Position numbers and translations under genes: made by a program | The notes under the pieces: model-generated | The model's input: the letters and a program-made list of their open reading frames with translations, nothing else | The model's database searches: none | What the model was told of the DNA's origin: nothing | Part shown: positions 1 to 59,909 of the stretch, piece after piece | Layout: the number at the start of each line of letters is the position of its first letter | How positions within the stretch are numbered: the stretch's first letter is position 1 | DNA from: an uncultured Lachnospiraceae bacterium | GTDB taxonomy: Bacteria > Bacillota > Clostridia > Lachnospirales > Lachnospiraceae | Reading direction: 5' to 3' | Assembly (NCBI GenBank): GCA_930972465.1 | Contig: CAKNHF010000018.1 | Span: 1-59,909, forward strand | Length of the DNA: 59,909 nt

Positions 1-55
1 GAACCGGTGCATCAGGGTGTTGCAGACCCACGCCTTACCGCTTGGCTACTGCGCC
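1..55 (-). tRNA. tRNA-Cys (GCA), 3' end cut by window edge
   Basis: The minus strand reads as the 5' part of a tRNA-Cys: acceptor strand GGCGCAG, D arm, anticodon loop with CTGCAAC, and the start of the T arm (CACCGGTTC). It matches the complete tRNA-Cys at 12160-12231 except for two substitutions. The last part of the T arm and the 3' acceptor strand lie outside the window. It is the distal member of the transcript that starts from the promoter at 204-232. Confidence 0.85.
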
Positions 56-92
56 ATGATTAAAAAATATGGTATAGATTTGTCAAAGTTCT

Positions 93-158
93 GGCACATA
101 ACTGAGTGGTGTAGTTCTGGTGTTGCAGACCCACGCCTTACCACTTGGCTACTGCGCC
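93..158 (-). pseudogene. Rearranged tRNA-Cys-like element
   Basis: The first 40 nt are identical to the complete tRNA-Cys at 12160-12231, including acceptor strand, D arm and GCA anticodon. After the anticodon loop the sequence is unrelated and has no TTCRA T-loop. The unrelated part still ends in ATGTGCC, which can pair with GGCGCA by six pairs including one G-U, and AACT/AGTT could form a 4-bp T-like stem with a 9-nt loop. Total length would be 66 nt instead of 72, and the discriminator base would be A instead of the U expected for cysteinyl-tRNA synthetase. It is most simply a decayed tRNA-Cys copy; a functional non-canonical tRNA or a tRNA-derived RNA is possible. It lies between a strong promoter and an intact tRNA-Cys. 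Confidence 0.6.
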
Positions 159-165
159 TTATTTA

Positions 166-202
166 CAGAAGATACATAAGCAGTTTACTCATGTATCTTC
201 TG
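166..202. repeat. 12-bp perfect inverted repeat at the tRNA start site
   Basis: Arms CAGAAGATACAT and ATGTATCTTCTG with a 13-nt spacer. The repeat begins two bases after the -10 box of the minus-strand promoter, so it covers the predicted transcription start and the 5' leader of the tRNA transcript. It could be an operator or a 5' hairpin of the precursor RNA. No T-tract follows on either strand, so it is not a simple terminator. Confidence 0.6.
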
Positions 203-203
203 A

Positions 204-232
204 ATTATACCAGAATCAGACGGTTTCGTCAA
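204..232 (-). promoter_or_regulatory. Sigma-A promoter for the tRNA-Cys transcript
   Basis: Minus strand: -35 TTGACG (227-232), 17-bp spacer, perfect -10 TATAAT (204-209). It points at the tRNA-Cys-like element and the partial tRNA-Cys. Start site would be near 197. Confidence 0.75.
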
Positions 233-291
233 TTATTTTTCTTTATAAAACGTTACGGTTCACACTCTGCCCAGGAACCTGAGACTGTTTT

Positions 292-939
292 CTAGGCTCT
301 CTCTTCGCTCCACTCAAGGATCTCGCCGCTGTTGGCATCAATCTCGAAGTCATATTCTCTCTGCTCAAATATGATGTCTCCCTCATATTTGAATCGGCCG
401 TCGTCGCGGTCCAGTTCAATACGGACATCCTGTTCCGCAGCTCCCGGTACCCTTTCCAGCGCAATCTGCATCGCTTCATCCATGCTCACTGCTACATCCG
501 CGCCGCCGGAAGAATTCTGATTTTCCGACGTATTGTTCTGCTCTCCGCCGGACTGTGCTGATCCTTCATTCTGTCCCTGGTTCTGTGTGCTGCTGTCAGA
601 CGCTCTGTATCCTTCATTGATCTCTACATCTGAACTGATAATCGTGCCGTCCGAGGCCAGAACTTCGTAGTCGTATTCCTTCTCGGCCACATCGAACCGG
701 ATCTCGTAGATCTGTCTCCCGTCGTCTCTTTCTTCAGAAACTTTCAGTCTGGTCGTATCCTCTTCGTTTACTCCGGCATCATTCAGAGCAGCCTCCAGAG
801 CCGCGTCCCTTCCTACATCTGCGCCTCCGCTGTTTCCTGCGCCGCTTCCTGCTCCGCTGTTCACAGCATTCCCGCATCCTGCAAACGCTCCCATTACCAT
901 CATTGATACAGCTGCCGCCGCGATATATTTTTTCTTCAT
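292..939 (-). CDS. Lipoprotein with two PepSY domains
   Basis: 215 residues. The N-terminus is a lipoprotein signal with a lipobox ending at GCG (Cys22), followed by a Gly/Ser-rich stretch. Two PepSY-type domains follow, about residues 42-108 and 148-213, separated by a Ser/Gln/Asn-rich linker. Each has the family pattern of an acidic helix (AALEAALNDAG; SMDEAMQIALERV) and a YD-containing strand pair. PepSY proteins are often extracytoplasmic partners or inhibitors of proteases, and in Clostridia they often sit next to two-component systems. It lies downstream of the response regulator and kinase but has its own promoter region with tandem repeats that could bind that regulator, so it is probably the system's target or accessory sensor. 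The molecular role is inferred. Confidence 0.85.
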   Translation of the reverse strand: MKKKYIAAAAVSMMVMGAFAGCGNAVNSGAGSGAGNSGGADVGRDAALEAALNDAGVNEEDTTRLKVSEERDDGRQIYEIRFDVAEKEYDYEVLASDGTIISSDVEINEGYRASDSSTQNQGQNEGSAQSGGEQNNTSENQNSSGGADVAVSMDEAMQIALERVPGAAEQDVRIELDRDDGRFKYEGDIIFEQREYDFEIDANSGEILEWSEERA

Positions 940-998
940 ATCTTTTCTCTCCCTTCATCTCTGTGCGGTTATTTTATGTTGTTTGTTTTGTTGGTATT

Positions 999-1032
999 AA
1001 TATATCCCACAAAGATTAAAGGAAGATTAAAG
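999..1032 (-). promoter_or_regulatory. Tandem 11-bp repeats and -10 box of the PepSY gene
   Basis: Plus strand AAAGATTAAAG (1011-1021) is followed directly by GAAGATTAAAG (1022-1032), so the repeat period is 11 bp, the spacing typical of OmpR/PhoB-family binding sites. On the minus strand the repeats lie just upstream of TATATT (999-1004) and cover the -35 position, where no good -35 hexamer is seen. This suggests activation by the neighbouring OmpR-type regulator. Confidence 0.5.
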
Positions 1033-1046
1033 TTACTCATCTTTTT

Positions 1047-2423
1047 TTAATTTTTTCCGACAGGCAGAACAAACGAGAAAACCGTCCTCTCTCCCGGTAT
1101 GCTCCGGGCCGAAACACTGCCGCCGTGGGCTTCCGCAATCCATTTCACCATGGACAGCCCCAGCCCGGAATGATTTTCCCCGGATCTCGAGGAATCTGCC
1201 CTGTAGAATCTCTCCCAGATCCTCGGCAGATCTTCTTCTGATATGCCGGTCCCGTTGTCTTCCACAGTACCGGTAAACATCTCACCGTCACTGTCCAGAG
1301 TTACCGTCACAGTACTTCCGGTCCCGCTGTAGGCCACTGCATTGGAAATCAGATTGATCAGCATCCGGATATAGAATGTCTCATCAACATATGCCTCGAT
1401 CCCTTCTCTGATGCTGCAGTGTATCTGTATCCCGCTGCCGCTCTCGTCCGCCAGCATCTGCTGCTCCTCGGCTGCCATCTCGGTGAGCTCACTTACATTA
1501 ACCCATTCCCGGTGCAGAGGCTGCCTTCCCTGGTCGGCCCGGGAGAGGAAAAGAAGGTGTGAGATCATCTCCGACATATTCTCCGCCTTGCTGCGTATCA
1601 GACGGATCTGGTCTTTCTGTCTCTCGCTCAGCGTGTCATCTTCCAGGCACGCGCCGCACTGCGCGAGAATCACGCTGACCGGTGTGCGCAGCTCATGAGA
1701 CACATCTGATGTAAACTGCTTTTCTCTCTGAAACACTGCTTCCAGTTCTCCCAGCATCTCATCAAACGTCCCGGCAAGGCTGTAAATCTCGTCCCCGTTC
1801 TTCCCCCGGCCGGGATCAAGCCCGATCCTTCTTGAAAGATCCGCATCTGCCCGGATCTCCTGTACAGTACGTGTAATTCTCTTCACCGGAAGGAGGGTGC
1901 GTCTTGTGAAACGATATCCGATCACCCCCGCCGCCAGGGCCAGCAGCGGGAAGAGGATAAGCGCAAAGCGCACCGTCACATTAAAGCTCTCCTCCGCGTC
2001 TGTCACTGATGTAACCCCCCGGATATACAGCGTGCGCTCATCAGACAGCCGGAATGAAAGATCATACACATACCACTCCTGCTCTCCCTGCCGGATCCTT
2101 CTCATCTCTCCGTCCGAGATCTCCGGCTGTATGTTGAATCCATGGGGCAGTCTTCCGTACAGAAAATACAGATTCTCATCGTACAGGGACAGATATACGT
2201 CTCTTGTAACCGAATAGAAGTCCGAGTCAGGACGGATCTCATCCCCGCGCACTCTGATATCCTCTATGCTCTCCTGCACCCTGTGCTCAAGCTGAGACTG
2301 CGTCGAAGCCAGGATCTCGCGGGTACTCAGCGAAAAGAGAACCGCGAAAACAGCTCCGGTCATCAGGAGCATAAAAAAAGTATAGAGAAGGGTCAGTTTG
2401 AATTTCAGAGACATTCTTTTCAT
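1047..2423 (-). CDS. Two-component sensor histidine kinase
   Basis: 458 residues. Membrane segments at about 9-32 and 151-172 flank an extracellular sensor region of about 120 residues. A HAMP domain (about 173-228) leads to the HisKA helix with phospho-acceptor His243 in SHELRTP, and a HATPase domain with N box (NLISNAVAY), G1 (DNGTGI), F box (RFYR) and G2 (GLGLSMVKW). All catalytic motifs are intact. It starts 3 bp after the response regulator gene, so they are translated together. With the PepSY lipoprotein downstream, the group resembles cell-envelope sensing systems; the signal is unknown. Confidence 0.93.
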   Translation of the reverse strand: MKRMSLKFKLTLLYTFFMLLMTGAVFAVLFSLSTREILASTQSQLEHRVQESIEDIRVRGDEIRPDSDFYSVTRDVYLSLYDENLYFLYGRLPHGFNIQPEISDGEMRRIRQGEQEWYVYDLSFRLSDERTLYIRGVTSVTDAEESFNVTVRFALILFPLLALAAGVIGYRFTRRTLLPVKRITRTVQEIRADADLSRRIGLDPGRGKNGDEIYSLAGTFDEMLGELEAVFQREKQFTSDVSHELRTPVSVILAQCGACLEDDTLSERQKDQIRLIRSKAENMSEMISHLLFLSRADQGRQPLHREWVNVSELTEMAAEEQQMLADESGSGIQIHCSIREGIEAYVDETFYIRMLINLISNAVAYSGTGSTVTVTLDSDGEMFTGTVEDNGTGISEEDLPRIWERFYRADSSRSGENHSGLGLSMVKWIAEAHGGSVSARSIPGERTVFSFVLPVGKN

Positions 2424-2426
2424 TCT

Positions 2427-3095
2427 TTACTCCTTCAGGACATAGCCTGCGCCGCGCACCGTATGAATCAGTTTTGTTTCGCGGCCGTCATCGATCTTTT
2501 TGCGCAGATACCTTATATATACATCGATCACATTGGAACTCCCCATGTAATCGTAGTTCCACAGATGCTGTTCCAGACGGTCTCTCGACAGCACCGTACC
2601 GGCATTCTGAACCATGTACCGTAGAAGAGCAAACTCTTTTCCCGACAGTTTAACCTCCTCGCCGTCCCTGAGCACCTGATGCGTATCCATGTGAACCTCC
2701 AGCCCTCCCACCCGGTAGCAGGTCTTAGGCGTCTCCGCCGGCTTTCTCAGAAGGACCCGTATCCTGGCAGAAAGCTCCTCGTACGCAAACGGTTTCACCA
2801 GATAATCATTGGCGCCCGCATCCAGACCGCTGACCCGGTCCTCTATGCTGTCGCGGGCTGTGAGAAGGATAACCGGTGTGTTGATCTTCTTCTGTCTGAT
2901 CTTTTTCAGAACGGTCAGCCCGTCCATTCCCGGCATCATGATATCCAGCACCGCTGCGTCATATTCTGCGCTCTCCAGATACTCCAGCGCTTCCGTTCCG
3001 CTGTGACAGGAATCTACACTGTAATGTTCCGCTTCCAGACTTGAAGTCAGAATCCGGTTCAGATCCCGCTCATCTTCAGCGACTAATATTCTCAT
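2427..3095 (-). CDS. OmpR/PhoB-family response regulator
   Basis: 222 residues: receiver domain (about 1-115) with acidic pocket Glu7/Asp8, phospho-acceptor Asp51 in LDIMMPG and the conserved Lys of LVKPF, followed by a winged-helix DNA-binding domain (about 125-220) ending in RTVRGAGYVL. It is first in the operon, behind a good promoter, and is the cognate partner of the kinase that follows. The repeats in front of the PepSY gene are a candidate target. Confidence 0.95.
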   Translation of the reverse strand: MRILVAEDERDLNRILTSSLEAEHYSVDSCHSGTEALEYLESAEYDAAVLDIMMPGMDGLTVLKKIRQKKINTPVILLTARDSIEDRVSGLDAGANDYLVKPFAYEELSARIRVLLRKPAETPKTCYRVGGLEVHMDTHQVLRDGEEVKLSGKEFALLRYMVQNAGTVLSRDRLEQHLWNYDYMGSSNVIDVYIRYLRKKIDDGRETKLIHTVRGAGYVLKE

Positions 3096-3118
3096 TCACA
3101 TCATCTCCTTGTGCTCTC

Positions 3119-3147
3119 AGTATAAATTACGGTTCTTTCATTGTAAA
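3119..3147 (-). promoter_or_regulatory. Promoter of the response regulator-kinase operon
   Basis: Minus strand -35 TTTACA (3142-3147), 17-bp spacer, -10 TATACT (3119-3124), followed by a short leader and an AAGGAG ribosome site in front of the regulator gene. Confidence 0.65.
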
Positions 3148-3176
3148 GTTTGCAATTCGTTTCCGTTTCAGGCTTC

Positions 3177-3404
3177 AAGACTCGCTCGCGAGTCTTGGCG
3201 CGGGATTCGGGTCGGCATCAGCCGACATAATGCTTCTCCGAATCCCTGCGCTCTTCGTTCCACTACGGTCGGCGCTAAGCGAACGTCCCCCGGACGTTCA
3301 GCGCCCTCGCGGAGCTTTTATCAGATGGGGGATTGACACCCGCCATTGATACATATTTTCCTCCCCGCCTGTAGAGGCGGGAGTCTTCCCCCATCTGATA
3401 AAAG
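3177..3404. repeat. GC-rich multi-stem palindromic element
   Basis: The gap between the response regulator and the permease (3096-3551, about 450 bp) carries five consecutive or nested inverted repeats: 3177-3184/3189-3196 (8 bp); 3198-3210/3238-3251 (13 bp, one bulge) enclosing 3211-3216/3221-3226; 3271-3276/3300-3305 enclosing 3281-3288/3292-3299; and an 18-bp perfect pair 3315-3332/3387-3404 enclosing the hairpin 3364-3370/3375-3381. No reading frame fits it. It could be a mobile palindromic element such as an IS200/IS605-derived non-autonomous copy, or a structured RNA. No transposase gene is near. Confidence 0.65.
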
Positions 3405-3446
3405 CCGCCGAGTCACAAATCATGGGGGTTTCCTTTTATTTTCTCC

Positions 3447-3476
3447 TTGACACTTTATCTCTCTCCACGATAACAT
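3447..3476 (+). promoter_or_regulatory. Candidate promoter of the amino-acid permease
   Basis: Perfect -35 TTGACA (3447-3452) with a weak -10 (TAACAT, 3471-3476, 18-bp spacer). It is located between the palindromic element and the permease ribosome site. Confidence 0.4.
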
Positions 3477-3551
3477 AGAGACACCGTCTGACCCGGATTT
3501 ATCAAAAATCCTGTCAGAATCATAAATAATCACATGAGAGGAGAGTTCACA

Positions 3552-4949
3552 ATGAACAAAAGCAACGAAAAGAAAATCCTCTGGTACAACCTTGCTTTCA
3601 TGGCATTTTCCACCGTCTGGGGGTTCGGAAACGTCATCAACGGCTTCTCCGAATACGGCGGCCTGAAAGCGATCGTATCCTGGATTATCCTGTTTGCACT
3701 GTATTTCATTCCCTACGCTCTGATGGTCGGCGAGCTGGGAAGTACTTTCAAAAACGAAGGCGGGGGCGTCAGCTCCTGGATCCATGAGACCATCGGACCC
3801 GGAATGGCGTACATGGCCGGATGGACTTACTGGGTCGTCCATATGCCCTACATTTCCCAGAAGCCGAACTCATCCGTGATCGCGGCAAGCTGGGCGTTTT
3901 TCCGCGATTCCCGTGCCAGCGGAATGAACACGCGGATTATGGCTGTCATCTGCCTTGTCCTGTTTCTCTTCGCGGTATGGCTCGCTTCCAGAGGACTGGG
4001 CGTTCTGAAGAAACTGACCGCTCTGGCAGGTTCTACCATGTTTATCATGTCCCTGCTCTTTATCCTCATGATGCTGGCGGCGCCGGCGATCACGGGAGCA
4101 AACGTGCTGGACATCGAATGGTCTGTCGACACGTTCATGCCCACATTCGACGGAAAGTTCTTCCTGAATCTTTCCATCCTGGTATTTGCGGTCGGCGGAT
4201 GTGAGAAGATCTCGCCCTATGTCAATAAAATGAAAGATCCCTCAAAGGATTTCGCAAAAGGTATGATCGCCCTCGCCACAATGGTGGCGGTCTGCGCTGT
4301 GCTCGGAACCATTGCTCTGGGAATGATGTTCGATTCCAACAATATTCCTGAGGATCTTATGACAAACGGCGCTTACTACGCATTCCAGACACTGGGTGAA
4401 TACTACCATGTAGGCGATCTCTTTGTCGTAATCTACGCAGTAGTGAACCTGATCAGCCAGTTCTCCGTCATGGTTCTTTCCATCGACGCGCCGCTGCGTA
4501 TGCTGCTTGACAGCGCGGATGAAAGATACATCCCGAAATCACTCTTCAAGCAGAACAAATACGGAACATATACGAACGGCCACAAACTGGTCACTGTCAT
4601 TGTCTCCATCCTGATCATTGTTCCCGTGTTGGGTATCGAAAACGTGGACGCACTGGTAAAATGGCTTGTCAAGGTAAACTCCGTGTGCATGCCGCTGCGC
4701 TACCTCTGGGTATTTGTCGCATACATTGCGCTCAAGAAAGCCGGAGAAAAGTTTTCTGCCGAATACCGTTTTGTCAAAGGCCGTACACTGGGCATGATCC
4801 TCGGCGGATGGTGCTTCCTGGTCACGGCATTCGCATGTATCCTGGGTATCTGGTCGGATGATCCCTTCCAGCTTGTACTCAACATCGTGACACCGTTCGT
4901 CCTTATCGGACTCGGGTTTATCATGCCGGTCATCGCAAAAAGAAAATAA
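3552..4949 (+). CDS. APC-superfamily amino-acid permease (YjeM/GadC-like)
   Basis: 465 residues with about 12 predicted membrane segments and a short cytoplasmic tail. The first segment has the APC signature region (STVWGFGNVINGF) and the next includes PYALMVGELG with GGGVSSWI, as in the YjeM/glutamate-GABA antiporter branch. It probably moves an amino acid across the cytoplasmic membrane; the substrate cannot be read from the sequence. The start at 3552 is preferred over an upstream in-frame ATG because AGGAGAG lies 6 bases before it. The aminopeptidase gene follows after a strong hairpin, which suggests joint peptide and amino-acid use. Confidence 0.88.
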   Translation: MNKSNEKKILWYNLAFMAFSTVWGFGNVINGFSEYGGLKAIVSWIILFALYFIPYALMVGELGSTFKNEGGGVSSWIHETIGPGMAYMAGWTYWVVHMPYISQKPNSSVIAASWAFFRDSRASGMNTRIMAVICLVLFLFAVWLASRGLGVLKKLTALAGSTMFIMSLLFILMMLAAPAITGANVLDIEWSVDTFMPTFDGKFFLNLSILVFAVGGCEKISPYVNKMKDPSKDFAKGMIALATMVAVCAVLGTIALGMMFDSNNIPEDLMTNGAYYAFQTLGEYYHVGDLFVVIYAVVNLISQFSVMVLSIDAPLRMLLDSADERYIPKSLFKQNKYGTYTNGHKLVTVIVSILIIVPVLGIENVDALVKWLVKVNSVCMPLRYLWVFVAYIALKKAGEKFSAEYRFVKGRTLGMILGGWCFLVTAFACILGIWSDDPFQLVLNIVTPFVLIGLGFIMPVIAKRK

Positions 4950-4953
4950 TTTT

Positions 4954-5003
4954 CATTGGGGTCAGGCCCCTTTGCAGAATTGCAAAGGGGCCTGACCCCA
5001 ATG
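4954..5003. terminator. 23-bp perfect hairpin between permease and aminopeptidase
   Basis: Perfect inverted repeat with 23-bp arms and loop GAAT; the arms contain GGGGTCAGGCCCC. It starts four bases after the permease stop. There is no clear T-tract after it on the plus strand, so it may be a dispersed palindromic repeat acting as a terminator or mRNA-stabilising stem. Confidence 0.7.
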
Positions 5004-5037
5004 AGCACCATTGTACAAAATCGGAGGACAATTCACC

Positions 5038-6312
5038 ATGTATAATGAAATTTCCAAACAACTCATTGAATTTATTGAAAAGAGTCCCACCTGCTTTCAT
5101 GCAGTGCAGACCATGTCGGAGATGCTCAAAGACGAGGGATTTACGGAGTTAAGAGAAAACCGGAAATGGAAGATCGAAAACGGGGGCAAGTATTTCGTAA
5201 CCCGAAACGGCTCATCCCTGATCGCGTTTACGATCCCGGAACAGGAGATGAAGGGCATGCGTATCATGGCAAGCCACAGCGATTCTCCTTCTTTCAAGAT
5301 CAAGGAAAACCCGGAGATGGAGGCGGACGGACATTATATAAAGCTGAATGTAGAACGCTACGGCGGGATGCTCTGCGCTCCGTGGTTCGACCGTCCTCTC
5401 TCGGTAGCCGGGCGAGTGATCGTCCGGGACGGAGAGCCCGGTACATTCCGGTCTATCCTGGTCAATGTGGACCGGAATCTTGTGATGATCCCCAACCTCG
5501 CCATCCACATGAACCGTGAAGTAAACGACGGCTATAAATACAACGCTCAGAAAGATATGCTTCCCCTCTACGGAGACATTACCGCAAAGGAAACTTTTAT
5601 GAAGACCATCGCGGAATCCGCCGGAGTGAACCCGGAAGATATTCTCGGACATGATCTCTTCCTCTACAACCGGCAGCGCGCCAGCATCTGGGGCGCATCG
5701 GGAGAATTCCTCTCCTCGGGCCGTCTGGATGACCTGCAGTGCGCCTTCTCCTCCCTGAAAGGATTCCTCTCAGGAGAGAAAAAAGAATATATGGCCGTCC
5801 ACTGTGTCCTGGATAATGAAGAAGTAGGAAGCGGCACAAAACAGGGCGCCGCGTCCACCTTCCTGTACGACACCCTGACGCGCGCTCACGAAAGCCTCGG
5901 TTTTTCCCGTGAAGATTATCTGATTCATCTGGCAGACAGTTTCATGGTCTCCGCGGACAATGCGCACGCCGTACACCCCAACCACACAGACAAGGCTGAT
6001 CCCGTGAACCGGCCCTGCTTAAACGGCGGGATTGTGATCAAATTCAACGCCAATCAGAAGTACTGCACCGACGGTGTGTCCGCCGCCATATTCCGCGATA
6101 TCTGCAGTGCGGCCGGCGTACCGGTACAGACCTTTGTAAACCGATCCGACATGTCCGGAGGATCCACCCTGGGAAATATTTCCAACACGCAGGTGGCTCT
6201 CAACACTGTGGATATCGGTCTTCCCCAGCTGGCCATGCACTCCCCCTATGAAACAGCAGGTGTGAAAGATACCGGATATCTCGTGAAAGCTGCGGCGGAG
6301 CTCTTCCGCTGA
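5038..6312 (+). CDS. apeB: M18-family aminopeptidase
   Basis: 424 residues from the ATG preceded by GGAGG (an upstream TTG is less likely). The M18 metallopeptidase signatures are present: zinc-ligand His in MASHSDSPSFK, the Asp-containing SSGRLDDLQCAF region, the catalytic/ligand glutamates in DNEEVGSGTKQGA, and the C-terminal ligand His near PQLAMHSPYE. SADNAHAVHPN is also typical. The length fits the bacterial family. These enzymes are cytosolic, dodecameric and remove N-terminal residues from peptides. Its position after a permease fits amino-acid scavenging. Confidence 0.92.
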   Translation: MYNEISKQLIEFIEKSPTCFHAVQTMSEMLKDEGFTELRENRKWKIENGGKYFVTRNGSSLIAFTIPEQEMKGMRIMASHSDSPSFKIKENPEMEADGHYIKLNVERYGGMLCAPWFDRPLSVAGRVIVRDGEPGTFRSILVNVDRNLVMIPNLAIHMNREVNDGYKYNAQKDMLPLYGDITAKETFMKTIAESAGVNPEDILGHDLFLYNRQRASIWGASGEFLSSGRLDDLQCAFSSLKGFLSGEKKEYMAVHCVLDNEEVGSGTKQGAASTFLYDTLTRAHESLGFSREDYLIHLADSFMVSADNAHAVHPNHTDKADPVNRPCLNGGIVIKFNANQKYCTDGVSAAIFRDICSAAGVPVQTFVNRSDMSGGSTLGNISNTQVALNTVDIGLPQLAMHSPYETAGVKDTGYLVKAAAELFR

Positions 6313-6336
6313 ATAACCGGCCATGCTGATATATAG

Positions 6337-6383
6337 AATACCGGGAAAACCGAATCCTCAGAGATTCAGTTTTTCCCGGTATT
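6337..6383. terminator. Bidirectional terminator overlapping the next gene's end
   Basis: Arms AATACCGGGAAAA (6337-6349) and TTTTCCCGGTATT (6371-6383) followed by more T on the plus strand, with an inner GAATC/GATTC stem. It ends the plus-strand aminopeptidase transcript. The same hairpin contains the last codons and stop of the minus-strand SGNH gene, so it serves both convergent units. Confidence 0.8.
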
Positions 6384-7305
6384 TTTTCTCCATCTGATCC
6401 CAGTCCGCATACTTCGGATCCCCTCTGTGGTCCGGAAGATCATAATTTTCTTTTAAATATTTTCCCATATACGCTGTTACTTTCTGAGCCCCGTACACAT
6501 TCAGATGATCCCCTTTATCGTAACTGTCCTGCTTCCAGTCTATGCCAATCTCCTTCGTCTTAAGATTGAGATCAATATAGGGAAGACCTTGTGCATCGGC
6601 ATATTCCTGGAGGGCATTATGTTTTCTGTAATTATAATTTTTCGGGGAGGGAGCGCTCATCAGGACGAGAGAGATGTCATTCTTCCTGCAGAGTTCCGTG
6701 ATCTTCTCCATATAGATCCGGGCAAATTCCGGAATCTCCTGTCTCTCTGTCGTCTCTTTCATATACTCTTCTCCGTCACAGGGATCTACCGCATTGCGTA
6801 TCATAAATCCCTTATAATCGTCTTCCGTATTCTTCTGACCGTCAAAAATCATCTTCCACAGACTGTGATACCGGAACACCGGCATATAATACCGAAGAGG
6901 CTCCGCAAAACACGTCTGCAGATTTCTGAAGAATCCGGGATCCCGGAACATTACATTTGTCTCCAGGATGACTGCTTTCGGGCTCTGTGTCTGCAGCGCT
7001 TTCTTAAGCATGTAATACGTCTCCTGAATGCGCTGTCCGCTCTGTCCGCAGACATATGCCGATACGCCGCTCTCTCCCCACAGTTCCATCGGAGACATGG
7101 AGGTATGACTCTCACTGTCCCCGAGGATGAGAAGGTCTACTGTATTTTCAGGTTCCGCCGAAATCTTTGCCACCGTATGGTTTCTCCCCGGCACACTGTC
7201 CGCCATATCCTCCGCCAGCCTGTCCGTCCAGACAGAGCATGCCCACAGCAGGACTCCGAGTATAAGGAAAAAAGCCGTACATCGTCTTAATATTTTCATC
7301 TTCAT
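6358..7305 (-). CDS. SGNH-fold, DltD-like membrane protein
   Basis: 315 residues. An N-terminal membrane anchor (about 7-25) precedes an extracellular SGNH-hydrolase-like domain with the nucleophile block LILGDSESH (about 57-65) and the C-terminal block GDHLNVYGAQKVT that supplies the Asp-x-x-His type dyad. DltD and AlgJ/AlgX-type proteins share this plan and work with an MBOAT protein in moving acyl groups to a cell-surface polymer. It is the last gene of the dlt-like operon, 35 bp after the MBOAT gene. Its coding end forms a terminator stem. The true polymer acceptor is unknown. Confidence 0.8.
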   Translation of the reverse strand: MKMKILRRCTAFFLILGVLLWACSVWTDRLAEDMADSVPGRNHTVAKISAEPENTVDLLILGDSESHTSMSPMELWGESGVSAYVCGQSGQRIQETYYMLKKALQTQSPKAVILETNVMFRDPGFFRNLQTCFAEPLRYYMPVFRYHSLWKMIFDGQKNTEDDYKGFMIRNAVDPCDGEEYMKETTERQEIPEFARIYMEKITELCRKNDISLVLMSAPSPKNYNYRKHNALQEYADAQGLPYIDLNLKTKEIGIDWKQDSYDKGDHLNVYGAQKVTAYMGKYLKENYDLPDHRGDPKYADWDQMEKKYREKLNL

Positions 7306-7340
7306 ACTGTCACCTCAAATCCTCACTTTCTTCACCCGTC

Positions 7341-8930
7341 TCAGAATCCTGCATAGATAAGATCCACTGCCTGATAGCCGTCTCCGTAAGCCGCAAAAAG
7401 AAACACCGCCAGAATCAGCGCGTAATACGCGCACCACCTTAAAGGTGTCCTGACTTTTCCCAGCCGTCCGATAACATTGCCTTTCCGTTCACTTACGGAT
7501 CCGACAACAGCAACGACTATGCATCCCGCTGCCACGGCAATAAGGTCTGCTCTTCCCATGCCGAATCCAAGCAGAGTGCCGTCCCAGAACTGCCGGATAT
7601 CAAATCCCCGGAAGATACTGCGGAACATATGCAGCCCGGCGCGGAAACCATCTGCCCGGAAGAACAGCTCCCCGGTAAATATAATCACCCATGTCTTCCC
7701 GATCTGCAGAACTCTCCAGTAAGGCGCGTCTTCCCGAATATGACAGGCCTGAAGGATCCTTTCCCTTACCGGCTTCACCGCCGTTCCCAGGAGAATCAGT
7801 GTAAAATAATACATGCCGTAAAAGATGTAGCTCCACTTCGCGCCGTGCCACAGCCCGTTGCACAGCCAGACCGGAAACAGGGCAAGCGCCGACGTCACAA
7901 GGTTTGTCACGTATTTCCCCGCATGCTTTCTTCCATACTGATTCCAGCGTTTCACCGGGCCGGACACAGAAACCGGATAAAAAATATATGTCTTGAACCA
8001 TGTTCCAAGCGTGATATGCCAGCGCCTCCAGAATTCAGACGCGTTTCTTGCGCAGAACGGCTGCCGGAAATTCTCCGGGAGGCTGATGCCGAACAGTTTT
8101 CCGCTCCCGATCACTATATCCATACATCCCGAGAACTCCATATAAAGCTGAACCGTATAGGCGACGGCGGCCGCTGCGACCACCGCCCCGTGATACTGCG
8201 TGTAATGCCCGAAAATCACTCCCACAGGCGCCGCAAGACGGTCCGCAACAATCTTTTTCTTAAACAGTCCCCAGAATATTCTTACATACCCATCGGAAAT
8301 ATTCTCATACCGGAGGGATTTCCCCTGATAGAGAGATTCCGCCGTATCCGAGTACCTGCATATGGGTCCTTCCATTATCTGAGGGAAGAAGCCCAGAAAC
8401 AGCGCCATCCTCCCCGGATTCTCCTCCGCCTGTATCTTTCCCCAGTATACATCCGCCATATATGCGATGGCCTGCAGTGTATAGAATGAAATCCCGATGG
8501 GCATCATCACCTGCCTTGTCTCAAGCGGGAAAGCAAGGGAAAATCTGTCCAGTATCATTTCTGTATTATGTACGAAGAAATTGTAATATTTCAGACAGGC
8601 CAGAACCGACAGCAGGATCAATACTCCCAGAAACAGCACGGCACGCCGCTTTTTCTGATATTTCTTTTTTATCTCCTTTTTCTGCATTCGGTCCGCATTC
8701 CCGATTTCCATCTGTTCTCGTGTCTTCAGCCAGGTGAGCCAGATTCCGATATAATGTGTCAGAAGCGTTGTTCCCAGCAGATACACAATCAGTTTTCCGC
8801 TGATCATATAAAAGAACAGCCAGCTGAATCCAAGCAGAACCTTCCACCTGTGCTTCTCCGGCGTCATCTGATAGACAGCAAGACAGATGGGCAGAAATAT
8901 AAAAATGTAGAGTGAAGCATTATATGCCAT
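7341..8930 (-). CDS. MBOAT-family O-acyltransferase (DltB/AlgI-like)
   Basis: 529 residues, polytopic (about 11 membrane segments). The MBOAT hallmark is present: RRWHITLGTWFKTYIFYP followed later by NGLWHGAKW with the invariant histidine. The family (DltB, AlgI, PatA) takes an acyl group from a cytosolic carrier and passes it through the membrane to an extracellular hydroxyl. Here the donor should be the carrier protein encoded immediately upstream (start 3 bp after its stop, ribosome site inside the carrier gene's end). The AlgI-like length and the WHG block are clear; the acyl group is discussed under the decarboxylase. Confidence 0.92.
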   Translation of the reverse strand: MAYNASLYIFIFLPICLAVYQMTPEKHRWKVLLGFSWLFFYMISGKLIVYLLGTTLLTHYIGIWLTWLKTREQMEIGNADRMQKKEIKKKYQKKRRAVLFLGVLILLSVLACLKYYNFFVHNTEMILDRFSLAFPLETRQVMMPIGISFYTLQAIAYMADVYWGKIQAEENPGRMALFLGFFPQIMEGPICRYSDTAESLYQGKSLRYENISDGYVRIFWGLFKKKIVADRLAAPVGVIFGHYTQYHGAVVAAAAVAYTVQLYMEFSGCMDIVIGSGKLFGISLPENFRQPFCARNASEFWRRWHITLGTWFKTYIFYPVSVSGPVKRWNQYGRKHAGKYVTNLVTSALALFPVWLCNGLWHGAKWSYIFYGMYYFTLILLGTAVKPVRERILQACHIREDAPYWRVLQIGKTWVIIFTGELFFRADGFRAGLHMFRSIFRGFDIRQFWDGTLLGFGMGRADLIAVAAGCIVVAVVGSVSERKGNVIGRLGKVRTPLRWCAYYALILAVFLFAAYGDGYQAVDLIYAGF

Positions 8931-8933
8931 CGA

Positions 8934-9161
8934 TCAGTTCTCCTGTAATCTCTGTATCATCTTCCAGATTGCTTCTGCCGAGTTAAAATTTTCCGGCACC
9001 ATCTCAGCCGCCTCGATCGTAATGTCAAAATTCTCTTCCAGTTCCGCCACAAGCGTGATCACACCAAACGAATCCAGCAGCTGGCTGTCGATCAGTGCCG
9101 TCTCCTTTTCATAATCGATGCTGTCATCTATCTCTCTTAAAATCTCCATTAATTCTTCCAT
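8934..9161 (-). CDS. Acyl/aminoacyl carrier protein (DltC-like)
   Basis: 75 residues, acidic, four-helix carrier-protein fold. The phosphopantetheine site is Ser31 in LLDSFGVITLV, in the DSxx position of the family. It has a strong AAGGAG ribosome site. Its place between an adenylation enzyme and an MBOAT acyltransferase identifies it as the covalent shuttle of the operon, equivalent to DltC. Confidence 0.88.
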   Translation of the reverse strand: MEELMEILREIDDSIDYEKETALIDSQLLDSFGVITLVAELEENFDITIEAAEMVPENFNSAEAIWKMIQRLQEN

Positions 9162-9179
9162 TTTATCTGTCTCCTTCTT

Positions 9180-10379
9180 TTATTTTGCTGTCTGTATCAG
9201 ATTGTCCGCCATGTTAAAAGGATAAGTATCCGTACGCTTCCGGAGAAGCCGCCATCCGTCTGTCCGGCTCCAGGATGTGACAGCCGGCAGCGAATGGCTT
9301 AAAAACAGCGCCGCTCCCTCCATCACCGAGTAAGCTCCCGCTCTCTCAAACACCAGAACGCGTCCTGTTCTGATCCCCGGAATCTGCACATCCCTGCACA
9401 GAATGTCATTCACACTGCAGAGACATCCGCAGACAGTCCACTTTCTCTCCCGATCAGATACCTCAGGGATGATCTCCATATACGGCTCATACATTCCGCG
9501 GATCTGTCCGTAGTAATTAATCTGGTGATTTCCTCCGTCCACAATGCAGTAGTTCCTGCTGCCGTTCGTCTTCACATCACAGATCTGAGTGAGATAATAC
9601 CCGCACATAGCCGCGAACGCGCGGCCCATCTCCACTGTAACTCTGCCTTTCCAGCGCATCCCCGCAATCATATTTCCCAGACTTTCAAGCCCTTCATCAC
9701 TGAATGTCTCCGGATCTTTCCCGGGGAAATACGGAACAGCGATTCCGGGGCCGTACTCCAGACAGGACACCTCGCAGCCTGCCTCCTTTTTCATTCTGAT
9801 CAGGAAATCGTCCAGATATTCCAGTTCCTTCCCAAGCTGTTTCAGAGACTTCTTCTGAGTTCCCGTAAAGTAGTGCAGTCCTTCAATCTCCAGATACGGG
9901 CTCATATTGATCAGTCCGATCACGTTTCTCAATGTTGCTTCATCCATCCCGAACTGATCTCCGCCCGTAAGTCTCAGATACAGCCGAAGGGATACGGCAC
10001 GCGCGTCACTCCACTCCGCCAGATAGTGAAACTGCCTGACAGATTCCACCGTATACGCACATCTTCCTCCGCAGTATTCCAGTATCGCCTCGATGTCCTC
10101 TTTCTTCTTGAGGAGTCCCGAGATAAGCAGTTTCTCCGGCGGAATTCCCAGACGCCTGCATATTTCAAATTCCCCTCTGGAACACACCTCAATGCGGTCT
10201 GTAAGTTCCGCCATCTGTTCTGTGAGGAATGGATTTGCTTTCATCGCATAGCACAGTCCGGTCTCCGTTCCAAGCTTTTCCCTGATTCTTCCGGTCTGCT
10301 CTTTCAGAATGTCCAGGTCAAATACATAGAGCGGCGTTCCGTATCGGGCTGCCGCGTACTGAAGCATATCTGTTTTCAT
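9180..10379 (-). CDS. Fold-III PLP-dependent decarboxylase, probably carrier-bound substrate
   Basis: 399 residues. The N-terminal TIM barrel has the PLP lysine Lys47 in YAMKAN and GLHYFTGTQ (family: HxHxGSQ); the C-terminal beta domain has CGCLCSVNDIL and FERAGAYSVMEGAALF, matching the CG/DxL and GAGAY blocks of the ornithine/diaminopimelate decarboxylase class. It is not an ordinary alanine racemase. It lies between an adenylation enzyme and a carrier protein with 5- and 18-bp gaps. BtrK of butirosin biosynthesis, from this fold, decarboxylates glutamate while bound to a carrier protein, so the same logic is a good hypothesis here. Substrate is unknown; a free amino acid is the alternative. 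Confidence 0.85.
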   Translation of the reverse strand: MKTDMLQYAAARYGTPLYVFDLDILKEQTGRIREKLGTETGLCYAMKANPFLTEQMAELTDRIEVCSRGEFEICRRLGIPPEKLLISGLLKKKEDIEAILEYCGGRCAYTVESVRQFHYLAEWSDARAVSLRLYLRLTGGDQFGMDEATLRNVIGLINMSPYLEIEGLHYFTGTQKKSLKQLGKELEYLDDFLIRMKKEAGCEVSCLEYGPGIAVPYFPGKDPETFSDEGLESLGNMIAGMRWKGRVTVEMGRAFAAMCGYYLTQICDVKTNGSRNYCIVDGGNHQINYYGQIRGMYEPYMEIIPEVSDRERKWTVCGCLCSVNDILCRDVQIPGIRTGRVLVFERAGAYSVMEGAALFLSHSLPAVTSWSRTDGWRLLRKRTDTYPFNMADNLIQTAK

Positions 10380-10384
10380 ATATA

Positions 10385-11980
10385 TTAACTCCCTTCCATC
10401 TTTTTCTCTTTCACAGACAGCCGATCCGGTCTCTCCCCGTTTTCCCGGACCGCGAGCAGTCTCAGCCGCTCTCTGTCCGTCTTGCCGTTTCTGTTCAGCG
10501 GCATGGACTCAACCCTTGACAGCCTGGACGGTATCATATATGATGGCACTTTCCGCTTCATGCTCCTTCTCACCTCAGGCGGCTGGGCATCTCCCATATA
10601 GAAGCCGCAGATACGGTTCTTTTCGCGGTCGAATATGCAGCAGCTCCTGGTGACGCCTTCCACCGCATTCATCGCACTCTCAATCTCTTCCAGCTCGATT
10701 CTGTGCCCCATGTGCTTGATCTGAAAGTCTTTCCGCCCGGCAAATACCAGTTCTCCGGCTCTGTCATAATATCCCATGTCTCCGGTTCTGTATGTTCTCT
10801 CCGGCTTTCCTCCGGACACCGGAAACATGACAAAATGTTTTTCTGTCTGTTCTCTGTTGTTGTAATAACCCTCTGCCAGCGATTCTCCGGACACACAGAT
10901 CTCCCCTGTCTGTTCCGGAACCACGATCTCCCTGTCATGCTCGTCCAGCAGAAATACACGACGGCCGGGGAACGCCTTCCCTGCAGGTATCTTCTCCTCA
11001 TCCCCGAACTTTCTTTCCACAGGATAATAAGTACAGTTGCATGTGATCTCCGTGGGGCCGTACAGATTCACAAATGAGGCGTCCGGGAGCGCCTCCTGCC
11101 AGATTCTGAGCTGCTTCGGAGGCATGGCCTCACCGCTGAACATGACTTTATTTACCGCCTCCGGCACTCGGTAATCCAGCCCTTTCAGCGCTGAGACGAG
11201 GGTGAGCGCAGATACGGCCCATATAAGTGTGGTCACCTTTTTCCCGCAGATGTAGTCAAGCAGCCGCGGGGGAGTGGAAAAATATTCTTTCGGTATGAGC
11301 GTCAGCGAAGCTCCCGTCATAATGGCAGAATAGATGTCCTTCACTGATACGTCAAAGTCAAAGGGGGCCTGATTTCCAATGTTGTCTTTCTCCGTGATTC
11401 CGAATATCTCTGTGAAATGTCCGATAAACCGGATCACCGCCCCGTGACTGACTGCCACCGCCTTGGGAGTCCCTGTGGATCCTGATGTGAAGAGGGCATA
11501 GAGAATGTCCGTCTCACTGCCCGCTTCCCTGATCTGTTCCAGACGAATAATATCCACATCCTCGCAAAGCAGTTCCTCTGCGGTCAGCATCTCGCCGTGT
11601 TCCTCCACTTCCCTCAGGATCCTCTGTCCCGCCTCATCTGTCACGACGATCGGGGAATCCAGCGTGCGGAATATCTTTCGAAGCCGCTCCGCCGGATTCG
11701 ACGGGTTGACAGGGACATAGAAGCAGCCCGCATAGACAGCTCCAAGCATTACCGCCAGGCTCACCGGACTCTTCTCCATGAGAACGGGAACCGGCATTCC
11801 CGGCCGTGTTCTCCGGAGTATTCCGCTGCCGATTCTCCTGGCCATTACCATCAGTTCATGATAAGTCAGTGTGAGTTTGTCATCCTCCACCGCAGTCTTA
11901 TACCGGAAACGTTCTTCTGTATTCTCCAGACAGTCAAGGATATTGCCGGGAAGATCCCGAAACTCTTCACTTCTGTTCAT
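10385..11980 (-). CDS. Amino-acid adenylation enzyme (DltA-like)
   Basis: 531 residues; a stand-alone ANL-superfamily adenylation domain. Core motifs are intact: FTSGSTGTPKAV, NLYGPTEITCN, YRTGDMGYYD, and the A10 lysine in LNRNGKTDRERL. It would activate an amino acid with ATP and load it on the adjacent carrier protein. The overall plan is DltA-like, but the segment that is FCGE in well-known D-alanine-specific DltA proteins reads FSGE here; that cysteine has been linked to D-alanine selectivity, so a different substrate is plausible (inference). First gene of the five-gene operon. Confidence 0.88.
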   Translation of the reverse strand: MNRSEEFRDLPGNILDCLENTEERFRYKTAVEDDKLTLTYHELMVMARRIGSGILRRTRPGMPVPVLMEKSPVSLAVMLGAVYAGCFYVPVNPSNPAERLRKIFRTLDSPIVVTDEAGQRILREVEEHGEMLTAEELLCEDVDIIRLEQIREAGSETDILYALFTSGSTGTPKAVAVSHGAVIRFIGHFTEIFGITEKDNIGNQAPFDFDVSVKDIYSAIMTGASLTLIPKEYFSTPPRLLDYICGKKVTTLIWAVSALTLVSALKGLDYRVPEAVNKVMFSGEAMPPKQLRIWQEALPDASFVNLYGPTEITCNCTYYPVERKFGDEEKIPAGKAFPGRRVFLLDEHDREIVVPEQTGEICVSGESLAEGYYNNREQTEKHFVMFPVSGGKPERTYRTGDMGYYDRAGELVFAGRKDFQIKHMGHRIELEEIESAMNAVEGVTRSCCIFDREKNRICGFYMGDAQPPEVRRSMKRKVPSYMIPSRLSRVESMPLNRNGKTDRERLRLLAVRENGERPDRLSVKEKKMEGS

Positions 11981-12013
11981 ATTGCCGTCACCTCTTATCT
12001 TCCATGAATTTCC

Positions 12014-12033
12014 AATCCCTTCTCTAAGGGATT
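12014..12033. promoter_or_regulatory. Leader hairpin of the dlt-like operon
   Basis: Perfect 8-bp inverted repeat AATCCCTT/AAGGGATT with a 4-nt loop, about 35 bp upstream of the adenylation gene start. There is no T-tract after it in the operon direction. The upstream 80 bp contain CATAAT as a possible -10 but no clear -35. Confidence 0.4.
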
Positions 12034-12123
12034 TTCATTATGACACATATTTCTTAACAGTTTCTGAACGCTATCTTAATATATCTGGAAATATAAGGGG
12101 AAAGTCTTATGAAAAGCAAAAGA

Positions 12124-12154
12124 AAACCCGAAAGACCTTACATCTTTCGGGTTT
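12124..12154 (-). terminator. Terminator of the tRNA-Glu/tRNA-Cys transcript
   Basis: 12-bp perfect stem (AAACCCGAAAGA/TCTTTCGGGTTT) with a 7-nt loop; on the minus strand it continues into TTTTCTTTTGCTTTT. It lies just after the tRNA-Cys 3' end. Confidence 0.85.
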
Positions 12155-12159
12155 ATGAG

Positions 12160-12231
12160 AGGCGCAGACCGGATTTGAACCGGTGAATCAGGGTGTTGCA
12201 GACCCACGCCTTACCACTTGGCTACTGCGCC
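12160..12231 (-). tRNA. tRNA-Cys (GCA)
   Basis: 72-nt cloverleaf on the minus strand: acceptor GGCGCAG/CTGCGCC, D arm AGCC..AAGTGGTAAGGC, anticodon GCA, T arm with TTCAAAT, discriminator U. CCA is not encoded. Second gene after tRNA-Glu. Confidence 0.95.
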
Positions 12232-12277
12232 TTAATACGAGCACTCGGCGCCTGAATTTCAGGAACTTATGTGCAAA

Positions 12278-12349
12278 TGACCCCGACGGGAATCGAACCC
12301 GTGTTACCGCCGTGAAAGGGCGATGTCTTAACCGCTTGACCACGGGGCC
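12278..12349 (-). tRNA. tRNA-Glu (UUC)
   Basis: 72-nt cloverleaf on the minus strand: acceptor GGCCCCG pairs with CGGGGTC (one G-U), anticodon TTC, T loop TTCGAAT, discriminator A. CCA is not encoded. First gene of the tRNA transcript. Confidence 0.95.
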
Positions 12350-12356
12350 ATGAAAC

Positions 12357-12415
12357 CGGTCACCACCTCGGCAGTGACCGTGTTTTATAATATCATAAGG
12401 CTTATGCAATTGCAA
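12357..12415 (-). promoter_or_regulatory. Promoter of the tRNA-Glu/tRNA-Cys transcript, with an inverted repeat at the start
   Basis: Minus strand -35 TTGCAA (12410-12415), 17-bp spacer, -10 TATTAT (12387-12392). A 7-bp inverted repeat CGGTCAC/GTGACCG (12357-12380) lies at the predicted start and leader, the same layout (promoter, inverted repeat, tRNA) as at 166-232. Confidence 0.65.
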
Positions 12416-12461
12416 GCACTTTTTTCATTTTTTATCAGATCATCTGGAATACTTTCTGCTG

Positions 12462-13844
12462 TTATAAATCATAACAGGTCATATACATATCGCTCACAAG
12501 CCCGGTCGCCGCGTCGAAATCAATCTCGCAGCTTTCATAATAATAGTTCTCTCCATACCAGGTGTACATATGGGAGTAATCCCCCTCATATACATCTTCT
12601 GTCTGTCCGTAAGCAGCAAGCACCTGATCTTTTGTACTTCCGATCTGTATTCCTCCCGGGAAAATCACTGTCATTCCTCCGTTTTCAAGATCATAAGAAC
12701 TTACCGATATGCCTCCCACGAAGCACTCGGTGATCTCAACCGCCTCAGAACCGCCGTTGACCATTTCTGCCATGACCTCATTTCCCATTCCGTCTGTAAA
12801 CCATGCAAGCTCATATTCTTCCGCATTGACAATATAATTCTCCGGGGTATACTCTGTATTCAGCGTCACTCCCGCCGCCTGAAGATCCTCATAAGAGCAC
12901 GGCAGTGTTATGACCGTATCATTGATCTGTACGGTATGGCTTTCCCAGCTGCTTCCCAGTTCACCGCTCTGCTCTGCAGTAGCGGAAGGCTGCTCAGTAT
13001 TATATTCCGGAACGCCTCCCTCTGTGTCCTGTCCGGAAGTGCCGCCGGATGCCGCCAGCGCTTCCTCCGGAACCGTTATTTCATCCACACTGTCAAATTC
13101 TGTAAACGTCATCTCGATATAGCATTCAGAGAAAGACGCGCCGGCAGCCGTCCCGCTCATCACACTGGTCATGATATCCGCCATGTCAATATAGATCCTT
13201 GCAGGGAGAATTGTTTCTCTGTAAATATCAATGGTACAGGGAATCTCGGCACTGGCAAGTTCGCTCTCATCAACGGCTATCCCGGCGAGCGAATCCAGCA
13301 TATCCTCCTCCAGCATGCTGCCGACGGCATCGCCGCCGATATTCCCCTGAAGCTCGAAACACTCCTGCCCGTTTACATCCACAAGATCTTCAGACAGTTC
13401 GAACAGATCTGCCTGATCTTCAATATCACCGAACATCTCATTTCCCGGTATGCCGCTTTCTTCATTCTCCGCTCTGGTCCACTGGTTTTCTACCATTGTA
13501 TAGGTGACGTACTGATCATTTTCCTCAACAGAATATATCTCCATCTCCGTCCCTATATTCGTACCGCTCACATCCATGTCAATACGGCCTTTCCCATGAG
13601 CCGCATCCGGATCGGATGTGGTCTCCATATCCAGATCCATCGTCAGTCCGATCGTATCTGTCCCGTCCGTCGCTTCCATGGACATTACCATTGTGCAGAG
13701 CGCAGAATCTGTCTCTTCCATTCTCTCGGTCATATCCCGAAGCAGATTCTCCGGCGTCGCCTGTGTCCCGCACCCCGTAAGCAGAGATCCTGTCATCATT
13801 GCCGCCATTCCGGCTGCAGCCAGTCTGTTCCAATACTTTTTCAT
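12462..13844 (-). CDS. Lipoprotein, DUF6612/LppX-like, function unknown
   Basis: 460 residues with a lipoprotein signal and lipobox (LLTGCG, Cys at about 25). Residues about 40-250 show the alternating beta pattern of DUF6612/LppX-like lipoproteins, a half-barrel that can hold lipids. A Ser/Thr/Gly/Gln-rich linker (about 265-300) leads to a second domain of about 160 residues that is not recognised and is rich in acidic and aromatic residues, ending in a Tyr-rich MYTWYGENYYYE segment. It is surface anchored. Neighbours (tRNAs and a DUF3810 gene) do not suggest a role. Confidence 0.75.
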   Translation of the reverse strand: MKKYWNRLAAAGMAAMMTGSLLTGCGTQATPENLLRDMTERMEETDSALCTMVMSMEATDGTDTIGLTMDLDMETTSDPDAAHGKGRIDMDVSGTNIGTEMEIYSVEENDQYVTYTMVENQWTRAENEESGIPGNEMFGDIEDQADLFELSEDLVDVNGQECFELQGNIGGDAVGSMLEEDMLDSLAGIAVDESELASAEIPCTIDIYRETILPARIYIDMADIMTSVMSGTAAGASFSECYIEMTFTEFDSVDEITVPEEALAASGGTSGQDTEGGVPEYNTEQPSATAEQSGELGSSWESHTVQINDTVITLPCSYEDLQAAGVTLNTEYTPENYIVNAEEYELAWFTDGMGNEVMAEMVNGGSEAVEITECFVGGISVSSYDLENGGMTVIFPGGIQIGSTKDQVLAAYGQTEDVYEGDYSHMYTWYGENYYYESCEIDFDAATGLVSDMYMTCYDL

Positions 13845-13899
13845 GATGCTTCCTCCTCGTTAAAGTAACCTATTCATTATCCGCCTCCGCGGAATAATG

Positions 13900-15021
13900 T
13901 CACACCTTATCCCTGAAATATGCTACAATCAGGTCTACCATCCTGTCATAACTCTTTACTCCTTCGGCCTGTCCGTTAACCCTCAGATATGTATCATTTA
14001 CCCGGTCAGCCGTCTCTGATATCACTCCTTCATAACTGCTCCAGAACTCCGAGTTGGCCGCAACGTCCGTTTCCGCTCTCTCATCGAGAAGACCTCTCAC
14101 CTCCTGCCACGTCTCCCTGTCCGTCCTGTAAAGCGCATTCATGCAGTATGTCCATCCGGACAGATATCCGCTGTACTGAAAATCCGTCCGGTCTGATCCG
14201 ATGCAGGCCAGAAAGGCTATGAAATTCGCCTCTTTTTCCTCCATAAACCCACGCAGATGGGAGAGTTCGTGGCAGACCGTGAAGGGAATATTGTACGGCG
14301 TCATATCACCGTTGTAATTCGCTTCCACCGTGAAAGGAGAATACACTCCCGTCAGGCCCTGAAAAGAAAGGATCTCTGAGACAATCACCTCTTTCGGTTC
14401 CGGATAATACCCTTCAAGCGAAGGAAATTCTTCCGCGAGCATTTCCATGGCCTCCGCTGCTCCTTCCCCCTCCGGTCCGCTCAGTTCCATCACTCCCTGC
14501 CCGTCACGGGGAACTTCTTCTGCTCTGGCATTTACTTCCTCTGTGAGCCAGACGCATATTTTCTCAAGCTCATCTGTGCCGTAGACTGATGTGACGATCC
14601 TCTCCTCTGTGGAGAAGGAGTTTCTGCGGTAATTGATCCCGCATCCGACAGTGTATAGCAGCGCCAGCACGGACACCGCCAGTATCACTTTGGAAAACCA
14701 GACGTACAGCACGGCTGACGCCCTGCCTCCCTTCACAATCTTCGCCGCGGCAAGAACAGCCGATACTGCCAGTCCGCAGAGGAGAAGATACAGACAGATC
14801 TCCGCCGCGGAAAAAGGCAGCAGCCCTGTCAGTCTGCCGACAGTGTCCACCAGGAGGGGATATATCTTCTCCGAATACCATTCCGCATATGCCGGGAACT
14901 TCGCTGAAGCCGCCATCAACAGTGCGCTCAGAATCAGCATGACGGCCGCCACTCTGATCCGCTGTCCTGAACCGTCCTTTTTCCTGTTCTTCTTTTGTCT
15001 TTTTCTCACTTTCAAGTCCAT
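13900..15021 (-). CDS. DUF3810 membrane protein with HExxH motif
   Basis: About 373 residues from the ATG used here. Three N-terminal membrane segments are followed by a large domain holding CHELSHLRGFMEEKEANF, a zinc-peptidase-like HExxH plus a downstream Glu, as in the DUF3810 family. The biochemical role of this family is not established. The open frame extends upstream to 15117, but that start lies inside a terminator stem and upstream of the promoter at 15056-15084, so it is not used. GGGAG touches the ATG at 15021; the in-frame TTG at 15015 has better spacing (6 bases) and may be the true start. Confidence 0.78.
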   Translation of the reverse strand: MDLKVRKRQKKNRKKDGSGQRIRVAAVMLILSALLMAASAKFPAYAEWYSEKIYPLLVDTVGRLTGLLPFSAAEICLYLLLCGLAVSAVLAAAKIVKGGRASAVLYVWFSKVILAVSVLALLYTVGCGINYRRNSFSTEERIVTSVYGTDELEKICVWLTEEVNARAEEVPRDGQGVMELSGPEGEGAAEAMEMLAEEFPSLEGYYPEPKEVIVSEILSFQGLTGVYSPFTVEANYNGDMTPYNIPFTVCHELSHLRGFMEEKEANFIAFLACIGSDRTDFQYSGYLSGWTYCMNALYRTDRETWQEVRGLLDERAETDVAANSEFWSSYEGVISETADRVNDTYLRVNGQAEGVKSYDRMVDLIVAYFRDKV

Positions 15022-15055
15022 CTCCCTGCAGGCCGTATTCCGGTAGTTATGATAA

Positions 15056-15084
15056 ATTATATCCTTATTTTTTTCTTCAGGCAA
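15056..15084 (-). promoter_or_regulatory. Promoter of the DUF3810 gene
   Basis: Minus strand -35 TTGCCT (15079-15084), 17-bp spacer, perfect -10 TATAAT (15056-15061). Predicted start near 15049 excludes the longer reading frame as the coding start. Confidence 0.75.
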
Positions 15085-15109
15085 TGGAAAGATCTTATAT
15101 ATAAATAAA

Positions 15110-15144
15110 GAGAGCATTTTTCAGCTTATCTGAAAAATGCTCTC
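15110..15144 (-). terminator. Terminator of the type VII secretion block
   Basis: 15-bp perfect stem GAGAGCATTTTTCAG/CTGAAAAATGCTCTC with a 5-nt loop, then TTTATTTATATATA on the minus strand. It follows the lipase gene and is the first strong terminator after a run of same-strand genes that begins at 42680. Confidence 0.88.
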
Positions 15145-15167
15145 TCCAATGCGTAGCGGAAACTGCT

Positions 15168-16778
15168 CTACGCTGTCTGATAGTGATCGACAATCTTTCT
15201 TTCGTTCTTCTCATACTGATCGGCACATTTCTCAAGCGCCTGTGCAAGACGTCCCAGCTCATCCGCTCTGTACTCCAGATTTCTCGCCAGCGAGGTCATC
15301 TTAAAATACAATGCCTGCTTTGTGAGCAGTCCGAAGTCCACGCTCTTCCTGACAGCCCGGATTCTCTGCGCCTCTCTGTCCAGCTCGGTCTGCTGACTCC
15401 TGAGTTCCGAAGATATCCGGCGCATCATCCTCGTATCGGTTCTGAACCAGCTGTAATCCGCCGTCTTTCCCCAGCTTTTGATCCACTCTATAAAGTCATT
15501 CCCGATATCCTGGATATAATCTATGAAAGCACTGAAAGCCTCCACCGCTTTTGCAAATGCCTCTCCGAGTTTCTCTATCATATCCCTGATAAACTTAACC
15601 AGCTTATACAACAGAGATACGGATACCAGAAGATTCAGTGCCAGAGGTGCGAGCACGATAACCGTGACGCCTATAATCGCCGGATGGATGTTCGTCTCCT
15701 CTGAGAATCTTCTCAGAAGATCAGCAAGAACCTGCCTTCCTTCCTCTGACCCTATGATATTGAATACCACCGGTACGATGGTATCAGCTCCAAACGAAAG
15801 TATATCATCAACTGATACATGATCTCCGTCTACCCCGACTGTCCTTCCCTCAAGATTCTCCAGTATCTGCATGATTAACATAGCCGCGGCGTCCTTCTGA
15901 TCGTCCGGAAGACTCATCAGATATTCCGAAAGTCGCTCCGCAAGGTCCCCAAGCGGTCCCCTTTCTGTCTCCGGTGTCAGAACAGAGATAAATTCGCCGT
16001 CTTCATAGCGGAAATACATATTGACCATATGGAACCCTTCATAATCCCCCCGCATTCCTCCGTCTGGGTTCTCCGTTGTTTCAAGATATATGGTGTGATC
16101 CTTTACTATGATGGGATTGATAAGAGGACTTACATAGTCGTTATATCCGTTGATCGCATACATCTTATCAAGGATTTCCTGATATCCTTCTTCTCCGTAT
16201 TTTTCTTTGAACATCTCGATGGCTTCGTCTGAGAACCCCTGTCCGTCCATGGAGTAACATGTGTCGATCAGATCATTGTTCTCAGCCATAAGGGTCACAT
16301 ACTGCGATTTGTTTCCGCCCTTGGAGTGTCCTGTTATGATGATGTGATCCTCCTCCGTCCATCCGTATTTTTCTACCAGATAGTCAAAATATCTGGCGGC
16401 CTCCTCCTGCTGCTGCGTGGATGCTTCTGTCACTCCGTGTGCATTGTCAATCCACCCGCCGTCTCCGGTGCCGCAGTATGAGACATATATCTCGCCTGAC
16501 GGGAGCTCAAAAGCACAGGCAACGGTCTCTGAGTTGAACATATCTCCCTGATTCCAGCTCTGTCCGAGTATCTTTGTATCCCCGAATCCAGGATACCGTT
16601 CTACGGCATCGGACAGTATCTCATACGCCTGTATCGCATCCGCGTCTCCTGTCTCAGCGATCTGGTCGCGTGCTCTGAGCAGGACTTCCTCCAGTGTGCC
16701 CCCCTCAAAATGGTCTGCATACTCCCAGGAAGTAAAGACATTTAAAATTGCCGCAAGATTCACTTCACTCTCATTCAT
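15168..16778 (-). CDS. Type VII-secreted lipase with reverse domain order (TslA-like)
   Basis: 536 residues. The N-terminal half is a DUF2974/lipase-3-like alpha/beta-hydrolase with nucleophile Ser152 in IITGHSKGGNK and a likely catalytic His at about 250. A hydrophobic segment follows at about 363-395, then a long helical C-terminal domain (about 400-536) ending with YEKNE, the YxxxD/E signal of type VII substrates. Staphylococcus aureus TslA is an established type VII phospholipase with this reverse order, targeted by its C-terminal helices, with small helical partners and a lipoprotein immunity protein. All three elements are encoded here side by side. The ATG at 16778 is chosen because GGAGG, inside the end of the upstream gene, is 8 bases before it. 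Enzyme specificity is inferred. Confidence 0.82.
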   Translation of the reverse strand: MNESEVNLAAILNVFTSWEYADHFEGGTLEEVLLRARDQIAETGDADAIQAYEILSDAVERYPGFGDTKILGQSWNQGDMFNSETVACAFELPSGEIYVSYCGTGDGGWIDNAHGVTEASTQQQEEAARYFDYLVEKYGWTEEDHIIITGHSKGGNKSQYVTLMAENNDLIDTCYSMDGQGFSDEAIEMFKEKYGEEGYQEILDKMYAINGYNDYVSPLINPIIVKDHTIYLETTENPDGGMRGDYEGFHMVNMYFRYEDGEFISVLTPETERGPLGDLAERLSEYLMSLPDDQKDAAAMLIMQILENLEGRTVGVDGDHVSVDDILSFGADTIVPVVFNIIGSEEGRQVLADLLRRFSEETNIHPAIIGVTVIVLAPLALNLLVSVSLLYKLVKFIRDMIEKLGEAFAKAVEAFSAFIDYIQDIGNDFIEWIKSWGKTADYSWFRTDTRMMRRISSELRSQQTELDREAQRIRAVRKSVDFGLLTKQALYFKMTSLARNLEYRADELGRLAQALEKCADQYEKNERKIVDHYQTA

Positions 16779-16783
16779 CTTCT

Positions 16784-17482
16784 TCACCTCCAGTTTGCAT
16801 AATAGAATTCATATGCTTTGTCCATTGCGAAATAGCATCTGCCGCTGAACCAGTCCTCCCGCGAGATCCAGTCATGATAATTTGTTTCATCTATCCGGGC
16901 ACAGGCTGCCTCATCCTGTGTGACAAACAGATTCCCGTCCAGCCGGATCTTTCTGTCTTCCAGCTCCTGCCGGAGATTCTCCAGCCGGGTCTCTTTGCGC
17001 GCCGCATCCCATTTCTCTTCTGCAACGATCACTGCTGCAAGAAGCGTATCCCGATCCTGAATGATATCCTCCACGCTCATCTCCGGACCCATATTATCCG
17101 GAAACTGCGAGGACGCGGTCAGAAAAATCACCCTGCTCCGGGGATATACATTCCGTACGGCATGCTCCAGCTCTGTCTGTATTTCATCCTCATATTTACA
17201 GCCCATGTAATTGTCATAGTAAACAGCTTCTCCGTCAGGAACGATCTTCTTTCCGGCTTTGATCAGCTGTCCGGGGAGGGAATCACATTCCAGATGTGCT
17301 GCGCAGTTCTCACTTCCGAGCTTCTTAAACTGCCATTCCACAAACCGGAAATCCTCTCCGTATTTTTCTTCCATCCTGGAAACGATCTTTTCCTTTTCTG
17401 ATGTTATCTTTAACATGGCACATCCGCTTCCTCCTGTCACAGTTAATATTATCAATGCTGCAATAAGCAGTTTCTTTCTCAA
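16784..17482 (-). CDS. Lipoprotein, candidate immunity protein for the lipase
   Basis: 232 residues with a short lipoprotein signal (GGSGCA, Cys21) and a charged mixed alpha/beta domain with no recognised fold. It starts at TTG, 9 bases after GGAGG. It lies immediately upstream of the lipase gene (5-bp gap) and contains that gene's ribosome site. In S. aureus, TslA is neutralised by the lipoprotein TilA encoded next to it, so an extracytoplasmic immunity role is a strong inference. A lysine- and acid-rich helix of about 25 residues at 150-180 may contact the effector. Confidence 0.7.
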   Translation of the reverse strand: MRKKLLIAALIILTVTGGSGCAMLKITSEKEKIVSRMEEKYGEDFRFVEWQFKKLGSENCAAHLECDSLPGQLIKAGKKIVPDGEAVYYDNYMGCKYEDEIQTELEHAVRNVYPRSRVIFLTASSQFPDNMGPEMSVEDIIQDRDTLLAAVIVAEEKWDAARKETRLENLRQELEDRKIRLDGNLFVTQDEAACARIDETNYHDWISREDWFSGRCYFAMDKAYEFYYANWR

Positions 17483-17496
17483 ATCTGTCAGCCTCC

Positions 17497-18030
17497 TCAG
17501 AACTTTACCCGAAGCCGCGTATTCCCGATCCTGATAAGATCATTATTTTTCAAAGCACACGGCCGGGTGATCCTCTGCCCGTTGACTTCCGTGTGATTCT
17601 TTGATCCTGCATCTTCTATGTAGATCATGCCGTTTGCCGCAAACAGACGGCAGTGAAAGTTTGACACTCTCATATCATTTTTTATGGTAAGGAAATTTTC
17701 CATTCCTTTTATATTCTGTGCACGCCCGATCCCTATGCTGTCCCGGAATCTTGCGGTGTAATTCTCCCCCCTCGTCACTTCCTGGAGACAGATGTGATAC
17801 ATGGCTTTCCGGCTGCCCTGCAGTATATAGGTGCCGCCGCTCTGTTCCGTTGTCCCTCTGAACATCCTTCCCGAATCCGCTCCGCTCTTCTGTGTGTCTA
17901 TATCCATACCGCCCTGCATGACGATATGGTTTTCCCGGTGTTTTCTGATGAAAATCCACACAAGAAGACCGGCAAGCAGAAGAACCGCGGTTATGATCAG
18001 GATGACCAGAAGGATCTCAAGTTCCGTCAT
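17497..18030 (-). CDS. Single-pass membrane protein with FHA domain
   Basis: 177 residues: membrane helix at about 5-28, charged linker, and a C-terminal FHA domain (about 90-177) with MRVSNFHCRLF, EDAGSKNH and TEVNGQRI in the places of the family's SxxH and NG motifs. FHA domains bind phospho-threonine. The start overlaps the stop of the preceding WXG100-like gene by four bases (ATGA), so translation is coupled. It probably links the kinase/phosphatase module of the locus to the secreted lipase group. Confidence 0.88.
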   Translation of the reverse strand: MTELEILLVILIITAVLLLAGLLVWIFIRKHRENHIVMQGGMDIDTQKSGADSGRMFRGTTEQSGGTYILQGSRKAMYHICLQEVTRGENYTARFRDSIGIGRAQNIKGMENFLTIKNDMRVSNFHCRLFAANGMIYIEDAGSKNHTEVNGQRITRPCALKNNDLIRIGNTRLRVKF

Positions 18031-18329
18031 GATTCCCTCTCGGCCGCGATCTGTGCGGCCCGCTCTTCGGCAAGTCTGACCTGTCTTGTCACATTCCGGA
18101 AGACCTCCGCCGTGCTGCGCACATCCCCGGCCGAGCGCTCCATCTTCTCCTGAAGCCTGGACGCCTTTCTCATATACGCTTCCGCTCCGGCTCCTTTCCA
18201 GGCTCCTCCCAGCTGCTGCATCGACTCTTCATAGCGGGAGGAGACAAGCTTTTCCAGATCTGCCGCTATCTGCTCCAGTTCCTCTATCTGGGCATTCGCC
18301 TTTTGAAAATCAAACTCCAGAAATCCCAT
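18027..18329 (-). CDS. WXG100-like small helical protein (WKG)
   Basis: 100 residues, two long helices with a central AWKGAGAEAY turn, the WXG motif. There is no YxxxD/E near the C-terminus. It is the last of six consecutive small helical genes and the nearest to the lipase pair, so it is a candidate partner that hides the lipase targeting helices, like TlaA1/TlaA2 of the TslA system. Confidence 0.85.
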   Translation of the reverse strand: MGFLEFDFQKANAQIEELEQIAADLEKLVSSRYEESMQQLGGAWKGAGAEAYMRKASRLQEKMERSAGDVRSTAEVFRNVTRQVRLAEERAAQIAAERES

Positions 18330-18339
18330 CTTAAACCTC

Positions 18340-18666
18340 CTATACTATCACGTCCGTGGGCAGTCCGTCTGCCTCGCCTTCCGCCGATGTCTCATTTGAT
18401 ATATAATTCTGAGCGATCTCTTCGAGAATCTCTGCCGTCTCCCGAAACCGACCCAGAGTCTCTTCAATCTTTGTCCGGCAGTCCTGATAAACCGCGCGGT
18501 GAGTTTCTCCCGCCTCCCCGCACCAGTAATCCGAGGAACGTTTTACGGACGACTCTATCCTGTCAAACCGTTTTTCAACAGCGCTGATCCGATTCAGTAC
18601 ATCCCCCGCCTTTCCTGCAAGGGCTTCCGGTGAAACCTTTATCACTACACTCTGCAGTCCGTCCAT
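18340..18666 (-). CDS. WXG100-like small helical protein (WCG)
   Basis: 108 residues, helical hairpin with YWCGEAGE at the turn (WXG with Cys). C-terminal YISNE fits YxxxD/E. It begins with VSPEAL and ends with DGLPTDVI, nearly the same as the paralogue at 19383-19697 (NGLVTDVI), so these two form a subfamily with an extended tail. Confidence 0.85.
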   Translation of the reverse strand: MDGLQSVVIKVSPEALAGKAGDVLNRISAVEKRFDRIESSVKRSSDYWCGEAGETHRAVYQDCRTKIEETLGRFRETAEILEEIAQNYISNETSAEGEADGLPTDVIV

Positions 18667-18682
18667 CTCTTCTCTCCCTCTC

Positions 18683-18985
18683 TCAAACTCTGATCCGATT
18701 TACAATGCTCTCTATCGACTGCTCGCAGCTTACATATTCTCTGGATGCATATTCCATGCACGAGACATATTCCGCCAGTTCCGTGCACACCTGAAGTGCA
18801 TTCTCAATATCCTCAGCCATTCTGCTCTGATATGCTGCGGCTGCCGGTCCCTCCCAGAGCGAATTCATACCAACTGTATCATCCCTGAGAAGCTCAAGCT
18901 CATTTTTTATCTCTTTTATTTCATCCGCAATGCTGTCTTTATCCGAGTTCAGCATATCAGTCTCAATCTCTATCCGGTCACTCAT
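18683..18985 (-). CDS. WXG100-like small helical protein (WEG)
   Basis: 100 residues, acidic two-helix hairpin with SLWEGPAAAAY and a C-terminal YVSCE (YxxxD/E). Contains three cysteines in the second helix, unusual for the family. One of six small helical proteins. Confidence 0.87.
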   Translation of the reverse strand: MSDRIEIETDMLNSDKDSIADEIKEIKNELELLRDDTVGMNSLWEGPAAAAYQSRMAEDIENALQVCTELAEYVSCMEYASREYVSCEQSIESIVNRIRV

Positions 18986-19000
18986 CCACTCTCACCCCGC

Positions 19001-19363
19001 TTAAAGTTCTATCTTTACATTTTCTTTCAGAAAACGGTTGAATTCTATTCTGATCCGGCCTGTCATTACAGGCTCCCATACACGCTTTTCACCTTCATAC
19101 ATGTCAACGATATTCTTCTCTGTCTTTTCTGTGATCCGGCAGACTTCCGCAAGCCCGTCAGACATCTCCGTGATCTGCTGCTGAAGCTCTTCCAGTGTTG
19201 TCTCCAGAGCCTTCAGCCGGCTGATCGTCTCCTCCGTATACGACTGCCGGCTGATCTCTCTTTCCACATCACACAGCCGTTCTCTGATCCGGGCTGTCTC
19301 CCGGGCCTGCCCGGAAAGCTCTGATGATATATTTTTTAACTCTTCTGACCGAATCCTAATCAC
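19001..19363 (-). CDS. Small helical protein without WXG, secretion partner candidate
   Basis: 120 residues, almost entirely helical and highly charged with coiled-coil character at about 10-80. No WXG turn; a single tryptophan lies in KRVWEPV near residue 95. It starts at GTG, 8 bases after GGGG. Its size and its place among WXG100 genes suggest an LXG-type helical partner or chaperone. Confidence 0.7.
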   Translation of the reverse strand: MIRIRSEELKNISSELSGQARETARIRERLCDVEREISRQSYTEETISRLKALETTLEELQQQITEMSDGLAEVCRITEKTEKNIVDMYEGEKRVWEPVMTGRIRIEFNRFLKENVKIEL

Positions 19364-19382
19364 GCTGTTTTCCCCACATCTG

Positions 19383-19697
19383 CTACTGGATCACATCTGT
19401 CACCAGTCCGTTCGCCTCGTCGGCGCCTGCCTTGTCGCTTTCCTGATATACGCTTGCCATCTCTTCCAGATCGGATGCATGTTCCTGAACCATCCTCACG
19501 ATGCGCTGAATATCGTCTTCCAGTCCCTTGAATTTTGTCATGTATGTGGTTGCCGCTTCGCCTTCCCAGATTGAATTCAGGCCTGTTACAAGCTGCATCA
19601 TCTCTCCTGTAAGTGTGTTAATGGTGCTTCCCTGATTTGAAAACTCTCCTGCTGTTGAAATTAATGCTTCCGGTGATACTCTGATAATTCCTTCCAT
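19383..19697 (-). CDS. WXG100-like small helical protein (WEG, TDVI tail)
   Basis: 104 residues, hairpin with SIWEGEAATTY at the turn and YQESD as the YxxxD/E signal. The N-terminal VSPEAL and C-terminal NGLVTDVI are shared with the protein encoded at 18340-18666. Probably co-secreted or a partner of another helical protein of this group. Confidence 0.9.
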   Translation of the reverse strand: MEGIIRVSPEALISTAGEFSNQGSTINTLTGEMMQLVTGLNSIWEGEAATTYMTKFKGLEDDIQRIVRMVQEHASDLEEMASVYQESDKAGADEANGLVTDVIQ

Positions 19698-19757
19698 AAT
19701 GATTCTCCTTTTCTCTCTCCACTGCTGTTTTCTGTATTTGCCGCGACTCTGTCAGAA

Positions 19758-20060
19758 TTACTTGTATGTCCTGTTGTTGGCCAGTTCGATATTCGTGTTC
19801 TCTGCCTGAATGTATTTGGCCAGTATGACTTCCAGCTTCTGTGCGTACAGCTCGATCGCTGTGTAGAAATTATCCATCTGCTGCTTGTCACTTGTAAACG
19901 CGTTGTGGAATGCCGTCTTTGCGTTGCCTTCCCACATACTGTTCAGACTTGCTTCCGTCGACTCCAGCTCTCCCACTGCACTCTTAAACTGCGTATTCAG
20001 TGTGCGGAGCTCTTCAATCTTGCTCTTCAGCTCATTTGTCATTACTTTGATCTCTGCCAT
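19758..20060 (-). CDS. esxA: WXG100 protein (EsxA-like)
   Basis: 100 residues, the most canonical WXG100 protein here: helix, SMWEGNAKTAF turn, helix, and YIQAE as the YxxxD/E secretion signal. EsxA homodimers are exported by EssC and are needed for secretion in type VIIb systems. A strong ribosome site (GGAGGT) suggests high expression. It follows a 150-bp gap after the EsaB gene, the largest gap in the core part of the locus. Confidence 0.93.
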   Translation of the reverse strand: MAEIKVMTNELKSKIEELRTLNTQFKSAVGELESTEASLNSMWEGNAKTAFHNAFTSDKQQMDNFYTAIELYAQKLEVILAKYIQAENTNIELANNRTYK

Positions 20061-20211
20061 TTTAATACCTCCAATAAATTTTTATCCCGCTTCGGAATGT
20101 TTATTTTGTTTTTCCTCTGCTGTTGAACTTATCTTACCACTGATCCGTATTTTTTGATTTTTTTCTGACAGACTGCACGATTTCCTGACCAATGACGTCC
20201 TGTCAGCCCGT

Positions 20212-20460
20212 TCAGACCAGAACCAGGCTCATTCCGGTTGTAATCCCGCAGTCTCCGGCGGTTCTCTCCGGAGGAAGGATCCGCCTTCCTGACGGATCGC
20301 ACAGCATCAGATCCTCATCCTTCCCGGTAAACGCACACTGCTCCTGCAGGCAAATCATATCCCGTATCTGCCTGGCCACCATGCCAAGCTGCATATTCTC
20401 GTCGATCTGGAAATCATACCGTTTTCCCATTACAGGCACGTCAATATCCACAAGTATCAT
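20212..20460 (-). CDS. esaB: EsaB/YukD-like ubiquitin-fold protein
   Basis: 82 residues from the ATG preceded by AGGAG, with a 20-bp overlap on the preceding gene. The sequence has the ubiquitin-like pattern of YukD/EsaB: a beta hairpin (ILVDIDVPVMGKRYDF), a helix, DLMLCDPSGRRI and a terminal GMSLVLV strand. EsaB is a cytosolic regulator or component of type VIIb secretion. The longer frame from 20487 has no good ribosome site. Confidence 0.85.
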   Translation of the reverse strand: MILVDIDVPVMGKRYDFQIDENMQLGMVARQIRDMICLQEQCAFTGKDEDLMLCDPSGRRILPPERTAGDCGITTGMSLVLV

Positions 20461-20866
20461 CCCGCATCTCCTCTTTCCATCGTTCAAATTCCTCTCTGCC
20501 GAAAAGGAGCAGTTCCAGTGTCCTCTGTCTCGTCCGGCAGAGAGACGTCACCAGCACCTCCCGCCCCCTCTCATAACAGTAATATGTCTCATCCTCAATC
20601 ACCATCGGATAATCCTGTTCCGGCCATGCCATACACTGCAGCATCCGACCTGTTCGCTTCTCTATCCGGAATACTCCGCCTTCATTCTCCAGGAAGCCTT
20701 TCCGGTTCATGCCGGCCAGCACTCTGACCGCCTCCTCGTCTGATACCGGTTTCTGATCCAGACAGATTCCGTTGACCGACTCTGCGCCGATACTTTCAAG
20801 GAGCAGAAATATCTCCCGGTATTCAAGAAGTATCCCTTTCTCCATACATCCATGTCCTGCCTCCAT
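20441..20866 (-). CDS. Unrecognised type VII-locus protein, possibly EspG-like
   Basis: 141 residues, cytosolic, mixed alpha/beta. The order is a helix (EYREIFLLLESIG), a winged-helix-like helix ending in MNRKGFL, RTGRMLQCMAWPEQD, then several beta strands. This resembles in pattern one half of the EspG chaperones of mycobacterial type VII systems, which have a helix, GL turn and LarP segment before a beta sheet. The match is by eye only. It starts directly after the LytTR gene and overlaps the EsaB gene. A chaperone or scaffold role is inference. Confidence 0.6.
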   Translation of the reverse strand: MEAGHGCMEKGILLEYREIFLLLESIGAESVNGICLDQKPVSDEEAVRVLAGMNRKGFLENEGGVFRIEKRTGRMLQCMAWPEQDYPMVIEDETYYCYERGREVLVTSLCRTRQRTLELLLFGREEFERWKEEMRDDTCGY

Positions 20867-20867
20867 G

Positions 20868-21587
20868 TCATTTTCCTCCCAACTGTCTCATCACCGGTCT
20901 GTACGTTCTGGATACCGGGATCTCAAAACCGCCCTCAAGGAGCAGAAGATTTCTCGAAAGCACCGTCCTCTCAATCTTTCCGCGGTTCACGAGAAAGCTT
21001 CTGTGGCATCTCAGAAACCTTTCCCCCAGCTCCTGTTCCAGCTGTTCGATTGTCCCGTAGAACCCGTACTCTTCCTTGCCTGTATTCAGATAGATCTTTT
21101 TATTCCGCGCCTCAAAGAAACAGATCGTGTCATACTCTATCAGGATGCGTCCGTCCTGATTGTCCAGCACGAACATCTTCTCCCTGTCCGGCTTCTGATA
21201 ACGCCTGAGCAGCTCGGAGAACGCCTCCCTGAGCACCTCCTCTGCCTGCTCCTTATGAAACGGTTTCAGAATAAGTGATTCTGCATGGATCCCCGGCTTC
21301 ATGTACAGCACCGGAGATATGTCAAGACTGGCGATCAGAATGATATAGGCGCTCTCGTTCCTGCTTCTGAAGGCTTCTGTAAGCCTCAGCATGTCCGGAA
21401 CGGTAATGTCAATGCAGGCCATATCTGTCCTCTCGCCGGTCCTGATCAGCTCTTCCAGCTCCATGACCGACGGACATCGGTGTATCTCCAGTTTTTCGTC
21501 ACTCAGCTGTCCTGTCAGCCCTCTGGAGCAGATACATATGTATCCGCTCTCTTCCTCAGACGGACTGGCGACTACCATAACTATCAT
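20868..21587 (-). CDS. LytTR-family regulator with degenerate receiver
   Basis: 239 residues. The N-terminal domain is receiver-like (Asp60 in ACIDITVPD, Lys in LILKPF), but the acidic pair expected after strand 1 is replaced by ASPSEE, so phosphorylation is doubtful. The C-terminal LytTR domain (about 135-236) is complete with EARNKKIYL, FLRCHRSFLVN and PVSRTYRP. No histidine kinase is encoded near it. It lies between EssC and the EspG-like gene and probably controls the secretion locus. Confidence 0.88.
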   Translation of the reverse strand: MIVMVVASPSEEESGYICICSRGLTGQLSDEKLEIHRCPSVMELEELIRTGERTDMACIDITVPDMLRLTEAFRSRNESAYIILIASLDISPVLYMKPGIHAESLILKPFHKEQAEEVLREAFSELLRRYQKPDREKMFVLDNQDGRILIEYDTICFFEARNKKIYLNTGKEEYGFYGTIEQLEQELGERFLRCHRSFLVNRGKIERTVLSRNLLLLEGGFEIPVSRTYRPVMRQLGGK

Positions 21588-21590
21588 GGC

Positions 21591-24500
21591 TCAATCCCTT
21601 CTTGCAAGCGGTATGGCGATCTTGATTCCGATGGTCTCATCCTCTTCATCTGCCGCGTATCCTCCGCCTTTTTTCATAGATTTTCCAAGCTCCGCATAGG
21701 GGATATTCTGGAAATTGAATATCTTCTGCGCTGTAAGGCTTCCGCCGAGGTGCACTCCCTTTTTATACGACACAAAAGACTGATATGCTCTGTATGACAT
21801 CAGAGAAGCCGTATCATCCGTTTTCAGGCAGCCGAAGAAATAAATCCTGTGAAGACTTCCCTTCTCCATGATGTTCTCCATGAATCCCGACATGTTCCCG
21901 ACTGTCGCCTGTGCCTGATATACCCTCGAGAAAAATTCCTTCAGATCACTCAGGAAAATAAATACCGGTCTCTCCGCCTTCATTCTCTGATAGATCTCAT
22001 CCTCGTCCAGCCCCTCATCGATGAAGCCTCTCTTCTTCTTGTTTCTCGATATGAATACCGGCGTCAGCTCCTTAAAGTACTGGAACATTCCTTCAATATC
22101 CGTCAGATACTTCGCGCCGCACTCTGCGGCCGTCTTCTTAAGTTCCGCCTGTCCCGGTTCGATCACGCAGAGATCTCCCCCGACTGCCTTTGCTCCGTAG
22201 ATGAGAAGTCTGAGCACATTCGTCTTTCCTGTATGAGCACGTCCGGATATTGTGTAGCAGTATGTCTCTCTGAGTCCGACCCCGAACACCGCAGCCGTCT
22301 CCATGTCGTATGCCATCGGAACCCTGTCTCCGCCTGCTGCCATCCTGTGATAGTCTTCCAGCTTTTCCAGTTTTCCAAGCGTCGGATTCTCCGGGATTTC
22401 CGGAATCGGCGACGGCAGCTTTCCTGTCCACTTCTCCGCCATCTCCCGGCACTTCTTCTCCAGTATCCTTCCTCTCTCAAAATCGTCGTCGGCTTCCAGC
22501 GCAAGGGCCGTCTGAAACTCCAGGATTCTTCCGTCCACATCCGTCAGTCCTCTTCCCTTCACCCCGGCTTCCGGAAGTACAGGAAGCCGTGTCGCCCGCA
22601 TGACTTCCATGTATTTGAACTTGTCGCTCTGCTCCAGAGAGACGACCGTCCGGATATTGTCGGCGATCCTTCCGGGGATCTCGGAGATTCCATATCCCGC
22701 CGCGGTGACCGCCAGATAGATTCCGTAGCCGGTTCCTTCTCTTACCATCCGCAGCACGGTCTCATCGTATCTGCAGCCTGATTTTTCCCGGAATCCGCCG
22801 AAGTTGTCTATCACAATAAGAATGGCCGGAATCTTCTGTCCGTAGGCCTGTATATACTGACTGTAGTTTCCTCCCTGGAACATTCTCCTTCGTTCTTCCA
22901 TCACCGCATTCATCATATACATGAATTTGCCCAGCCGTTCTCCCTGATCCTCATAGATAATGCCTCCGACATGCGGCGCCCGCTCGAACGGAGCCAGGAG
23001 ATGACTGCTGTAATCGAGAATATAACACTGCAGCTGATCCGGACTGTAATTCCGGAGAAGCGAATACAGAAGGGTCTGAAGAAATGTACTCTTTCCGCTC
23101 ACCACAGCCCCGCACACCGCAAGGTTTCCGTGTTCCGCAAAATCAATCACACAGGGAGCCTGGATCTGATGTTCCGGATCATCATAGATTCCCACAGGCG
23201 CGCTCAGAGTCCATTTTCCTGTCTCCGGAATTTTCTTTCCGTTCTGCTCCGCCTCGTCAAGATATATGCTGTCTCCCAGAACCGGCATCCAGAGTTTTCT
23301 CGCGTTCCGGTACCCTTCTTCTTCCGCCGTTTGCTTCAGATATCCGACGACAGCCTCAAGCTGAGTGATATCCTTTTTCTTTCCTTTTGCCGGATGTTCC
23401 TTTCTGAGGCGCCGCATCCTGCTTGCCGCCAGCGATTCCCGCCCGGTTCTTGTCAGCATGACCGCAGCCGTCTCTGTTCCGGACTCGCTTTCTTCATAGG
23501 GCGCGCCGCTCCATCCGGTCTGGAACAGTTCATAGATCTCGTCATTTCCGACCTGCAGATATCCGCGGCCGGTCTGAGTGATAAATGCCGCATCCGGTTT
23601 ATGCAGCATGTCGTTGCTGTCCTGACGGTCCTGGACTCTCAGACAGAGCCTGAACCTGGAGTTGCTCCATATATTGTCATCCACTGTGCCGCTTGGCTTC
23701 TGCGTAGCCAGTATCAGATGCACCCCGAGACTTCTTCCCACCTGAGCCACACTGATAAGCTCCCGCATAAAGTCCGGCTCTTCCTTCTTCAGCTCGGCGA
23801 ACTCGTCAATGATAATAAACAGATGCGGAACAGGCTCGCCGGCCTCATGGTTTTTATAAAGTCTTGTATACAGATTGATATTGTTCACACCGTACTCGGT
23901 AAATATCTTCTGTCTTCTCAGATTCTCGCTCTTAATGGAAATCATTGCCCTTCGGATCTGATTTCCGGAGAGATTCGATATCTGTCCGGCCATATGAGGA
24001 AGCCCTTCGAAAAGATTCGCCATGCCTCCTCCCTTAAAGTCTATGATAAAGAACGAGACGTCTTCCGGGCTGAAATTGATGGCAAGGGAAAGAATATATG
24101 TCTGAAGCGTCTCACTCTTTCCGGATCCTGTGGTGCCTGCCACAAGTCCGTGGGGGCCGTGGTATTTCTCATGTACATCCAGACAGCAGTCCGCGTCCCC
24201 GGACTTTTTCCCGATCAGCGCCCGCATACTGTTGTAGGTCCTGTTCTTTCTCCACCTCTCCTTTACTTGGAACTCTTCCAGAGACCTCACGCCGTACATT
24301 GAGAAAAAGTCCAGAGTCTGAGGAATCTCGCTGGTCGTCTCCACTTCGTTTACACGGACGTCGGCAAGTGTTCTCCCCATCTTTTCCAGCTCATCCGAAC
24401 GTACCCGGTCCAGTTTGACCGCCTTCCTCTCCATCTGTCCTTCCAGAAGATTATAGTATCCCTGGAAATACCGGTCATTCTCAACAATGTCCTCACAGGT

Positions 24501-26270
24501 ATTCGGAAGCTGCTCCACATTCTCAGCCATGAGAAATGTGGTCATGCCGTACTCCGGCACCGGCTCGTAAATGTAATGCGCCAGAAGTTCTCCCTCCAGC
24601 AGTTCCGGATCCGAGACAAACAGCAGATAATACGGCTTCGGGATGCCCTTCTTCTTTCTCGTATCGGCTCCCTGCCCTCTCGCTCTGAGCACATTGGACA
24701 GCTCGAAGAGGATGTCTCTTCTCTCCACCTCATCTGCAGCCATGTATCTGGTCTGTCTGTCTTCCGACCAGACATGGGGGAACCAGCGCATGCACTCCCA
24801 TTCTTTCCGTCTGTCCGCGTCCGGTTCATCGTAGAGAAAGACGAATTTCACGTCTGTATAGCAGTGTGATGCCGCTATCCCCGCCACAATGGTATGCATC
24901 ATCTCTACAGAGCCTTTCTTTCCCGGTCCTCCCACCAGACCGATAAGCTGTTTTTCCAGAAATGAAATTCCCACAGGCACCTGATACAGTGTCCTGAACT
25001 GATCCAGAATCATCTTCGGCTTATCCTGCAGGGAATCGTTCTGAAGAGTGAATTTCTCCCTTGGTATCTGTATCTGTACCTGAAACGGGATCTCCCCTTC
25101 TCCGATCCGCTGAAACAGGAAATCTTCATGAGTGTGATTCCGGTTCCAGAGCCTTGCGTCATTCCGCGTGTATTTTGCACACTCTGCGGCCGAGGGATAC
25201 AGCTGGCGCATGACCTTTCCGTTGTGCTCATACTTCTGTTCCAGCGATTCTGTAATTCCGATCAGATAGTTGCTGTAGGCATTGAACCTGTGCTCCTCTT
25301 CCTTTGCCTGTTCTTCTCTGGAATACTTCAGATTCGTCATTGCCCAGAATGCTCCGAACACTGCGGAGCCTATGGCCGTAACCAGCCCTGTGTACATGAA
25401 CGCCCCCGAATTTGTCCCGGATCCCCATATGGCAAGACCGCAGCCCAGCAGCATGGGAACAGCCATCGTAAAAGACGGTCCTACCGTCAGAAACCAGGGT
25501 CTCTGCTTAAGCTCTTTCGGAGCCGGGGGTCCTTCGATCTCCACCGGATCTTTATAAAGCGACGGAAGGTTTCTCGGAGAACGGTGGAAATACCGGATCT
25601 CTTCCTTTTCTCTTTCGCTCTCCGGTGTGCATTCATATCTGCCGAACTCTTTCTGTTTCAGGATCTCCGTGTTTACTGCCAGACTGCCGCAGTATGTTCC
25701 CACGGCAAGGAGGTCTCCCAGATAAACAAGATGCAGCCCGAAAAGATCCAGATGCTCCGCGAATTCCAGTCTGCGGCTGCCCTGTATCCTCCCCTCGGAG
25801 CCAAACACTCCGTTGGAGCTTCTGTCCGTTATATACCATCCGTCAGAATGGCGGACCAGTTCTGCATGAATTCCGGATATCAGATCCCGGAAATCATATC
25901 GGATTATATTGCCTTCCGCCTTTCCTATCGTAATCCTGCTCGCCCGGGACAGATCGTATTTTCCCGTGATGCAGAAAGCAAGCGCAGCCTCCGCGGTGAT
26001 CACCTTGAACTGCTGCCCGTCTTTGGTCCGGATATCCAGGATATCCTGCTGACGCAGAAGGCATTTTCCGCACGCCTTTCCGTCTTTCAGAACCCGGTAT
26101 CTGTCCGTGCCTTTTATGCTCCATCCTTCCGGCGTAACTTCAAGAGAGAGCTCCATCCCCTGCGCGAGCCCGTATTCTCTTCCCGGAAGAACGATCTCAT
26201 AGTCTGAATCATGGAGATTCGGAAGAAGGAACTCACTGCACATCTTCCGGTTGTATATCATCAGTATCAT
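21591..26270 (-). CDS. essC: Type VII secretion ATPase EssC
   Basis: 1,559 residues. The N-terminus has two FHA-like domains (about 1-85 and 90-190, the second with ITIGKAEG and DRSSNGVFG), then two membrane helices (about 258-312), a linker and three FtsK/SpoIIIE ATPase modules. P-loops are at about 715 (GTTGSGKSE), 1060 (GAVVSGKST) and 1348 (GRAHTGKT); the first module has DFKGGG and LFIIIDEFAEL. This is the membrane motor that recognises and exports WXG100 and effector proteins. All three P-loops look intact. Length and order fit YukB/EssC of Firmicutes. Confidence 0.97.
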   Translation of the reverse strand: MILMIYNRKMCSEFLLPNLHDSDYEIVLPGREYGLAQGMELSLEVTPEGWSIKGTDRYRVLKDGKACGKCLLRQQDILDIRTKDGQQFKVITAEAALAFCITGKYDLSRASRITIGKAEGNIIRYDFRDLISGIHAELVRHSDGWYITDRSSNGVFGSEGRIQGSRRLEFAEHLDLFGLHLVYLGDLLAVGTYCGSLAVNTEILKQKEFGRYECTPESEREKEEIRYFHRSPRNLPSLYKDPVEIEGPPAPKELKQRPWFLTVGPSFTMAVPMLLGCGLAIWGSGTNSGAFMYTGLVTAIGSAVFGAFWAMTNLKYSREEQAKEEEHRFNAYSNYLIGITESLEQKYEHNGKVMRQLYPSAAECAKYTRNDARLWNRNHTHEDFLFQRIGEGEIPFQVQIQIPREKFTLQNDSLQDKPKMILDQFRTLYQVPVGISFLEKQLIGLVGGPGKKGSVEMMHTIVAGIAASHCYTDVKFVFLYDEPDADRRKEWECMRWFPHVWSEDRQTRYMAADEVERRDILFELSNVLRARGQGADTRKKKGIPKPYYLLFVSDPELLEGELLAHYIYEPVPEYGMTTFLMAENVEQLPNTCEDIVENDRYFQGYYNLLEGQMERKAVKLDRVRSDELEKMGRTLADVRVNEVETTSEIPQTLDFFSMYGVRSLEEFQVKERWRKNRTYNSMRALIGKKSGDADCCLDVHEKYHGPHGLVAGTTGSGKSETLQTYILSLAINFSPEDVSFFIIDFKGGGMANLFEGLPHMAGQISNLSGNQIRRAMISIKSENLRRQKIFTEYGVNNINLYTRLYKNHEAGEPVPHLFIIIDEFAELKKEEPDFMRELISVAQVGRSLGVHLILATQKPSGTVDDNIWSNSRFRLCLRVQDRQDSNDMLHKPDAAFITQTGRGYLQVGNDEIYELFQTGWSGAPYEESESGTETAAVMLTRTGRESLAASRMRRLRKEHPAKGKKKDITQLEAVVGYLKQTAEEEGYRNARKLWMPVLGDSIYLDEAEQNGKKIPETGKWTLSAPVGIYDDPEHQIQAPCVIDFAEHGNLAVCGAVVSGKSTFLQTLLYSLLRNYSPDQLQCYILDYSSHLLAPFERAPHVGGIIYEDQGERLGKFMYMMNAVMEERRRMFQGGNYSQYIQAYGQKIPAILIVIDNFGGFREKSGCRYDETVLRMVREGTGYGIYLAVTAAGYGISEIPGRIADNIRTVVSLEQSDKFKYMEVMRATRLPVLPEAGVKGRGLTDVDGRILEFQTALALEADDDFERGRILEKKCREMAEKWTGKLPSPIPEIPENPTLGKLEKLEDYHRMAAGGDRVPMAYDMETAAVFGVGLRETYCYTISGRAHTGKTNVLRLLIYGAKAVGGDLCVIEPGQAELKKTAAECGAKYLTDIEGMFQYFKELTPVFISRNKKKRGFIDEGLDEDEIYQRMKAERPVFIFLSDLKEFFSRVYQAQATVGNMSGFMENIMEKGSLHRIYFFGCLKTDDTASLMSYRAYQSFVSYKKGVHLGGSLTAQKIFNFQNIPYAELGKSMKKGGGYAADEEDETIGIKIAIPLARRD

Positions 26271-26292
26271 CTTACAGTCCTCCCTGCCTCTG

Positions 26293-26802
26293 TCAGATCT
26301 GTGTCATGTCAAAATTGAAAAACTGAATCTTCAGCTCTTCGTTTCCTATCAGCAGACGGTCTCCCGAAAAAATCCTCTCTGCCGTCGTAACGCTGTGTCT
26401 CCGCATCCCGCGTTTTATCCAGGTGCCGTTTGACGAATTAAAGTCCTGCACCACCGGCTGTCCCTGATACAGATAGATGCAGCAGTGCACGGCCGAGACA
26501 AGATTATCCCGGATGCATATCTCATTGTTCTCCCGGTCCCTTCCTATACGGATCGTTTTTTCCGGATCAAACACATATCCCTGTCTGGGCTTTCCCATGG
26601 TTTTTATGTAGAGCATGATCTTCTGATCCGGCTGAATCTTCTGTCCGCGGCTCAGGATGACCTGATCAAGACAGCTCTCTTTGATCATCCTGGCCGCAGC
26701 GTCATAATATTTCTTCTGTTCCGACTTTGACAGGCTGTGTCTCACCCAGAGCACGATTCCCGTCAAAGCCAGGACGATTATCACAATCAATACCGCAAGC
26801 AT
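26293..26802 (-). CDS. Single-pass membrane protein with canonical FHA domain
   Basis: 169 residues: membrane helix at about 2-20, basic/acidic linker, and an FHA domain (about 85-160) with all key residues: IRIGRDRENNE, SAVHC and DFNSSNGTWIKRG. It should bind phospho-threonine on the cytosolic side. It is encoded between the YfaP-like protein and EssC with short gaps, and may recruit EssC or the kinases to each other. Confidence 0.9.
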   Translation of the reverse strand: MLAVLIVIIVLALTGIVLWVRHSLSKSEQKKYYDAAARMIKESCLDQVILSRGQKIQPDQKIMLYIKTMGKPRQGYVFDPEKTIRIGRDRENNEICIRDNLVSAVHCCIYLYQGQPVVQDFNSSNGTWIKRGMRRHSVTTAERIFSGDRLLIGNEELKIQFFNFDMTQI

Positions 26803-26816
26803 AATGCATTACCTTC

Positions 26817-28406
26817 TTATTTTGAATCACTGCGGAGGTTTTCGTCCGCAGGCGCCCGGTTCAGGATATTCAGTTCACCGTGATCCAGCTCGAATACTTC
26901 CCACACGATATTGACTCCGGCATTCGGATCCATTGTGATCACCTCGGGCTGGCTCTGTCCCGGAAGATATACCTTTACCGTAGCTCCGTACTCCTGGAAT
27001 GTACCGGTTGCCAGGAAATCCACTACATGGAACGTATATACTCCGTTCAGGTCATAGAGGGTGATCGTCTCCGGCCCGTATCCCGATCTCTCGTCAACGT
27101 CCAGCTCCGCAATCGTGCTGCCGCCTGAGGTACTCTGTCTGTTATAATAACTTACAAATACAGAGTCTCCGCCGTCCGTCTCACCTCTCAGATAGGAATC
27201 CAGGTCCCGAGGCTCTGCGCCCCACTCGAGTACGATACGCGCGGTTCCCTCTGCAAGCTCCGGTGAAATAATAAACTGCTCGCCGCTGTAGTTGCGTCCC
27301 TCTTCCATTTCGAACTCAAAGGTTTCCGCGGTATATCCTTCAGCCGAGATCGTCACCTGATATGTATCCGGCTCAAGCTCAATGGAGAATTCTCCGTCGC
27401 TTCCCGTCTGTGTGCTGTCCGAGTTCGCAGAGTTTTCTTCTGCCGCAAATTCAAGCACCGCGTCCGGTACTCCTTCCCCCGTCACCGCATCGATCACGAT
27501 TCCTGCGAGAAGTCCCTTTCTGTCTCTGTTCTCATTTGCCTCGGTGAGAATAATTTCATTCCATGCATTGTCCGACGTGATATTTCCCTGTGCATCCGTC
27601 TCGATTCTGACGACCACGCTTCCGTTGACAAGCTCCACATACGTTCTCTCATCCGTTGTTACCGGAGTCACCTGCGTACTGGATATGGACTGGAGCTCAC
27701 TTAAGGAGGCTGTTCCTCCGAAGTTATTGAAGAGAAGGCTCAGAGAATCCAGGACAAGCATATTCGGCATGCCTGTTTCATCCGGTCTGTCTTTCTCGTC
27801 GTCGACAATATCATCAAACTCCGGTGTATCCTCGTAGTAGCAGGTAGCCGCAAGATCCGGATGAACGACTTCCAGTTCTCCCCTGGCAACTTTTACAATA
27901 TCCGGCGTTCCTCCGTATTCCGCCTGGAAATCCTGATAAGTATAGTTCTCAAGTTTCTGGATAAATGACACGTTCCAGCCGAATTTACCGGTTATCTCAA
28001 GGGTCTGCTTCTCAGACTCTTCCCCCGGCGTCTTCACAAGGAGGGATCCATCCTCTATTCCGTCAAGCATATACCGGATCTTCGGCGATGTGGTCACAAT
28101 ATAGCCTTTTTTCAAGGTAACCTTTGCCGCCGAAGTCTCTCCCTGGGTCAGATACACGTCAGCCAGGCCGAGATAGCCGTCTTCTTCCTCCGGCATCGCC
28201 TCAATGGCGTTCTGGTATGCCACGATGGCCTTTTCATAGTTTTCCGACTCAACATACTTCTCCGCCGTCTGAATGGATTCCTTGTAAAAACTCTGATTCA
28301 GCTGTCCCCGTATCAGTATGAACGCAGTCACGCCAATTACCGCAAGCAGCACAATAATCAGGATTATGACCGCAATCTTTTTTCCATTTGACTTTTTCTC
28401 TCCCAT
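26817..28406 (-). CDS. Membrane-anchored TPR protein with carboxypeptidase-regulatory and YfaP-like domains
   Basis: 529 residues. A cytosolic lysine-rich start and one membrane helix (about 11-31) are followed by TPR-like helices (about 40-110), a central unrecognised domain, a carboxypeptidase-regulatory/Cna-like beta domain (about 298-370; GIVIDAVTGEGVPDA) and a C-terminal domain with VLEWGAEPRDLDSYL, the hallmark of YfaP-like DUF2135 proteins. Most of the protein is extracellular. Its function is unknown; its position beside a kinase-TPR protein and EssC suggests a structural part of the secretion apparatus. Confidence 0.75.
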   Translation of the reverse strand: MGEKKSNGKKIAVIILIIVLLAVIGVTAFILIRGQLNQSFYKESIQTAEKYVESENYEKAIVAYQNAIEAMPEEEDGYLGLADVYLTQGETSAAKVTLKKGYIVTTSPKIRYMLDGIEDGSLLVKTPGEESEKQTLEITGKFGWNVSFIQKLENYTYQDFQAEYGGTPDIVKVARGELEVVHPDLAATCYYEDTPEFDDIVDDEKDRPDETGMPNMLVLDSLSLLFNNFGGTASLSELQSISSTQVTPVTTDERTYVELVNGSVVVRIETDAQGNITSDNAWNEIILTEANENRDRKGLLAGIVIDAVTGEGVPDAVLEFAAEENSANSDSTQTGSDGEFSIELEPDTYQVTISAEGYTAETFEFEMEEGRNYSGEQFIISPELAEGTARIVLEWGAEPRDLDSYLRGETDGGDSVFVSYYNRQSTSGGSTIAELDVDERSGYGPETITLYDLNGVYTFHVVDFLATGTFQEYGATVKVYLPGQSQPEVITMDPNAGVNIVWEVFELDHGELNILNRAPADENLRSDSK

Positions 28407-28418
28407 TTTCAGCCTCCT

Positions 28419-28553
28419 CTAATCGTAAATATGATATACCTCTTCCCTTATTCTTTTCTTTTTCCGGTTCAGTATATGGAACACCACTCCCATTCCCGCC
28501 GAAGCCAGCAGGATCAATATGACTCCCAATATTATCATGATCATCCCCGTCAT
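28419..28553 (-). CDS. 44-residue single-pass membrane peptide
   Basis: Starts at ATG, 9 bases after GGAG, 7 bp after the kinase gene's stop, and ends 12 bp before the next start. The peptide is a hydrophobic helix (residues 4-28, rich in Met, Ile, Leu, Gly) followed by NRKKKRIREEVYHIYD. It fills the otherwise empty gap between two secretion genes, which supports it as real. EssA is a small membrane protein of type VIIb systems but is longer; whether this is a reduced counterpart cannot be told. Confidence 0.6.
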   Translation of the reverse strand: MTGMIMIILGVILILLASAGMGVVFHILNRKKKRIREEVYHIYD

Positions 28554-28559
28554 AATCTG

Positions 28560-30449
28560 TCACTCCAATTCATTCATGATCTCGATCAGCGATTCCATCT
28601 CCTGATCCTCACCGTTCTGCCGGTCGTACAGATATCTGCAGGAACTGTAGCAGAAACTCAGATCCCCCTGGATCTCCGCATAATTCTGTTCCACGGCCGC
28701 CTCGTCCAGATAGTTGTAGCACATCCACATCAGAATCGCATAATCATCCGGATACTGTTCCTTCATCTCATTCAGCCTGTCATTGCTCTCCTGATATCTT
28801 CCGAGGGCTCTCAGCACGAGCGCCCGGTTCAGGCAGTCTTCATAAGAGGAAGAGCTTCTGCCGCACAGGATCTCATAATACGACAGAGCGCTCTCATAAT
28901 ACGCGCTTTTCTGTCCGTCCCCGGATTCCGCATTTCCGGCATTGAAAGCCATCTGTCCCGCTTTCCTGAGAAGATTCGTACTCTGATCCAGCTCTGCCGC
29001 CTCGGCTGCAGCCCGGGCCGCGTCTGCGTCCGCGTCCATGGCCGTATAGATATCCGCCTGCAGTTCATATATTCTGGCGTTCAGCTTCGTATCCGTACTC
29101 AGCTGCAGAGCCTCCGCAGTTCCGGCAAGAGCCTCTTCCCAGTCTTCTCCGGAATATGCAGCTTCTGCTTCCACAAAAACCGTCTCAGCCTCCTGAAGCC
29201 CCGCCTCCGGATATTCCGCGGACAGCATGGCTGCGTCCACATACTGTCCGTCTCTCGCCAGTGCGATCATGTAGTCTCTCAGGTACAGCGATTCTCCCCC
29301 GTCTTCCTGAAGAGCCTCCTCATAGTACTGTGCCGCCGAATCATACTGTTCCTGACGGAAATAACTGTCTCCCATGGCGTGCAGCACCTCTGCCTTCTCC
29401 TCCGGATTATCGTCCATGTATCCCTGAAGGATGAAATCATTCAGCATATCCGTTCCTTCCGTGATGATCCTTGTCTCATCTCCCTCCTCGGTGGCCTCAT
29501 AGAACGAACGGTAAGCCTCCTGCCAGGACTCCTTCTGATAAATTCCCGCTCCCGCATAGATCAGCAGCACTCCGGTCAGCACAAGCAGTCCCCATATGAA
29601 TCCGCTCAGATACTGCAGGTTCGTAAGCATCCTGTACTGCGGGTCCATCTTCGCCACATTGTCCAGCGCATCCCCCATCTCTTTTGCGGTCTGAAACCGT
29701 TTTCCGGGAGAGAGTTCCATCGATTTCCGTACAATATTCTTAAGCCCTTCATTGTACGGAATATCAAGTTCCGTGACCGGATACGGCGCTCCGCTTTCGG
29801 GGTTGGGATATCTTCCCGTCATCACTCTGTAGAAGACCGCACCCAGACTGTATATATCCATCCTCTCATCCAGGCGGATATTTCCTTTTCCTCCGTACAG
29901 TTTATCCAGCGCGCACCGATACTGCTCCGGCGCCGCATAATATCTGCTGATTCCCTGTAACTCCTTTGACGTCTCTCCGTCCAGAGAAATATTAAAATCG
30001 ATCAGACATACATTTCCCTGATCCGTGATCATGATATTGCCCGGCTTAATGTCACTGTGCAGTATCTTCGGTTTCTGTGTGTGGAGATAGCAGAGTACCT
30101 CGCACAGCTGTTTCATCCACCGGATCACGGTTTTTTCGGGAAATGAATAGCCGTTATCCAGATAATACTGCAGGTCATGTCCCGGAATGTAATCCATAAC
30201 AGTATAGATTCCCGTTCCCACGGCCAGAAAGTCATAAACCTGCGGAAGATATGTATGATGAAGCTTCTTAAGGATATCTGCCTCGGCTCTGACATTGACT
30301 CTTCCGGTAAAATCTTCCTTGATCTTCTTGATAACAATCTGCTTCTGAAGGCGAAGATGATACCCAAGATATATGACACCCGTTCCTCCCTTTCCGATCT
30401 CGCGGATTATCTGGTACATCCCGCCGATGATATCTCCAGTCTGAAGCAT
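28560..30449 (-). CDS. Membrane Ser/Thr kinase with extracellular TPR domain
   Basis: 629 residues from the ATG with GAGGG 8 bases upstream. Cytosolic PknB-type kinase domain (about 10-265): glycine loop GKGGTG, catalytic loop HSDIKPGN with Asp133 and Lys135, metal site DFN (151-153) where DFG is usual, and YYAAPEQ. One membrane helix (282-304) is followed by about 320 residues of TPR-like helices outside. Key acids and lysines remain, so it is probably active. The layout (kinase fold, one membrane helix, extracellular domain) is that of EssB/YukC, whose kinase fold is inactive, and no other EssB is seen. Confidence 0.88.
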   Translation of the reverse strand: MLQTGDIIGGMYQIIREIGKGGTGVIYLGYHLRLQKQIVIKKIKEDFTGRVNVRAEADILKKLHHTYLPQVYDFLAVGTGIYTVMDYIPGHDLQYYLDNGYSFPEKTVIRWMKQLCEVLCYLHTQKPKILHSDIKPGNIMITDQGNVCLIDFNISLDGETSKELQGISRYYAAPEQYRCALDKLYGGKGNIRLDERMDIYSLGAVFYRVMTGRYPNPESGAPYPVTELDIPYNEGLKNIVRKSMELSPGKRFQTAKEMGDALDNVAKMDPQYRMLTNLQYLSGFIWGLLVLTGVLLIYAGAGIYQKESWQEAYRSFYEATEEGDETRIITEGTDMLNDFILQGYMDDNPEEKAEVLHAMGDSYFRQEQYDSAAQYYEEALQEDGGESLYLRDYMIALARDGQYVDAAMLSAEYPEAGLQEAETVFVEAEAAYSGEDWEEALAGTAEALQLSTDTKLNARIYELQADIYTAMDADADAARAAAEAAELDQSTNLLRKAGQMAFNAGNAESGDGQKSAYYESALSYYEILCGRSSSSYEDCLNRALVLRALGRYQESNDRLNEMKEQYPDDYAILMWMCYNYLDEAAVEQNYAEIQGDLSFCYSSCRYLYDRQNGEDQEMESLIEIMNELE

Positions 30450-30471
30450 ATAAATTTCCCTCAATTGAAAA

Positions 30472-30508
30472 GCAAGCTGCCCAAATATTCCTATTCAGAC
30501 AGCTTTGC
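30472..30508 (-). terminator. Imperfect hairpin between the surface-protein and kinase genes
   Basis: Minus strand GCAAAGCTG pairs with CAGCTTGC (one bulge), followed by TTTTCAATTG. It is weak and inside the long gene block, so partial termination that lowers expression of downstream genes is the likely effect. Confidence 0.4.
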
Positions 30509-30531
30509 TTCCTTTCTCTCAGATTAAATCT

Positions 30532-33500
30532 TTATTTCTGTTGTTCTCTTCTCTTTCTTATGATCACGATATAGCATACCGCGCCGGCAATCACGAGAAG
30601 TAATATGATAGAACCGATCAGCAGCGGAGTATTGTTGATATACTGTACAAACAGGTTTGCGGATACAAGCACTGTATGAGCTTCTGAAACCGCCTCATTT
30701 CCTGCCTTGTCCACTGCGACTGCCTCTACCAGCTGAGGACTTGAAGAACTGTTGATCGTATAGGTAAGCTTTCCGCCGGATTCCTGGATCATCTCCTGAT
30801 CAAATGTCTCGACAACCTGGCCTCCGATAAGAACTTCCACCTGTTTTGCGGCAGTATTATCTGTCACGTTGATCACCATATCTCTTGTGTCCGCAGTATA
30901 GGCGTCTTCTTCAATTCCTGTGATGACAACAGATGGAGCCGTCTTATCCACAACAAACTCAATGTCCAGTCCTTTTGTCTGGTTGTTCATAAGGTTTTCC
31001 GCACGGTCCTCAGAATCGATGGTCACCGTGTAATGTCCTTCCTGTTCGAAGTTGTCTTTGCTGATATCGTATCTGTATTCTTTCCAGGATACATCCGATC
31101 CGCTTTCTCTGACTGTGTAGTCAGTTCCTTCCTCCAGATTGACAAGCTCACCGTCACGTCCGTAGAAGATTCCGTTATTTACAAGTGTATCGACATTGCG
31201 CTCGGTCACTTCTATATCCTGCGGTTCATTCGTGTAGATATACTCATCGCCCTCCTCGGGAGCAAGATACTCTCTCGTCTCATCAGAGAACACATAGGTG
31301 GATCCGAATCTGTTTACTGAGAAGACAATGGATTCCTCAGTTGTATTTCCGGCTCTGTCGGTAATCTCCGCAGTCATTGTGTATACGTCGTCATTGTCCT
31401 CTGTATGCTCGAAGTCCGCCATCTTGATGCTCTCACCGTTCGGAATGTCCGTATGTCTTCCGTCCACCGCTTCTTCCGAATGATCCGGTTCTGCGCCTTC
31501 AATGGTGATCTTCACTCCGTTTTCATCATAGTTTATGTCACTGTAGCTTACGCCCGGCGCTACCGTATCCTTATTCGCCGATTTATCCTCGATATCAAAG
31601 AATTCGATCTCCGGATCTGTCTGGTCAATTGTAAAGCTGTCCTGATCATAATCTGCAGCTGCATTTCCTGCAAGGTCAGTGTAGTCCACATCGAATGTAT
31701 AATCCGCGTCTACCGAGAATGTGACGCTCGCCGTATGAACATCGCCGCGGGTGCTCCATCCGCCTATACCCGGCGCTGAAACGCCTCTGTTCTGCAGTCT
31801 TGCCGTGATCTGCGCATTCACTTCCGATGCATTGAAGTTGTGCTCGTTGATGGTGATTGTTGCAGTGCGTTCCGCGTTGTAGTATCCTGCAACCGCATCA
31901 TTATTATTGTCGTAGGATACCTGGATCGTGGGATCCGTCTGGTCGATTGTAAACTCGTCGACCCGTGTATAGTTTGAATCATTGCCTGCAAGGTCTGTCG
32001 TGTTCAGTGTGAACGTATAGTCACCGTCTGCCGAGAAGGTTACCCTGCAGGTGTGTGTTGCGCTGTCGGAAACTCCTGAATCCGAGCTGTGTGACCATCC
32101 GCTGATGGACGGCTGTGTTCCGTCTGTATTCGTGATGTCGAATCTTACTTCAGACTCGTCAAAGTTACGCTCTGTCACTACCACCGTAGCTGTTCTTGTG
32201 GCATTGTAATATCTGTCGTTGAGCGGACTGTTCAGGTCGTATGTTACCTGGATTGTCGGCTCGGTGATATCGATGCTGAGTTCCTGTGATGCCTCGGAAA
32301 CATTTCCCGCGTTATCTACCGCTCTGACGTAGATCTCCACATCATTGCTGTTATTGAGCTGCGCATCAACTACCTCATCGCGCTCAATATTCTTCACACG
32401 TCTTGATGCAGGCTGAAGTGCGCTGTCATAATTTCCGGACTGTGTAACCTGTCCGTCTCTTCTCACTTCATAGTAAACTGACTGAAGTCCCGCATATGTA
32501 TTGCCGCTCGTCGGATCCGTCACACTGATGTGGAACGGAACACTGGAATTATATATTCCGTTGGACGGATTTCCCGCTGTGATCCGGATCTCCGGTGAGG
32601 CCTGAGTATTATCCGCCACTACTGCAAATTCAGAACTGAAATATTCTGTGTTGTCTGCCCTGTCTGTTACTTTCAGATAAGGAACAAACTGTTCGTTCGG
32701 TCTGACTGTAAAACTTGTTCCGGAAGTCCAGTCTCTGCTTGGCAACGCCTCAATTTCTTCATATGACATCGGCTCATATGCCTTATAGTATTCAATGGAC
32801 TTAACGCCCGCGGTCATATCCTCTCCGGTAAACGTTACAGGTACTTCCGTCTGTTTAAATCTGTTAAATGTTATCAGGTCAAAGAATGTTCTCCATGTCT
32901 CTTTTCCCGCATTCGTATCATATGTTACAGAACCGGTAGGATTGGTATGGTCGTGTGTGAATCTTCTCGCATTATATGTCACCGAATTTCCCGCCAGATC
33001 TGTGTAAGTAAATCCGAACTGATAATTTGCATCATCTCCAAAAGTCATGCTCATCTCTCTTGTCAGTCCGTTCTTTTCATCCCAGTTGCTCCAGGAATCG
33101 GCTGAAGTCATTGCGTCAATAAATTTTTCGGTTACATCGACATTGTTGCCTTCATTATCTGACGCGGTCAGATTTACAGCCATCTGTCCATCTGCAAATC
33201 CGCTGCCTTCCGCCGCAAAGTTTGTCTCATCTATTGAAACGACTGCCTTTACTTCTTTGGATGTAAACAGTGATCCGTTCTCAACCTGCGCCGTAACATC
33301 TTTTCCGTCAACATAGTATTTTACTCCTCCGTTTTTCAGCACAGGAGCTGTTTTGTCAAGTACAAAGAAATCCGGTTCTGTCTGAGCAGATTTTCCATTC
33401 GTATCCTCGACATAACAATACCAGTCATACTCATTGTCGCCGCTGAAAGTAAGATCAAAGGTTATCGTTCTGTTATCATCGTATGCCGTGACATCATAGT

Positions 33501-36500
33501 CTGCCTGACCGTCATGATAATTCGATACAGAAACTCCGGGAAGATATCCTTTTTGCAGATCCGCATAAGTATATCTGGAATATTCCGTCTGATTCTTTTC
33601 CTTCACAGCTATATACAAATGTCCGAGATCATTTACAAAGTTTCTTTCCTTTACTGTTACGGATGCGGTTCTGTCGGCTTTGTAATATACGCCGTTCTGA
33701 GCGCTGTTATTATCATATGTATAGCTGACTTCAGGTGCCGTAGTGTCGATCGCCATATATTCGGAATCTTTTGTCACTACTTTTCCTGCTCTGTCTGTAA
33801 CGACTGCTGTTACTTTTATATTATTGCTGTTATGTTCAGTGCTGTCGACAGAGAATGAAAATCCTTTTTCTGAAAGTGACTTGTTCTCTTCGAGCAGTTC
33901 AGCCAGAGAAGGGGTATCTCCAAGTTCTGTGGTCCAGCTTTCCTTCGTCTCTTTTACGTTGCCTTTCGCATCTGTCGATGTGACTGTAACAGCGATTGAT
34001 TTTACTCCGGAAGCAGTATCGCTGGATGACTCGAAATCCTCTGAATTCTGAACAAAATCATTTGCATAAACTGTTACCTTAATATCTTTGTCATAAACAG
34101 GAAGCGTTCCATTAACGGAAGTCGGCTGTTCATCTCTTACGATCTTAACTGACGGAACCGTATAATCGTAAACAGCTCCGGTTGATACGTAAATACATCC
34201 ATTGCCTACATTGTCTGCAGCACGTACAAACAGAATATAGTTTCCTTCTTCAATATCCTCTTTCGTGCCTTCTCCGAGAATCACCTCTGCATGGCCTGCG
34301 CTGATATCCTCAATGGTCTGATAACCTGTTTCAGACAGCGCCTCGCTCTTAATGTCCGCTTCATTAAATCCGTTCTGCGTAATCTTTACACTCTTATACT
34401 CGATGCTTGCGACTCCGCTTCCCGCAGATTCCGGATCCATGGAATCCTCTGCGTAGTCGGCAAATGTAATATCTGCTTTGATGATCTGATTATCGGACGC
34501 ATAATCGCCGAACCCAAACGTGATAATCTCAGCCCACTGGCTCACAGCCTTCGTCACACCTTTTAAGCTGGATGTAACCTTCGGTGAAGAATTATCCATA
34601 GATACATTCAGCTTCGCATCCGCGCTGGCGAACTCTTCTCCATCAACAATTCTCTTCAGCTGTACCTTATATGTCTCCGTACCTCTTTCATTTTTGTCGA
34701 TAACCAGCGGATCGGCAGCTGTTATCTCCCGGCCCTCGTAATACATTGTATTGTATCCGGCATTTTCGTTGACGCTCATCACAAGTTCTGCGCCGTTGAA
34801 ACCTTCCTCAGTATAACTTTCTCCGTCCTGGGATGCCGCCTCATCTTCTTTTGCTGTTTTAGCCCATATAGTATCACCGTCAAACCAGCAGTGCCCGCTT
34901 GAGCTGTCCAGCGAAGCATAGTCAAGAATGTCATTGATTTTTTGCGCTCCTACTTCAAGGTCACCTTTACTTATGCTTTTCTCCTCGAATTTATAATTGT
35001 AATTTTCAAAATTATCCTGTGTTGTCTCAATCGACAGAATATTGCTGAACTCTCCCTGTTTTACCCACTTTTCACTGTCAACAAATTCCTCCGGAATGGA
35101 GATGGACGGCGCGGCTGCAAATGCATCGTCAAATCCTTCTTCATTGACATATCCGCTGATTTTGTACTTGTCGTCTCTGTTGTCATTGTCAACATAGGTG
35201 ATCGTACTGTAGGTATCCGGTCCGTATACCACTTCCTGATTCTTTACTTCTACAGTAAGTACCTTCGGATCAATAGTAAATGTAAGGCTCTCTGCTGCAT
35301 TTACAGATTCGATCCACTCCTTTTTTACACTGTTATCAAGGCTGTATTTTCCAGCCTCATCGCCGGTAAGTTTTATGTCTGTAATTGTAACCTGCTGTGC
35401 TGCCGGAGTATTGCTGCTGTCCACGCGGACATCTTTTTCTTCTGTGCGGGCAGTAATCTGCAGTCCCACAGAATCTGCCAGCATATCTTCTGAAAGGCCG
35501 GTTACCTGAAACGCGTCTGACGGAACACTGTTCTTTCCGTCATAGATTTTTGAATCCTTCTCAGTGTCAATATTTACAGAAACTGTTTCCGGATCAAGAT
35601 CCACTTCCTGTTTATTAATCGTCAGCTCACATGTTACAGAGTCGACTACTTTATCGTAATTATCTTTTTCAACTCTGCTTACAGTAATTTTAACCGGAGT
35701 TTTTCCGGTAATATCTTTTGTGATAAATTCTCCTGTATCTTCATTTATCTCTACTTTGTCGGAATCACATGAATATTTAAATACAGTATAATCAGTTGCA
35801 TATTCTCCTAATTCAGGGAATATATCTGTGATTTTCTGCCCGGACGGAGAGTAAGAAGTCTCAGCTTTTAAATCCTCTCCGGCAATCTCCATTGCAGGGA
35901 TAACATTTACTTTTACGGTCTCTGTAGCGGAGTCCATAGTCCATATCTTCTCTCTTGTAAACGTAAAAGTAACGCTTAAAGGCTTCTCTGCTTCTTCCAG
36001 TTCCTTCTCATCCAGATCAATAGAAAATGTGATCTTTCCTCTATCCTTTTTTTCATCGGACAACTTTTCTATGATACCTGTCTGATTATCATCCGCAACA
36101 TATGAATAGGTAAATTCTGCCCAGTCATTCGGCGGTGTAATAATAATATCAAAATCTCCGCTTACCGTAGCAGGCGCATCTATTGAGCCGAACGGAGCCT
36201 GACCATAGTTCGATGAAACGGTATTGCTCTCTGTCTGATCATATGCCTGATTTTCCGTCACAACAGCTTTGAAGTTTCTCTCTCCGCTTATGATCCATCT
36301 CTCTTCATAAATGCATGAAGCTGTATCCTGCCCTTCCGGAATCACAACACGTTCTATCTCCTCATTGTCCTGATAAAAGACAACTTCCGTGTCACAAACA
36401 GCCTGGATGTCTTTCTCCAGCTTGGCCGTAAGCTTGATCTGCGTTGGGTACTCCTTATTAATACCGGTCCAATAATCTGTTGCCTCTGCTGATAAAGCCA

Positions 36501-37185
36501 CTGTAATCGGTTTTTTTACAGTTGTCACTTCAATCTCATTGGAATACTGTCCCAGACTGTTTACCGCACAGATCGTACTTGTTCCAGCTCCCACTGCTCT
36601 GAATTCAGCTGTTGCTCCCTCTGTCTTAATCAGTTTCAGACAATTGCTGTCGTATATCCATTCATAACTCAGTTCGCCGTCTGCTGACGCGCTGGTCACA
36701 CTGAATACCGCCTGATCGCCGCATGTCCAGTTTGTGGTATCCGCAGAACCTCCTATCTGTTTGATGGATTCTGTACGATAATTCAGGAACAGTTCACTGT
36801 AGTTTTCCCCGCCTTCAATCGGCGTCACGTAACATTCCTCTTCCTGAACGTAGCCATCCTTAGAAGCGGTGACCGTATACTCTGTGTTCTCATTCAGTAT
36901 AAGGGTAACATACCCATCGCGATCCGTCTTATCTTCTACTCTGCTTTCCGAATCGCCTGATATTTCTGCAGCGACCGTTACCCCTGAAAGTGCATTCGAT
37001 CCTTTATCTGCAACATAGAGCGTATACTCAATCTGAGCCGCTGAATCTTCTCCGCCGCCCGGCACAGGCTCTTCAGCCGAAGCCGGTATCACCGGAAGCA
37101 CTGTCGTCAGGAGCAGCGCTGCAGCGGCTGTCAGTGCACATATCCTTTCTCTTAGATTTTTAAGCTTTCTCATTTTTACTCTCAT
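30532..37185 (-). CDS. Giant Ig-repeat surface protein with C-terminal membrane anchor
   Basis: 2,217 residues. A basic start and signal peptide (cleavage near PASAEE, about 38) are followed by a carboxypeptidase-regulatory/Cna-like domain (about 48-115), several Ig-like domains, MBG-like beta domains (about 560-720), and an array of Ig-like repeats (about 1130-2100) with DxTxPxIxxxYD..N openings, YYNAxRTATxxxxExNF cores and DLAGN ends. A final membrane helix (about 2187-2208) and RKRREQQK tail anchor it; there is no LPxTG. It is probably an adhesin or a surface extension of the secretion machine. GGGAG nearly touches the first ATG, so the ATG at 37173 is an alternative start. Confidence 0.85.
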   Translation of the reverse strand: MRVKMRKLKNLRERICALTAAAALLLTTVLPVIPASAEEPVPGGGEDSAAQIEYTLYVADKGSNALSGVTVAAEISGDSESRVEDKTDRDGYVTLILNENTEYTVTASKDGYVQEEECYVTPIEGGENYSELFLNYRTESIKQIGGSADTTNWTCGDQAVFSVTSASADGELSYEWIYDSNCLKLIKTEGATAEFRAVGAGTSTICAVNSLGQYSNEIEVTTVKKPITVALSAEATDYWTGINKEYPTQIKLTAKLEKDIQAVCDTEVVFYQDNEEIERVVIPEGQDTASCIYEERWIISGERNFKAVVTENQAYDQTESNTVSSNYGQAPFGSIDAPATVSGDFDIIITPPNDWAEFTYSYVADDNQTGIIEKLSDEKKDRGKITFSIDLDEKELEEAEKPLSVTFTFTREKIWTMDSATETVKVNVIPAMEIAGEDLKAETSYSPSGQKITDIFPELGEYATDYTVFKYSCDSDKVEINEDTGEFITKDITGKTPVKITVSRVEKDNYDKVVDSVTCELTINKQEVDLDPETVSVNIDTEKDSKIYDGKNSVPSDAFQVTGLSEDMLADSVGLQITARTEEKDVRVDSSNTPAAQQVTITDIKLTGDEAGKYSLDNSVKKEWIESVNAAESLTFTIDPKVLTVEVKNQEVVYGPDTYSTITYVDNDNRDDKYKISGYVNEEGFDDAFAAAPSISIPEEFVDSEKWVKQGEFSNILSIETTQDNFENYNYKFEEKSISKGDLEVGAQKINDILDYASLDSSSGHCWFDGDTIWAKTAKEDEAASQDGESYTEEGFNGAELVMSVNENAGYNTMYYEGREITAADPLVIDKNERGTETYKVQLKRIVDGEEFASADAKLNVSMDNSSPKVTSSLKGVTKAVSQWAEIITFGFGDYASDNQIIKADITFADYAEDSMDPESAGSGVASIEYKSVKITQNGFNEADIKSEALSETGYQTIEDISAGHAEVILGEGTKEDIEEGNYILFVRAADNVGNGCIYVSTGAVYDYTVPSVKIVRDEQPTSVNGTLPVYDKDIKVTVYANDFVQNSEDFESSSDTASGVKSIAVTVTSTDAKGNVKETKESWTTELGDTPSLAELLEENKSLSEKGFSFSVDSTEHNSNNIKVTAVVTDRAGKVVTKDSEYMAIDTTAPEVSYTYDNNSAQNGVYYKADRTASVTVKERNFVNDLGHLYIAVKEKNQTEYSRYTYADLQKGYLPGVSVSNYHDGQADYDVTAYDDNRTITFDLTFSGDNEYDWYCYVEDTNGKSAQTEPDFFVLDKTAPVLKNGGVKYYVDGKDVTAQVENGSLFTSKEVKAVVSIDETNFAAEGSGFADGQMAVNLTASDNEGNNVDVTEKFIDAMTSADSWSNWDEKNGLTREMSMTFGDDANYQFGFTYTDLAGNSVTYNARRFTHDHTNPTGSVTYDTNAGKETWRTFFDLITFNRFKQTEVPVTFTGEDMTAGVKSIEYYKAYEPMSYEEIEALPSRDWTSGTSFTVRPNEQFVPYLKVTDRADNTEYFSSEFAVVADNTQASPEIRITAGNPSNGIYNSSVPFHISVTDPTSGNTYAGLQSVYYEVRRDGQVTQSGNYDSALQPASRRVKNIERDEVVDAQLNNSNDVEIYVRAVDNAGNVSEASQELSIDITEPTIQVTYDLNSPLNDRYYNATRTATVVVTERNFDESEVRFDITNTDGTQPSISGWSHSSDSGVSDSATHTCRVTFSADGDYTFTLNTTDLAGNDSNYTRVDEFTIDQTDPTIQVSYDNNNDAVAGYYNAERTATITINEHNFNASEVNAQITARLQNRGVSAPGIGGWSTRGDVHTASVTFSVDADYTFDVDYTDLAGNAAADYDQDSFTIDQTDPEIEFFDIEDKSANKDTVAPGVSYSDINYDENGVKITIEGAEPDHSEEAVDGRHTDIPNGESIKMADFEHTEDNDDVYTMTAEITDRAGNTTEESIVFSVNRFGSTYVFSDETREYLAPEEGDEYIYTNEPQDIEVTERNVDTLVNNGIFYGRDGELVNLEEGTDYTVRESGSDVSWKEYRYDISKDNFEQEGHYTVTIDSEDRAENLMNNQTKGLDIEFVVDKTAPSVVITGIEEDAYTADTRDMVINVTDNTAAKQVEVLIGGQVVETFDQEMIQESGGKLTYTINSSSSPQLVEAVAVDKAGNEAVSEAHTVLVSANLFVQYINNTPLLIGSIILLLVIAGAVCYIVIIRKRREQQK

Positions 37186-37651
37186 TCTCCCTTCTTTCGC
37201 TGATAGATAAGCTTTTTTCTATATAAAAGTAAATTTTCCCATTCAGCAGGAAATGCAGGTACAGGGCAGCAAGCATAATAAAAAGCACCACTGCTGCCAC
37301 AGTCTGATTCGCACTGGCATTAACCATACAGTAAACTGTGACGATAAAACTTATGATCAGAATGATATCGGTTATCTTCGACACCCTGTTACTGAAAAAC
37401 CTGATTGCCGCCGGTTTCTTCTCATTCCTGATTTCCTCAGGCATTTTCTTTTCAGACTTTCTCCACAACAGCACATACCCCACGCATCCCGCAATCAGGC
37501 CTGCCCAGAACATCAGTCCTGCCGCATAGCCCGCGGCATTCAGATTGCCCTCGCTGTCAAGCGCGAATGGTATAAGCAGCGGAGTGACAGCCGACACCAT
37601 GAAGGCAGCCGACACACCGAGAAAGCCTTTCCTGGCTGTTTCCATTTCCAT
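37160..37651 (-). CDS. Four-helix membrane protein, unknown
   Basis: 163 residues from the ATG 5 bases after GGGGAG. Membrane helices at about 10-29, 41-61, 94-113 and 117-136 with a Lys/Glu-rich loop between the second and third, and a charged C-terminal tail. It overlaps the start of the giant gene by 26 bases, so their translation is linked. No family is recognised; it may assist insertion or anchoring of the surface protein. Confidence 0.7.
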   Translation of the reverse strand: MEMETARKGFLGVSAAFMVSAVTPLLIPFALDSEGNLNAAGYAAGLMFWAGLIAGCVGYVLLWRKSEKKMPEEIRNEKKPAAIRFFSNRVSKITDIILIISFIVTVYCMVNASANQTVAAVVLFIMLAALYLHFLLNGKIYFYIEKSLSISERRENESKNEKA

Positions 37652-37677
37652 AACATCTCCCCTTCTCACTCTTGTTT

Positions 37678-38379
37678 TTATATCAATTCATCTGTATGTA
37701 TCAGCATTGTATCTTTGATTATGATAAACTGTCCGGGGAATCTGCCTTTTCCGGCAGCGTCATCACTCTGACAGCTGCTCAGCACAACAGTCTCTCCGTA
37801 ACCGGGATCCGCCGCTGCTTCTGCTCTCTCAGCCACAGTGCTGTCCAGCAGCTGTGTCTCTTCATTGCCGCCATGGTCCAGAAGCTGTGTCTCTTCGTTT
37901 CCAGCGTCTTTCAGCAGCTGTGTCTCTTCAGCCCCCATGTCCATAAGAAGCTGCGTCTCTTCACTGCCCATATTCATAAGCAGTTCTGTCTCCTCGCTTC
38001 CCTCGGATGGCGCCGCTGTGGGAGCATATGTTTTTTCTTCCGCGCCGGCCTGCCGCGGGATCTTAGCCGTGGGCTCCCTTCCCGTATCAGTCGGCTGGGT
38101 CACCGGATAGCTTACAGCGGGTATACTTCCGCTCGGAGTGCGCTGAAGATCAGAACTGGTATTGGGGATATAATCTTCCCGGAGTTTTCCCGTTCTGGCA
38201 TTGGCCTCCTCCATCATACGGATCGTACGCTTCTGTCCTCTTCCTGTCATGAAGTCGAATACGTCCCGGATCCGGAATACAAAAAACAATATAATGCTTA
38301 TTCCTATGAACAGTATCATCAGGCAAAGACACACTATGAATCCTGTGTGATACAGATTTATAAACTCAGCTTCCAGCAT
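37678..38379 (-). CDS. Membrane protein with five tandem ETQLL motifs
   Basis: 233 residues: membrane helix at about 13-36, cytosolic linker rich in Pro/Thr/Ser, and five 11-residue repeats at 129-178 with the core EET(E/Q)LL, then GETVVL at 195-200. The tail has no recognised fold. Threonines in ETxxL contexts next to FHA proteins are known phospho-acceptors for PknB-type kinases (for example the ETTS motif of GarA/FhaB), so this looks like a multivalent docking protein for the FHA proteins of the locus. It overlaps the kinase gene upstream by 14 bases. Confidence 0.8.
   Translation of the reverse strand: MLEAEFINLYHTGFIVCLCLMILFIGISIILFFVFRIRDVFDFMTGRGQKRTIRMMEEANARTGKLREDYIPNTSSDLQRTPSGSIPAVSYPVTQPTDTGREPTAKIPRQAGAEEKTYAPTAAPSEGSEETELLMNMGSEETQLLMDMGAEETQLLKDAGNEETQLLDHGGNEETQLLDSTVAERAEAAADPGYGETVVLSSCQSDDAAGKGRFPGQFIIIKDTMLIHTDELI
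37840..37998. repeat. 33-bp in-frame tandem repeat, five copies
   Basis: DNA repeats of 33 bp (core AGCTGTGTCTCTTC on the plus strand) encode the five ETQLL units. Copies differ by several bases, mostly outside the ET(Q/E)LL codons, so the motif seems kept by selection. Confidence 0.8.
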
Positions 38380-40120
38380 ATGTGTCTCCTCCTGTTCCTC
38401 TGCCGGAGCCGTTGGACGAGAACGCGATCTCTACCTGATTCTCCGCCAGTGTGATTTCAGATAATATCTCCTGTTTTTTCTCTGCGTTTGCCGCTGTTGT
38501 TTCAGGTCTGCTGGTTGAAAATGTATTTGCCTCCAGATAGTCTTCTATATCCGAAAGTTTATTCAGGATATCATCTTCTTCAATTCCGGAATCCTTCAGC
38601 TCCAGTACATTCGTACCGATCTGGGATACGATTCCTTCGCATATTACAAGGGCAGTCTGAGGTGAAGCCTCTGACAGGAAATCTTCTTCCGTGATAAGCT
38701 GCACTGCTTCCCAGTAATCTCTCGGGGATGTGCTCGACTCATATCCGGAAACATCCGGCCGGTTCATCTCAGTCTGGTATTTTGCAACCATGGACAGGCG
38801 CTCTGCCATATCTCTCTCATTTGCATCAAGATCCCGGCTCTGAGCCGCTTTCTCAAACCATGCCTGTGACAGCTGTGTATTTCCTTCTCCTTCATAGCCG
38901 TACAGATAAGCGATGCCCATATCAAAGGCAAACTGGCCGTACTCTTTGCTCCGTTCGAAATAACTTTCATTGGTCCGGTTTCCTTTGCCTGTATATCCTA
39001 ATATGGCCGTCATGCTTGCCGCCTCGTCCTGGGAGAAATCAAAATCAGAATTCCCCACCCCGTAGGTAAACAGATTCAAAAGCTCCAGATAAGCTTCCGA
39101 CCTTCCGGGGTCAACCTTGATTGCGCTTTCATAGAGTTCCTGCTTCTGAGCCGGATCTGCCGCGGTTGACGCCTCGTCCATATAGTAGTCATAGCTGTTT
39201 CCCGTTGCCAGAACCTCAGCCGTCTTGAATCCGATGCCCCCGACCAGAGAGAGCACAGCCAGAGAACAGGAGGCTATGAATGTTTTCCATTTAAGCTTCT
39301 GTTTTTTCTTATACTCGATGTCAAGTTCACTGTAATGTTCCAGAGCATACATAAGCTCCGCGCAGGACTGATATCTGTCTGCGGGATTTCTCTGTGTACA
39401 TTTCAGAACGATTTCTTCCAGTCCGGAAGACAGATTCGGATTCCACTTCCTTATGGGATACATCTCATAAGGCGGAAGGCTCGGATTATGTCCTGTCAGC
39501 AGATGATACATGGTGGCGCCCAGCGTATAGATATCCGTACGGGCATCTGTCTGACCATGTCCTCCATACTGTTCCGGAGCCGCATATCCCTGCGTTCCCA
39601 GGCAGGATGTGTCCTCGATGCTTGTCTCCTTGAATTCTCTTGCCGTTCCGAAGTCGATGATCTCAATCTGACCGTTGGGCTTGAGCATTACATTGGCCGG
39701 CTTCAGGTCTCTGTATATAATAGGAGGCTTTCTTGAATGCAGATAGCCCAGCACATCACAGATCTGCTTTGCCCATTCAACCACTCTCTCCTGGGGCTGA
39801 GCCCCTTCCTTCTTGAGCCAGTAATCGAGAGTCTTTCCTTCTATGTAATCCATTACAATGAGAAATGTATCCTCACGGTCGATCACATCGATAATGCTGG
39901 GAAGATTGGGATGATTCAGCTTCTTCAGAATATCGGTCTCCGCAATCAGTCCCTGCTTTACGACTTCATAATCCTTTACACCGTCTTTTCTTACTTCTTT
40001 GATCGCCCACTGCTTGTTGGCACGTTCGTTCATCGCGAGATATACAACGCTCATGCCTCCCTGGCCGATCTTGTTCAATATCTTATATTTACCGTCAACT
40101 ATTGATCCTATTTCCAGCAT
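38366..40120 (-). CDS. Membrane Ser/Thr protein kinase
   Basis: 584 residues from the ATG 8 bases after AGGGG. The cytosolic PknB-type kinase (about 10-270) has GQGGMSVVY, Lys41, YRDLKPAN (Asp138), DFG (156-158), a threonine/serine-rich activation loop and GYAAPEQ. A membrane helix (about 284-306) precedes an extracellular helical, TPR-like domain of about 280 residues. All catalytic residues are present. It lies between the phosphatase gene and the ETQLL protein gene, its likely substrate. It has the same topology as the second kinase at 28560-30449. Confidence 0.93.
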   Translation of the reverse strand: MLEIGSIVDGKYKILNKIGQGGMSVVYLAMNERANKQWAIKEVRKDGVKDYEVVKQGLIAETDILKKLNHPNLPSIIDVIDREDTFLIVMDYIEGKTLDYWLKKEGAQPQERVVEWAKQICDVLGYLHSRKPPIIYRDLKPANVMLKPNGQIEIIDFGTAREFKETSIEDTSCLGTQGYAAPEQYGGHGQTDARTDIYTLGATMYHLLTGHNPSLPPYEMYPIRKWNPNLSSGLEEIVLKCTQRNPADRYQSCAELMYALEHYSELDIEYKKKQKLKWKTFIASCSLAVLSLVGGIGFKTAEVLATGNSYDYYMDEASTAADPAQKQELYESAIKVDPGRSEAYLELLNLFTYGVGNSDFDFSQDEAASMTAILGYTGKGNRTNESYFERSKEYGQFAFDMGIAYLYGYEGEGNTQLSQAWFEKAAQSRDLDANERDMAERLSMVAKYQTEMNRPDVSGYESSTSPRDYWEAVQLITEEDFLSEASPQTALVICEGIVSQIGTNVLELKDSGIEEDDILNKLSDIEDYLEANTFSTSRPETTAANAEKKQEILSEITLAENQVEIAFSSNGSGRGTGGDTYAGS

Positions 40121-40131
40121 ATATCTATCCC

Positions 40132-40917
40132 CTAACACGTTTTAAGGAGAATGACTGATATGTTGTCTCTCTCCTGACGTGATTTATTCAATTCTGTACA
40201 ATAGACCGCCGCATCCCTGAGATCTTTTTCGGATCTCATCTTTTCAGGATTCATGATCTTCTTGAATTCATCTTCTGTAATCAGATGTCTGAAACCGTCT
40301 GAACAGATGATAAATAATTCGCCTTTTTCATAGGTTCCGTGTGTAAACTCGGGAATGATCACCTCGCTGGCCCCCACACACTGAAGCAGAACATTTCTCT
40401 GCGGATGGTTCCTTGCCTCTTCCGGGGTCAGCCTGCCCTGATCGATCTCTCTCTGTATAAAAGTCTGGTCTTTTGTGATCTGAGTCATATTTTCGGAATC
40501 TAATTTATATACCCTCGAGTCTCCCACATTTAACGTATAATATCTCCCCCCCGTAAGGAGCAGAAGCGCAGCCGTAGTTCCCATTGCCACATGCGATTCT
40601 CTTCCGTGTTCCGCGATCTTTCTGTTGACATCCAATATCAGATCATTCAGATCATTCTCCAGCTCCATGCGGTCGATCTCGTTGTCTTTTCTTTTCTCAT
40701 ATAATATCCAGGGAAATTTTTCTTCGAACCAACTTGAAAAAGCCCTAACTAAAGTGGCACTGGCAACCTCACCCTTGGCAAGGCCGCCCATTCCATCGCA
40801 GACTACGGCGAGCATTACCTCACCGTAGTCTGTGAAAGCCTCTTTAATTAAGACAGAATCCTGATTCGTATTCTTTCTGATTCCAATATCTGTATGTACA
40901 GCGCTCAAAAATTCCAT
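40132..40917 (-). CDS. PP2C-family protein phosphatase
   Basis: 261 residues, a complete bacterial PPM/PP2C domain: metal ligands in NQDS, VVCDGMGG and ICSDGFRHL, and the NVGDSR block. It removes phosphate from Ser/Thr and is the usual partner of PknB-type kinases; the kinase gene starts 11 bp after its stop. It probably resets the ETxLL/FHA interactions of the locus. Confidence 0.95.
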   Translation of the reverse strand: MEFLSAVHTDIGIRKNTNQDSVLIKEAFTDYGEVMLAVVCDGMGGLAKGEVASATLVRAFSSWFEEKFPWILYEKRKDNEIDRMELENDLNDLILDVNRKIAEHGRESHVAMGTTAALLLLTGGRYYTLNVGDSRVYKLDSENMTQITKDQTFIQREIDQGRLTPEEARNHPQRNVLLQCVGASEVIIPEFTHGTYEKGELFIICSDGFRHLITEDEFKKIMNPEKMRSEKDLRDAAVYCTELNKSRQERDNISVILLKTC

Positions 40918-40940
40918 CTCTATCCACCTGCGTCACTTAC

Positions 40941-42680
40941 TTATGATAAATGAAATTCAAACTCTTCATCTGACAGCTTGATCGTAGATCTGTCCGTAAG
41001 CAGAGTATCCTTATATGGACTGAGCTGTACACCATTTACAAATGTAAAGTTGCTTGATTTCTGATCCGCGATATAATAATCGGAACCTTTCTTTGTGATC
41101 ACCGCGTGGAATCTGCTGACGGATGTATTATCAGAGATGCAGTAATTCACTCTTCTTCTCTCTTTACCGATCGCAAAATTCTGAGAAGTGATCATAATCT
41201 TCTCACCGTTTTTCTTTCTGATCAGATAAGCACCGCCGCCTGCGCCGCTTAACAGAGTTGTCTCTCCTGCTCCGGAATCAAGAAGAGTTGTCTCTCCTGC
41301 GCCCTCAGCCTGAGGAACCGTTCCGTTTCCGGGTGCGTACATCTGCGGCTGATGCATCGGCTGCGGGTTCTGCACCGGCTGTACAGGAGGTACCGGAGGA
41401 ACATTTCCGCCGCCTGCAGCATTTGCTTTTTTCTTCTTTCCTGATGTCGCAAGTACAATGACAACAATAATGATGATGACAATGATCAGAACCGCTGCTC
41501 CGATTCCCGCGATCAGAATAATATTCAGTCCGCTCTGCTCCTCAAGGCCGTCGACAGCTGCTCTCACATCGTCGATTGCTGTCTGAATCTGTGCCTCCGT
41601 AGCATCCGTGCTGGCTGCGACATCCTCTGCAGATTCGATTGTATCGTTGAGAACCTGTACGCTCTCTTCCGTATATCCTTCTGTGTCCATAGCTTTCGCT
41701 CTGCTGATCTCATTATTGAGTTCAGTCAGAAGTGCCTGGTTCTGTTCTTCTGTGTCAGTGTCAGCTGTATCGTCGCTTCCGCTCTGATTTACTGTTCCTG
41801 CGCTTGACGCTACTGCGCCTCCGTCCAGAGCCGCACGGTCATGAACACCGTCTGTGTAAGCGATACCGAATGTGTCAAGTGCACTCTTCAGTGCATTGAT
41901 CTGAACTGTATAACTCTTTGTTCCGACATTATTGCCGTAGATGAATGTGTTGATTCCGATTACTTCATTAAGCGCATTCAGAAGCGGTCCGCCTGAGTTT
42001 CCTGAATTCAGGGGAGCTGTATGCTCAAATACATCCGCCTTCTCTCTGACTGTCACCTTGGAGATCGTACCGTCAACAACAGATACGTCAGCCTTTGTAT
42101 TGAATTCCTTGTTCTCTATGGAATCTGACGGGAATCCAAGCGCATATACGACATCCTGCTGTTTCATGATGCTGCTGTCGCCAAGAACGAGCGGCTGTCT
42201 GTCATAGATCTTATCTGAAAGTTTCAGAGCCACGAAGTCCATCGCAGAACTCTGTACGCTTTCGTGGATCGTTGCCTCAACGCTCATATCTCTGTTCGCG
42301 TATACGAAAACTTTGAGATGAGGATCATTGTTCGGAAGCTCGTCGAGGTTCAGCATATTCATAATCGCTTCCCTCTTTGTCACACCGCTGTTGTCAACCT
42401 CATCCAGGTTGAAGATATGGTAGTTTGAAAGCACATATTCCTCATTGATCAGGAAACAGGTTCCTCCGTAAAGAAGTGTACGGGTTCCATTATCATCAAC
42501 ATACGCCAGATAGACCTGAAGAATACCGTCTGTCGGATCATCTGTCGTAGCCTGAACCTGATCCTCTTCAATAGGATCTGTCCCCTCTTCTCCTGCCGCC
42601 AGCACTGTCACAGACATTGTAAGCATCATGCACATTGCCATGACGAGCACCAGCAGGCGTTTAATAAACTTTTTACCCAT
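40941..42680 (-). CDS. Membrane-anchored trypsin-like protease with FIVAR and FHA domains
   Basis: 579 residues from the ATG 8 bases after AGGAGG. Order: signal sequence (1-29), trypsin/DegP-like protease with His88 (LSNYH), Asp148 (SAMDF) and Ser229 (GNSGGPL); a FIVAR-like helical unit (about 318-380); membrane helix (386-410); Pro-rich linker; two ETTLL motifs (463-467, 473-477); and a cytosolic FHA domain (about 488-579; SVSRFHAV, DQKSSN). It could cut secreted substrates outside while its FHA and ETTLL parts connect to the kinase module inside. It is the first gene of the block. Mycobacterial type VII systems use a membrane protease (MycP) of another family. Confidence 0.9.
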   Translation of the reverse strand: MGKKFIKRLLVLVMAMCMMLTMSVTVLAAGEEGTDPIEEDQVQATTDDPTDGILQVYLAYVDDNGTRTLLYGGTCFLINEEYVLSNYHIFNLDEVDNSGVTKREAIMNMLNLDELPNNDPHLKVFVYANRDMSVEATIHESVQSSAMDFVALKLSDKIYDRQPLVLGDSSIMKQQDVVYALGFPSDSIENKEFNTKADVSVVDGTISKVTVREKADVFEHTAPLNSGNSGGPLLNALNEVIGINTFIYGNNVGTKSYTVQINALKSALDTFGIAYTDGVHDRAALDGGAVASSAGTVNQSGSDDTADTDTEEQNQALLTELNNEISRAKAMDTEGYTEESVQVLNDTIESAEDVAASTDATEAQIQTAIDDVRAAVDGLEEQSGLNIILIAGIGAAVLIIVIIIIVVIVLATSGKKKKANAAGGGNVPPVPPVQPVQNPQPMHQPQMYAPGNGTVPQAEGAGETTLLDSGAGETTLLSGAGGGAYLIRKKNGEKIMITSQNFAIGKERRRVNYCISDNTSVSRFHAVITKKGSDYYIADQKSSNFTFVNGVQLSPYKDTLLTDRSTIKLSDEEFEFHLS

Positions 42681-42724
42681 TCTCATGCCCTCCTGTAAGA
42701 AAGTAAAATATTGTCATTATTTGT

Positions 42725-42754
42725 ATTTTAAAGACCTGAATACAGTATTCTCAA
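42725..42754 (-). promoter_or_regulatory. Candidate promoter of the type VII block
   Basis: Minus strand -35 TTGAGA (42749-42754), 18-bp spacer, -10 TAAAAT (42725-42730), about 40 bp upstream of the protease gene. The 236-bp AT-rich gap also holds the promoter of the divergent regulator. Confidence 0.5.
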
Positions 42755-42922
42755 TATGTGTCATCATTTGTGGTCACATTTTTTTCACATTTTTTATAGA
42801 ATTTTCATACATTATTTCATATACTAATTTAGTCTGTTACTATATTTTTATCGGATAAAACCGACACATTTTGAAGATAAACAGATATAAAAATTTTTTC
42901 AGTACTGAACGGGGGAATATTT

Positions 42923-44374
42923 ATGTCTGAATTTTCTGAGATACTGTCACAGCATATTCACAATAAAGATATTAAAACATATGCTCTTGCCCAGTATTGC
43001 GGACTTGACAGGTCCAATATGTATAAAGTAATCAACGGGAAGAGGAAACCCACCTCCGAAGCCATGGTAGACAAGATGTGCAAGTTCATGCATCTGTCTC
43101 CCGCCGAGGAAAATGAGCTGAAAGAAGCTTATATGATCACACTTACCGGAACTGACAATTATTACAGAAGAAAAGATGTGCTTCATTTCTTTTCGGAATT
43201 TAACCTTACAGCTTCAGATCTTCCTATTATTAATTACAGATTTGAATCCATTTCCTCGTCAGAGGATGTCATACTCCTGAACACGCCCAGCGAGGTGAAC
43301 CGCGCTCTGCTGAATATCGTTTCGATGGACCTTCACAAAGAAAACGGACATATCCGTATGCTCATTCAGCCGGATAACGACTTTCTTATGAACGTGCTGG
43401 TTGCGGAAGATTCGCGTACTCCCGGAGTATGTATCGATCATCTGATCTGCCTGAACAATAATGCCGAAGCTACATATTCACATAAAAACTATAATCTTCA
43501 CTGTCTGAAACAGGTTCTTCCTTTATATGGAAGCAGTTATGAATACAATTGCTTTTACTACTACGATAATATTGCATTTAAAAACAATTCGCTGATCCTG
43601 TTTCCTTATATTATTATTACATCGGAATACGCGTGTCTTCTCACATCGGATATGACAAGAGGATATATGACGCGCTCAGCTGCTTCTGTTAAGATGTTTA
43701 TAAATATTTTCAAAGAACACCTGAGCAAATCCTCCCCTCTGCTGAGACCGATCAACAGCCCTTTTGTCCAGCTGGAATATGTCAAAGACCTCTGGCGTTC
43801 GGGCAGTATGGGGTATTCCTTCCAGATGACGCCGTGTTTTACTCCTTTTATTACACTTGAGCTGATGGAAAAATGCATAAAAAAAGGCATCCCGGAAAGA
43901 GAGCTCTTAATCAGCAGTTTCCACTCCTATATCCAGGAGATGCTGCAAGATAATAAATACAAACCTGTGTCATACATATTTTCCTATGACGGGGTGGAAC
44001 ACTTTTTAAAGACCGGGCAGATAGCAGAATATCCTCCTCAGGTCTATGTTCCTCTGGAGATGCCTGACAGAATTCTTATAGTGAAACAGCTTCTTCAGGC
44101 GTGCAGGACTCATAGCTACAGAATGCTGAAAAACAATGTGGGGAATATGGACAATGAACTCTTCCTCTGTGTAAACCGTCAGAAGGGATACCTCATGTTC
44201 GCAACCCCATTCAACCAGAGTCTTGTATATCTGGATATAGAAGAACCGGGACTTCTGTTTACATTTCTGGATTTCTGCGAAAATCTTGACAGCAGTATGT
44301 TCTATACCAAAGAAGAGGCTATAGAAAAGATCAAATTTCTCATAAATGCTTATAAAGAAGAGACTTCAGGCTGA
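42923..44374 (+). CDS. XRE-type HTH regulator with large unknown domain
   Basis: 483 residues. The N-terminal helix-turn-helix (about 15-70; YALAQYCGLDRSNMYKVINGK) is Cro/CI-like. The remaining 410 residues have no recognised family and are mixed alpha/beta, possibly a ligand- or partner-binding module. The strong ribosome site is GGGGGAA. It is divergent from the type VII block and shares its 236-bp promoter region, so control of that block is the best guess. It ends at a hairpin. Confidence 0.75.
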   Translation: MSEFSEILSQHIHNKDIKTYALAQYCGLDRSNMYKVINGKRKPTSEAMVDKMCKFMHLSPAEENELKEAYMITLTGTDNYYRRKDVLHFFSEFNLTASDLPIINYRFESISSSEDVILLNTPSEVNRALLNIVSMDLHKENGHIRMLIQPDNDFLMNVLVAEDSRTPGVCIDHLICLNNNAEATYSHKNYNLHCLKQVLPLYGSSYEYNCFYYYDNIAFKNNSLILFPYIIITSEYACLLTSDMTRGYMTRSAASVKMFINIFKEHLSKSSPLLRPINSPFVQLEYVKDLWRSGSMGYSFQMTPCFTPFITLELMEKCIKKGIPERELLISSFHSYIQEMLQDNKYKPVSYIFSYDGVEHFLKTGQIAEYPPQVYVPLEMPDRILIVKQLLQACRTHSYRMLKNNVGNMDNELFLCVNRQKGYLMFATPFNQSLVYLDIEEPGLLFTFLDFCENLDSSMFYTKEEAIEKIKFLINAYKEETSG

Positions 44375-44380
44375 AAAGAA

Positions 44381-44410
44381 AGGCGGCACCTCTGATGCAG
44401 GGAGCCGCCT
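44381..44410 (+). terminator. Hairpin after the XRE-type regulator
   Basis: AGGCGGC/GCCGCCT stem with a 16-nt loop, followed by CATTAATTT; it separates the regulator from the convergent GH35 gene. Confidence 0.5.
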
Positions 44411-44467
44411 CATTAATTTGATGGACATACTCTCCGAAAATACGGCATTCCGGCACTGCAGACTGTT

Positions 44468-46207
44468 TTATCCTAACGCCGGAGCATCACACAGTTCTAT
44501 TGTATTGCCATGCACCCCTTCCGTTTCAAAAACAACGATTTCATTTTTACCCTGTTTCAACAGAGGTGCAGGAATATATAATCTCTTCTGAGGGCCGATT
44601 TGCCAAAATCTTCCAATATTAAAATTATTGACAAACACACATCCTTTCCCCCACCCCGTCATATCCAGAAAAGTATCCCCGGTCTCATCCACTGTAAACG
44701 TGAACTTATAAAACCCGGGTTCTCCTTTTTCAACGGGCATAGTATAGTCCAGCTCAGAAATATCTTCCAATGGGAGACAGTATATCTGCCAGTGATAATG
44801 ATTATGCCTGTTTAACTGTACGCTTCCATCGATTCCCTTTCTCTGATATTCCAATAATGGTCCAAAATTAACCCGGCCCATATTTTCCACTAAAATAGAG
44901 ATTTTTCTGTTACCGGCAGGAATCTTGCCTATATTATGTTCTTTTAAAAGTTCTCTGTCATACAGTGTAAGAACCGGCTTTTCATCTACAAAAATCTGAG
45001 CTCTGTCATTTGCTCCGATCAATTGTACAGAAGTCAGCTCTCCTACATTCTCCATTTTGCTCTCATATAAAATATACCCGTATCCCTGGTCAAATTTTTC
45101 CATCGAATGAGTACAGATGCTTTCAATCGGAGTTGATAAATGATTTAAATTACGAAACAGTGAGGCCGAACACCGCAGAGTAATCTTGCCATATGCTTTT
45201 CGTTCGGGTTCGGAAATTTTAATATCGGGAATCTGTGTGTATTTCCCTATTACTTCTCTGAATGCCTTATATTTCGGAGTTATCCGCCCGTCCTCGGTCA
45301 ACAGCGCATCATAATCATACGAAGTAACATCCGGAGAGAGCTCATCATAATAGTTCGCCCCGTTCATAAAACCGAAATTAGTACCGCCTTCAAACATGTA
45401 TATATTTACATGTCCCTCTGACAGAATTTCATCCAGATCTTCTACATGTTCCTGAACATCTCCGGTCTGATGCTTATTTCCCCAGCTGTCGAACCAGCCT
45501 ACCCAGAATTCCATACACATAAGCGGTCCATTCCCTATTTTTTTTCTCATAACCGAAAACTGCTCCTTGCCATGAGAGCCAAAATTTCCTGTCTGAAGGA
45601 CACCTTCTAATCCCCCGCATTCAAAAGCCTCCCCGTAAGGTCCGTCAGACGTAACAAGCGGAACTTCACATCCGCAGTCCTCCATTAACTTCTTCAGATA
45701 TCTCAGATATTCTTTGTCATCTCCGAAATATCCATATTCATTTTCTATCTGCATCATAATCACCGGACCTCCGCGGGTAATCTGATACGGAGCAATGATT
45801 TCAAAAAGCTTTTTGTAATATCTTTTTACATATTCAAGGTATGGTGGATACATACATCTTAATCTCATACCGTCTTCTTTTAAAAGCCAGTATGGAAGCC
45901 CGCCGAATTCCCATTCTGCACAGATATAAGGAGACGGACGCAAAATTACAAAAAGTCCCAGTTCCTGAGCCTCTTCTATAAAACGTCCGATATCGAGCAT
46001 TCCTGTAAAATCAAACTGATTTTTCTCCTTCTCATGCAGATTCCATGGGATATATGTTTCCACTGTATTACAGCCAAGCGCTTTTAACTTTTTCAGGCGG
46101 TCTTTCCAATACTCGGGAACGACACGAAAGTAATGAATGCCGCCTGATATAATCTTTATCTTTTCTTCATTCAGATAAAACTCTTCCTTGATCTTAAATT
46201 CCTGCAT
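44468..46207 (-). CDS. GH35 beta-galactosidase
   Basis: 579 residues, normal for bacterial GH35. The TIM barrel opens with SGGIHYFRVVPEYW; the acid/base Glu is in MMQIENEYG and the nucleophile Glu in CMEFWVGWFDSWG. C-terminal jelly-roll domains complete it (MTGWGKGCVFVNNFNIGRFW is typical). No signal peptide, so it acts in the cytosol on imported galactosides. The open frame continues to 46435 but would cross the operator and the divergent HTH gene; the ATG at 46207 has GGAG 9 bases upstream. Confidence 0.95.
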   Translation of the reverse strand: MQEFKIKEEFYLNEEKIKIISGGIHYFRVVPEYWKDRLKKLKALGCNTVETYIPWNLHEKEKNQFDFTGMLDIGRFIEEAQELGLFVILRPSPYICAEWEFGGLPYWLLKEDGMRLRCMYPPYLEYVKRYYKKLFEIIAPYQITRGGPVIMMQIENEYGYFGDDKEYLRYLKKLMEDCGCEVPLVTSDGPYGEAFECGGLEGVLQTGNFGSHGKEQFSVMRKKIGNGPLMCMEFWVGWFDSWGNKHQTGDVQEHVEDLDEILSEGHVNIYMFEGGTNFGFMNGANYYDELSPDVTSYDYDALLTEDGRITPKYKAFREVIGKYTQIPDIKISEPERKAYGKITLRCSASLFRNLNHLSTPIESICTHSMEKFDQGYGYILYESKMENVGELTSVQLIGANDRAQIFVDEKPVLTLYDRELLKEHNIGKIPAGNRKISILVENMGRVNFGPLLEYQRKGIDGSVQLNRHNHYHWQIYCLPLEDISELDYTMPVEKGEPGFYKFTFTVDETGDTFLDMTGWGKGCVFVNNFNIGRFWQIGPQKRLYIPAPLLKQGKNEIVVFETEGVHGNTIELCDAPALG

Positions 46208-46239
46208 AGTATAGCTCTCCATTTTTTCATTTTTATAGT

Positions 46240-46267
46240 CTGCAAAATATTTTACAATATTTTGCAG
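46240..46267. promoter_or_regulatory. 28-bp palindromic operator upstream of GH35
   Basis: Perfect inverted repeat CTGCAAAATATT-TTAC-AATATTTTGCAG. It lies 33 bp upstream of the GH35 start. A related half site (ATATTTTGCA) occurs near 46300, between it and the divergent HTH gene. This is the expected layout for a sugar-responsive operator. Confidence 0.65.
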
Positions 46268-46351
46268 TATATTCCTACAAAAGATTAAAAAAAATATATT
46301 TTGCATTTTCTCTAGAACGAACGTCTTCTTCAATAAGGGAGGAAAATGTAA

Positions 46352-46555
46352 ATGATATTTCAAAATATCAGAAATCTCAGGGAAGACAACGATAAAACGC
46401 AACAGGAACTGGCTGATTATCTCCATATAAAACAAACAACCTATTCCAAATATGAATTAGGAAAAATCAGCATCCCCATAGAAGTATTCATAAAGCTGGC
46501 TGACTACTACGATGTCACTGTTGATTATCTACTAGGACGTACGAATAAAAAATGA
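46352..46555 (+). CDS. Small XRE-family regulator
   Basis: 67 residues, nearly all helix-turn-helix (IRNLREDNDKTQQELADYL; YSKYELGK; VDYLLGRT). It has a good ribosome site (GGGAGG). It is divergent from the GH35 gene across a 145-bp region with the 28-bp palindrome and may regulate it. Confidence 0.88.
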   Translation: MIFQNIRNLREDNDKTQQELADYLHIKQTTYSKYELGKISIPIEVFIKLADYYDVTVDYLLGRTNKK

Positions 46556-46626
46556 GAAGCCCTTGATATTGACTATCCTTATCAAAGACGAGACTGGTAA
46601 GAATCTCTTCTCATAACCAGACATAA

Positions 46627-46655
46627 CGGGCAGGCCTGAATATCATGCCTGCCCG
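46627..46655. terminator. Hairpin between the XRE gene and the patatin gene
   Basis: CGGGCAGGC/GCCTGCCCG with an 11-nt loop. It lies after both convergent genes and may stop both transcripts, though T-tracts are short. Confidence 0.55.
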
Positions 46656-46739
46656 CTCTTTCCATAAAATATTTTCTATACTGCAGCAAATTCACCGGAC
46701 ACCTTACCGGTACAGCCGCTGTAATTTTTTGTCTGCCTC

Positions 46740-47611
46740 TCAGATGCCGTTTTTCAGAAAATCTTTCAATTCTTCCTGCCGCTCCGCAAAATCTTTCACT
46801 CCCAGATCATACAGTATCCGCTCTGTCTTCTCGTCCATGGAATAGGTTCCTACCTTCACGTGCTCGCTGGGCGCAAAGACAAATGCTTTCCCCTTTTTTC
46901 CAGGTCAAACACTTCCTGCAGATTTTCCCTGTATGTAATATGTCTCCGGTCAATGTCCTCTATGATCTTCGGATACTTGCGGCAGAGTGTGGAATAGAGA
47001 AAACGCATGCCCTGAGGTTTCCTCACATAGTCTCTCTGTTTGGAGAGGATGACCACAATGCGGTCGCATCCCTTTTCCAGTGCACGCCTTACCGGGATCG
47101 CGTCTGATATCCCGCCGTCATAATAAGGGACACCGTTTATCACCACCGGGCGGCACGCCGCCGGAATGGCGCTGGACGCCATGATCGGTCTGTAATCATC
47201 CTGTTTCATGTCTTCTTTCCCGAAATATTCCGCTTCCCCGGTGACCGCATTTGTCGCCGCCACCTCATATTCCGCCGGATTTTTCATGATCGCGGGGAAA
47301 TCCAGAGGATCCTTCCCCGTAGTATTTGTCAGGTCGCCGTAGATATACTGCAGCCCGAACAGATTTCCCGTTTTCAGCAGACTCTTCACCCCGAAATATT
47401 GGGGAGAATGGATATGCTCTGTAAAGAAGCGGATATTCCTCCCCCGCTGCCCTGCCACAAAGGACGCCACATTTCCCGCGCCTCCTGAAACTCCGATACA
47501 GTAGTCAAATGTAATCTGATGGTCAAGAAAGACGTCCAGGATCCCTGCGTTATAGGCGCATTTCATCCCGCCGCCTTCTACCACCAGACCGATCTTTTCC
47601 TTTTTTTCCAT
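46740..47611 (-). pseudogene. Patatin-like phospholipase, one frameshift
   Basis: The intact part is 251 residues with GEGGGMK-type oxyanion loop (VVEGGGMKCAY), nucleophile Ser in GVSGGAGN and DGGISDAIPV with the catalytic Asp. In frame, it ends at 46856 soon after VFDLEKRGK. One added base in the GGAAAAAAGGGGAAAGC run (near 46890) restores a frame that continues with AFVFAPSEHVKVGTYSMD to a stop at 46740, giving 290 residues, the usual family length. The catalytic core is complete. The break may be a sequence error in a homopolymer or a real mutation that removes the last 50 residues. Confidence 0.82.
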
Positions 47612-47674
47612 TTCTGATTGCCTCCAGTCTTTCTCTATGCTGTCTATTTTATTTTCTTCCGTGAGCGGCAGTAT

Positions 47675-48118
47675 TTACAGCCGCTGGCTTTCCGGTATCT
47701 CTGCTTTTTCGTAATAATGTTCGATAATATCCCTGAGTGTGATTTCCTGCATCTTCTTCTCCGCTGCATCCTGAATTTCGCGGTAAAAATCTCCGATAGC
47801 AAGCTGAATATTAACTCCCACGCCGCATTCCGGATTTGTGTGGATATCCATATGCAGAAGAGGCTTCTTCCCCTCTATTGCACGGTAGATATCCAGCATC
47901 GTGATCTGCTCCGCATCTCTCGTCAGGGCAGCGTTCGCCTGCCCCCGGTCTGATGTAATAAGCCCTCCTCTTTTTAATGCGGACATCAGCTGACGGATAT
48001 AGGCAGGATTTGTCTTCACACTCTCCGCGATCCTTGCACTGGTCATTCGCTCTCCAGCGGCCAGGCACAGAAAAACGAGGAGATGAATCGTATCACTTAA
48101 TTTTGTAGAATATTTCAT
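47675..48118 (-). CDS. Rrf2-family transcriptional regulator
   Basis: 147 residues with the Rrf2 winged helix (IAESVKTNPAYIRQLMSALKRGGLI). The three cysteines that hold an iron-sulfur cluster in IscR/NsrR are not present; only one Cys is in the region (NPECGVG), so it is of the YwnA-like group. It is divergent from the sirtuin-like genes and may control them. Confidence 0.9.
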   Translation of the reverse strand: MKYSTKLSDTIHLLVFLCLAAGERMTSARIAESVKTNPAYIRQLMSALKRGGLITSDRGQANAALTRDAEQITMLDIYRAIEGKKPLLHMDIHTNPECGVGVNIQLAIGDFYREIQDAAEKKMQEITLRDIIEHYYEKAEIPESQRL

Positions 48119-48229
48119 AGCCGTACCTCATCTCAAAAATTTTGTTTTCAAACTTGTAATTTATAAATTAACATGCTATAATGCACCATGTAATTTTAAT
48201 AATAACATCTATAAGAAAGGAAGTCAACG

Positions 48230-49108
48230 ATGAGTACAGGACAAAAACCTTATGCTAATGATGTTCGTTTCCAGAGTATTAAAACCCTTGTAGATAAAAT
48301 ACAGAACGCAGACGCAATCTTAGTAGGCGCTGCTGCCGGAATGTCTGCTGCCTGCGGGTATCATTTCTTTTACCAGAACGATGCGCTCTTTGAAAAGTAT
48401 CTCGGCGAGTTCGGCAGAAAATACGGTTTCACCGGCGCCTTCAACGGTTTTTACTACCGCTATCCCTCACGGGAAGCTCACTGGGCATTCCTCGCCCGCA
48501 TGGGTTATATGGAATACGAATGTAAAACCGGAAAACCCTATTACGACCTGATGGAGCTGCTTAAAAATAGAAACTATCATATCATGACCACGAATCAGGA
48601 TTTCCAGTTCACCCGCGTGGTCCCGGAAGAAAAACTCAGCGCCATCCAGGGGGATTCCCGTTACTTCCAGTGCAGCCGCCGCTGTCACGACGAAATCTAT
48701 TACAATAAAGAAATGATTTATGCCATGAATGACGCGATCGACGAGAACCTGTGTATTCCCTCCGAGCTGATTCCCCGCTGCCCGAAATGCGGCGCAGAGC
48801 TTGAGCCCTGGGTACGCGGATTTACATTTCTGGAAGGGAAAAAATACAAAGACGAATATCGGAAGATTAATGAATTTCTGGAAGAAAACAAGAAGAAAAA
48901 GATTTTATTTCTGGAACTTGGAGTAGGGCGCATGACCCCTATGTTCATCCAGGAGCCCTTCTGGAACCTGACCTACAGTCTTTCGCATACATTCTACATC
49001 ACAGTCAATCCGAAGGATGCCATACTTCCTCAGGCATTAATCGGGAAAGGCATTGCGATCAAAGAAGATATCGCATCTGTACTGCGGGACGCGGTTGCCC
49101 TCGTCTGA
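48230..49108 (+). CDS. Class-M sirtuin-like protein
   Basis: 292 residues. The Rossmann start reads LVGAAAGMSAACGY in place of the Sir2 GAGISxxSGIPDF. The catalytic strand is TTNQDFQF, lacking the Sir2 His, as in class-M sirtuins (SirTM). Four zinc ligands are in CSRRC and CPKC. SirTM proteins are ADP-ribosyltransferases in Staphylococcus and Streptococcus, usually next to a macrodomain, GcvH-like and lipoate ligase genes; none of these is near. Good AAGGAAG ribosome site. Confidence 0.85.
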   Translation: MSTGQKPYANDVRFQSIKTLVDKIQNADAILVGAAAGMSAACGYHFFYQNDALFEKYLGEFGRKYGFTGAFNGFYYRYPSREAHWAFLARMGYMEYECKTGKPYYDLMELLKNRNYHIMTTNQDFQFTRVVPEEKLSAIQGDSRYFQCSRRCHDEIYYNKEMIYAMNDAIDENLCIPSELIPRCPKCGAELEPWVRGFTFLEGKKYKDEYRKINEFLEENKKKKILFLELGVGRMTPMFIQEPFWNLTYSLSHTFYITVNPKDAILPQALIGKGIAIKEDIASVLRDAVALV

Positions 49109-49210
49109 GGTAAAACAGAATTAATTATTACTATCCCTCACCGGGGGAGAGCCTGCCGAAACATTAAGCGAGCTGCGAAAGCGGCTTGAGAACAGGAGTA
49201 AATAACAGCG

Positions 49211-50059
49211 ATGAAAGAATTATATCAGAAAATCAAAGAACACATCGAAAACGCGGACGCCATACTGATTGGAGCCAGCAACGGTCTGTCCATCTCAGAA
49301 GGCTATAATATTTTTGCGGATGATAACTGGTTTCAGGAAAATTTCGGTGACTTCAGAAGCAAGTATGGCATACACAGTGTTCTGGAGGGGGCCTTCTATT
49401 CCTTTCCCACCGAAGAAGAAAAATGGGCTTTCTCGAGTAGGCTGATCAGCCGGAAATGCTATCTGGAACAGCCGAGCCGGATGATGAAAGATCTTTATGA
49501 GCTGGTCAGCGGAAAAGACTGTTTCATCGTCACTTCGAACACGGAAGATCATTTTGTTCCGGCAGGATTTTCCAGGGATCAGGTATTTGAGATGGAGGGA
49601 AGGATGACCCAGTCTCGCTGTGCCTCCGACTGCTGCGAGGATGTTTACGAAAACCGCGAGGACGTCCTCCGCATGGCGGAAGCCGAAAAAAACGGGCTCG
49701 TTCCATCGGAACTGATTCCCCGTTGTCCCAGATGCGGCAGCCCGCTGACCGTCAATTTTGCCGACAGTCAGATGTTTTTTCAAACCAGGCAGTTTCAGAG
49801 CAAAATGCAGGATTATCAGAACTTTGTATGGAAATATCACGGGAAAAACCTGGTCATCCTGGAGCTCGGGGTGGGCTGGCGAAACCGCATGATCAAGGAG
49901 CCGCTGATGCAGCTTGCCGCATCAGAGCCGAATGCGGTCTATATCACTTTTAATAAAGGGGAAGTCTATATTCCGGCTGAGATTCAAGAGAAGTCCATCG
50001 GAGTGGACGGAGATATCGCAGAGGCGCTGCATAAGATTCTGAGGACTGAGATCATGTGA
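49211..50059 (+). CDS. Class-M sirtuin-like protein, second copy
   Basis: 282 residues, a divergent paralogue of the preceding gene in tandem. It opens with LIGASNGLSISEGY and has TSNTEDHF at the catalytic strand, where the Asp is displaced, and zinc ligands CASDC and CPRC. Length and layout match its neighbour. Substrate and activity are unknown; the pair could form a heteromer. Confidence 0.82.
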   Translation: MKELYQKIKEHIENADAILIGASNGLSISEGYNIFADDNWFQENFGDFRSKYGIHSVLEGAFYSFPTEEEKWAFSSRLISRKCYLEQPSRMMKDLYELVSGKDCFIVTSNTEDHFVPAGFSRDQVFEMEGRMTQSRCASDCCEDVYENREDVLRMAEAEKNGLVPSELIPRCPRCGSPLTVNFADSQMFFQTRQFQSKMQDYQNFVWKYHGKNLVILELGVGWRNRMIKEPLMQLAASEPNAVYITFNKGEVYIPAEIQEKSIGVDGDIAEALHKILRTEIM

Positions 50060-50106
50060 GCAGTCTCACAAATACTTCAAAAATATCTGATTAATACAAA
50101 AAACGG

Positions 50107-50180
50107 AAGGTATTTGACGGGTGTGCCCTCTCCCGCATTTCTTTTATCCTCCAGAGCACATTCTCAGGTTCAAATACCTT
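50107..50180. repeat. 11-bp inverted repeat in the gap after the sirtuin genes
   Basis: AAGGTATTTGA (50107-50117) and TCAAATACCTT (50170-50180), 52 nt apart; a partial third copy (CAAATACCTGCC) follows near 50220. The gap between the second sirtuin gene and the GtrA gene holds nothing else recognisable. Confidence 0.5.
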
Positions 50181-50255
50181 ACCGCTTTATTGTATGCGAT
50201 GCCTTGTTATCTTATTTTTCAAATACCTGCCTGAAATCTGATCTTCTGAGCATTT

Positions 50256-50870
50256 TCATTTCTTTGCTTCTCCCTCCGGGAAAATAATCTTAAATACAAA
50301 GAAGAAAATCACCATGGACACCCCGCCTGTAATGATTGTCACAAGGATATTATAAACTGCAGGAGCCACATACGCCGCCGCAATCGGCATCCACAGGTTA
50401 TTAAACCCGTTGCAGATCAGAGAGATCACGATCCATGCGATAAAATACCACATTGCCTGGTACGCTGCATTGCCGTGACTTTTGAAAGTGATATTTCTCT
50501 GGAGAGGAAAGTTAATACACTGTGCCACAAAAGAACCCACTTCATAACTGATGAAATAGCCCAGTCCGCCACCGATGACTACCTGGCCTCCCTCATAAAG
50601 AACATTGTATCCCAGCAGGCTCCATGTAAACGGCACTCCAAAAATTTCCAGCTCTATCTGCGGCCACATAAACTCTGTTCCTGCCAGTTCTTTTCCCAGA
50701 AGTCCCGGCATGAAAGTAAAAAACAGGTACTGTATTACCGTCACACCCATACTGAATACAAAGAAGTAAAAAATCTGGTACAGCCATTTCGCAAGTTTCG
50801 GATGTTTCTTTTCAAAATTTCCCCACCCTTTAGTCCATCCTGCCTTTATAGACGCTTCTCCGGTATTCAT
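50256..50870 (-). CDS. GtrA-like membrane protein
   Basis: 204 residues from the ATG 9 bases after GGGGG; an upstream ATG at 50906 has a poor site. Four membrane helices with the GtrA pattern (VFSMGVTVIQYLFF; GGLGYFISYEVGSFVAQCINF; NFPLQRNITF). GtrA-type proteins are linked to flipping or assembly of polyprenyl-linked sugars. Last gene after the two GH3 genes. Confidence 0.82.
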   Translation of the reverse strand: MNTGEASIKAGWTKGWGNFEKKHPKLAKWLYQIFYFFVFSMGVTVIQYLFFTFMPGLLGKELAGTEFMWPQIELEIFGVPFTWSLLGYNVLYEGGQVVIGGGLGYFISYEVGSFVAQCINFPLQRNITFKSHGNAAYQAMWYFIAWIVISLICNGFNNLWMPIAAAYVAPAVYNILVTIITGGVSMVIFFFVFKIIFPEGEAKK

Positions 50871-50902
50871 ATTCCATTCCCCCTGTCGTTCGAATCTATC
50901 TT

Positions 50903-53338
50903 TCATTTTCCTGTGATCTTTTTCACATATTTTTTATTCTGACTCCGATTGCGGAAGAATCCTGCGACGGTGTGCCCCAGCCCCCGGAACAGATGGCCGT
51001 TCACCATGGTCACGATCCCATCCACCATCTCCATGCTTACCATACCGCCGGTCATCTTGGCAATGGCACGGAAAGGCATATTATATATGAACAGAATATT
51101 CAGATCCGGCTTGCCGGCATCCTCGCTTTTCTTTTTCATTTTAGTCAGCTTCTTATAGACGAATCTTGCGATGGGACTCTTTGCATAATACATCTGACAG
51201 ATCGCGTCATTGGCAGTCAGCTCTCCGCCCCACGTTCCGCTGGGGATCGGCATTTTCAGAAGTTCCAGGAATTCACTGTCGCTCACCTGTCTGATCTGTC
51301 CGGAATAATAGGAAGGCATCCGGTTCGTGTAGTAAGGATACGTTTCTGTTGTCCCGGGGACGTCAACTTCCGCAGTCAGACGGATGTCCTGACAGCTGGC
51401 GCCGACCATGATAATATAAGCGCCGCCTTCTGTCTCCCACTGATTTGTCCGCACATTCCAGTAACGGAATGTTTTATCATCAAAGGGAATTCTTACTTTC
51501 TCAGACTCTCCCGCCTTCAAAGATACTTTTTTGAAACCTTTGAGTTCTTTTTCCGGCCTGAATATTTTACCATTCTTCATGCCCACATAAAGCTGTGCAA
51601 CTTCTGCTCCGTCCCGTTTTCCGGTATTTGTAAGGGTAAACTCTACTCCGTCTTTCCCTGCCTTCAGATCACTGTACTCAAATGTCGTATAGGAGAGTCC
51701 GAAACCGAACGGATAGAGCACTTTTATCTTTGCGGTGTCGTAATAGCGGTATCCCACGTACAACGCTTCCCTGTACTCGGAATTTCTCTGCTCACTGGGA
51801 AAATATTTGAATGCAGGAGTATCCTCATATCGCATGGGATATGTCTCGCTGAGTCTTCCCGACGGATTTTCCTTTCCTGTCATAATATCCAGCATGGCTC
51901 CCGCTCCGGCCTGCCCGTACAGATATCCGTGAAGAAGACCTTTCAGACAGTGATGCCATGGCATCTCTACCGCCGCGCCCGCGCTCAGGATCCCTACCAC
52001 ATTTTCATTTACTCTGGAGATATCTTCCAGAAGCGAGATCTGATTCTGCGGGATTCTCATATGAGTACGGTCAATTCCCTCCGACTCACTCAGTTCATCC
52101 AGACCGAAACAATATATTACTACATCCGCGGAGCGCGCAAGATCCACTGCTTCCTTGGACAGCACTTCATCTTCTTCACCTGATCTTGCGTAGCCTCTGG
52201 AAGCGCCCTCGAGCACAAGGTCATATTCACCGATCAGATCTGTCATCCGATCCAGCTTTGTTACATTCACCATGGACGATCCTGCGCCCTGATATCTCGG
52301 CTCAAAGGCAAAGTCTCCGATCAGCGCCACATGGGTGCCCGGTTTTAGCGGAAGAATATTCTCTTTATTCTTTAATAACACGGCACTTTTACGTGCTGCT
52401 TTCCTTGCAAGAGCATGATGTCCTTCCCGATCAAAGTCTCCCTTGTCTTTCCGGCCGTTTTCAACATCATCCTTTGTAAGTGTCAGCACTGCTTCCAGCA
52501 TCCTGTCCACACATGTGTCCACGGAAGATTCTTTTAATCTGCCATCCTTCACCGCACTCACAATCTGCCTCGCAGAATCCATTCCCGGTGTCGGCATCTC
52601 CAGGTCAGAACCTGCCGCCACACCTTTGACATGATCGTTGGAGCCTCCCCAATCCGTAATAACGATTCCGTCATAGCCCCACTCGTCACGCAGAATATCT
52701 TTTAACAGATGAGTATTTTCATTGGAATATATCCCGTTCACCTGATTGTAACTTGTCATCAGAGCATGGGCCTTTCCCTCTTTAATGGCTATCTCAAATC
52801 CGGTCAGATAAATTTCTCTCAATGTTCTCTCATCCACAACCGCATTCATGGCCATTCTCCGTAGTTCCTGGCTGTTCACCGCGAAGTGCTTGGGGCAGGC
52901 GTACCGCCCTTTGCTCTCAATCCCCCGCACATAGCCGGCCGCCATCTTTCCCGAGAGATAGGGGTCTTCCGAAAAATACTCGAAGTTGCGCCCGCATAAG
53001 GGGCTTCTCTTGATATTGAGTCCCGGGCCCAGAACCACATGGACATCCTGAACTTCTGCTTCCTCTCCAAGCGCTCTTCCGATCTCTTCTCCCAAATCGG
53101 GATCCCAGCTGTTTGCCATGGTAGCTGCCGTAGGGAAACAAGTCGCGGGCAGAGATGGATTCAGCCCCAGATGATCCCCAGCACCGGCCTGCTTACGGAT
53201 TCCGTGAGGGCCGTCGGAGCAGTATATGGAAGGAATTCCCAGACGGTCAAGATTCCATGTCTGCCACTCTCCCCTACCGCTCAGAAGCGCGGCTTTTTCT
53301 TCTAATGTCATTTTTTTAATCAACTGCTGATGCTTCAT
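50903..53338 (-). CDS. GH3 beta-glucosidase
   Basis: 811 residues with normal GH3 order: TIM barrel (about 1-300; SDGPHGIR, GRNFEYFSEDP, KHFAVNSQE, nucleophile Asp in VITDWGG), alpha/beta sandwich (about 310-530; AVLLKNKENILPL), and fibronectin-III-like domain (about 560-660). A C-terminal extension of about 140 residues with a basic tail is extra. No signal peptide. It acts on beta-glucosides or related sugars in the cytosol; exact substrate unknown. Confidence 0.93.
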   Translation of the reverse strand: MKHQQLIKKMTLEEKAALLSGRGEWQTWNLDRLGIPSIYCSDGPHGIRKQAGAGDHLGLNPSLPATCFPTAATMANSWDPDLGEEIGRALGEEAEVQDVHVVLGPGLNIKRSPLCGRNFEYFSEDPYLSGKMAAGYVRGIESKGRYACPKHFAVNSQELRRMAMNAVVDERTLREIYLTGFEIAIKEGKAHALMTSYNQVNGIYSNENTHLLKDILRDEWGYDGIVITDWGGSNDHVKGVAAGSDLEMPTPGMDSARQIVSAVKDGRLKESSVDTCVDRMLEAVLTLTKDDVENGRKDKGDFDREGHHALARKAARKSAVLLKNKENILPLKPGTHVALIGDFAFEPRYQGAGSSMVNVTKLDRMTDLIGEYDLVLEGASRGYARSGEEDEVLSKEAVDLARSADVVIYCFGLDELSESEGIDRTHMRIPQNQISLLEDISRVNENVVGILSAGAAVEMPWHHCLKGLLHGYLYGQAGAGAMLDIMTGKENPSGRLSETYPMRYEDTPAFKYFPSEQRNSEYREALYVGYRYYDTAKIKVLYPFGFGLSYTTFEYSDLKAGKDGVEFTLTNTGKRDGAEVAQLYVGMKNGKIFRPEKELKGFKKVSLKAGESEKVRIPFDDKTFRYWNVRTNQWETEGGAYIIMVGASCQDIRLTAEVDVPGTTETYPYYTNRMPSYYSGQIRQVSDSEFLELLKMPIPSGTWGGELTANDAICQMYYAKSPIARFVYKKLTKMKKKSEDAGKPDLNILFIYNMPFRAIAKMTGGMVSMEMVDGIVTMVNGHLFRGLGHTVAGFFRNRSQNKKYVKKITGK

Positions 53339-53412
53339 ACATAACCTCTTTTATGACAGCAGACTCCCGGCCTTTTCCGGAAGCCTGCTGCCAGTCTCAA
53401 CTGCCTTACTGT

Positions 53413-56277
53413 TTATTTTTCTGCTGCCTTATCCTTTTTATATTTTCTCCATACCAGGACTCCCATCCCGATAAGGATAACGCCAACAACGACATCTGCG
53501 CCTATCACGGCTCTCTGCCAGATCGGCATGGAAGTATTCACACCGTCCTCCTCATACATCCAGCTGTTGACCACCGTATACATCACGTTCTTGCAGGCCT
53601 GCCTCATATATTTCACAGAGGACGCCGCATCCGGGTTCTGTACTACATTCGGACCACCCGCATATGTAGAAAGCATCGCATCCACACCGTTTGCAAGCGC
53701 TGCGTCAGCATTCATGAATCCGTGTCCGTTGTTCCGGAAGAAGTCTGTCAGGGTGAATCCCTCAAATCCCCACTCATCACGGAGCACCGTGTTAAGTAGA
53801 TTACTGTTTTCACCGGACCATTTGATACCGATAAAGCTCCAGGATACCATAACTGCGTGCGCATCTCCGACTTTTACGGAAATCTCGAACGGTTTCAGAT
53901 AAATCTCACGGATTGCCTGCTCGTTTGACCAGACGCAGACCATCTTGGCGTTCATTTCATACAGAGCAAAATGTTTGATATATGCGTATACACCCTGGCT
54001 TGCAGCTCCCTGCACTGTTGCTGCGGAAATATATCCGGCCAGCGTTCCGTCCTCTGAAAAATACTCATAGTTTCTTGCTCCGAACGGCGTGCGGTGTGTA
54101 TTCATTCCCGGTGCATACCAGCCGGCAATGTTCATCTCGCGGCACATCCTGCCCATCATCTCACCGTACTGCTGTGCCAGATCCTGATTCCATGTACATG
54201 CGATCATTACCTCTACAGGGAAACCGATGGAGCCTGCTCCTGTAAAGTTGTTGTTGATGGCTGCCGGACCGTCTGCATCCACAGTGGCAACCTTTCCTAC
54301 GGAATCCATAGCCGGAGTCTGATAACCGGACAGGGCAATCATATTACTCATATCATCCACTGTAAGCTGATCAAGAAGTTCATCCCATCGCTCGTCATCA
54401 TAGTCCGCACCTCTTAAATCCGCCAGAGTCAGTCCGTTATCCGCACCGGTCACCGGCATCTCGTCATCTTCATTGATATATGTAGTATAATCGAAGTTGC
54501 TGTTCAGGTGATACTGTGCCACCAGATCATCAGACATCACATCAGATGCCGGAGCTGCTGTTGCTTCATCATAGTTCGCAAAGCCGTCTGCTCTTGAGAG
54601 ATAGGTCACATTCCCTGCCACATCTTCAAACTGATTGACAGCTGTGATCTGGTCACTGTCTCTCTTATTTTCTCCCTCATAGCGGATCGTCTCTCCCACA
54701 TTATAAGTCTGCTGATCCAGGATCGTATGGGAATCACTGTTTACAGAGATGATATAGTCTCCCTCTTCAAGTACGTAACATCCGTCGCCCGACATATCAT
54801 AGGACGCAAGTTCCTCTGCCGGAAAACTGATACTGATCGTCTGTGATTCTCCCGGCTCCAGACTCTCCGTCTTATCAAACCGGATCAGATTTGCCGACGC
54901 CTTCTCAATGCCGCCGTTTGTATATGGCGGATTGAAGTAAACTTCCACCACGTCTTTTCCTGCTGTGTCACCTGTATTAGTGACTGTCACATCAAAAGAT
55001 ATTGTTCCATCATTTTCCGTTATGTCACTCATTTCCTGAGTAAATGTAGTATAGGACAGTCCATATCCAAACGGATACTGTACCGTTGCATCATAATTGA
55101 TAACTCCTTCGGCTGCCGCTGTCTCATAGTACTTATATCCTACATATATTCCTTCGACATAATTGACAAAGGAAGGATAATAAGTCTGTGCCGTCCCCGC
55201 GTTCATTCCCTCGACCGCCATATCTTCCATATTGGAATAGTGCGTATTCTCCCAGTTGTTCCACCAGGGAGCGGCTGTCATATCATAGATAAATGTATCC
55301 GTTGTCTTTCCTGACGGATTGACTTCACCGTTTAATATCTTTCCAAGTGCCTCAAATCCGGTATGTCCCGGTCCCTGGCACCAGATTGCAGCGCGTATCT
55401 GCTCATACTGATCAATGAATCCCAGTTCCATAGGATTGGCTGCATTGTAGACAACGATAACATTATCAAAATTTGTACAGACAAGATCTACCAGATCTTC
55501 CTCTGTCTGTGAGAGCTGCAGATAATGCTCGCCGGGTTCAAAATCATTGTAGCCGTTCAGATTATTGTCGTAGGACGCTTCTGTCACGTCCCCCGGCATA
55601 TCGTTGTGTCCCTCTCCGGCGATACGCGAGAGAACGATAACTGCTGTATCAGAAAAATCTTTTGCTCCCTGCATCAGATCGTCTGAATAACTGGAGGCCG
55701 GAGGTTCCGTCAGTGTCCAGTTCTGTGTGGAAAGAGACATCTCTGCCCTCTCTGTAGAAAATTCATTATAGAAATCAACAAGATCCTGGTTCACATTAAA
55801 CCCTGCATCTTCCAGACTGTCGATCAGAGATATCTTCTCGTAAAGCTCATTGAGTCCGCCCGATCCTGTTCCGCCATAGGTCGGATTTACGGATGACCAG
55901 CCAAACAGATTGATATTTGAAGGTTCACTGATCGGCAGGATTCCATCATTTTCAAGAAGGACCATTCCTTCTTCAGCAATCTGGTCCGCCACCTCGATTG
56001 CCTCATCCGTTGTCGAATCACTCACCTGTCCGCTCCCCATCGTCAGATTAATCAGGGCTGACATAGGCCCGAGACAGATCAGATTGAGAACAACCACAAG
56101 TGTCAGAACCATGCTGAGCCCGGAATATTTTCGGATCATTCTCTTCCTGCTCTTTTTTGCCTTTCTGCAGGCAATCATAACAATAACCGCAATTACCCAG
56201 AGCACTGCAAGTGCTATCAGATAAGGCGCACATGTCTGCAGAACACCGATCACATCTTCCCATTGAATAGCAATCAT
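53413..56277 (-). CDS. Circularly permuted, membrane-bound GH3-family protein
   Basis: 954 residues. Membrane helices at about 15-37 and 52-74 precede the GH3 sandwich domain (AEEGMVLLENDGILPI at about 99), then the fibronectin-III-like domain (about 440-530), then the TIM barrel (about 620-890) with YAPGMNTHRTPFGARNYEYF, YIKHFALYE and nucleophile Asp at about 843 in LTDFF. A last membrane helix (about 918-938) and KKDKAAEK end it. The domain order is the reverse of most GH3 enzymes, as known for some rumen beta-glucosidases, here bracketed by membrane anchors. It follows the LytTR system that probably controls it. Confidence 0.88.
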   Translation of the reverse strand: MIAIQWEDVIGVLQTCAPYLIALAVLWVIAVIVMIACRKAKKSRKRMIRKYSGLSMVLTLVVVLNLICLGPMSALINLTMGSGQVSDSTTDEAIEVADQIAEEGMVLLENDGILPISEPSNINLFGWSSVNPTYGGTGSGGLNELYEKISLIDSLEDAGFNVNQDLVDFYNEFSTERAEMSLSTQNWTLTEPPASSYSDDLMQGAKDFSDTAVIVLSRIAGEGHNDMPGDVTEASYDNNLNGYNDFEPGEHYLQLSQTEEDLVDLVCTNFDNVIVVYNAANPMELGFIDQYEQIRAAIWCQGPGHTGFEALGKILNGEVNPSGKTTDTFIYDMTAAPWWNNWENTHYSNMEDMAVEGMNAGTAQTYYPSFVNYVEGIYVGYKYYETAAAEGVINYDATVQYPFGYGLSYTTFTQEMSDITENDGTISFDVTVTNTGDTAGKDVVEVYFNPPYTNGGIEKASANLIRFDKTESLEPGESQTISISFPAEELASYDMSGDGCYVLEEGDYIISVNSDSHTILDQQTYNVGETIRYEGENKRDSDQITAVNQFEDVAGNVTYLSRADGFANYDEATAAPASDVMSDDLVAQYHLNSNFDYTTYINEDDEMPVTGADNGLTLADLRGADYDDERWDELLDQLTVDDMSNMIALSGYQTPAMDSVGKVATVDADGPAAINNNFTGAGSIGFPVEVMIACTWNQDLAQQYGEMMGRMCREMNIAGWYAPGMNTHRTPFGARNYEYFSEDGTLAGYISAATVQGAASQGVYAYIKHFALYEMNAKMVCVWSNEQAIREIYLKPFEISVKVGDAHAVMVSWSFIGIKWSGENSNLLNTVLRDEWGFEGFTLTDFFRNNGHGFMNADAALANGVDAMLSTYAGGPNVVQNPDAASSVKYMRQACKNVMYTVVNSWMYEEDGVNTSMPIWQRAVIGADVVVGVILIGMGVLVWRKYKKDKAAEK

Positions 56278-56361
56278 AATTTTTTCCTCCTTACCAATAA
56301 TAATCGCTCAGAATCCCGAGAGACTATTTTATTTTGATGATTCACCTCATCGACTGAACCC

Positions 56362-56428
56362 ATCATAACAGGATTTCACACGAATTTTACAAAACCTGCA
56401 CAAACTGCTCATTTTCTGCATAAACTGT
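56362..56428 (-). promoter_or_regulatory. LytTR-type direct repeats and weak promoter of the permuted GH3 gene
   Basis: Minus strand ACAGTTTAT (56420-56428) and GCAGTTTGT (56400-56408), start-to-start distance 20 bp, resemble LytTR/AgrA boxes. Downstream is TATGAT (56362-56367) as -10 with no good -35, as expected of an activator-dependent promoter. The LytTR response regulator is encoded by the gene pair just upstream. Confidence 0.55.
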
Positions 56429-56459
56429 TTTTCATTCTGTCACTATTAAATAAAAAACC

Positions 56460-56495
56460 GCGTGCAAAATTGTGTATTTTTCACAATTCACACGC
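56460..56495 (-). terminator. Terminator of the LytTR two-component genes
   Basis: GCGTG/CACGC plus AATTGTG/CACAATT stems with a small internal loop; on the minus strand GGTTTTTTATTT follows. It separates the kinase gene from the GH3 promoter. Confidence 0.75.
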
Positions 56496-56503
56496 AATAT
56501 CTC

Positions 56504-57832
56504 TCATGAAATCTCCCTTGGTATCAGAATTCTCAGACTGAACCAGTTATCTTCCGTATCGATCTGAACTTCTCCTCTGTATTTGTGTACCGTATACCTG
56601 AGACTTTTTAATCCGTATCCATGCAGACTTTTCTCAGTTTTCGTAGTCACGGGAATTCCACGCTCAAAATTTATATTCCCTTCAAAATAATTTTCAAATC
56701 GTATGATCAGAAAACTTTTCTCTGAAAATGCATCCACATGGATCATCCGCTTGCTGTAATCCTCGATCTTCAATTCACATTCGATCGCATTGTCCAGGGC
56801 ATTTCCGAAAATAGAACAGATATCCATGACATCCATAGAGTCAAATAATGTACCGTCAATAACACATGTCATATCAATCTTATGCTGCATGCAGCGCAGA
56901 TTCTTACTCGTCAGAAGTGTATCCAGCACCTGATTTCCCGTCTTATTAAGGGCCTCATAATCATGAATCTCCTGTTCCAGTTTATCCAGATATTCATGAC
57001 GCTGTGAGTCATTTCCGTCCGCTCTGAGGGCAATGATATGATTCTTCAGATCATGGTACCGGTAATTAATCAGATCCACAGTTCTCTCTGCCTGCTTATA
57101 CTGCTCATACTGACTGTGCAGAATCGTCTGGATTGTTTCCAGTTCCCGCTGAATCTGCGCAGATCTCCACTGCGACTGATAGGCATATAGTATAGCCACA
57201 CCTCCCAGATCGACCAGTGTTCTCATATTAAAAATCTCCAGACTGTCTCTTCCCGCAAAAGGCAGATCCACTGAAAGAAATCCCAGATTGCTGACCGCAA
57301 ATATGAGCACTGCTGAGATAACAACAATAATGGTTTCTCTCCCGGAAACATTCAGTTCTTCTTCAGCCGAAAAAATACTTCGGTTGAGTTTCCACATAAT
57401 TAGAAATACCAGCCCATAAACAAGAGCTATCACGGCTATTCTCCAGAAAAACATACCCGGCCGGAACAGATCATAGATATAGCACCAGATCTGCCATGCA
57501 AAAGATGCTGCGAACTCTGACGTAATAAAGGCGCTGCCGCAGCAGCATACAGCAGCATTTCCTGTGATTTCCGTACATATCCTAATATAAAAATACATCA
57601 GCAGAACAGCGCCCGTCATACACAGATTCCAAAGGATCCCATCAAATCCGTCTGTCACAATCATATAAACGCTCTGCAGAATCAGAAAAGGAATGCTGAC
57701 TGCCGCGAACCGCGTTCTGTTCATCTTCGGCCTTATTGAAAGAATACACACAAAGCACGCCAGCCATTCAGCAAATGCGGTAAGAATCCGGGGAATATCC
57801 GGAAAAGTTGTAATAAATGCTGTCGTCGTCAT
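56504..57832 (-). CDS. GHKL sensor histidine kinase (AgrC/NatK-like)
   Basis: 442 residues; the ATG overlaps the regulator stop (ATGA), which favours it over the longer frame. Six membrane helices in the first 220 residues, a coiled coil, the phospho-acceptor His in YRYHDLKNHII and a C-terminal GHKL ATPase (IFGNALDNAIE; HGYGLKSLRY). This is the AgrC/ComD-type kinase class, which often senses peptides, though here the neighbours suggest a sugar-related signal. Confidence 0.92.
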   Translation of the reverse strand: MTTTAFITTFPDIPRILTAFAEWLACFVCILSIRPKMNRTRFAAVSIPFLILQSVYMIVTDGFDGILWNLCMTGAVLLMYFYIRICTEITGNAAVCCCGSAFITSEFAASFAWQIWCYIYDLFRPGMFFWRIAVIALVYGLVFLIMWKLNRSIFSAEEELNVSGRETIIVVISAVLIFAVSNLGFLSVDLPFAGRDSLEIFNMRTLVDLGGVAILYAYQSQWRSAQIQRELETIQTILHSQYEQYKQAERTVDLINYRYHDLKNHIIALRADGNDSQRHEYLDKLEQEIHDYEALNKTGNQVLDTLLTSKNLRCMQHKIDMTCVIDGTLFDSMDVMDICSIFGNALDNAIECELKIEDYSKRMIHVDAFSEKSFLIIRFENYFEGNINFERGIPVTTKTEKSLHGYGLKSLRYTVHKYRGEVQIDTEDNWFSLRILIPREIS

Positions 57833-58536
57833 GACCTCTCCCCCCAGTATCTTGTCAGTTCCTGCATAAACGGTTTCATACGGGAACGGCTGATCAAAAG
57901 ATTCTCCCCGTGAACAATGGCATATTTCTCTTTCACTCCGTCCACATGTTCCAGATTGACCAGATAACATTTATTGATTCTCACAAACTCCATTTTTTCC
58001 ATGATCGTCTCCACAGATTTCAGCGTGGCAGAGGAGACAGCAGGACCCTCTTTCGTGTGGTAGATCAGGCTGTGTCCTTCACTCTCTATATAATAAATAT
58101 CAGAAAGAGCCATCCTCATCACACCGCCTTTGACTGATATCGTGATCCATTTTTCACTGCGCTTTTTCAGTTTAGTGACCGCGCGCCCCAGCTTCTGGGA
58201 AAACGTAAAATAAGATACCGGTTTCAGTATATAATCCAGAGCGCCGACTTCATATCCGCGGATGGCATACTGCGGGGCATTTGTAATAAAAATAATAAAG
58301 ACCGAAGAATCTACTTTCCGTATCTCCTCAGCCGCAGTCATCCCGTCAATAAATTTCATCTCAATATCCATCAAAATGATATCAAACTGTGCGCGGTAAA
58401 ACGCGGCAATTTCATCTCCGTCATGATAAACCGTAACCTCGATCTGTTCTCCTGACTCCTGTTTATACCTCTCCAGATAGTCTTTCAGAACAGAGATATA
58501 ATTTTCTTCGTCTTCAACAATCGCTATCCTCAACAT
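57829..58536 (-). CDS. LytTR-family response regulator (AgrA-like)
   Basis: 235 residues from the ATG 7 bases after GGGAG. Receiver domain with Glu8-Asp9-Glu10-Glu11, phospho-acceptor Asp57 in ILMDIEM and Lys in LKPVSYF; LytTR DNA-binding domain at about 140-235 (YIESEGHSLIYH; FVRINKCYLVNL; SRSRMKPF). Cognate to the kinase that follows. The direct repeats in front of the permuted GH3 gene are the best candidate target. Confidence 0.94.
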   Translation of the reverse strand: MLRIAIVEDEENYISVLKDYLERYKQESGEQIEVTVYHDGDEIAAFYRAQFDIILMDIEMKFIDGMTAAEEIRKVDSSVFIIFITNAPQYAIRGYEVGALDYILKPVSYFTFSQKLGRAVTKLKKRSEKWITISVKGGVMRMALSDIYYIESEGHSLIYHTKEGPAVSSATLKSVETIMEKMEFVRINKCYLVNLEHVDGVKEKYAIVHGENLLISRSRMKPFMQELTRYWGERS

Positions 58537-58583
58537 GGTCATTCTCCCGTTCCCTCTTAGAACCCCCATATGGTCCTGCATAG

Positions 58584-58612
58584 ATTATATTATCCGCGGA
58601 AGAGCAGGTCAA
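58584..58612 (-). promoter_or_regulatory. Promoter of the LytTR two-component genes
   Basis: Minus strand -35 TTGACC (58607-58612), 17-bp spacer, perfect -10 TATAAT (58584-58589). Confidence 0.8.
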
Positions 58613-58848
58613 GAAAGAATGCCTCTGCAATGGCTTACAGATGGCCGGCGTTTTCACAGACCGCCAGAATTCCCGAATAATCAACTTTCATTTTCAGACG
58701 AAAAGAAGGTATCCTTCAAGTCTTTTTGTGACTTTTAGGACACCTTTTCTCTAAAATGTATAGACTTATCTTTATTTCAGTTTCTTTCTAAATTGTACGC
58801 CCGCTTTGGAAATTCAGCGTGCCGGATCATTGCAGACATACCACTCGA
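58613..58848. other. Intergenic region between TetR and LytTR genes
   Basis: No gene is seen. An imperfect hairpin lies at about 58707-58750: AAGTC/GACTT inside GGTATCC/GGACACC, ending in an A/T run. It may end the TetR transcript about 100 bp after its stop. Nothing else was recognised. Confidence 0.45.
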
Positions 58849-59484
58849 CTATCTGTCTTTAAAACCAGGCAGTAATCTTATCGTAATTGATTGAATGATT
58901 TCATAGATTGAAAGGAACACATAATTGGCCTGCACCTGCTCCATCGCTTCTTTCTGCTTGTTTGTCACAACAGTATATGGATACACGCCAAATAAGAACG
59001 GGAAAAATGCATAAATAAACCCCTGCCTGTCATCCGCTGTCATATGAGGAAAAAACTTCTCCAGACAACCGTCAACCGTTCGCATAGAGTTTCCATACAC
59101 CTTTTTGAATGCGACAAGATTCTCCATCCTGCTGTTGCTCTCCATATCATAATGGTTCATTGACATCAGTTTCAGCAGTCGATCACGTCTCTCCAGAGAA
59201 TGTGCCAGTTCTTCGGCAAACTGTTCAACCGACATTTTCTGATGGCTTTGCCGTATGGAGTTCAGATCCTGAATCCATGCCTCATATTCCTTTTGAAGCA
59301 GCGCGAGAAAGATTTCTTCCTTTGTGTGAAAATAGTAATAGATCAATGTACGGGAAAACGGTGTTTTCTTTCCAACTTCTTTTAGAGTGACGTCTTTAAA
59401 ATTCATCGTTTCATAAAGCTCTGCACAGGCATTGATTATTTCTTCTTTTCTAGCCCTGGTCAGCTCCGGAGATCCTTTTGGCAT
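58849..59484 (-). CDS. TetR-family regulator
   Basis: 211 residues from the ATG 10 bases after AGGAG. N-terminal TetR helix-turn-helix (about 12-60: IINACAELYETMNF; VTLKEVGKKTPFSRTLIYYYF) and a helical ligand domain. It lies downstream of an iron-type alcohol dehydrogenase gene on the same strand, with its own promoter between them. It may respond to an aldehyde, alcohol or drug. Confidence 0.92.
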   Translation of the reverse strand: MPKGSPELTRARKEEIINACAELYETMNFKDVTLKEVGKKTPFSRTLIYYYFHTKEEIFLALLQKEYEAWIQDLNSIRQSHQKMSVEQFAEELAHSLERRDRLLKLMSMNHYDMESNSRMENLVAFKKVYGNSMRTVDGCLEKFFPHMTADDRQGFIYAFFPFLFGVYPYTVVTNKQKEAMEQVQANYVFLSIYEIIQSITIRLLPGFKDR

Positions 59485-59556
59485 AATTGACACGCTCCTT
59501 TTTTCGTGGGTTTATCGGGATTTTACGATATAAAAGATATAAAAATACTGTATTTC

Positions 59557-59585
59557 ATTATACCGATATCCTGACATTGCGTCAA
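59557..59585 (-). promoter_or_regulatory. Promoter of the TetR gene
   Basis: Minus strand -35 TTGACG (59580-59585), 17-bp spacer, perfect -10 TATAAT (59557-59562). Confidence 0.75.
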
Positions 59586-59612
59586 ACAAAGAACCCATTT
59601 TCCAGAAACATA

Positions 59613-59909
59613 TTACATGCACATTTTCAGGATCTCTACAACATCCTTTTCATTCAGAGGAACATGCGCCCCGTCAAGGTGTCCTACCTCTACAGCCTTT
59701 ACAGCCATTTCCTCAAATCTGGAATCATCAATTTTAAATTCAGCGAGCGTCATTGGCAGAACGATAGACCGGAAAAATTTCTCCATTGCGTCAATTCCTG
59801 CATTTGCCACGGCAAATTTATCTTCTGCCGGAGTTACTCCCCAGACATTCACCGCATCTCTGTATCCCCAACTGGGATGTTGGTACAGAACTCTCATCAC
59901 TGACAGATC
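59613..59909 (-). CDS. Iron-containing alcohol dehydrogenase, C-terminal end
   Basis: The frame is open at the window edge; 98 residues are visible. NVWGVTPAEDKFAVANAGIDAMEKFF and LGAH-type MAVKAVEVGHLDGAHVPL followed by a last helix fit the C-terminus of the Fe-ADH family (butanol/propanediol type). The metal and NAD sites lie outside the window, so the substrate class cannot be judged. Confidence 0.82.
   Translation of the reverse strand, partial: DLSVMRVLYQHPSWGYRDAVNVWGVTPAEDKFAVANAGIDAMEKFFRSIVLPMTLAEFKIDDSRFEEMAVKAVEVGHLDGAHVPLNEKDVVEILKMCM

Follow-up and report, generated by a model that had tools for sequence, protein, structure and literature searches.

Introduction

Control by phosphorylation has been put forward by Garrett, Higginson and Palmer (2024, PMC11217815) for type VII secretion systems (T7SS) of the subtypes T7SSc-T7SSj, among whose genes are those for kinases and phosphatases, FHA proteins and a giant protein that is Ig-like. 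As far as our literature search found, it has been proposed so far from gene lists only. The logic is that of the threonine phosphorylation pathway of the type VI secretion system, an unrelated secretion machine, where a membrane kinase, a phosphatase and an FHA reader set assembly (a comparison drawn in part from PMC11217815).

The window is the whole stretch of 59,909 nucleotides analysed here, from an uncultured Lachnospiraceae bacterium. Judged by gene content and trees, its T7SS locus is almost certainly of the EssB-less phospho-type (kinase/phosphatase/FHA kind), in a lineage found mainly in Lachnospiraceae. A sequence-only reading knew of no described system with the full gene set; in kind, this is contradicted by T7SSc-T7SSj, published in 2024 with PPM phosphatases (PMC11217815). 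The kind of system is already known; the lineage has features unreported in that paper.

T7SSe and T7SSj resemble the locus in an EssC with FHA domain, WXG100 proteins, EsaB, a transmembrane (TM) kinase, a PPM phosphatase, a one-TM protein with a short unstructured tail, a large surface protein and the apparent lack of EssA, EssB and EsaA (PMC11217815). Their giant is Ig-like (PMC11217815); that of the window is likened to it by size and surface layout. Counterparts of T7SSe TseD (TM kinase), TseF (PPM) and TseI (giant) are present, and a single one-TM tail protein is likened by description to TseH and TseK. The window lipase has the reverse layout, as does the lipase noted at one T7SSe locus (PMC11217815), and the TPR-tailed kinase of T7SSj is matched by the TPR of the window kinase PK2. 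The locus differs from both subtypes in its two kinase families, HtrA-TM-FHA and TM-FHA proteins, LytTR regulator, p141 and TPR/carboxypeptidase-regulatory-like protein, and its EssC clade stands apart from the main DUF6382-bearing clade in trees that hold no PMC11217815 reference sequences. DUF6382 (TseJ/TsjJ) was found neither in the FHA proteins of the locus nor in the 86%-complete genome of the window (G000); DUF6382-FHA genes lie within 15 kb in three of 75 window-clade loci (L195, L207, L224). With no DUF6382-FHA TsxJ, the locus appears to fit no subtype definition of PMC11217815 fully.

A LytR-like regulator also occurs in T7SSi (Vallitalea), for which an EspG-like gene has been reported; at the window such a gene is only suspected. 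Unlike T7SSi, the window has kinases with extracellular parts, a PP2C phosphatase and the giant surface protein. T7SSd, an Actinomycetota subtype lacking EsaB and a phosphatase, was ruled out by the EsaB, the PP2C and the Lachnospiraceae relatives of the window. T7SSc (EssC without FHA, cytosolic vWA protein TscE) was ruled out by the FHA domain of the window EssC and the absence of any vWA match among the scanned locus proteins (Pfam).

Locus properties

Gene calls and a Pfam scan delimit a single minus-strand block of T7SS and phospho-signalling genes at 42686-15106 (Table 1). The one-strand block of T7SS and phospho-threonine genes described in the sequence-only reading was recovered with its domains, including two kinase-TM proteins, a PP2C phosphatase and four FHA proteins, EssC among them. 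The signalling genes (two Hanks kinase-TM, PP2C, HtrA-TM-FHA, two TM-FHA and the surface protein) are packed together with EssC, EsaB and WXG100 genes. Most adjacent genes overlap or lie less than 25 bases apart, the larger gaps being 60, 67, 151 and 153 bases. The weaker of two terminator-like hairpins lies between the surface protein and PK2, and the block may be divided in two there. The LytTR regulator, p141, the TPR/carboxypeptidase-regulatory-like membrane protein and the small multi-TM protein were absent from the earlier list of genes.

Table 1. Features of the T7SS and phospho-signalling block
Position	Strand	Feature	Basis
40941..42686	-	HtrA/trypsin-like - TM - linker with two ETTLL - FHA	Pfam Trypsin_2 + FHA
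40132..40917	-	PP2C phosphatase, TsxF-like	Pfam PP2C_2
38366..40138	-	PK1: Hanks kinase - TM - extracellular part; TsxD-like	Pfam Pkinase; YRDLKPAN, DFG; one TM
37678..38379	-	One-TM protein, long cytosolic tail, 7 ETxLL-type motifs; TsxH/TsxK-like	Motif counts
37160..37669	-	Small multi-TM protein	Homologue in one relative (A1_G148)
30532..37185	-	2217-aa surface protein, signal-peptide-like start, C-terminal TM; TsxI-like	Sequence; homologues in relatives
30505-30474	-	Terminator-like hairpin between surface protein and PK2	Weaker than 15148-15106 hairpin
28560..30464	-	PK2: non-RD kinase - TM - TPR	Pfam Pkinase; HSDIKPGN, DFN; one TM
26817..28406	-	TM - TPR - carboxypeptidase-regulatory-like protein	Pfam
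26293..26802	-	TM-FHA protein directly upstream of EssC	Pfam FHA, N-terminal TM
21591..26270	-	EssC ATPase, N-terminal FHA	Pfam FtsK_SpoIIIE + FHA; TIGR03928; trees
20868..21587	-	Receiver-like + LytTR regulator	Pfam; receiver part below cut-off
20441..20866	-	p141, short member of 137-332 aa ORF family	Conserved EssC neighbour
20212..20487	-	EsaB/YukD ubiquitin-like protein	PF08817
19758..20060	-	WXG100 protein	Pfam
19383..19697	-	WXG100 protein	Pfam
19001..19363	-	Coiled helical partner-like protein	No WXG100 match (Pfam)
18683..18985	-	WXG100 protein	Pfam
18340..18666	-	WXG100 protein	Pfam
18027..18329	-	WXG100-like protein	Pfam, below cut-off
17497..18030	-	Second TM-FHA protein	Pfam FHA, N-terminal TM
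16784..17482	-	Lipoprotein-like protein, candidate immunity protein	Lipoprotein-like start; 4-base overlap with lipase gene
15168..16787	-	Lipase effector: N-terminal Mbeg1-like lipase, C-terminal helical domain	Pfam; TslA-like 'reverse' layout
15148-15106	-	Terminator-like hairpin, end of locus	19 pairs, 3' of lipase gene

Conservation around EssC

The EssC of the window scores 1090.7 bits against TIGR03928 (cut-off 778.4). It belongs to a well supported, mainly Lachnospiraceae clade that takes in 75 of the 141 EssC sequences of the tree at support 1.0, with Lachnospiraceae as its relatives, and falls outside the EssB + DUF6382 group (UFBoot 98; reference TsjC and TsfC outside the tree). The clade is marked by the gene string EssC-LytTR-p141-EsaB, and many members have HtrA- or vWA-TM-FHA proteins. 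An FHA gene lies directly upstream of EssC in 41 of 69 window-clade loci.

There are 41 window-clade loci with at least 8 kb on each side; in 40 of them at least one of three gene types (kinase, PP2C, additional FHA) lies within 15 kb of EssC, and in one none does. By gene, these loci hold a kinase (32), PP2C (22), a further FHA protein (37), LytTR (36), p141 (36) and EsaB (41). Kinase, PP2C and FHA genes are kept around EssC in relatives. Their loss there, or a normal Ess set elsewhere in the genome (see the search below), had been named in the sequence-only reading as a refuting outcome; neither was observed, and the earlier view of a distinct clostridial version of T7SS holds.

It could still be argued that a T7SS reaching from PK2 to the lipase lies by chance beside a separate operon for signalling and the surface protein, from HtrA-FHA to the giant. 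The hairpin between the two parts would fit, as would the kinase or PP2C genes that stand on the other side of EssC in some window-clade loci. Such a chance neighbourhood is very improbable, given that PK2 and a TM-FHA gene lie inside the EssC unit, that one gene order is common to loci W, A1, A2, A4 and A6, that signalling genes recur as counted above, and that PK1-type genes also occur at EssC loci beyond the window clade.

EssB and the kinase module

The sequence-only reading recognised no EssA, EssB or EsaA, and a genome-wide profile search agrees: in the 86%-complete genome of the window, EssB (PF10140) and EssA (PF10661) gave zero matches, and EsaA (TIGR03929) gave nothing over the cut-off, with one match on another contig at 83.4 of 122 bits. 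At this completeness, absence from that genome is not proof by itself. Across 64 genomes, EssB exceeded the cut-off in 11, none of them window-type or near genomes; of these 24, G147 gave a match of 18.8 bits, below the cut-off. In 11/11 EssB genomes, EsaA-like matches below the cut-off share the contig of EssB, and none of the 24 window-type or near genomes has such a match on its EssC contig. EssA exceeded the cut-off in only three of the 11 EssB genomes, and also in one window-type genome (G003), on another contig. The TPR/carboxypeptidase-regulatory-like protein is weakly matched by the TM/helical region of the EssB profile. Across the wall, the giant surface protein may stand in for EsaA. 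The small multi-TM protein matched no family over the cut-off in the profile scan.

Loci tend to carry either EssB or the kinase module, a split newly added by the present analysis. Signalling genes lie near EssC in 0/12 loci of the EssB-bearing (classical T7SSb) clade and in 100/129 others; with at least 8 kb on each side, the counts are 0/8 and 63/68 (Fisher 7e-8, the related loci not being independent), leaving five EssB-less loci without a detected signalling gene nearby.

Proposed phosphorylation control

Our best explanation as a whole, joining the identity given above to a phospho-switch, is held at a probability of roughly 0.6; the switch itself, suggested already in the sequence-only reading, is judged plausible, at slightly better than even. 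The extracellular parts of PK1, PK2 and the HtrA-TM-FHA protein would sense the envelope or contact. PK1 and PK2 would phosphorylate ETxLL-type threonines on the tail protein and on the TM-FHA linkers, and the FHA domains of the HtrA-TM-FHA protein, both TM-FHA proteins and perhaps EssC would dock there, so that a complex is gathered around EssC. EssC would then export the WXG100 proteins and the lipase, PP2C would reverse the phosphorylated state, and LytTR would set expression.

Kinase core motifs are kept in PK1 and PK2, which are apparently intact kinases; the PK2 type is non-RD and mostly DFN. In a tree rooted on three PrkC-like kinases, the PK1 type (14) and the PK2 type (29) each form a clade, with PK1 placed in a T7-associated kinase clade. 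The genome has six kinases in 2.81 Mb, two of them inside the locus against about 0.06 expected.

Motifs of the pattern [DE]Tx[LVI][LVI] were counted against expectation from shuffles. ETxLL motifs, already pointed out in the sequence-only reading, are present: the tail next to PK1 has seven of this type against 0.08 expected, five of them strict ETxLL. This membrane protein, with up to seven possible sites, is an addition of the present analysis and is proposed as a multi-site phospho-acceptor. In 10 of 14 cases PK1 is followed by a one-TM tail gene; an eleventh case runs off its stretch, and in one further relative the tail is fused to PK1. Among seven tails compared with shuffles, four stand clearly above them, one does not (P=0.08) and the motif is absent from two; 3/10 complete tails lack it even by a looser pattern. 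The linkers of HtrA-FHA (22 against 3.4 expected) and vWA-FHA proteins (32 against 5.1) are enriched; another part of the same proteins is not (12 against 11.5). Enrichment is not clear in the linkers of small TM-FHA proteins (11 against 7.0, P=0.09), mild in a control kinase segment (23 against 11.8) and slight over all tiled window-clade genes (62 against 42).

The HtrA-TM-FHA protein, a likely sensor, has the protease H, D and GNSGG serine; the GNSGG-type pattern is missing from 12 of 22 HtrA-type relatives. Most FHA pockets have Ser, His and Asn. At the phosphothreonine-pocket Arg position, HtrA-FHA proteins have Lys in 16/18 and Arg in none, and window-clade EssC has 5 R and 23 K among 59 pattern matches. 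This mostly non-Arg pocket makes phospho-reading by EssC look weaker than hoped.

The Arg position of EssC and the non-RD, mostly DFN character of PK2 would also suit purely structural, phosphorylation-independent contacts between kinases and FHA domains, kinase activity being incidental. The precedent is the EssB pseudokinase and EssC FHA of T7SSb (PMC9600267, PMC10765036). We consider this unlikely in view of the retained kinase core, the PP2C of the locus, the Ser, His and Asn of most pockets, and tail threonine motifs far above chance. Less likely still, the kinases would act mainly on LytTR transcription or envelope homeostasis, with secretion following indirectly. LytTR is the immediate downstream neighbour of EssC in 56 of 65 window-clade loci, and IreK and the E. 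faecalis T7SS offer a reported precedent (PMC10765036; PMC11217815), but the membrane tail protein, the several membrane FHA proteins and the FHA of EssC would be left unexplained.

T7SSb (S. aureus, B. subtilis) shares with the locus an EssC with N-terminal FHA, EsaB, WXG100 proteins and, apparently, the TslA-like lipase effector layout. It differs in that no EssB, EssA or EsaA was found over the cut-off in the genome of the window, intact-core kinases replace the pseudokinase, and FHA pocket residues are largely kept. Speculatively, the live-kinase, FHA-read form could be the older one among Bacillota T7SS that bear FHA domains; a later, frozen form would be that of the EssB pseudokinase and its pocket-less EssC FHA, in which one clade went from phospho-switching to permanent contact; the window lineage would be a separate subtype whose multi-site ETxLL-type tail acts as a phospho-counter clustering FHA proteins around EssC. 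The locus and its many relatives in gut Lachnospiraceae make phospho-control testable: they provide possible acceptor sites and a fusion of kinase and acceptor, and the EssB-bearing clade of the same bacterial family can serve as a contrast. If right, phospho-control would also explain why the kinase of T7SSb is dead and is bound to FHA domains without a phosphate pocket.

Small secretion proteins, p141 and effector

EsaB was named in the sequence-only reading, and its PF08817 match (20218-20451, E=3.1e-5) lies around the cut-off of 27 bits, with 26.3 bits in the genome scan and 27.0 when scanned alone. Six small helical proteins had also been listed; five are of WXG100 type, four over the Pfam cut-off, and the one at 19001-19363 is not. 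An EspG-like chaperone is suspected in p141, for which PF14011 was unmatched in 20 genomes and sequence comparison with Pfam and PDB gave nothing convincing. The lipoprotein-like product of 16784-17482, with no family over the cut-off in profile scans, is a candidate immunity protein from its start and its overlap with the lipase gene. The lipase, which may be secreted, shares its N-terminal lipase domain with reverse lipases of the TslA type; its C-terminal helices are weakly similar to the protein at 19001-19363 (E=0.0025).

Organization of the locus

The window is one entire contig of its genome (G000; 2.81 Mb in 64 contigs, 86% complete). All counted genes of the type VII secretion (T7) block are encoded on the minus strand and mostly overlap or lie less than 25 bases apart; larger gaps measure 60, 67, 151 and 153 bases. 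A terminator-like hairpin of 19 pairs ends the block, and a second, weaker hairpin 3' of the giant surface protein gene may divide it in two. The gene order is HtrA/trypsin-TM-FHA protein, PP2C phosphatase, the Hanks kinase-TM protein PK1, the one-TM tail protein, a small multi-TM protein, a surface protein of 2217 aa, the non-RD kinase-TM-TPR protein PK2, the TM-TPR-carboxypeptidase-regulatory-like (TPR/Cpd) protein and a TM-FHA protein, followed by EssC, LytTR, p141, EsaB, two WXG100 proteins, a helical protein, three WXG100-type proteins, a second TM-FHA protein, a lipoprotein and a lipase. The gene inventory of the sequence-only reading was thus right, with nearly exact coordinates.

Positions of features in the window and in other stretches
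Feature	Sequence	Positions	Strand
T7 block, counted genes	window	42686-15168	-
Terminator-like hairpin	window	15148-15106	
Second, weaker hairpin	window	30505-30474	
PK1	window	38366-40138	-
Tail protein	window	37678-38379	-
PK2	window	28560-30464	-
TPR/Cpd protein	window	26817-28406	-
p141	window	20441-20866	-
Helical protein	window	19001-19363	-
Divergent 483-aa protein	window	42923-44374	+
dlt-like operon	window	6358-11980	-
PLP enzyme gene of this operon	window	9180-10379	-
Tandem paralogues, SIR2-type-like	window	48230-50059	+
PK1-tail fusion	G058 (L039)	11612-12940	-
Tandem ~500-aa proteins	L212	6852-9906	+
p141 relative	L269	346-1065	-
Adjacent Hanks kinase genes	G000, contig C43 (L272)	1986-4680	

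Conservation around EssC

A search of 250 genomes of the family and a scan of named genomes gave 141 distinct EssC loci, limited to EssC above 900 aa and with 8 of 80 named loci removed as duplicates. The window EssC falls into a fully supported clade of 75 of these (W clade). In a larger tree of EssC of at least 1250 aa, into which only seven of 13 class-level EssC passed the P-loop filter and whose deep nodes are poorly supported, the clade had a support of 0.93 and gained two members; its eight representatives were grouped with UFBoot 100 in an IQ-TREE analysis of 47 EssC picked by hand. The trees were rooted on three FHA-less EssC, of which G446 alone was checked as T7SSg-like (DUF5050 gene, Tad-type genes).

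The closest named EssC relatives of the window are Lachnospiraceae. The W clade contains, among others, EssC of Candidatus Mediterraneibacter avicola (69% identity), Candidatus Blautia pullistercoris, Blautia luti, Anaerosporobacter faecicola, Anaerostipes sp. 992a and Oribacterium sp. KHPX15. A class-level search found a long EssC match in 26 of 341 genomes, including G000, and two genomes outside the family (G521, G522) carry a W-clade EssC.

The gene string EssC-LytTR-p141-EsaB marks the W clade. LytTR directly follows EssC in 56 of the 65 W-clade loci with room for it, in none of 11 loci of the clade of classical EssC (EssB clade, see below) and in one of 46 elsewhere; p141 is present in 49 and EsaB in all of the 56. 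In the window's subclade (window, A1, A2, A4 and A6 loci) the order HtrA-FHA, PP2C, PK1, ..., PK2, ..., TM-FHA, EssC, LytTR is the same. In the 41 W-clade loci whose flanks extend for 8 kb or more both ways, a kinase was found within 15 kb in 32, a PP2C gene in 22, a further FHA protein in 37 and an HtrA- or vWA-TM-FHA protein in 24. As contigs or stretches often stop short, these counts are lower bounds. At least one kinase, PP2C or FHA gene accompanies EssC in 40 of the 41, the exception being L220, so that the proposed association of these families with EssC held and a chance co-location of signalling genes and T7 secretion was rejected. The locus is thus real and conserved.

EssB or kinase

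A whole-genome profile search of G000 (86% complete) gave no match for EssB (PF10140) and none over the cut-off for EssA or EsaA (TIGR03929), in agreement with their absence from the first inventory; an ordinary T7SSb with EssB encoded elsewhere was therefore rejected. EssB exceeded the cut-off in 11 of 64 genomes picked by hand from the long EssC matches of the family search. EsaA exceeded it in none of 35 genomes scanned; each of the 11 EssB genomes has a sub-cut-off EsaA match on its EssB contig, and none of 24 window-type or near genomes (21 in the W clade, G088 and G101 just outside, G006 with a partial EssC only) has one on the EssC contig. EssA says little either way, passing in only three of the 11 EssB genomes and in one window-type genome. 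The latter, G003, has its over-cut-off EssA match and its EssC on different contigs; a sub-cut-off EssA match in G188 lies inside an HtrA-FHA gene. An EssB match at L194 (E=1e-3) was discarded, being a TPR/Cpd protein.

The EssC of EssB-bearing loci form one clade of 12 (support 1.0), with EssB seen in the fetched locus for ten. A kinase, PP2C or extra FHA gene was found within 15 kb in none of these 12 and in 100 of the 129 other loci. For loci with 8 kb on each side the figures are 0/8 and 63/68 (Fisher 7e-8, which overstates the certainty because related loci are not independent). As the domain models derive from genes of the window and of two groups of relatives, they may miss distant FHA domains and kinases, most likely outside the W clade. 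The five EssB-less loci with 8-kb flanks and no signalling gene detected are G190, L212, L220, L237 and L238. At L212, two tandem proteins of ~500 aa just upstream of EssC have acceptor-like starts of NEETAALFVS and DDTAGLFVS type; no kinase was found nearby. The split separates loci rather than genomes: both an EssB locus (contig C26) and a vWA-FHA EssC locus (contig C97) are present in G241.

In the IQ-TREE analysis the EssB clade (UFBoot 100) joins a set of loci often bearing kinases and DUF6382-FHA proteins (UFBoot 98), which, with the rooting on FHA-less EssC, places it among kinase-bearing lineages. Direct descent of the EssB sequence from that of PK1 or PK2 was rejected: profile comparison with EssB gave probabilities of 78% for the TPR/Cpd protein, 37% for PK2 and 14% for PK1, and aligned the TM and first helical stretch only, with no kinase domain.

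Kinases and the candidate acceptor tail

Both window kinases keep the lysine, the catalytic Asp, the Asn and the DFG/DFN Asp (PK1 lysine read by eye). Among 33 PK2-type kinases the HRD Arg is absent in all 31 with a readable motif, and 22 have DFN. A tree rooted on three PrkC-like housekeeping kinases resolved a PK1 clade (n=14) and a PK2 clade (n=29). Two adjacent Hanks kinase genes on another contig of G000, with starts not PrkC-like by eye, lie outside both clades.

A one-TM long-tail gene directly follows PK1 in ten of 14 cases, and other genes follow in two. In an eleventh (G105) the following gene starts as a one-TM tail protein but is cut off by the end of the stretch. The twelfth (G058) has a fusion of the tail protein with a PK1 that lacks its usual extracellular part; the BLAST E values are 1e-27 against the A1 protein and 9e-18 against the window protein. 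The window tail contains seven [DE]Tx[LVI][LVI] motifs, versus 0.08 in shuffles; relatives' tails contain five (G153b), five (G224), two (A1), one (A2; P=0.08) or none (A4, B10). With a slightly looser pattern, at least one motif is present in seven of ten complete tails. The window tail gene is absent from the all-gene tiled count, since a longer antisense ORF won, and is included in the tail-specific counts.

Linkers between TM and FHA domain are enriched about sixfold over shuffles in Tx[LIVM][LIVMF] motifs in HtrA-FHA (22 vs 3.4) and vWA-FHA proteins (32 vs 5.1), but not clearly in small TM-FHA proteins (11 vs 7.0, P=0.09). A different part of the HtrA/vWA proteins showed no excess (12 vs 11.5), and a kinase segment a mild one (23 vs 11.8).

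FHA ligand choice is largely set by the third residue after pThr; ETQLL would present Leu there. EssC FHA domains show the pThr-pocket pattern in 59/69 W-clade, 17/42 other and 0/12 EssB-clade proteins (EssC below 1400 aa excluded, except in the EssB clade). The last figure is in line with statements in PMC9600267 and PMC10765036 that T7SSb EssC has no pThr pocket. Against a phospho-switch stands the pocket Arg position: the window EssC has Lys there, 23 of the 59 W-clade pattern matches have Lys and only five Arg, and 16 of 18 HtrA-FHA proteins have Lys. The Arg is kept in 26/30 vWA-FHA and 39/50 small TM-FHA proteins, which by sequence are the best predicted pThr readers. A GNSGG-type serine pattern is missing in 12 of 22 HtrA-type proteins of the fetched loci, and many may therefore be sensors with a dead protease fold.

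Cargo and p141

At its N-terminus the lipase carries an Mbeg1-like domain; its C-terminal domain is helical and weakly resembles the helical protein. A similar N-terminal domain occurs in 21 other fetched stretches around EssC, two of them with EssB (G025, G159). The window lipase is consistent with the reverse layout of the TslA lipases of T7SSb; PMC11217815 places lipases of this layout at T7SSe and T7SSg loci. The lipoprotein would be its immunity partner. The suspected EspG identity of p141 found no sequence support; a p141 relative of 239 aa directly follows an FHA-less EssC at a T7SSg-like locus (L269) with DUF5050 and Tad-type genes.

Relationship to described systems

The sequence-only reading knew of no described system with this full set. 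Such a kind has been known since 2024: PMC11217815 defines T7SSc-T7SSj with TM kinases, PPM phosphatases, FHA proteins, giant Ig-like TsxI and the one-TM tail proteins TsxH and TsxK and, taking the T6SS as its model, suggests phospho-control. By that gene set the window system belongs to this broad kind. By the same definitions, as far as available, it lies outside T7SSb, T7SSc and T7SSd; T7SSe, f and j have a DUF6382-FHA protein, which is absent from the window locus and was found nowhere in G000 (86% complete). Each of the 26 other genomes scanned has a DUF6382 gene somewhere, and at three of 75 W-clade loci (L195, L207, L224) one lies within 15 kb of EssC, so that the border to T7SSe/j is not sharp by DUF6382 alone. 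The W-clade lineage, in EssC trees built without reference TsxC sequences of T7SSc-j, is probably a new sub-lineage; no later description of it was found in the open-licence literature, as far as its text was available. The lineage would offer a sharper, testable mechanism. Added here are the EssB-or-kinase split in a single bacterial family, a candidate acceptor-tail protein that also occurs fused to the kinase, putative sensor-TM-FHA proteins whose linkers bear motifs, and the gene string with LytTR and p141.

Other genes of the window

Just upstream of the T7 locus start, a divergent gene encodes a protein of 483 aa with an HTH-regulator-like beginning by eye and no match in an NCBIfam scan. 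A dlt-like operon has DltA-, ACP- and DltB-like genes, a DltD-like gene (by position, without match) and a diaminopimelate-decarboxylase-like PLP enzyme gene; apart from the general adenylation domain, no named-family score reaches its cut-off. It is perhaps a modified cell-wall ester system. Two tandem paralogues show weak, below-cut-off matches to NAD-dependent (SIR2-type) deacylases.
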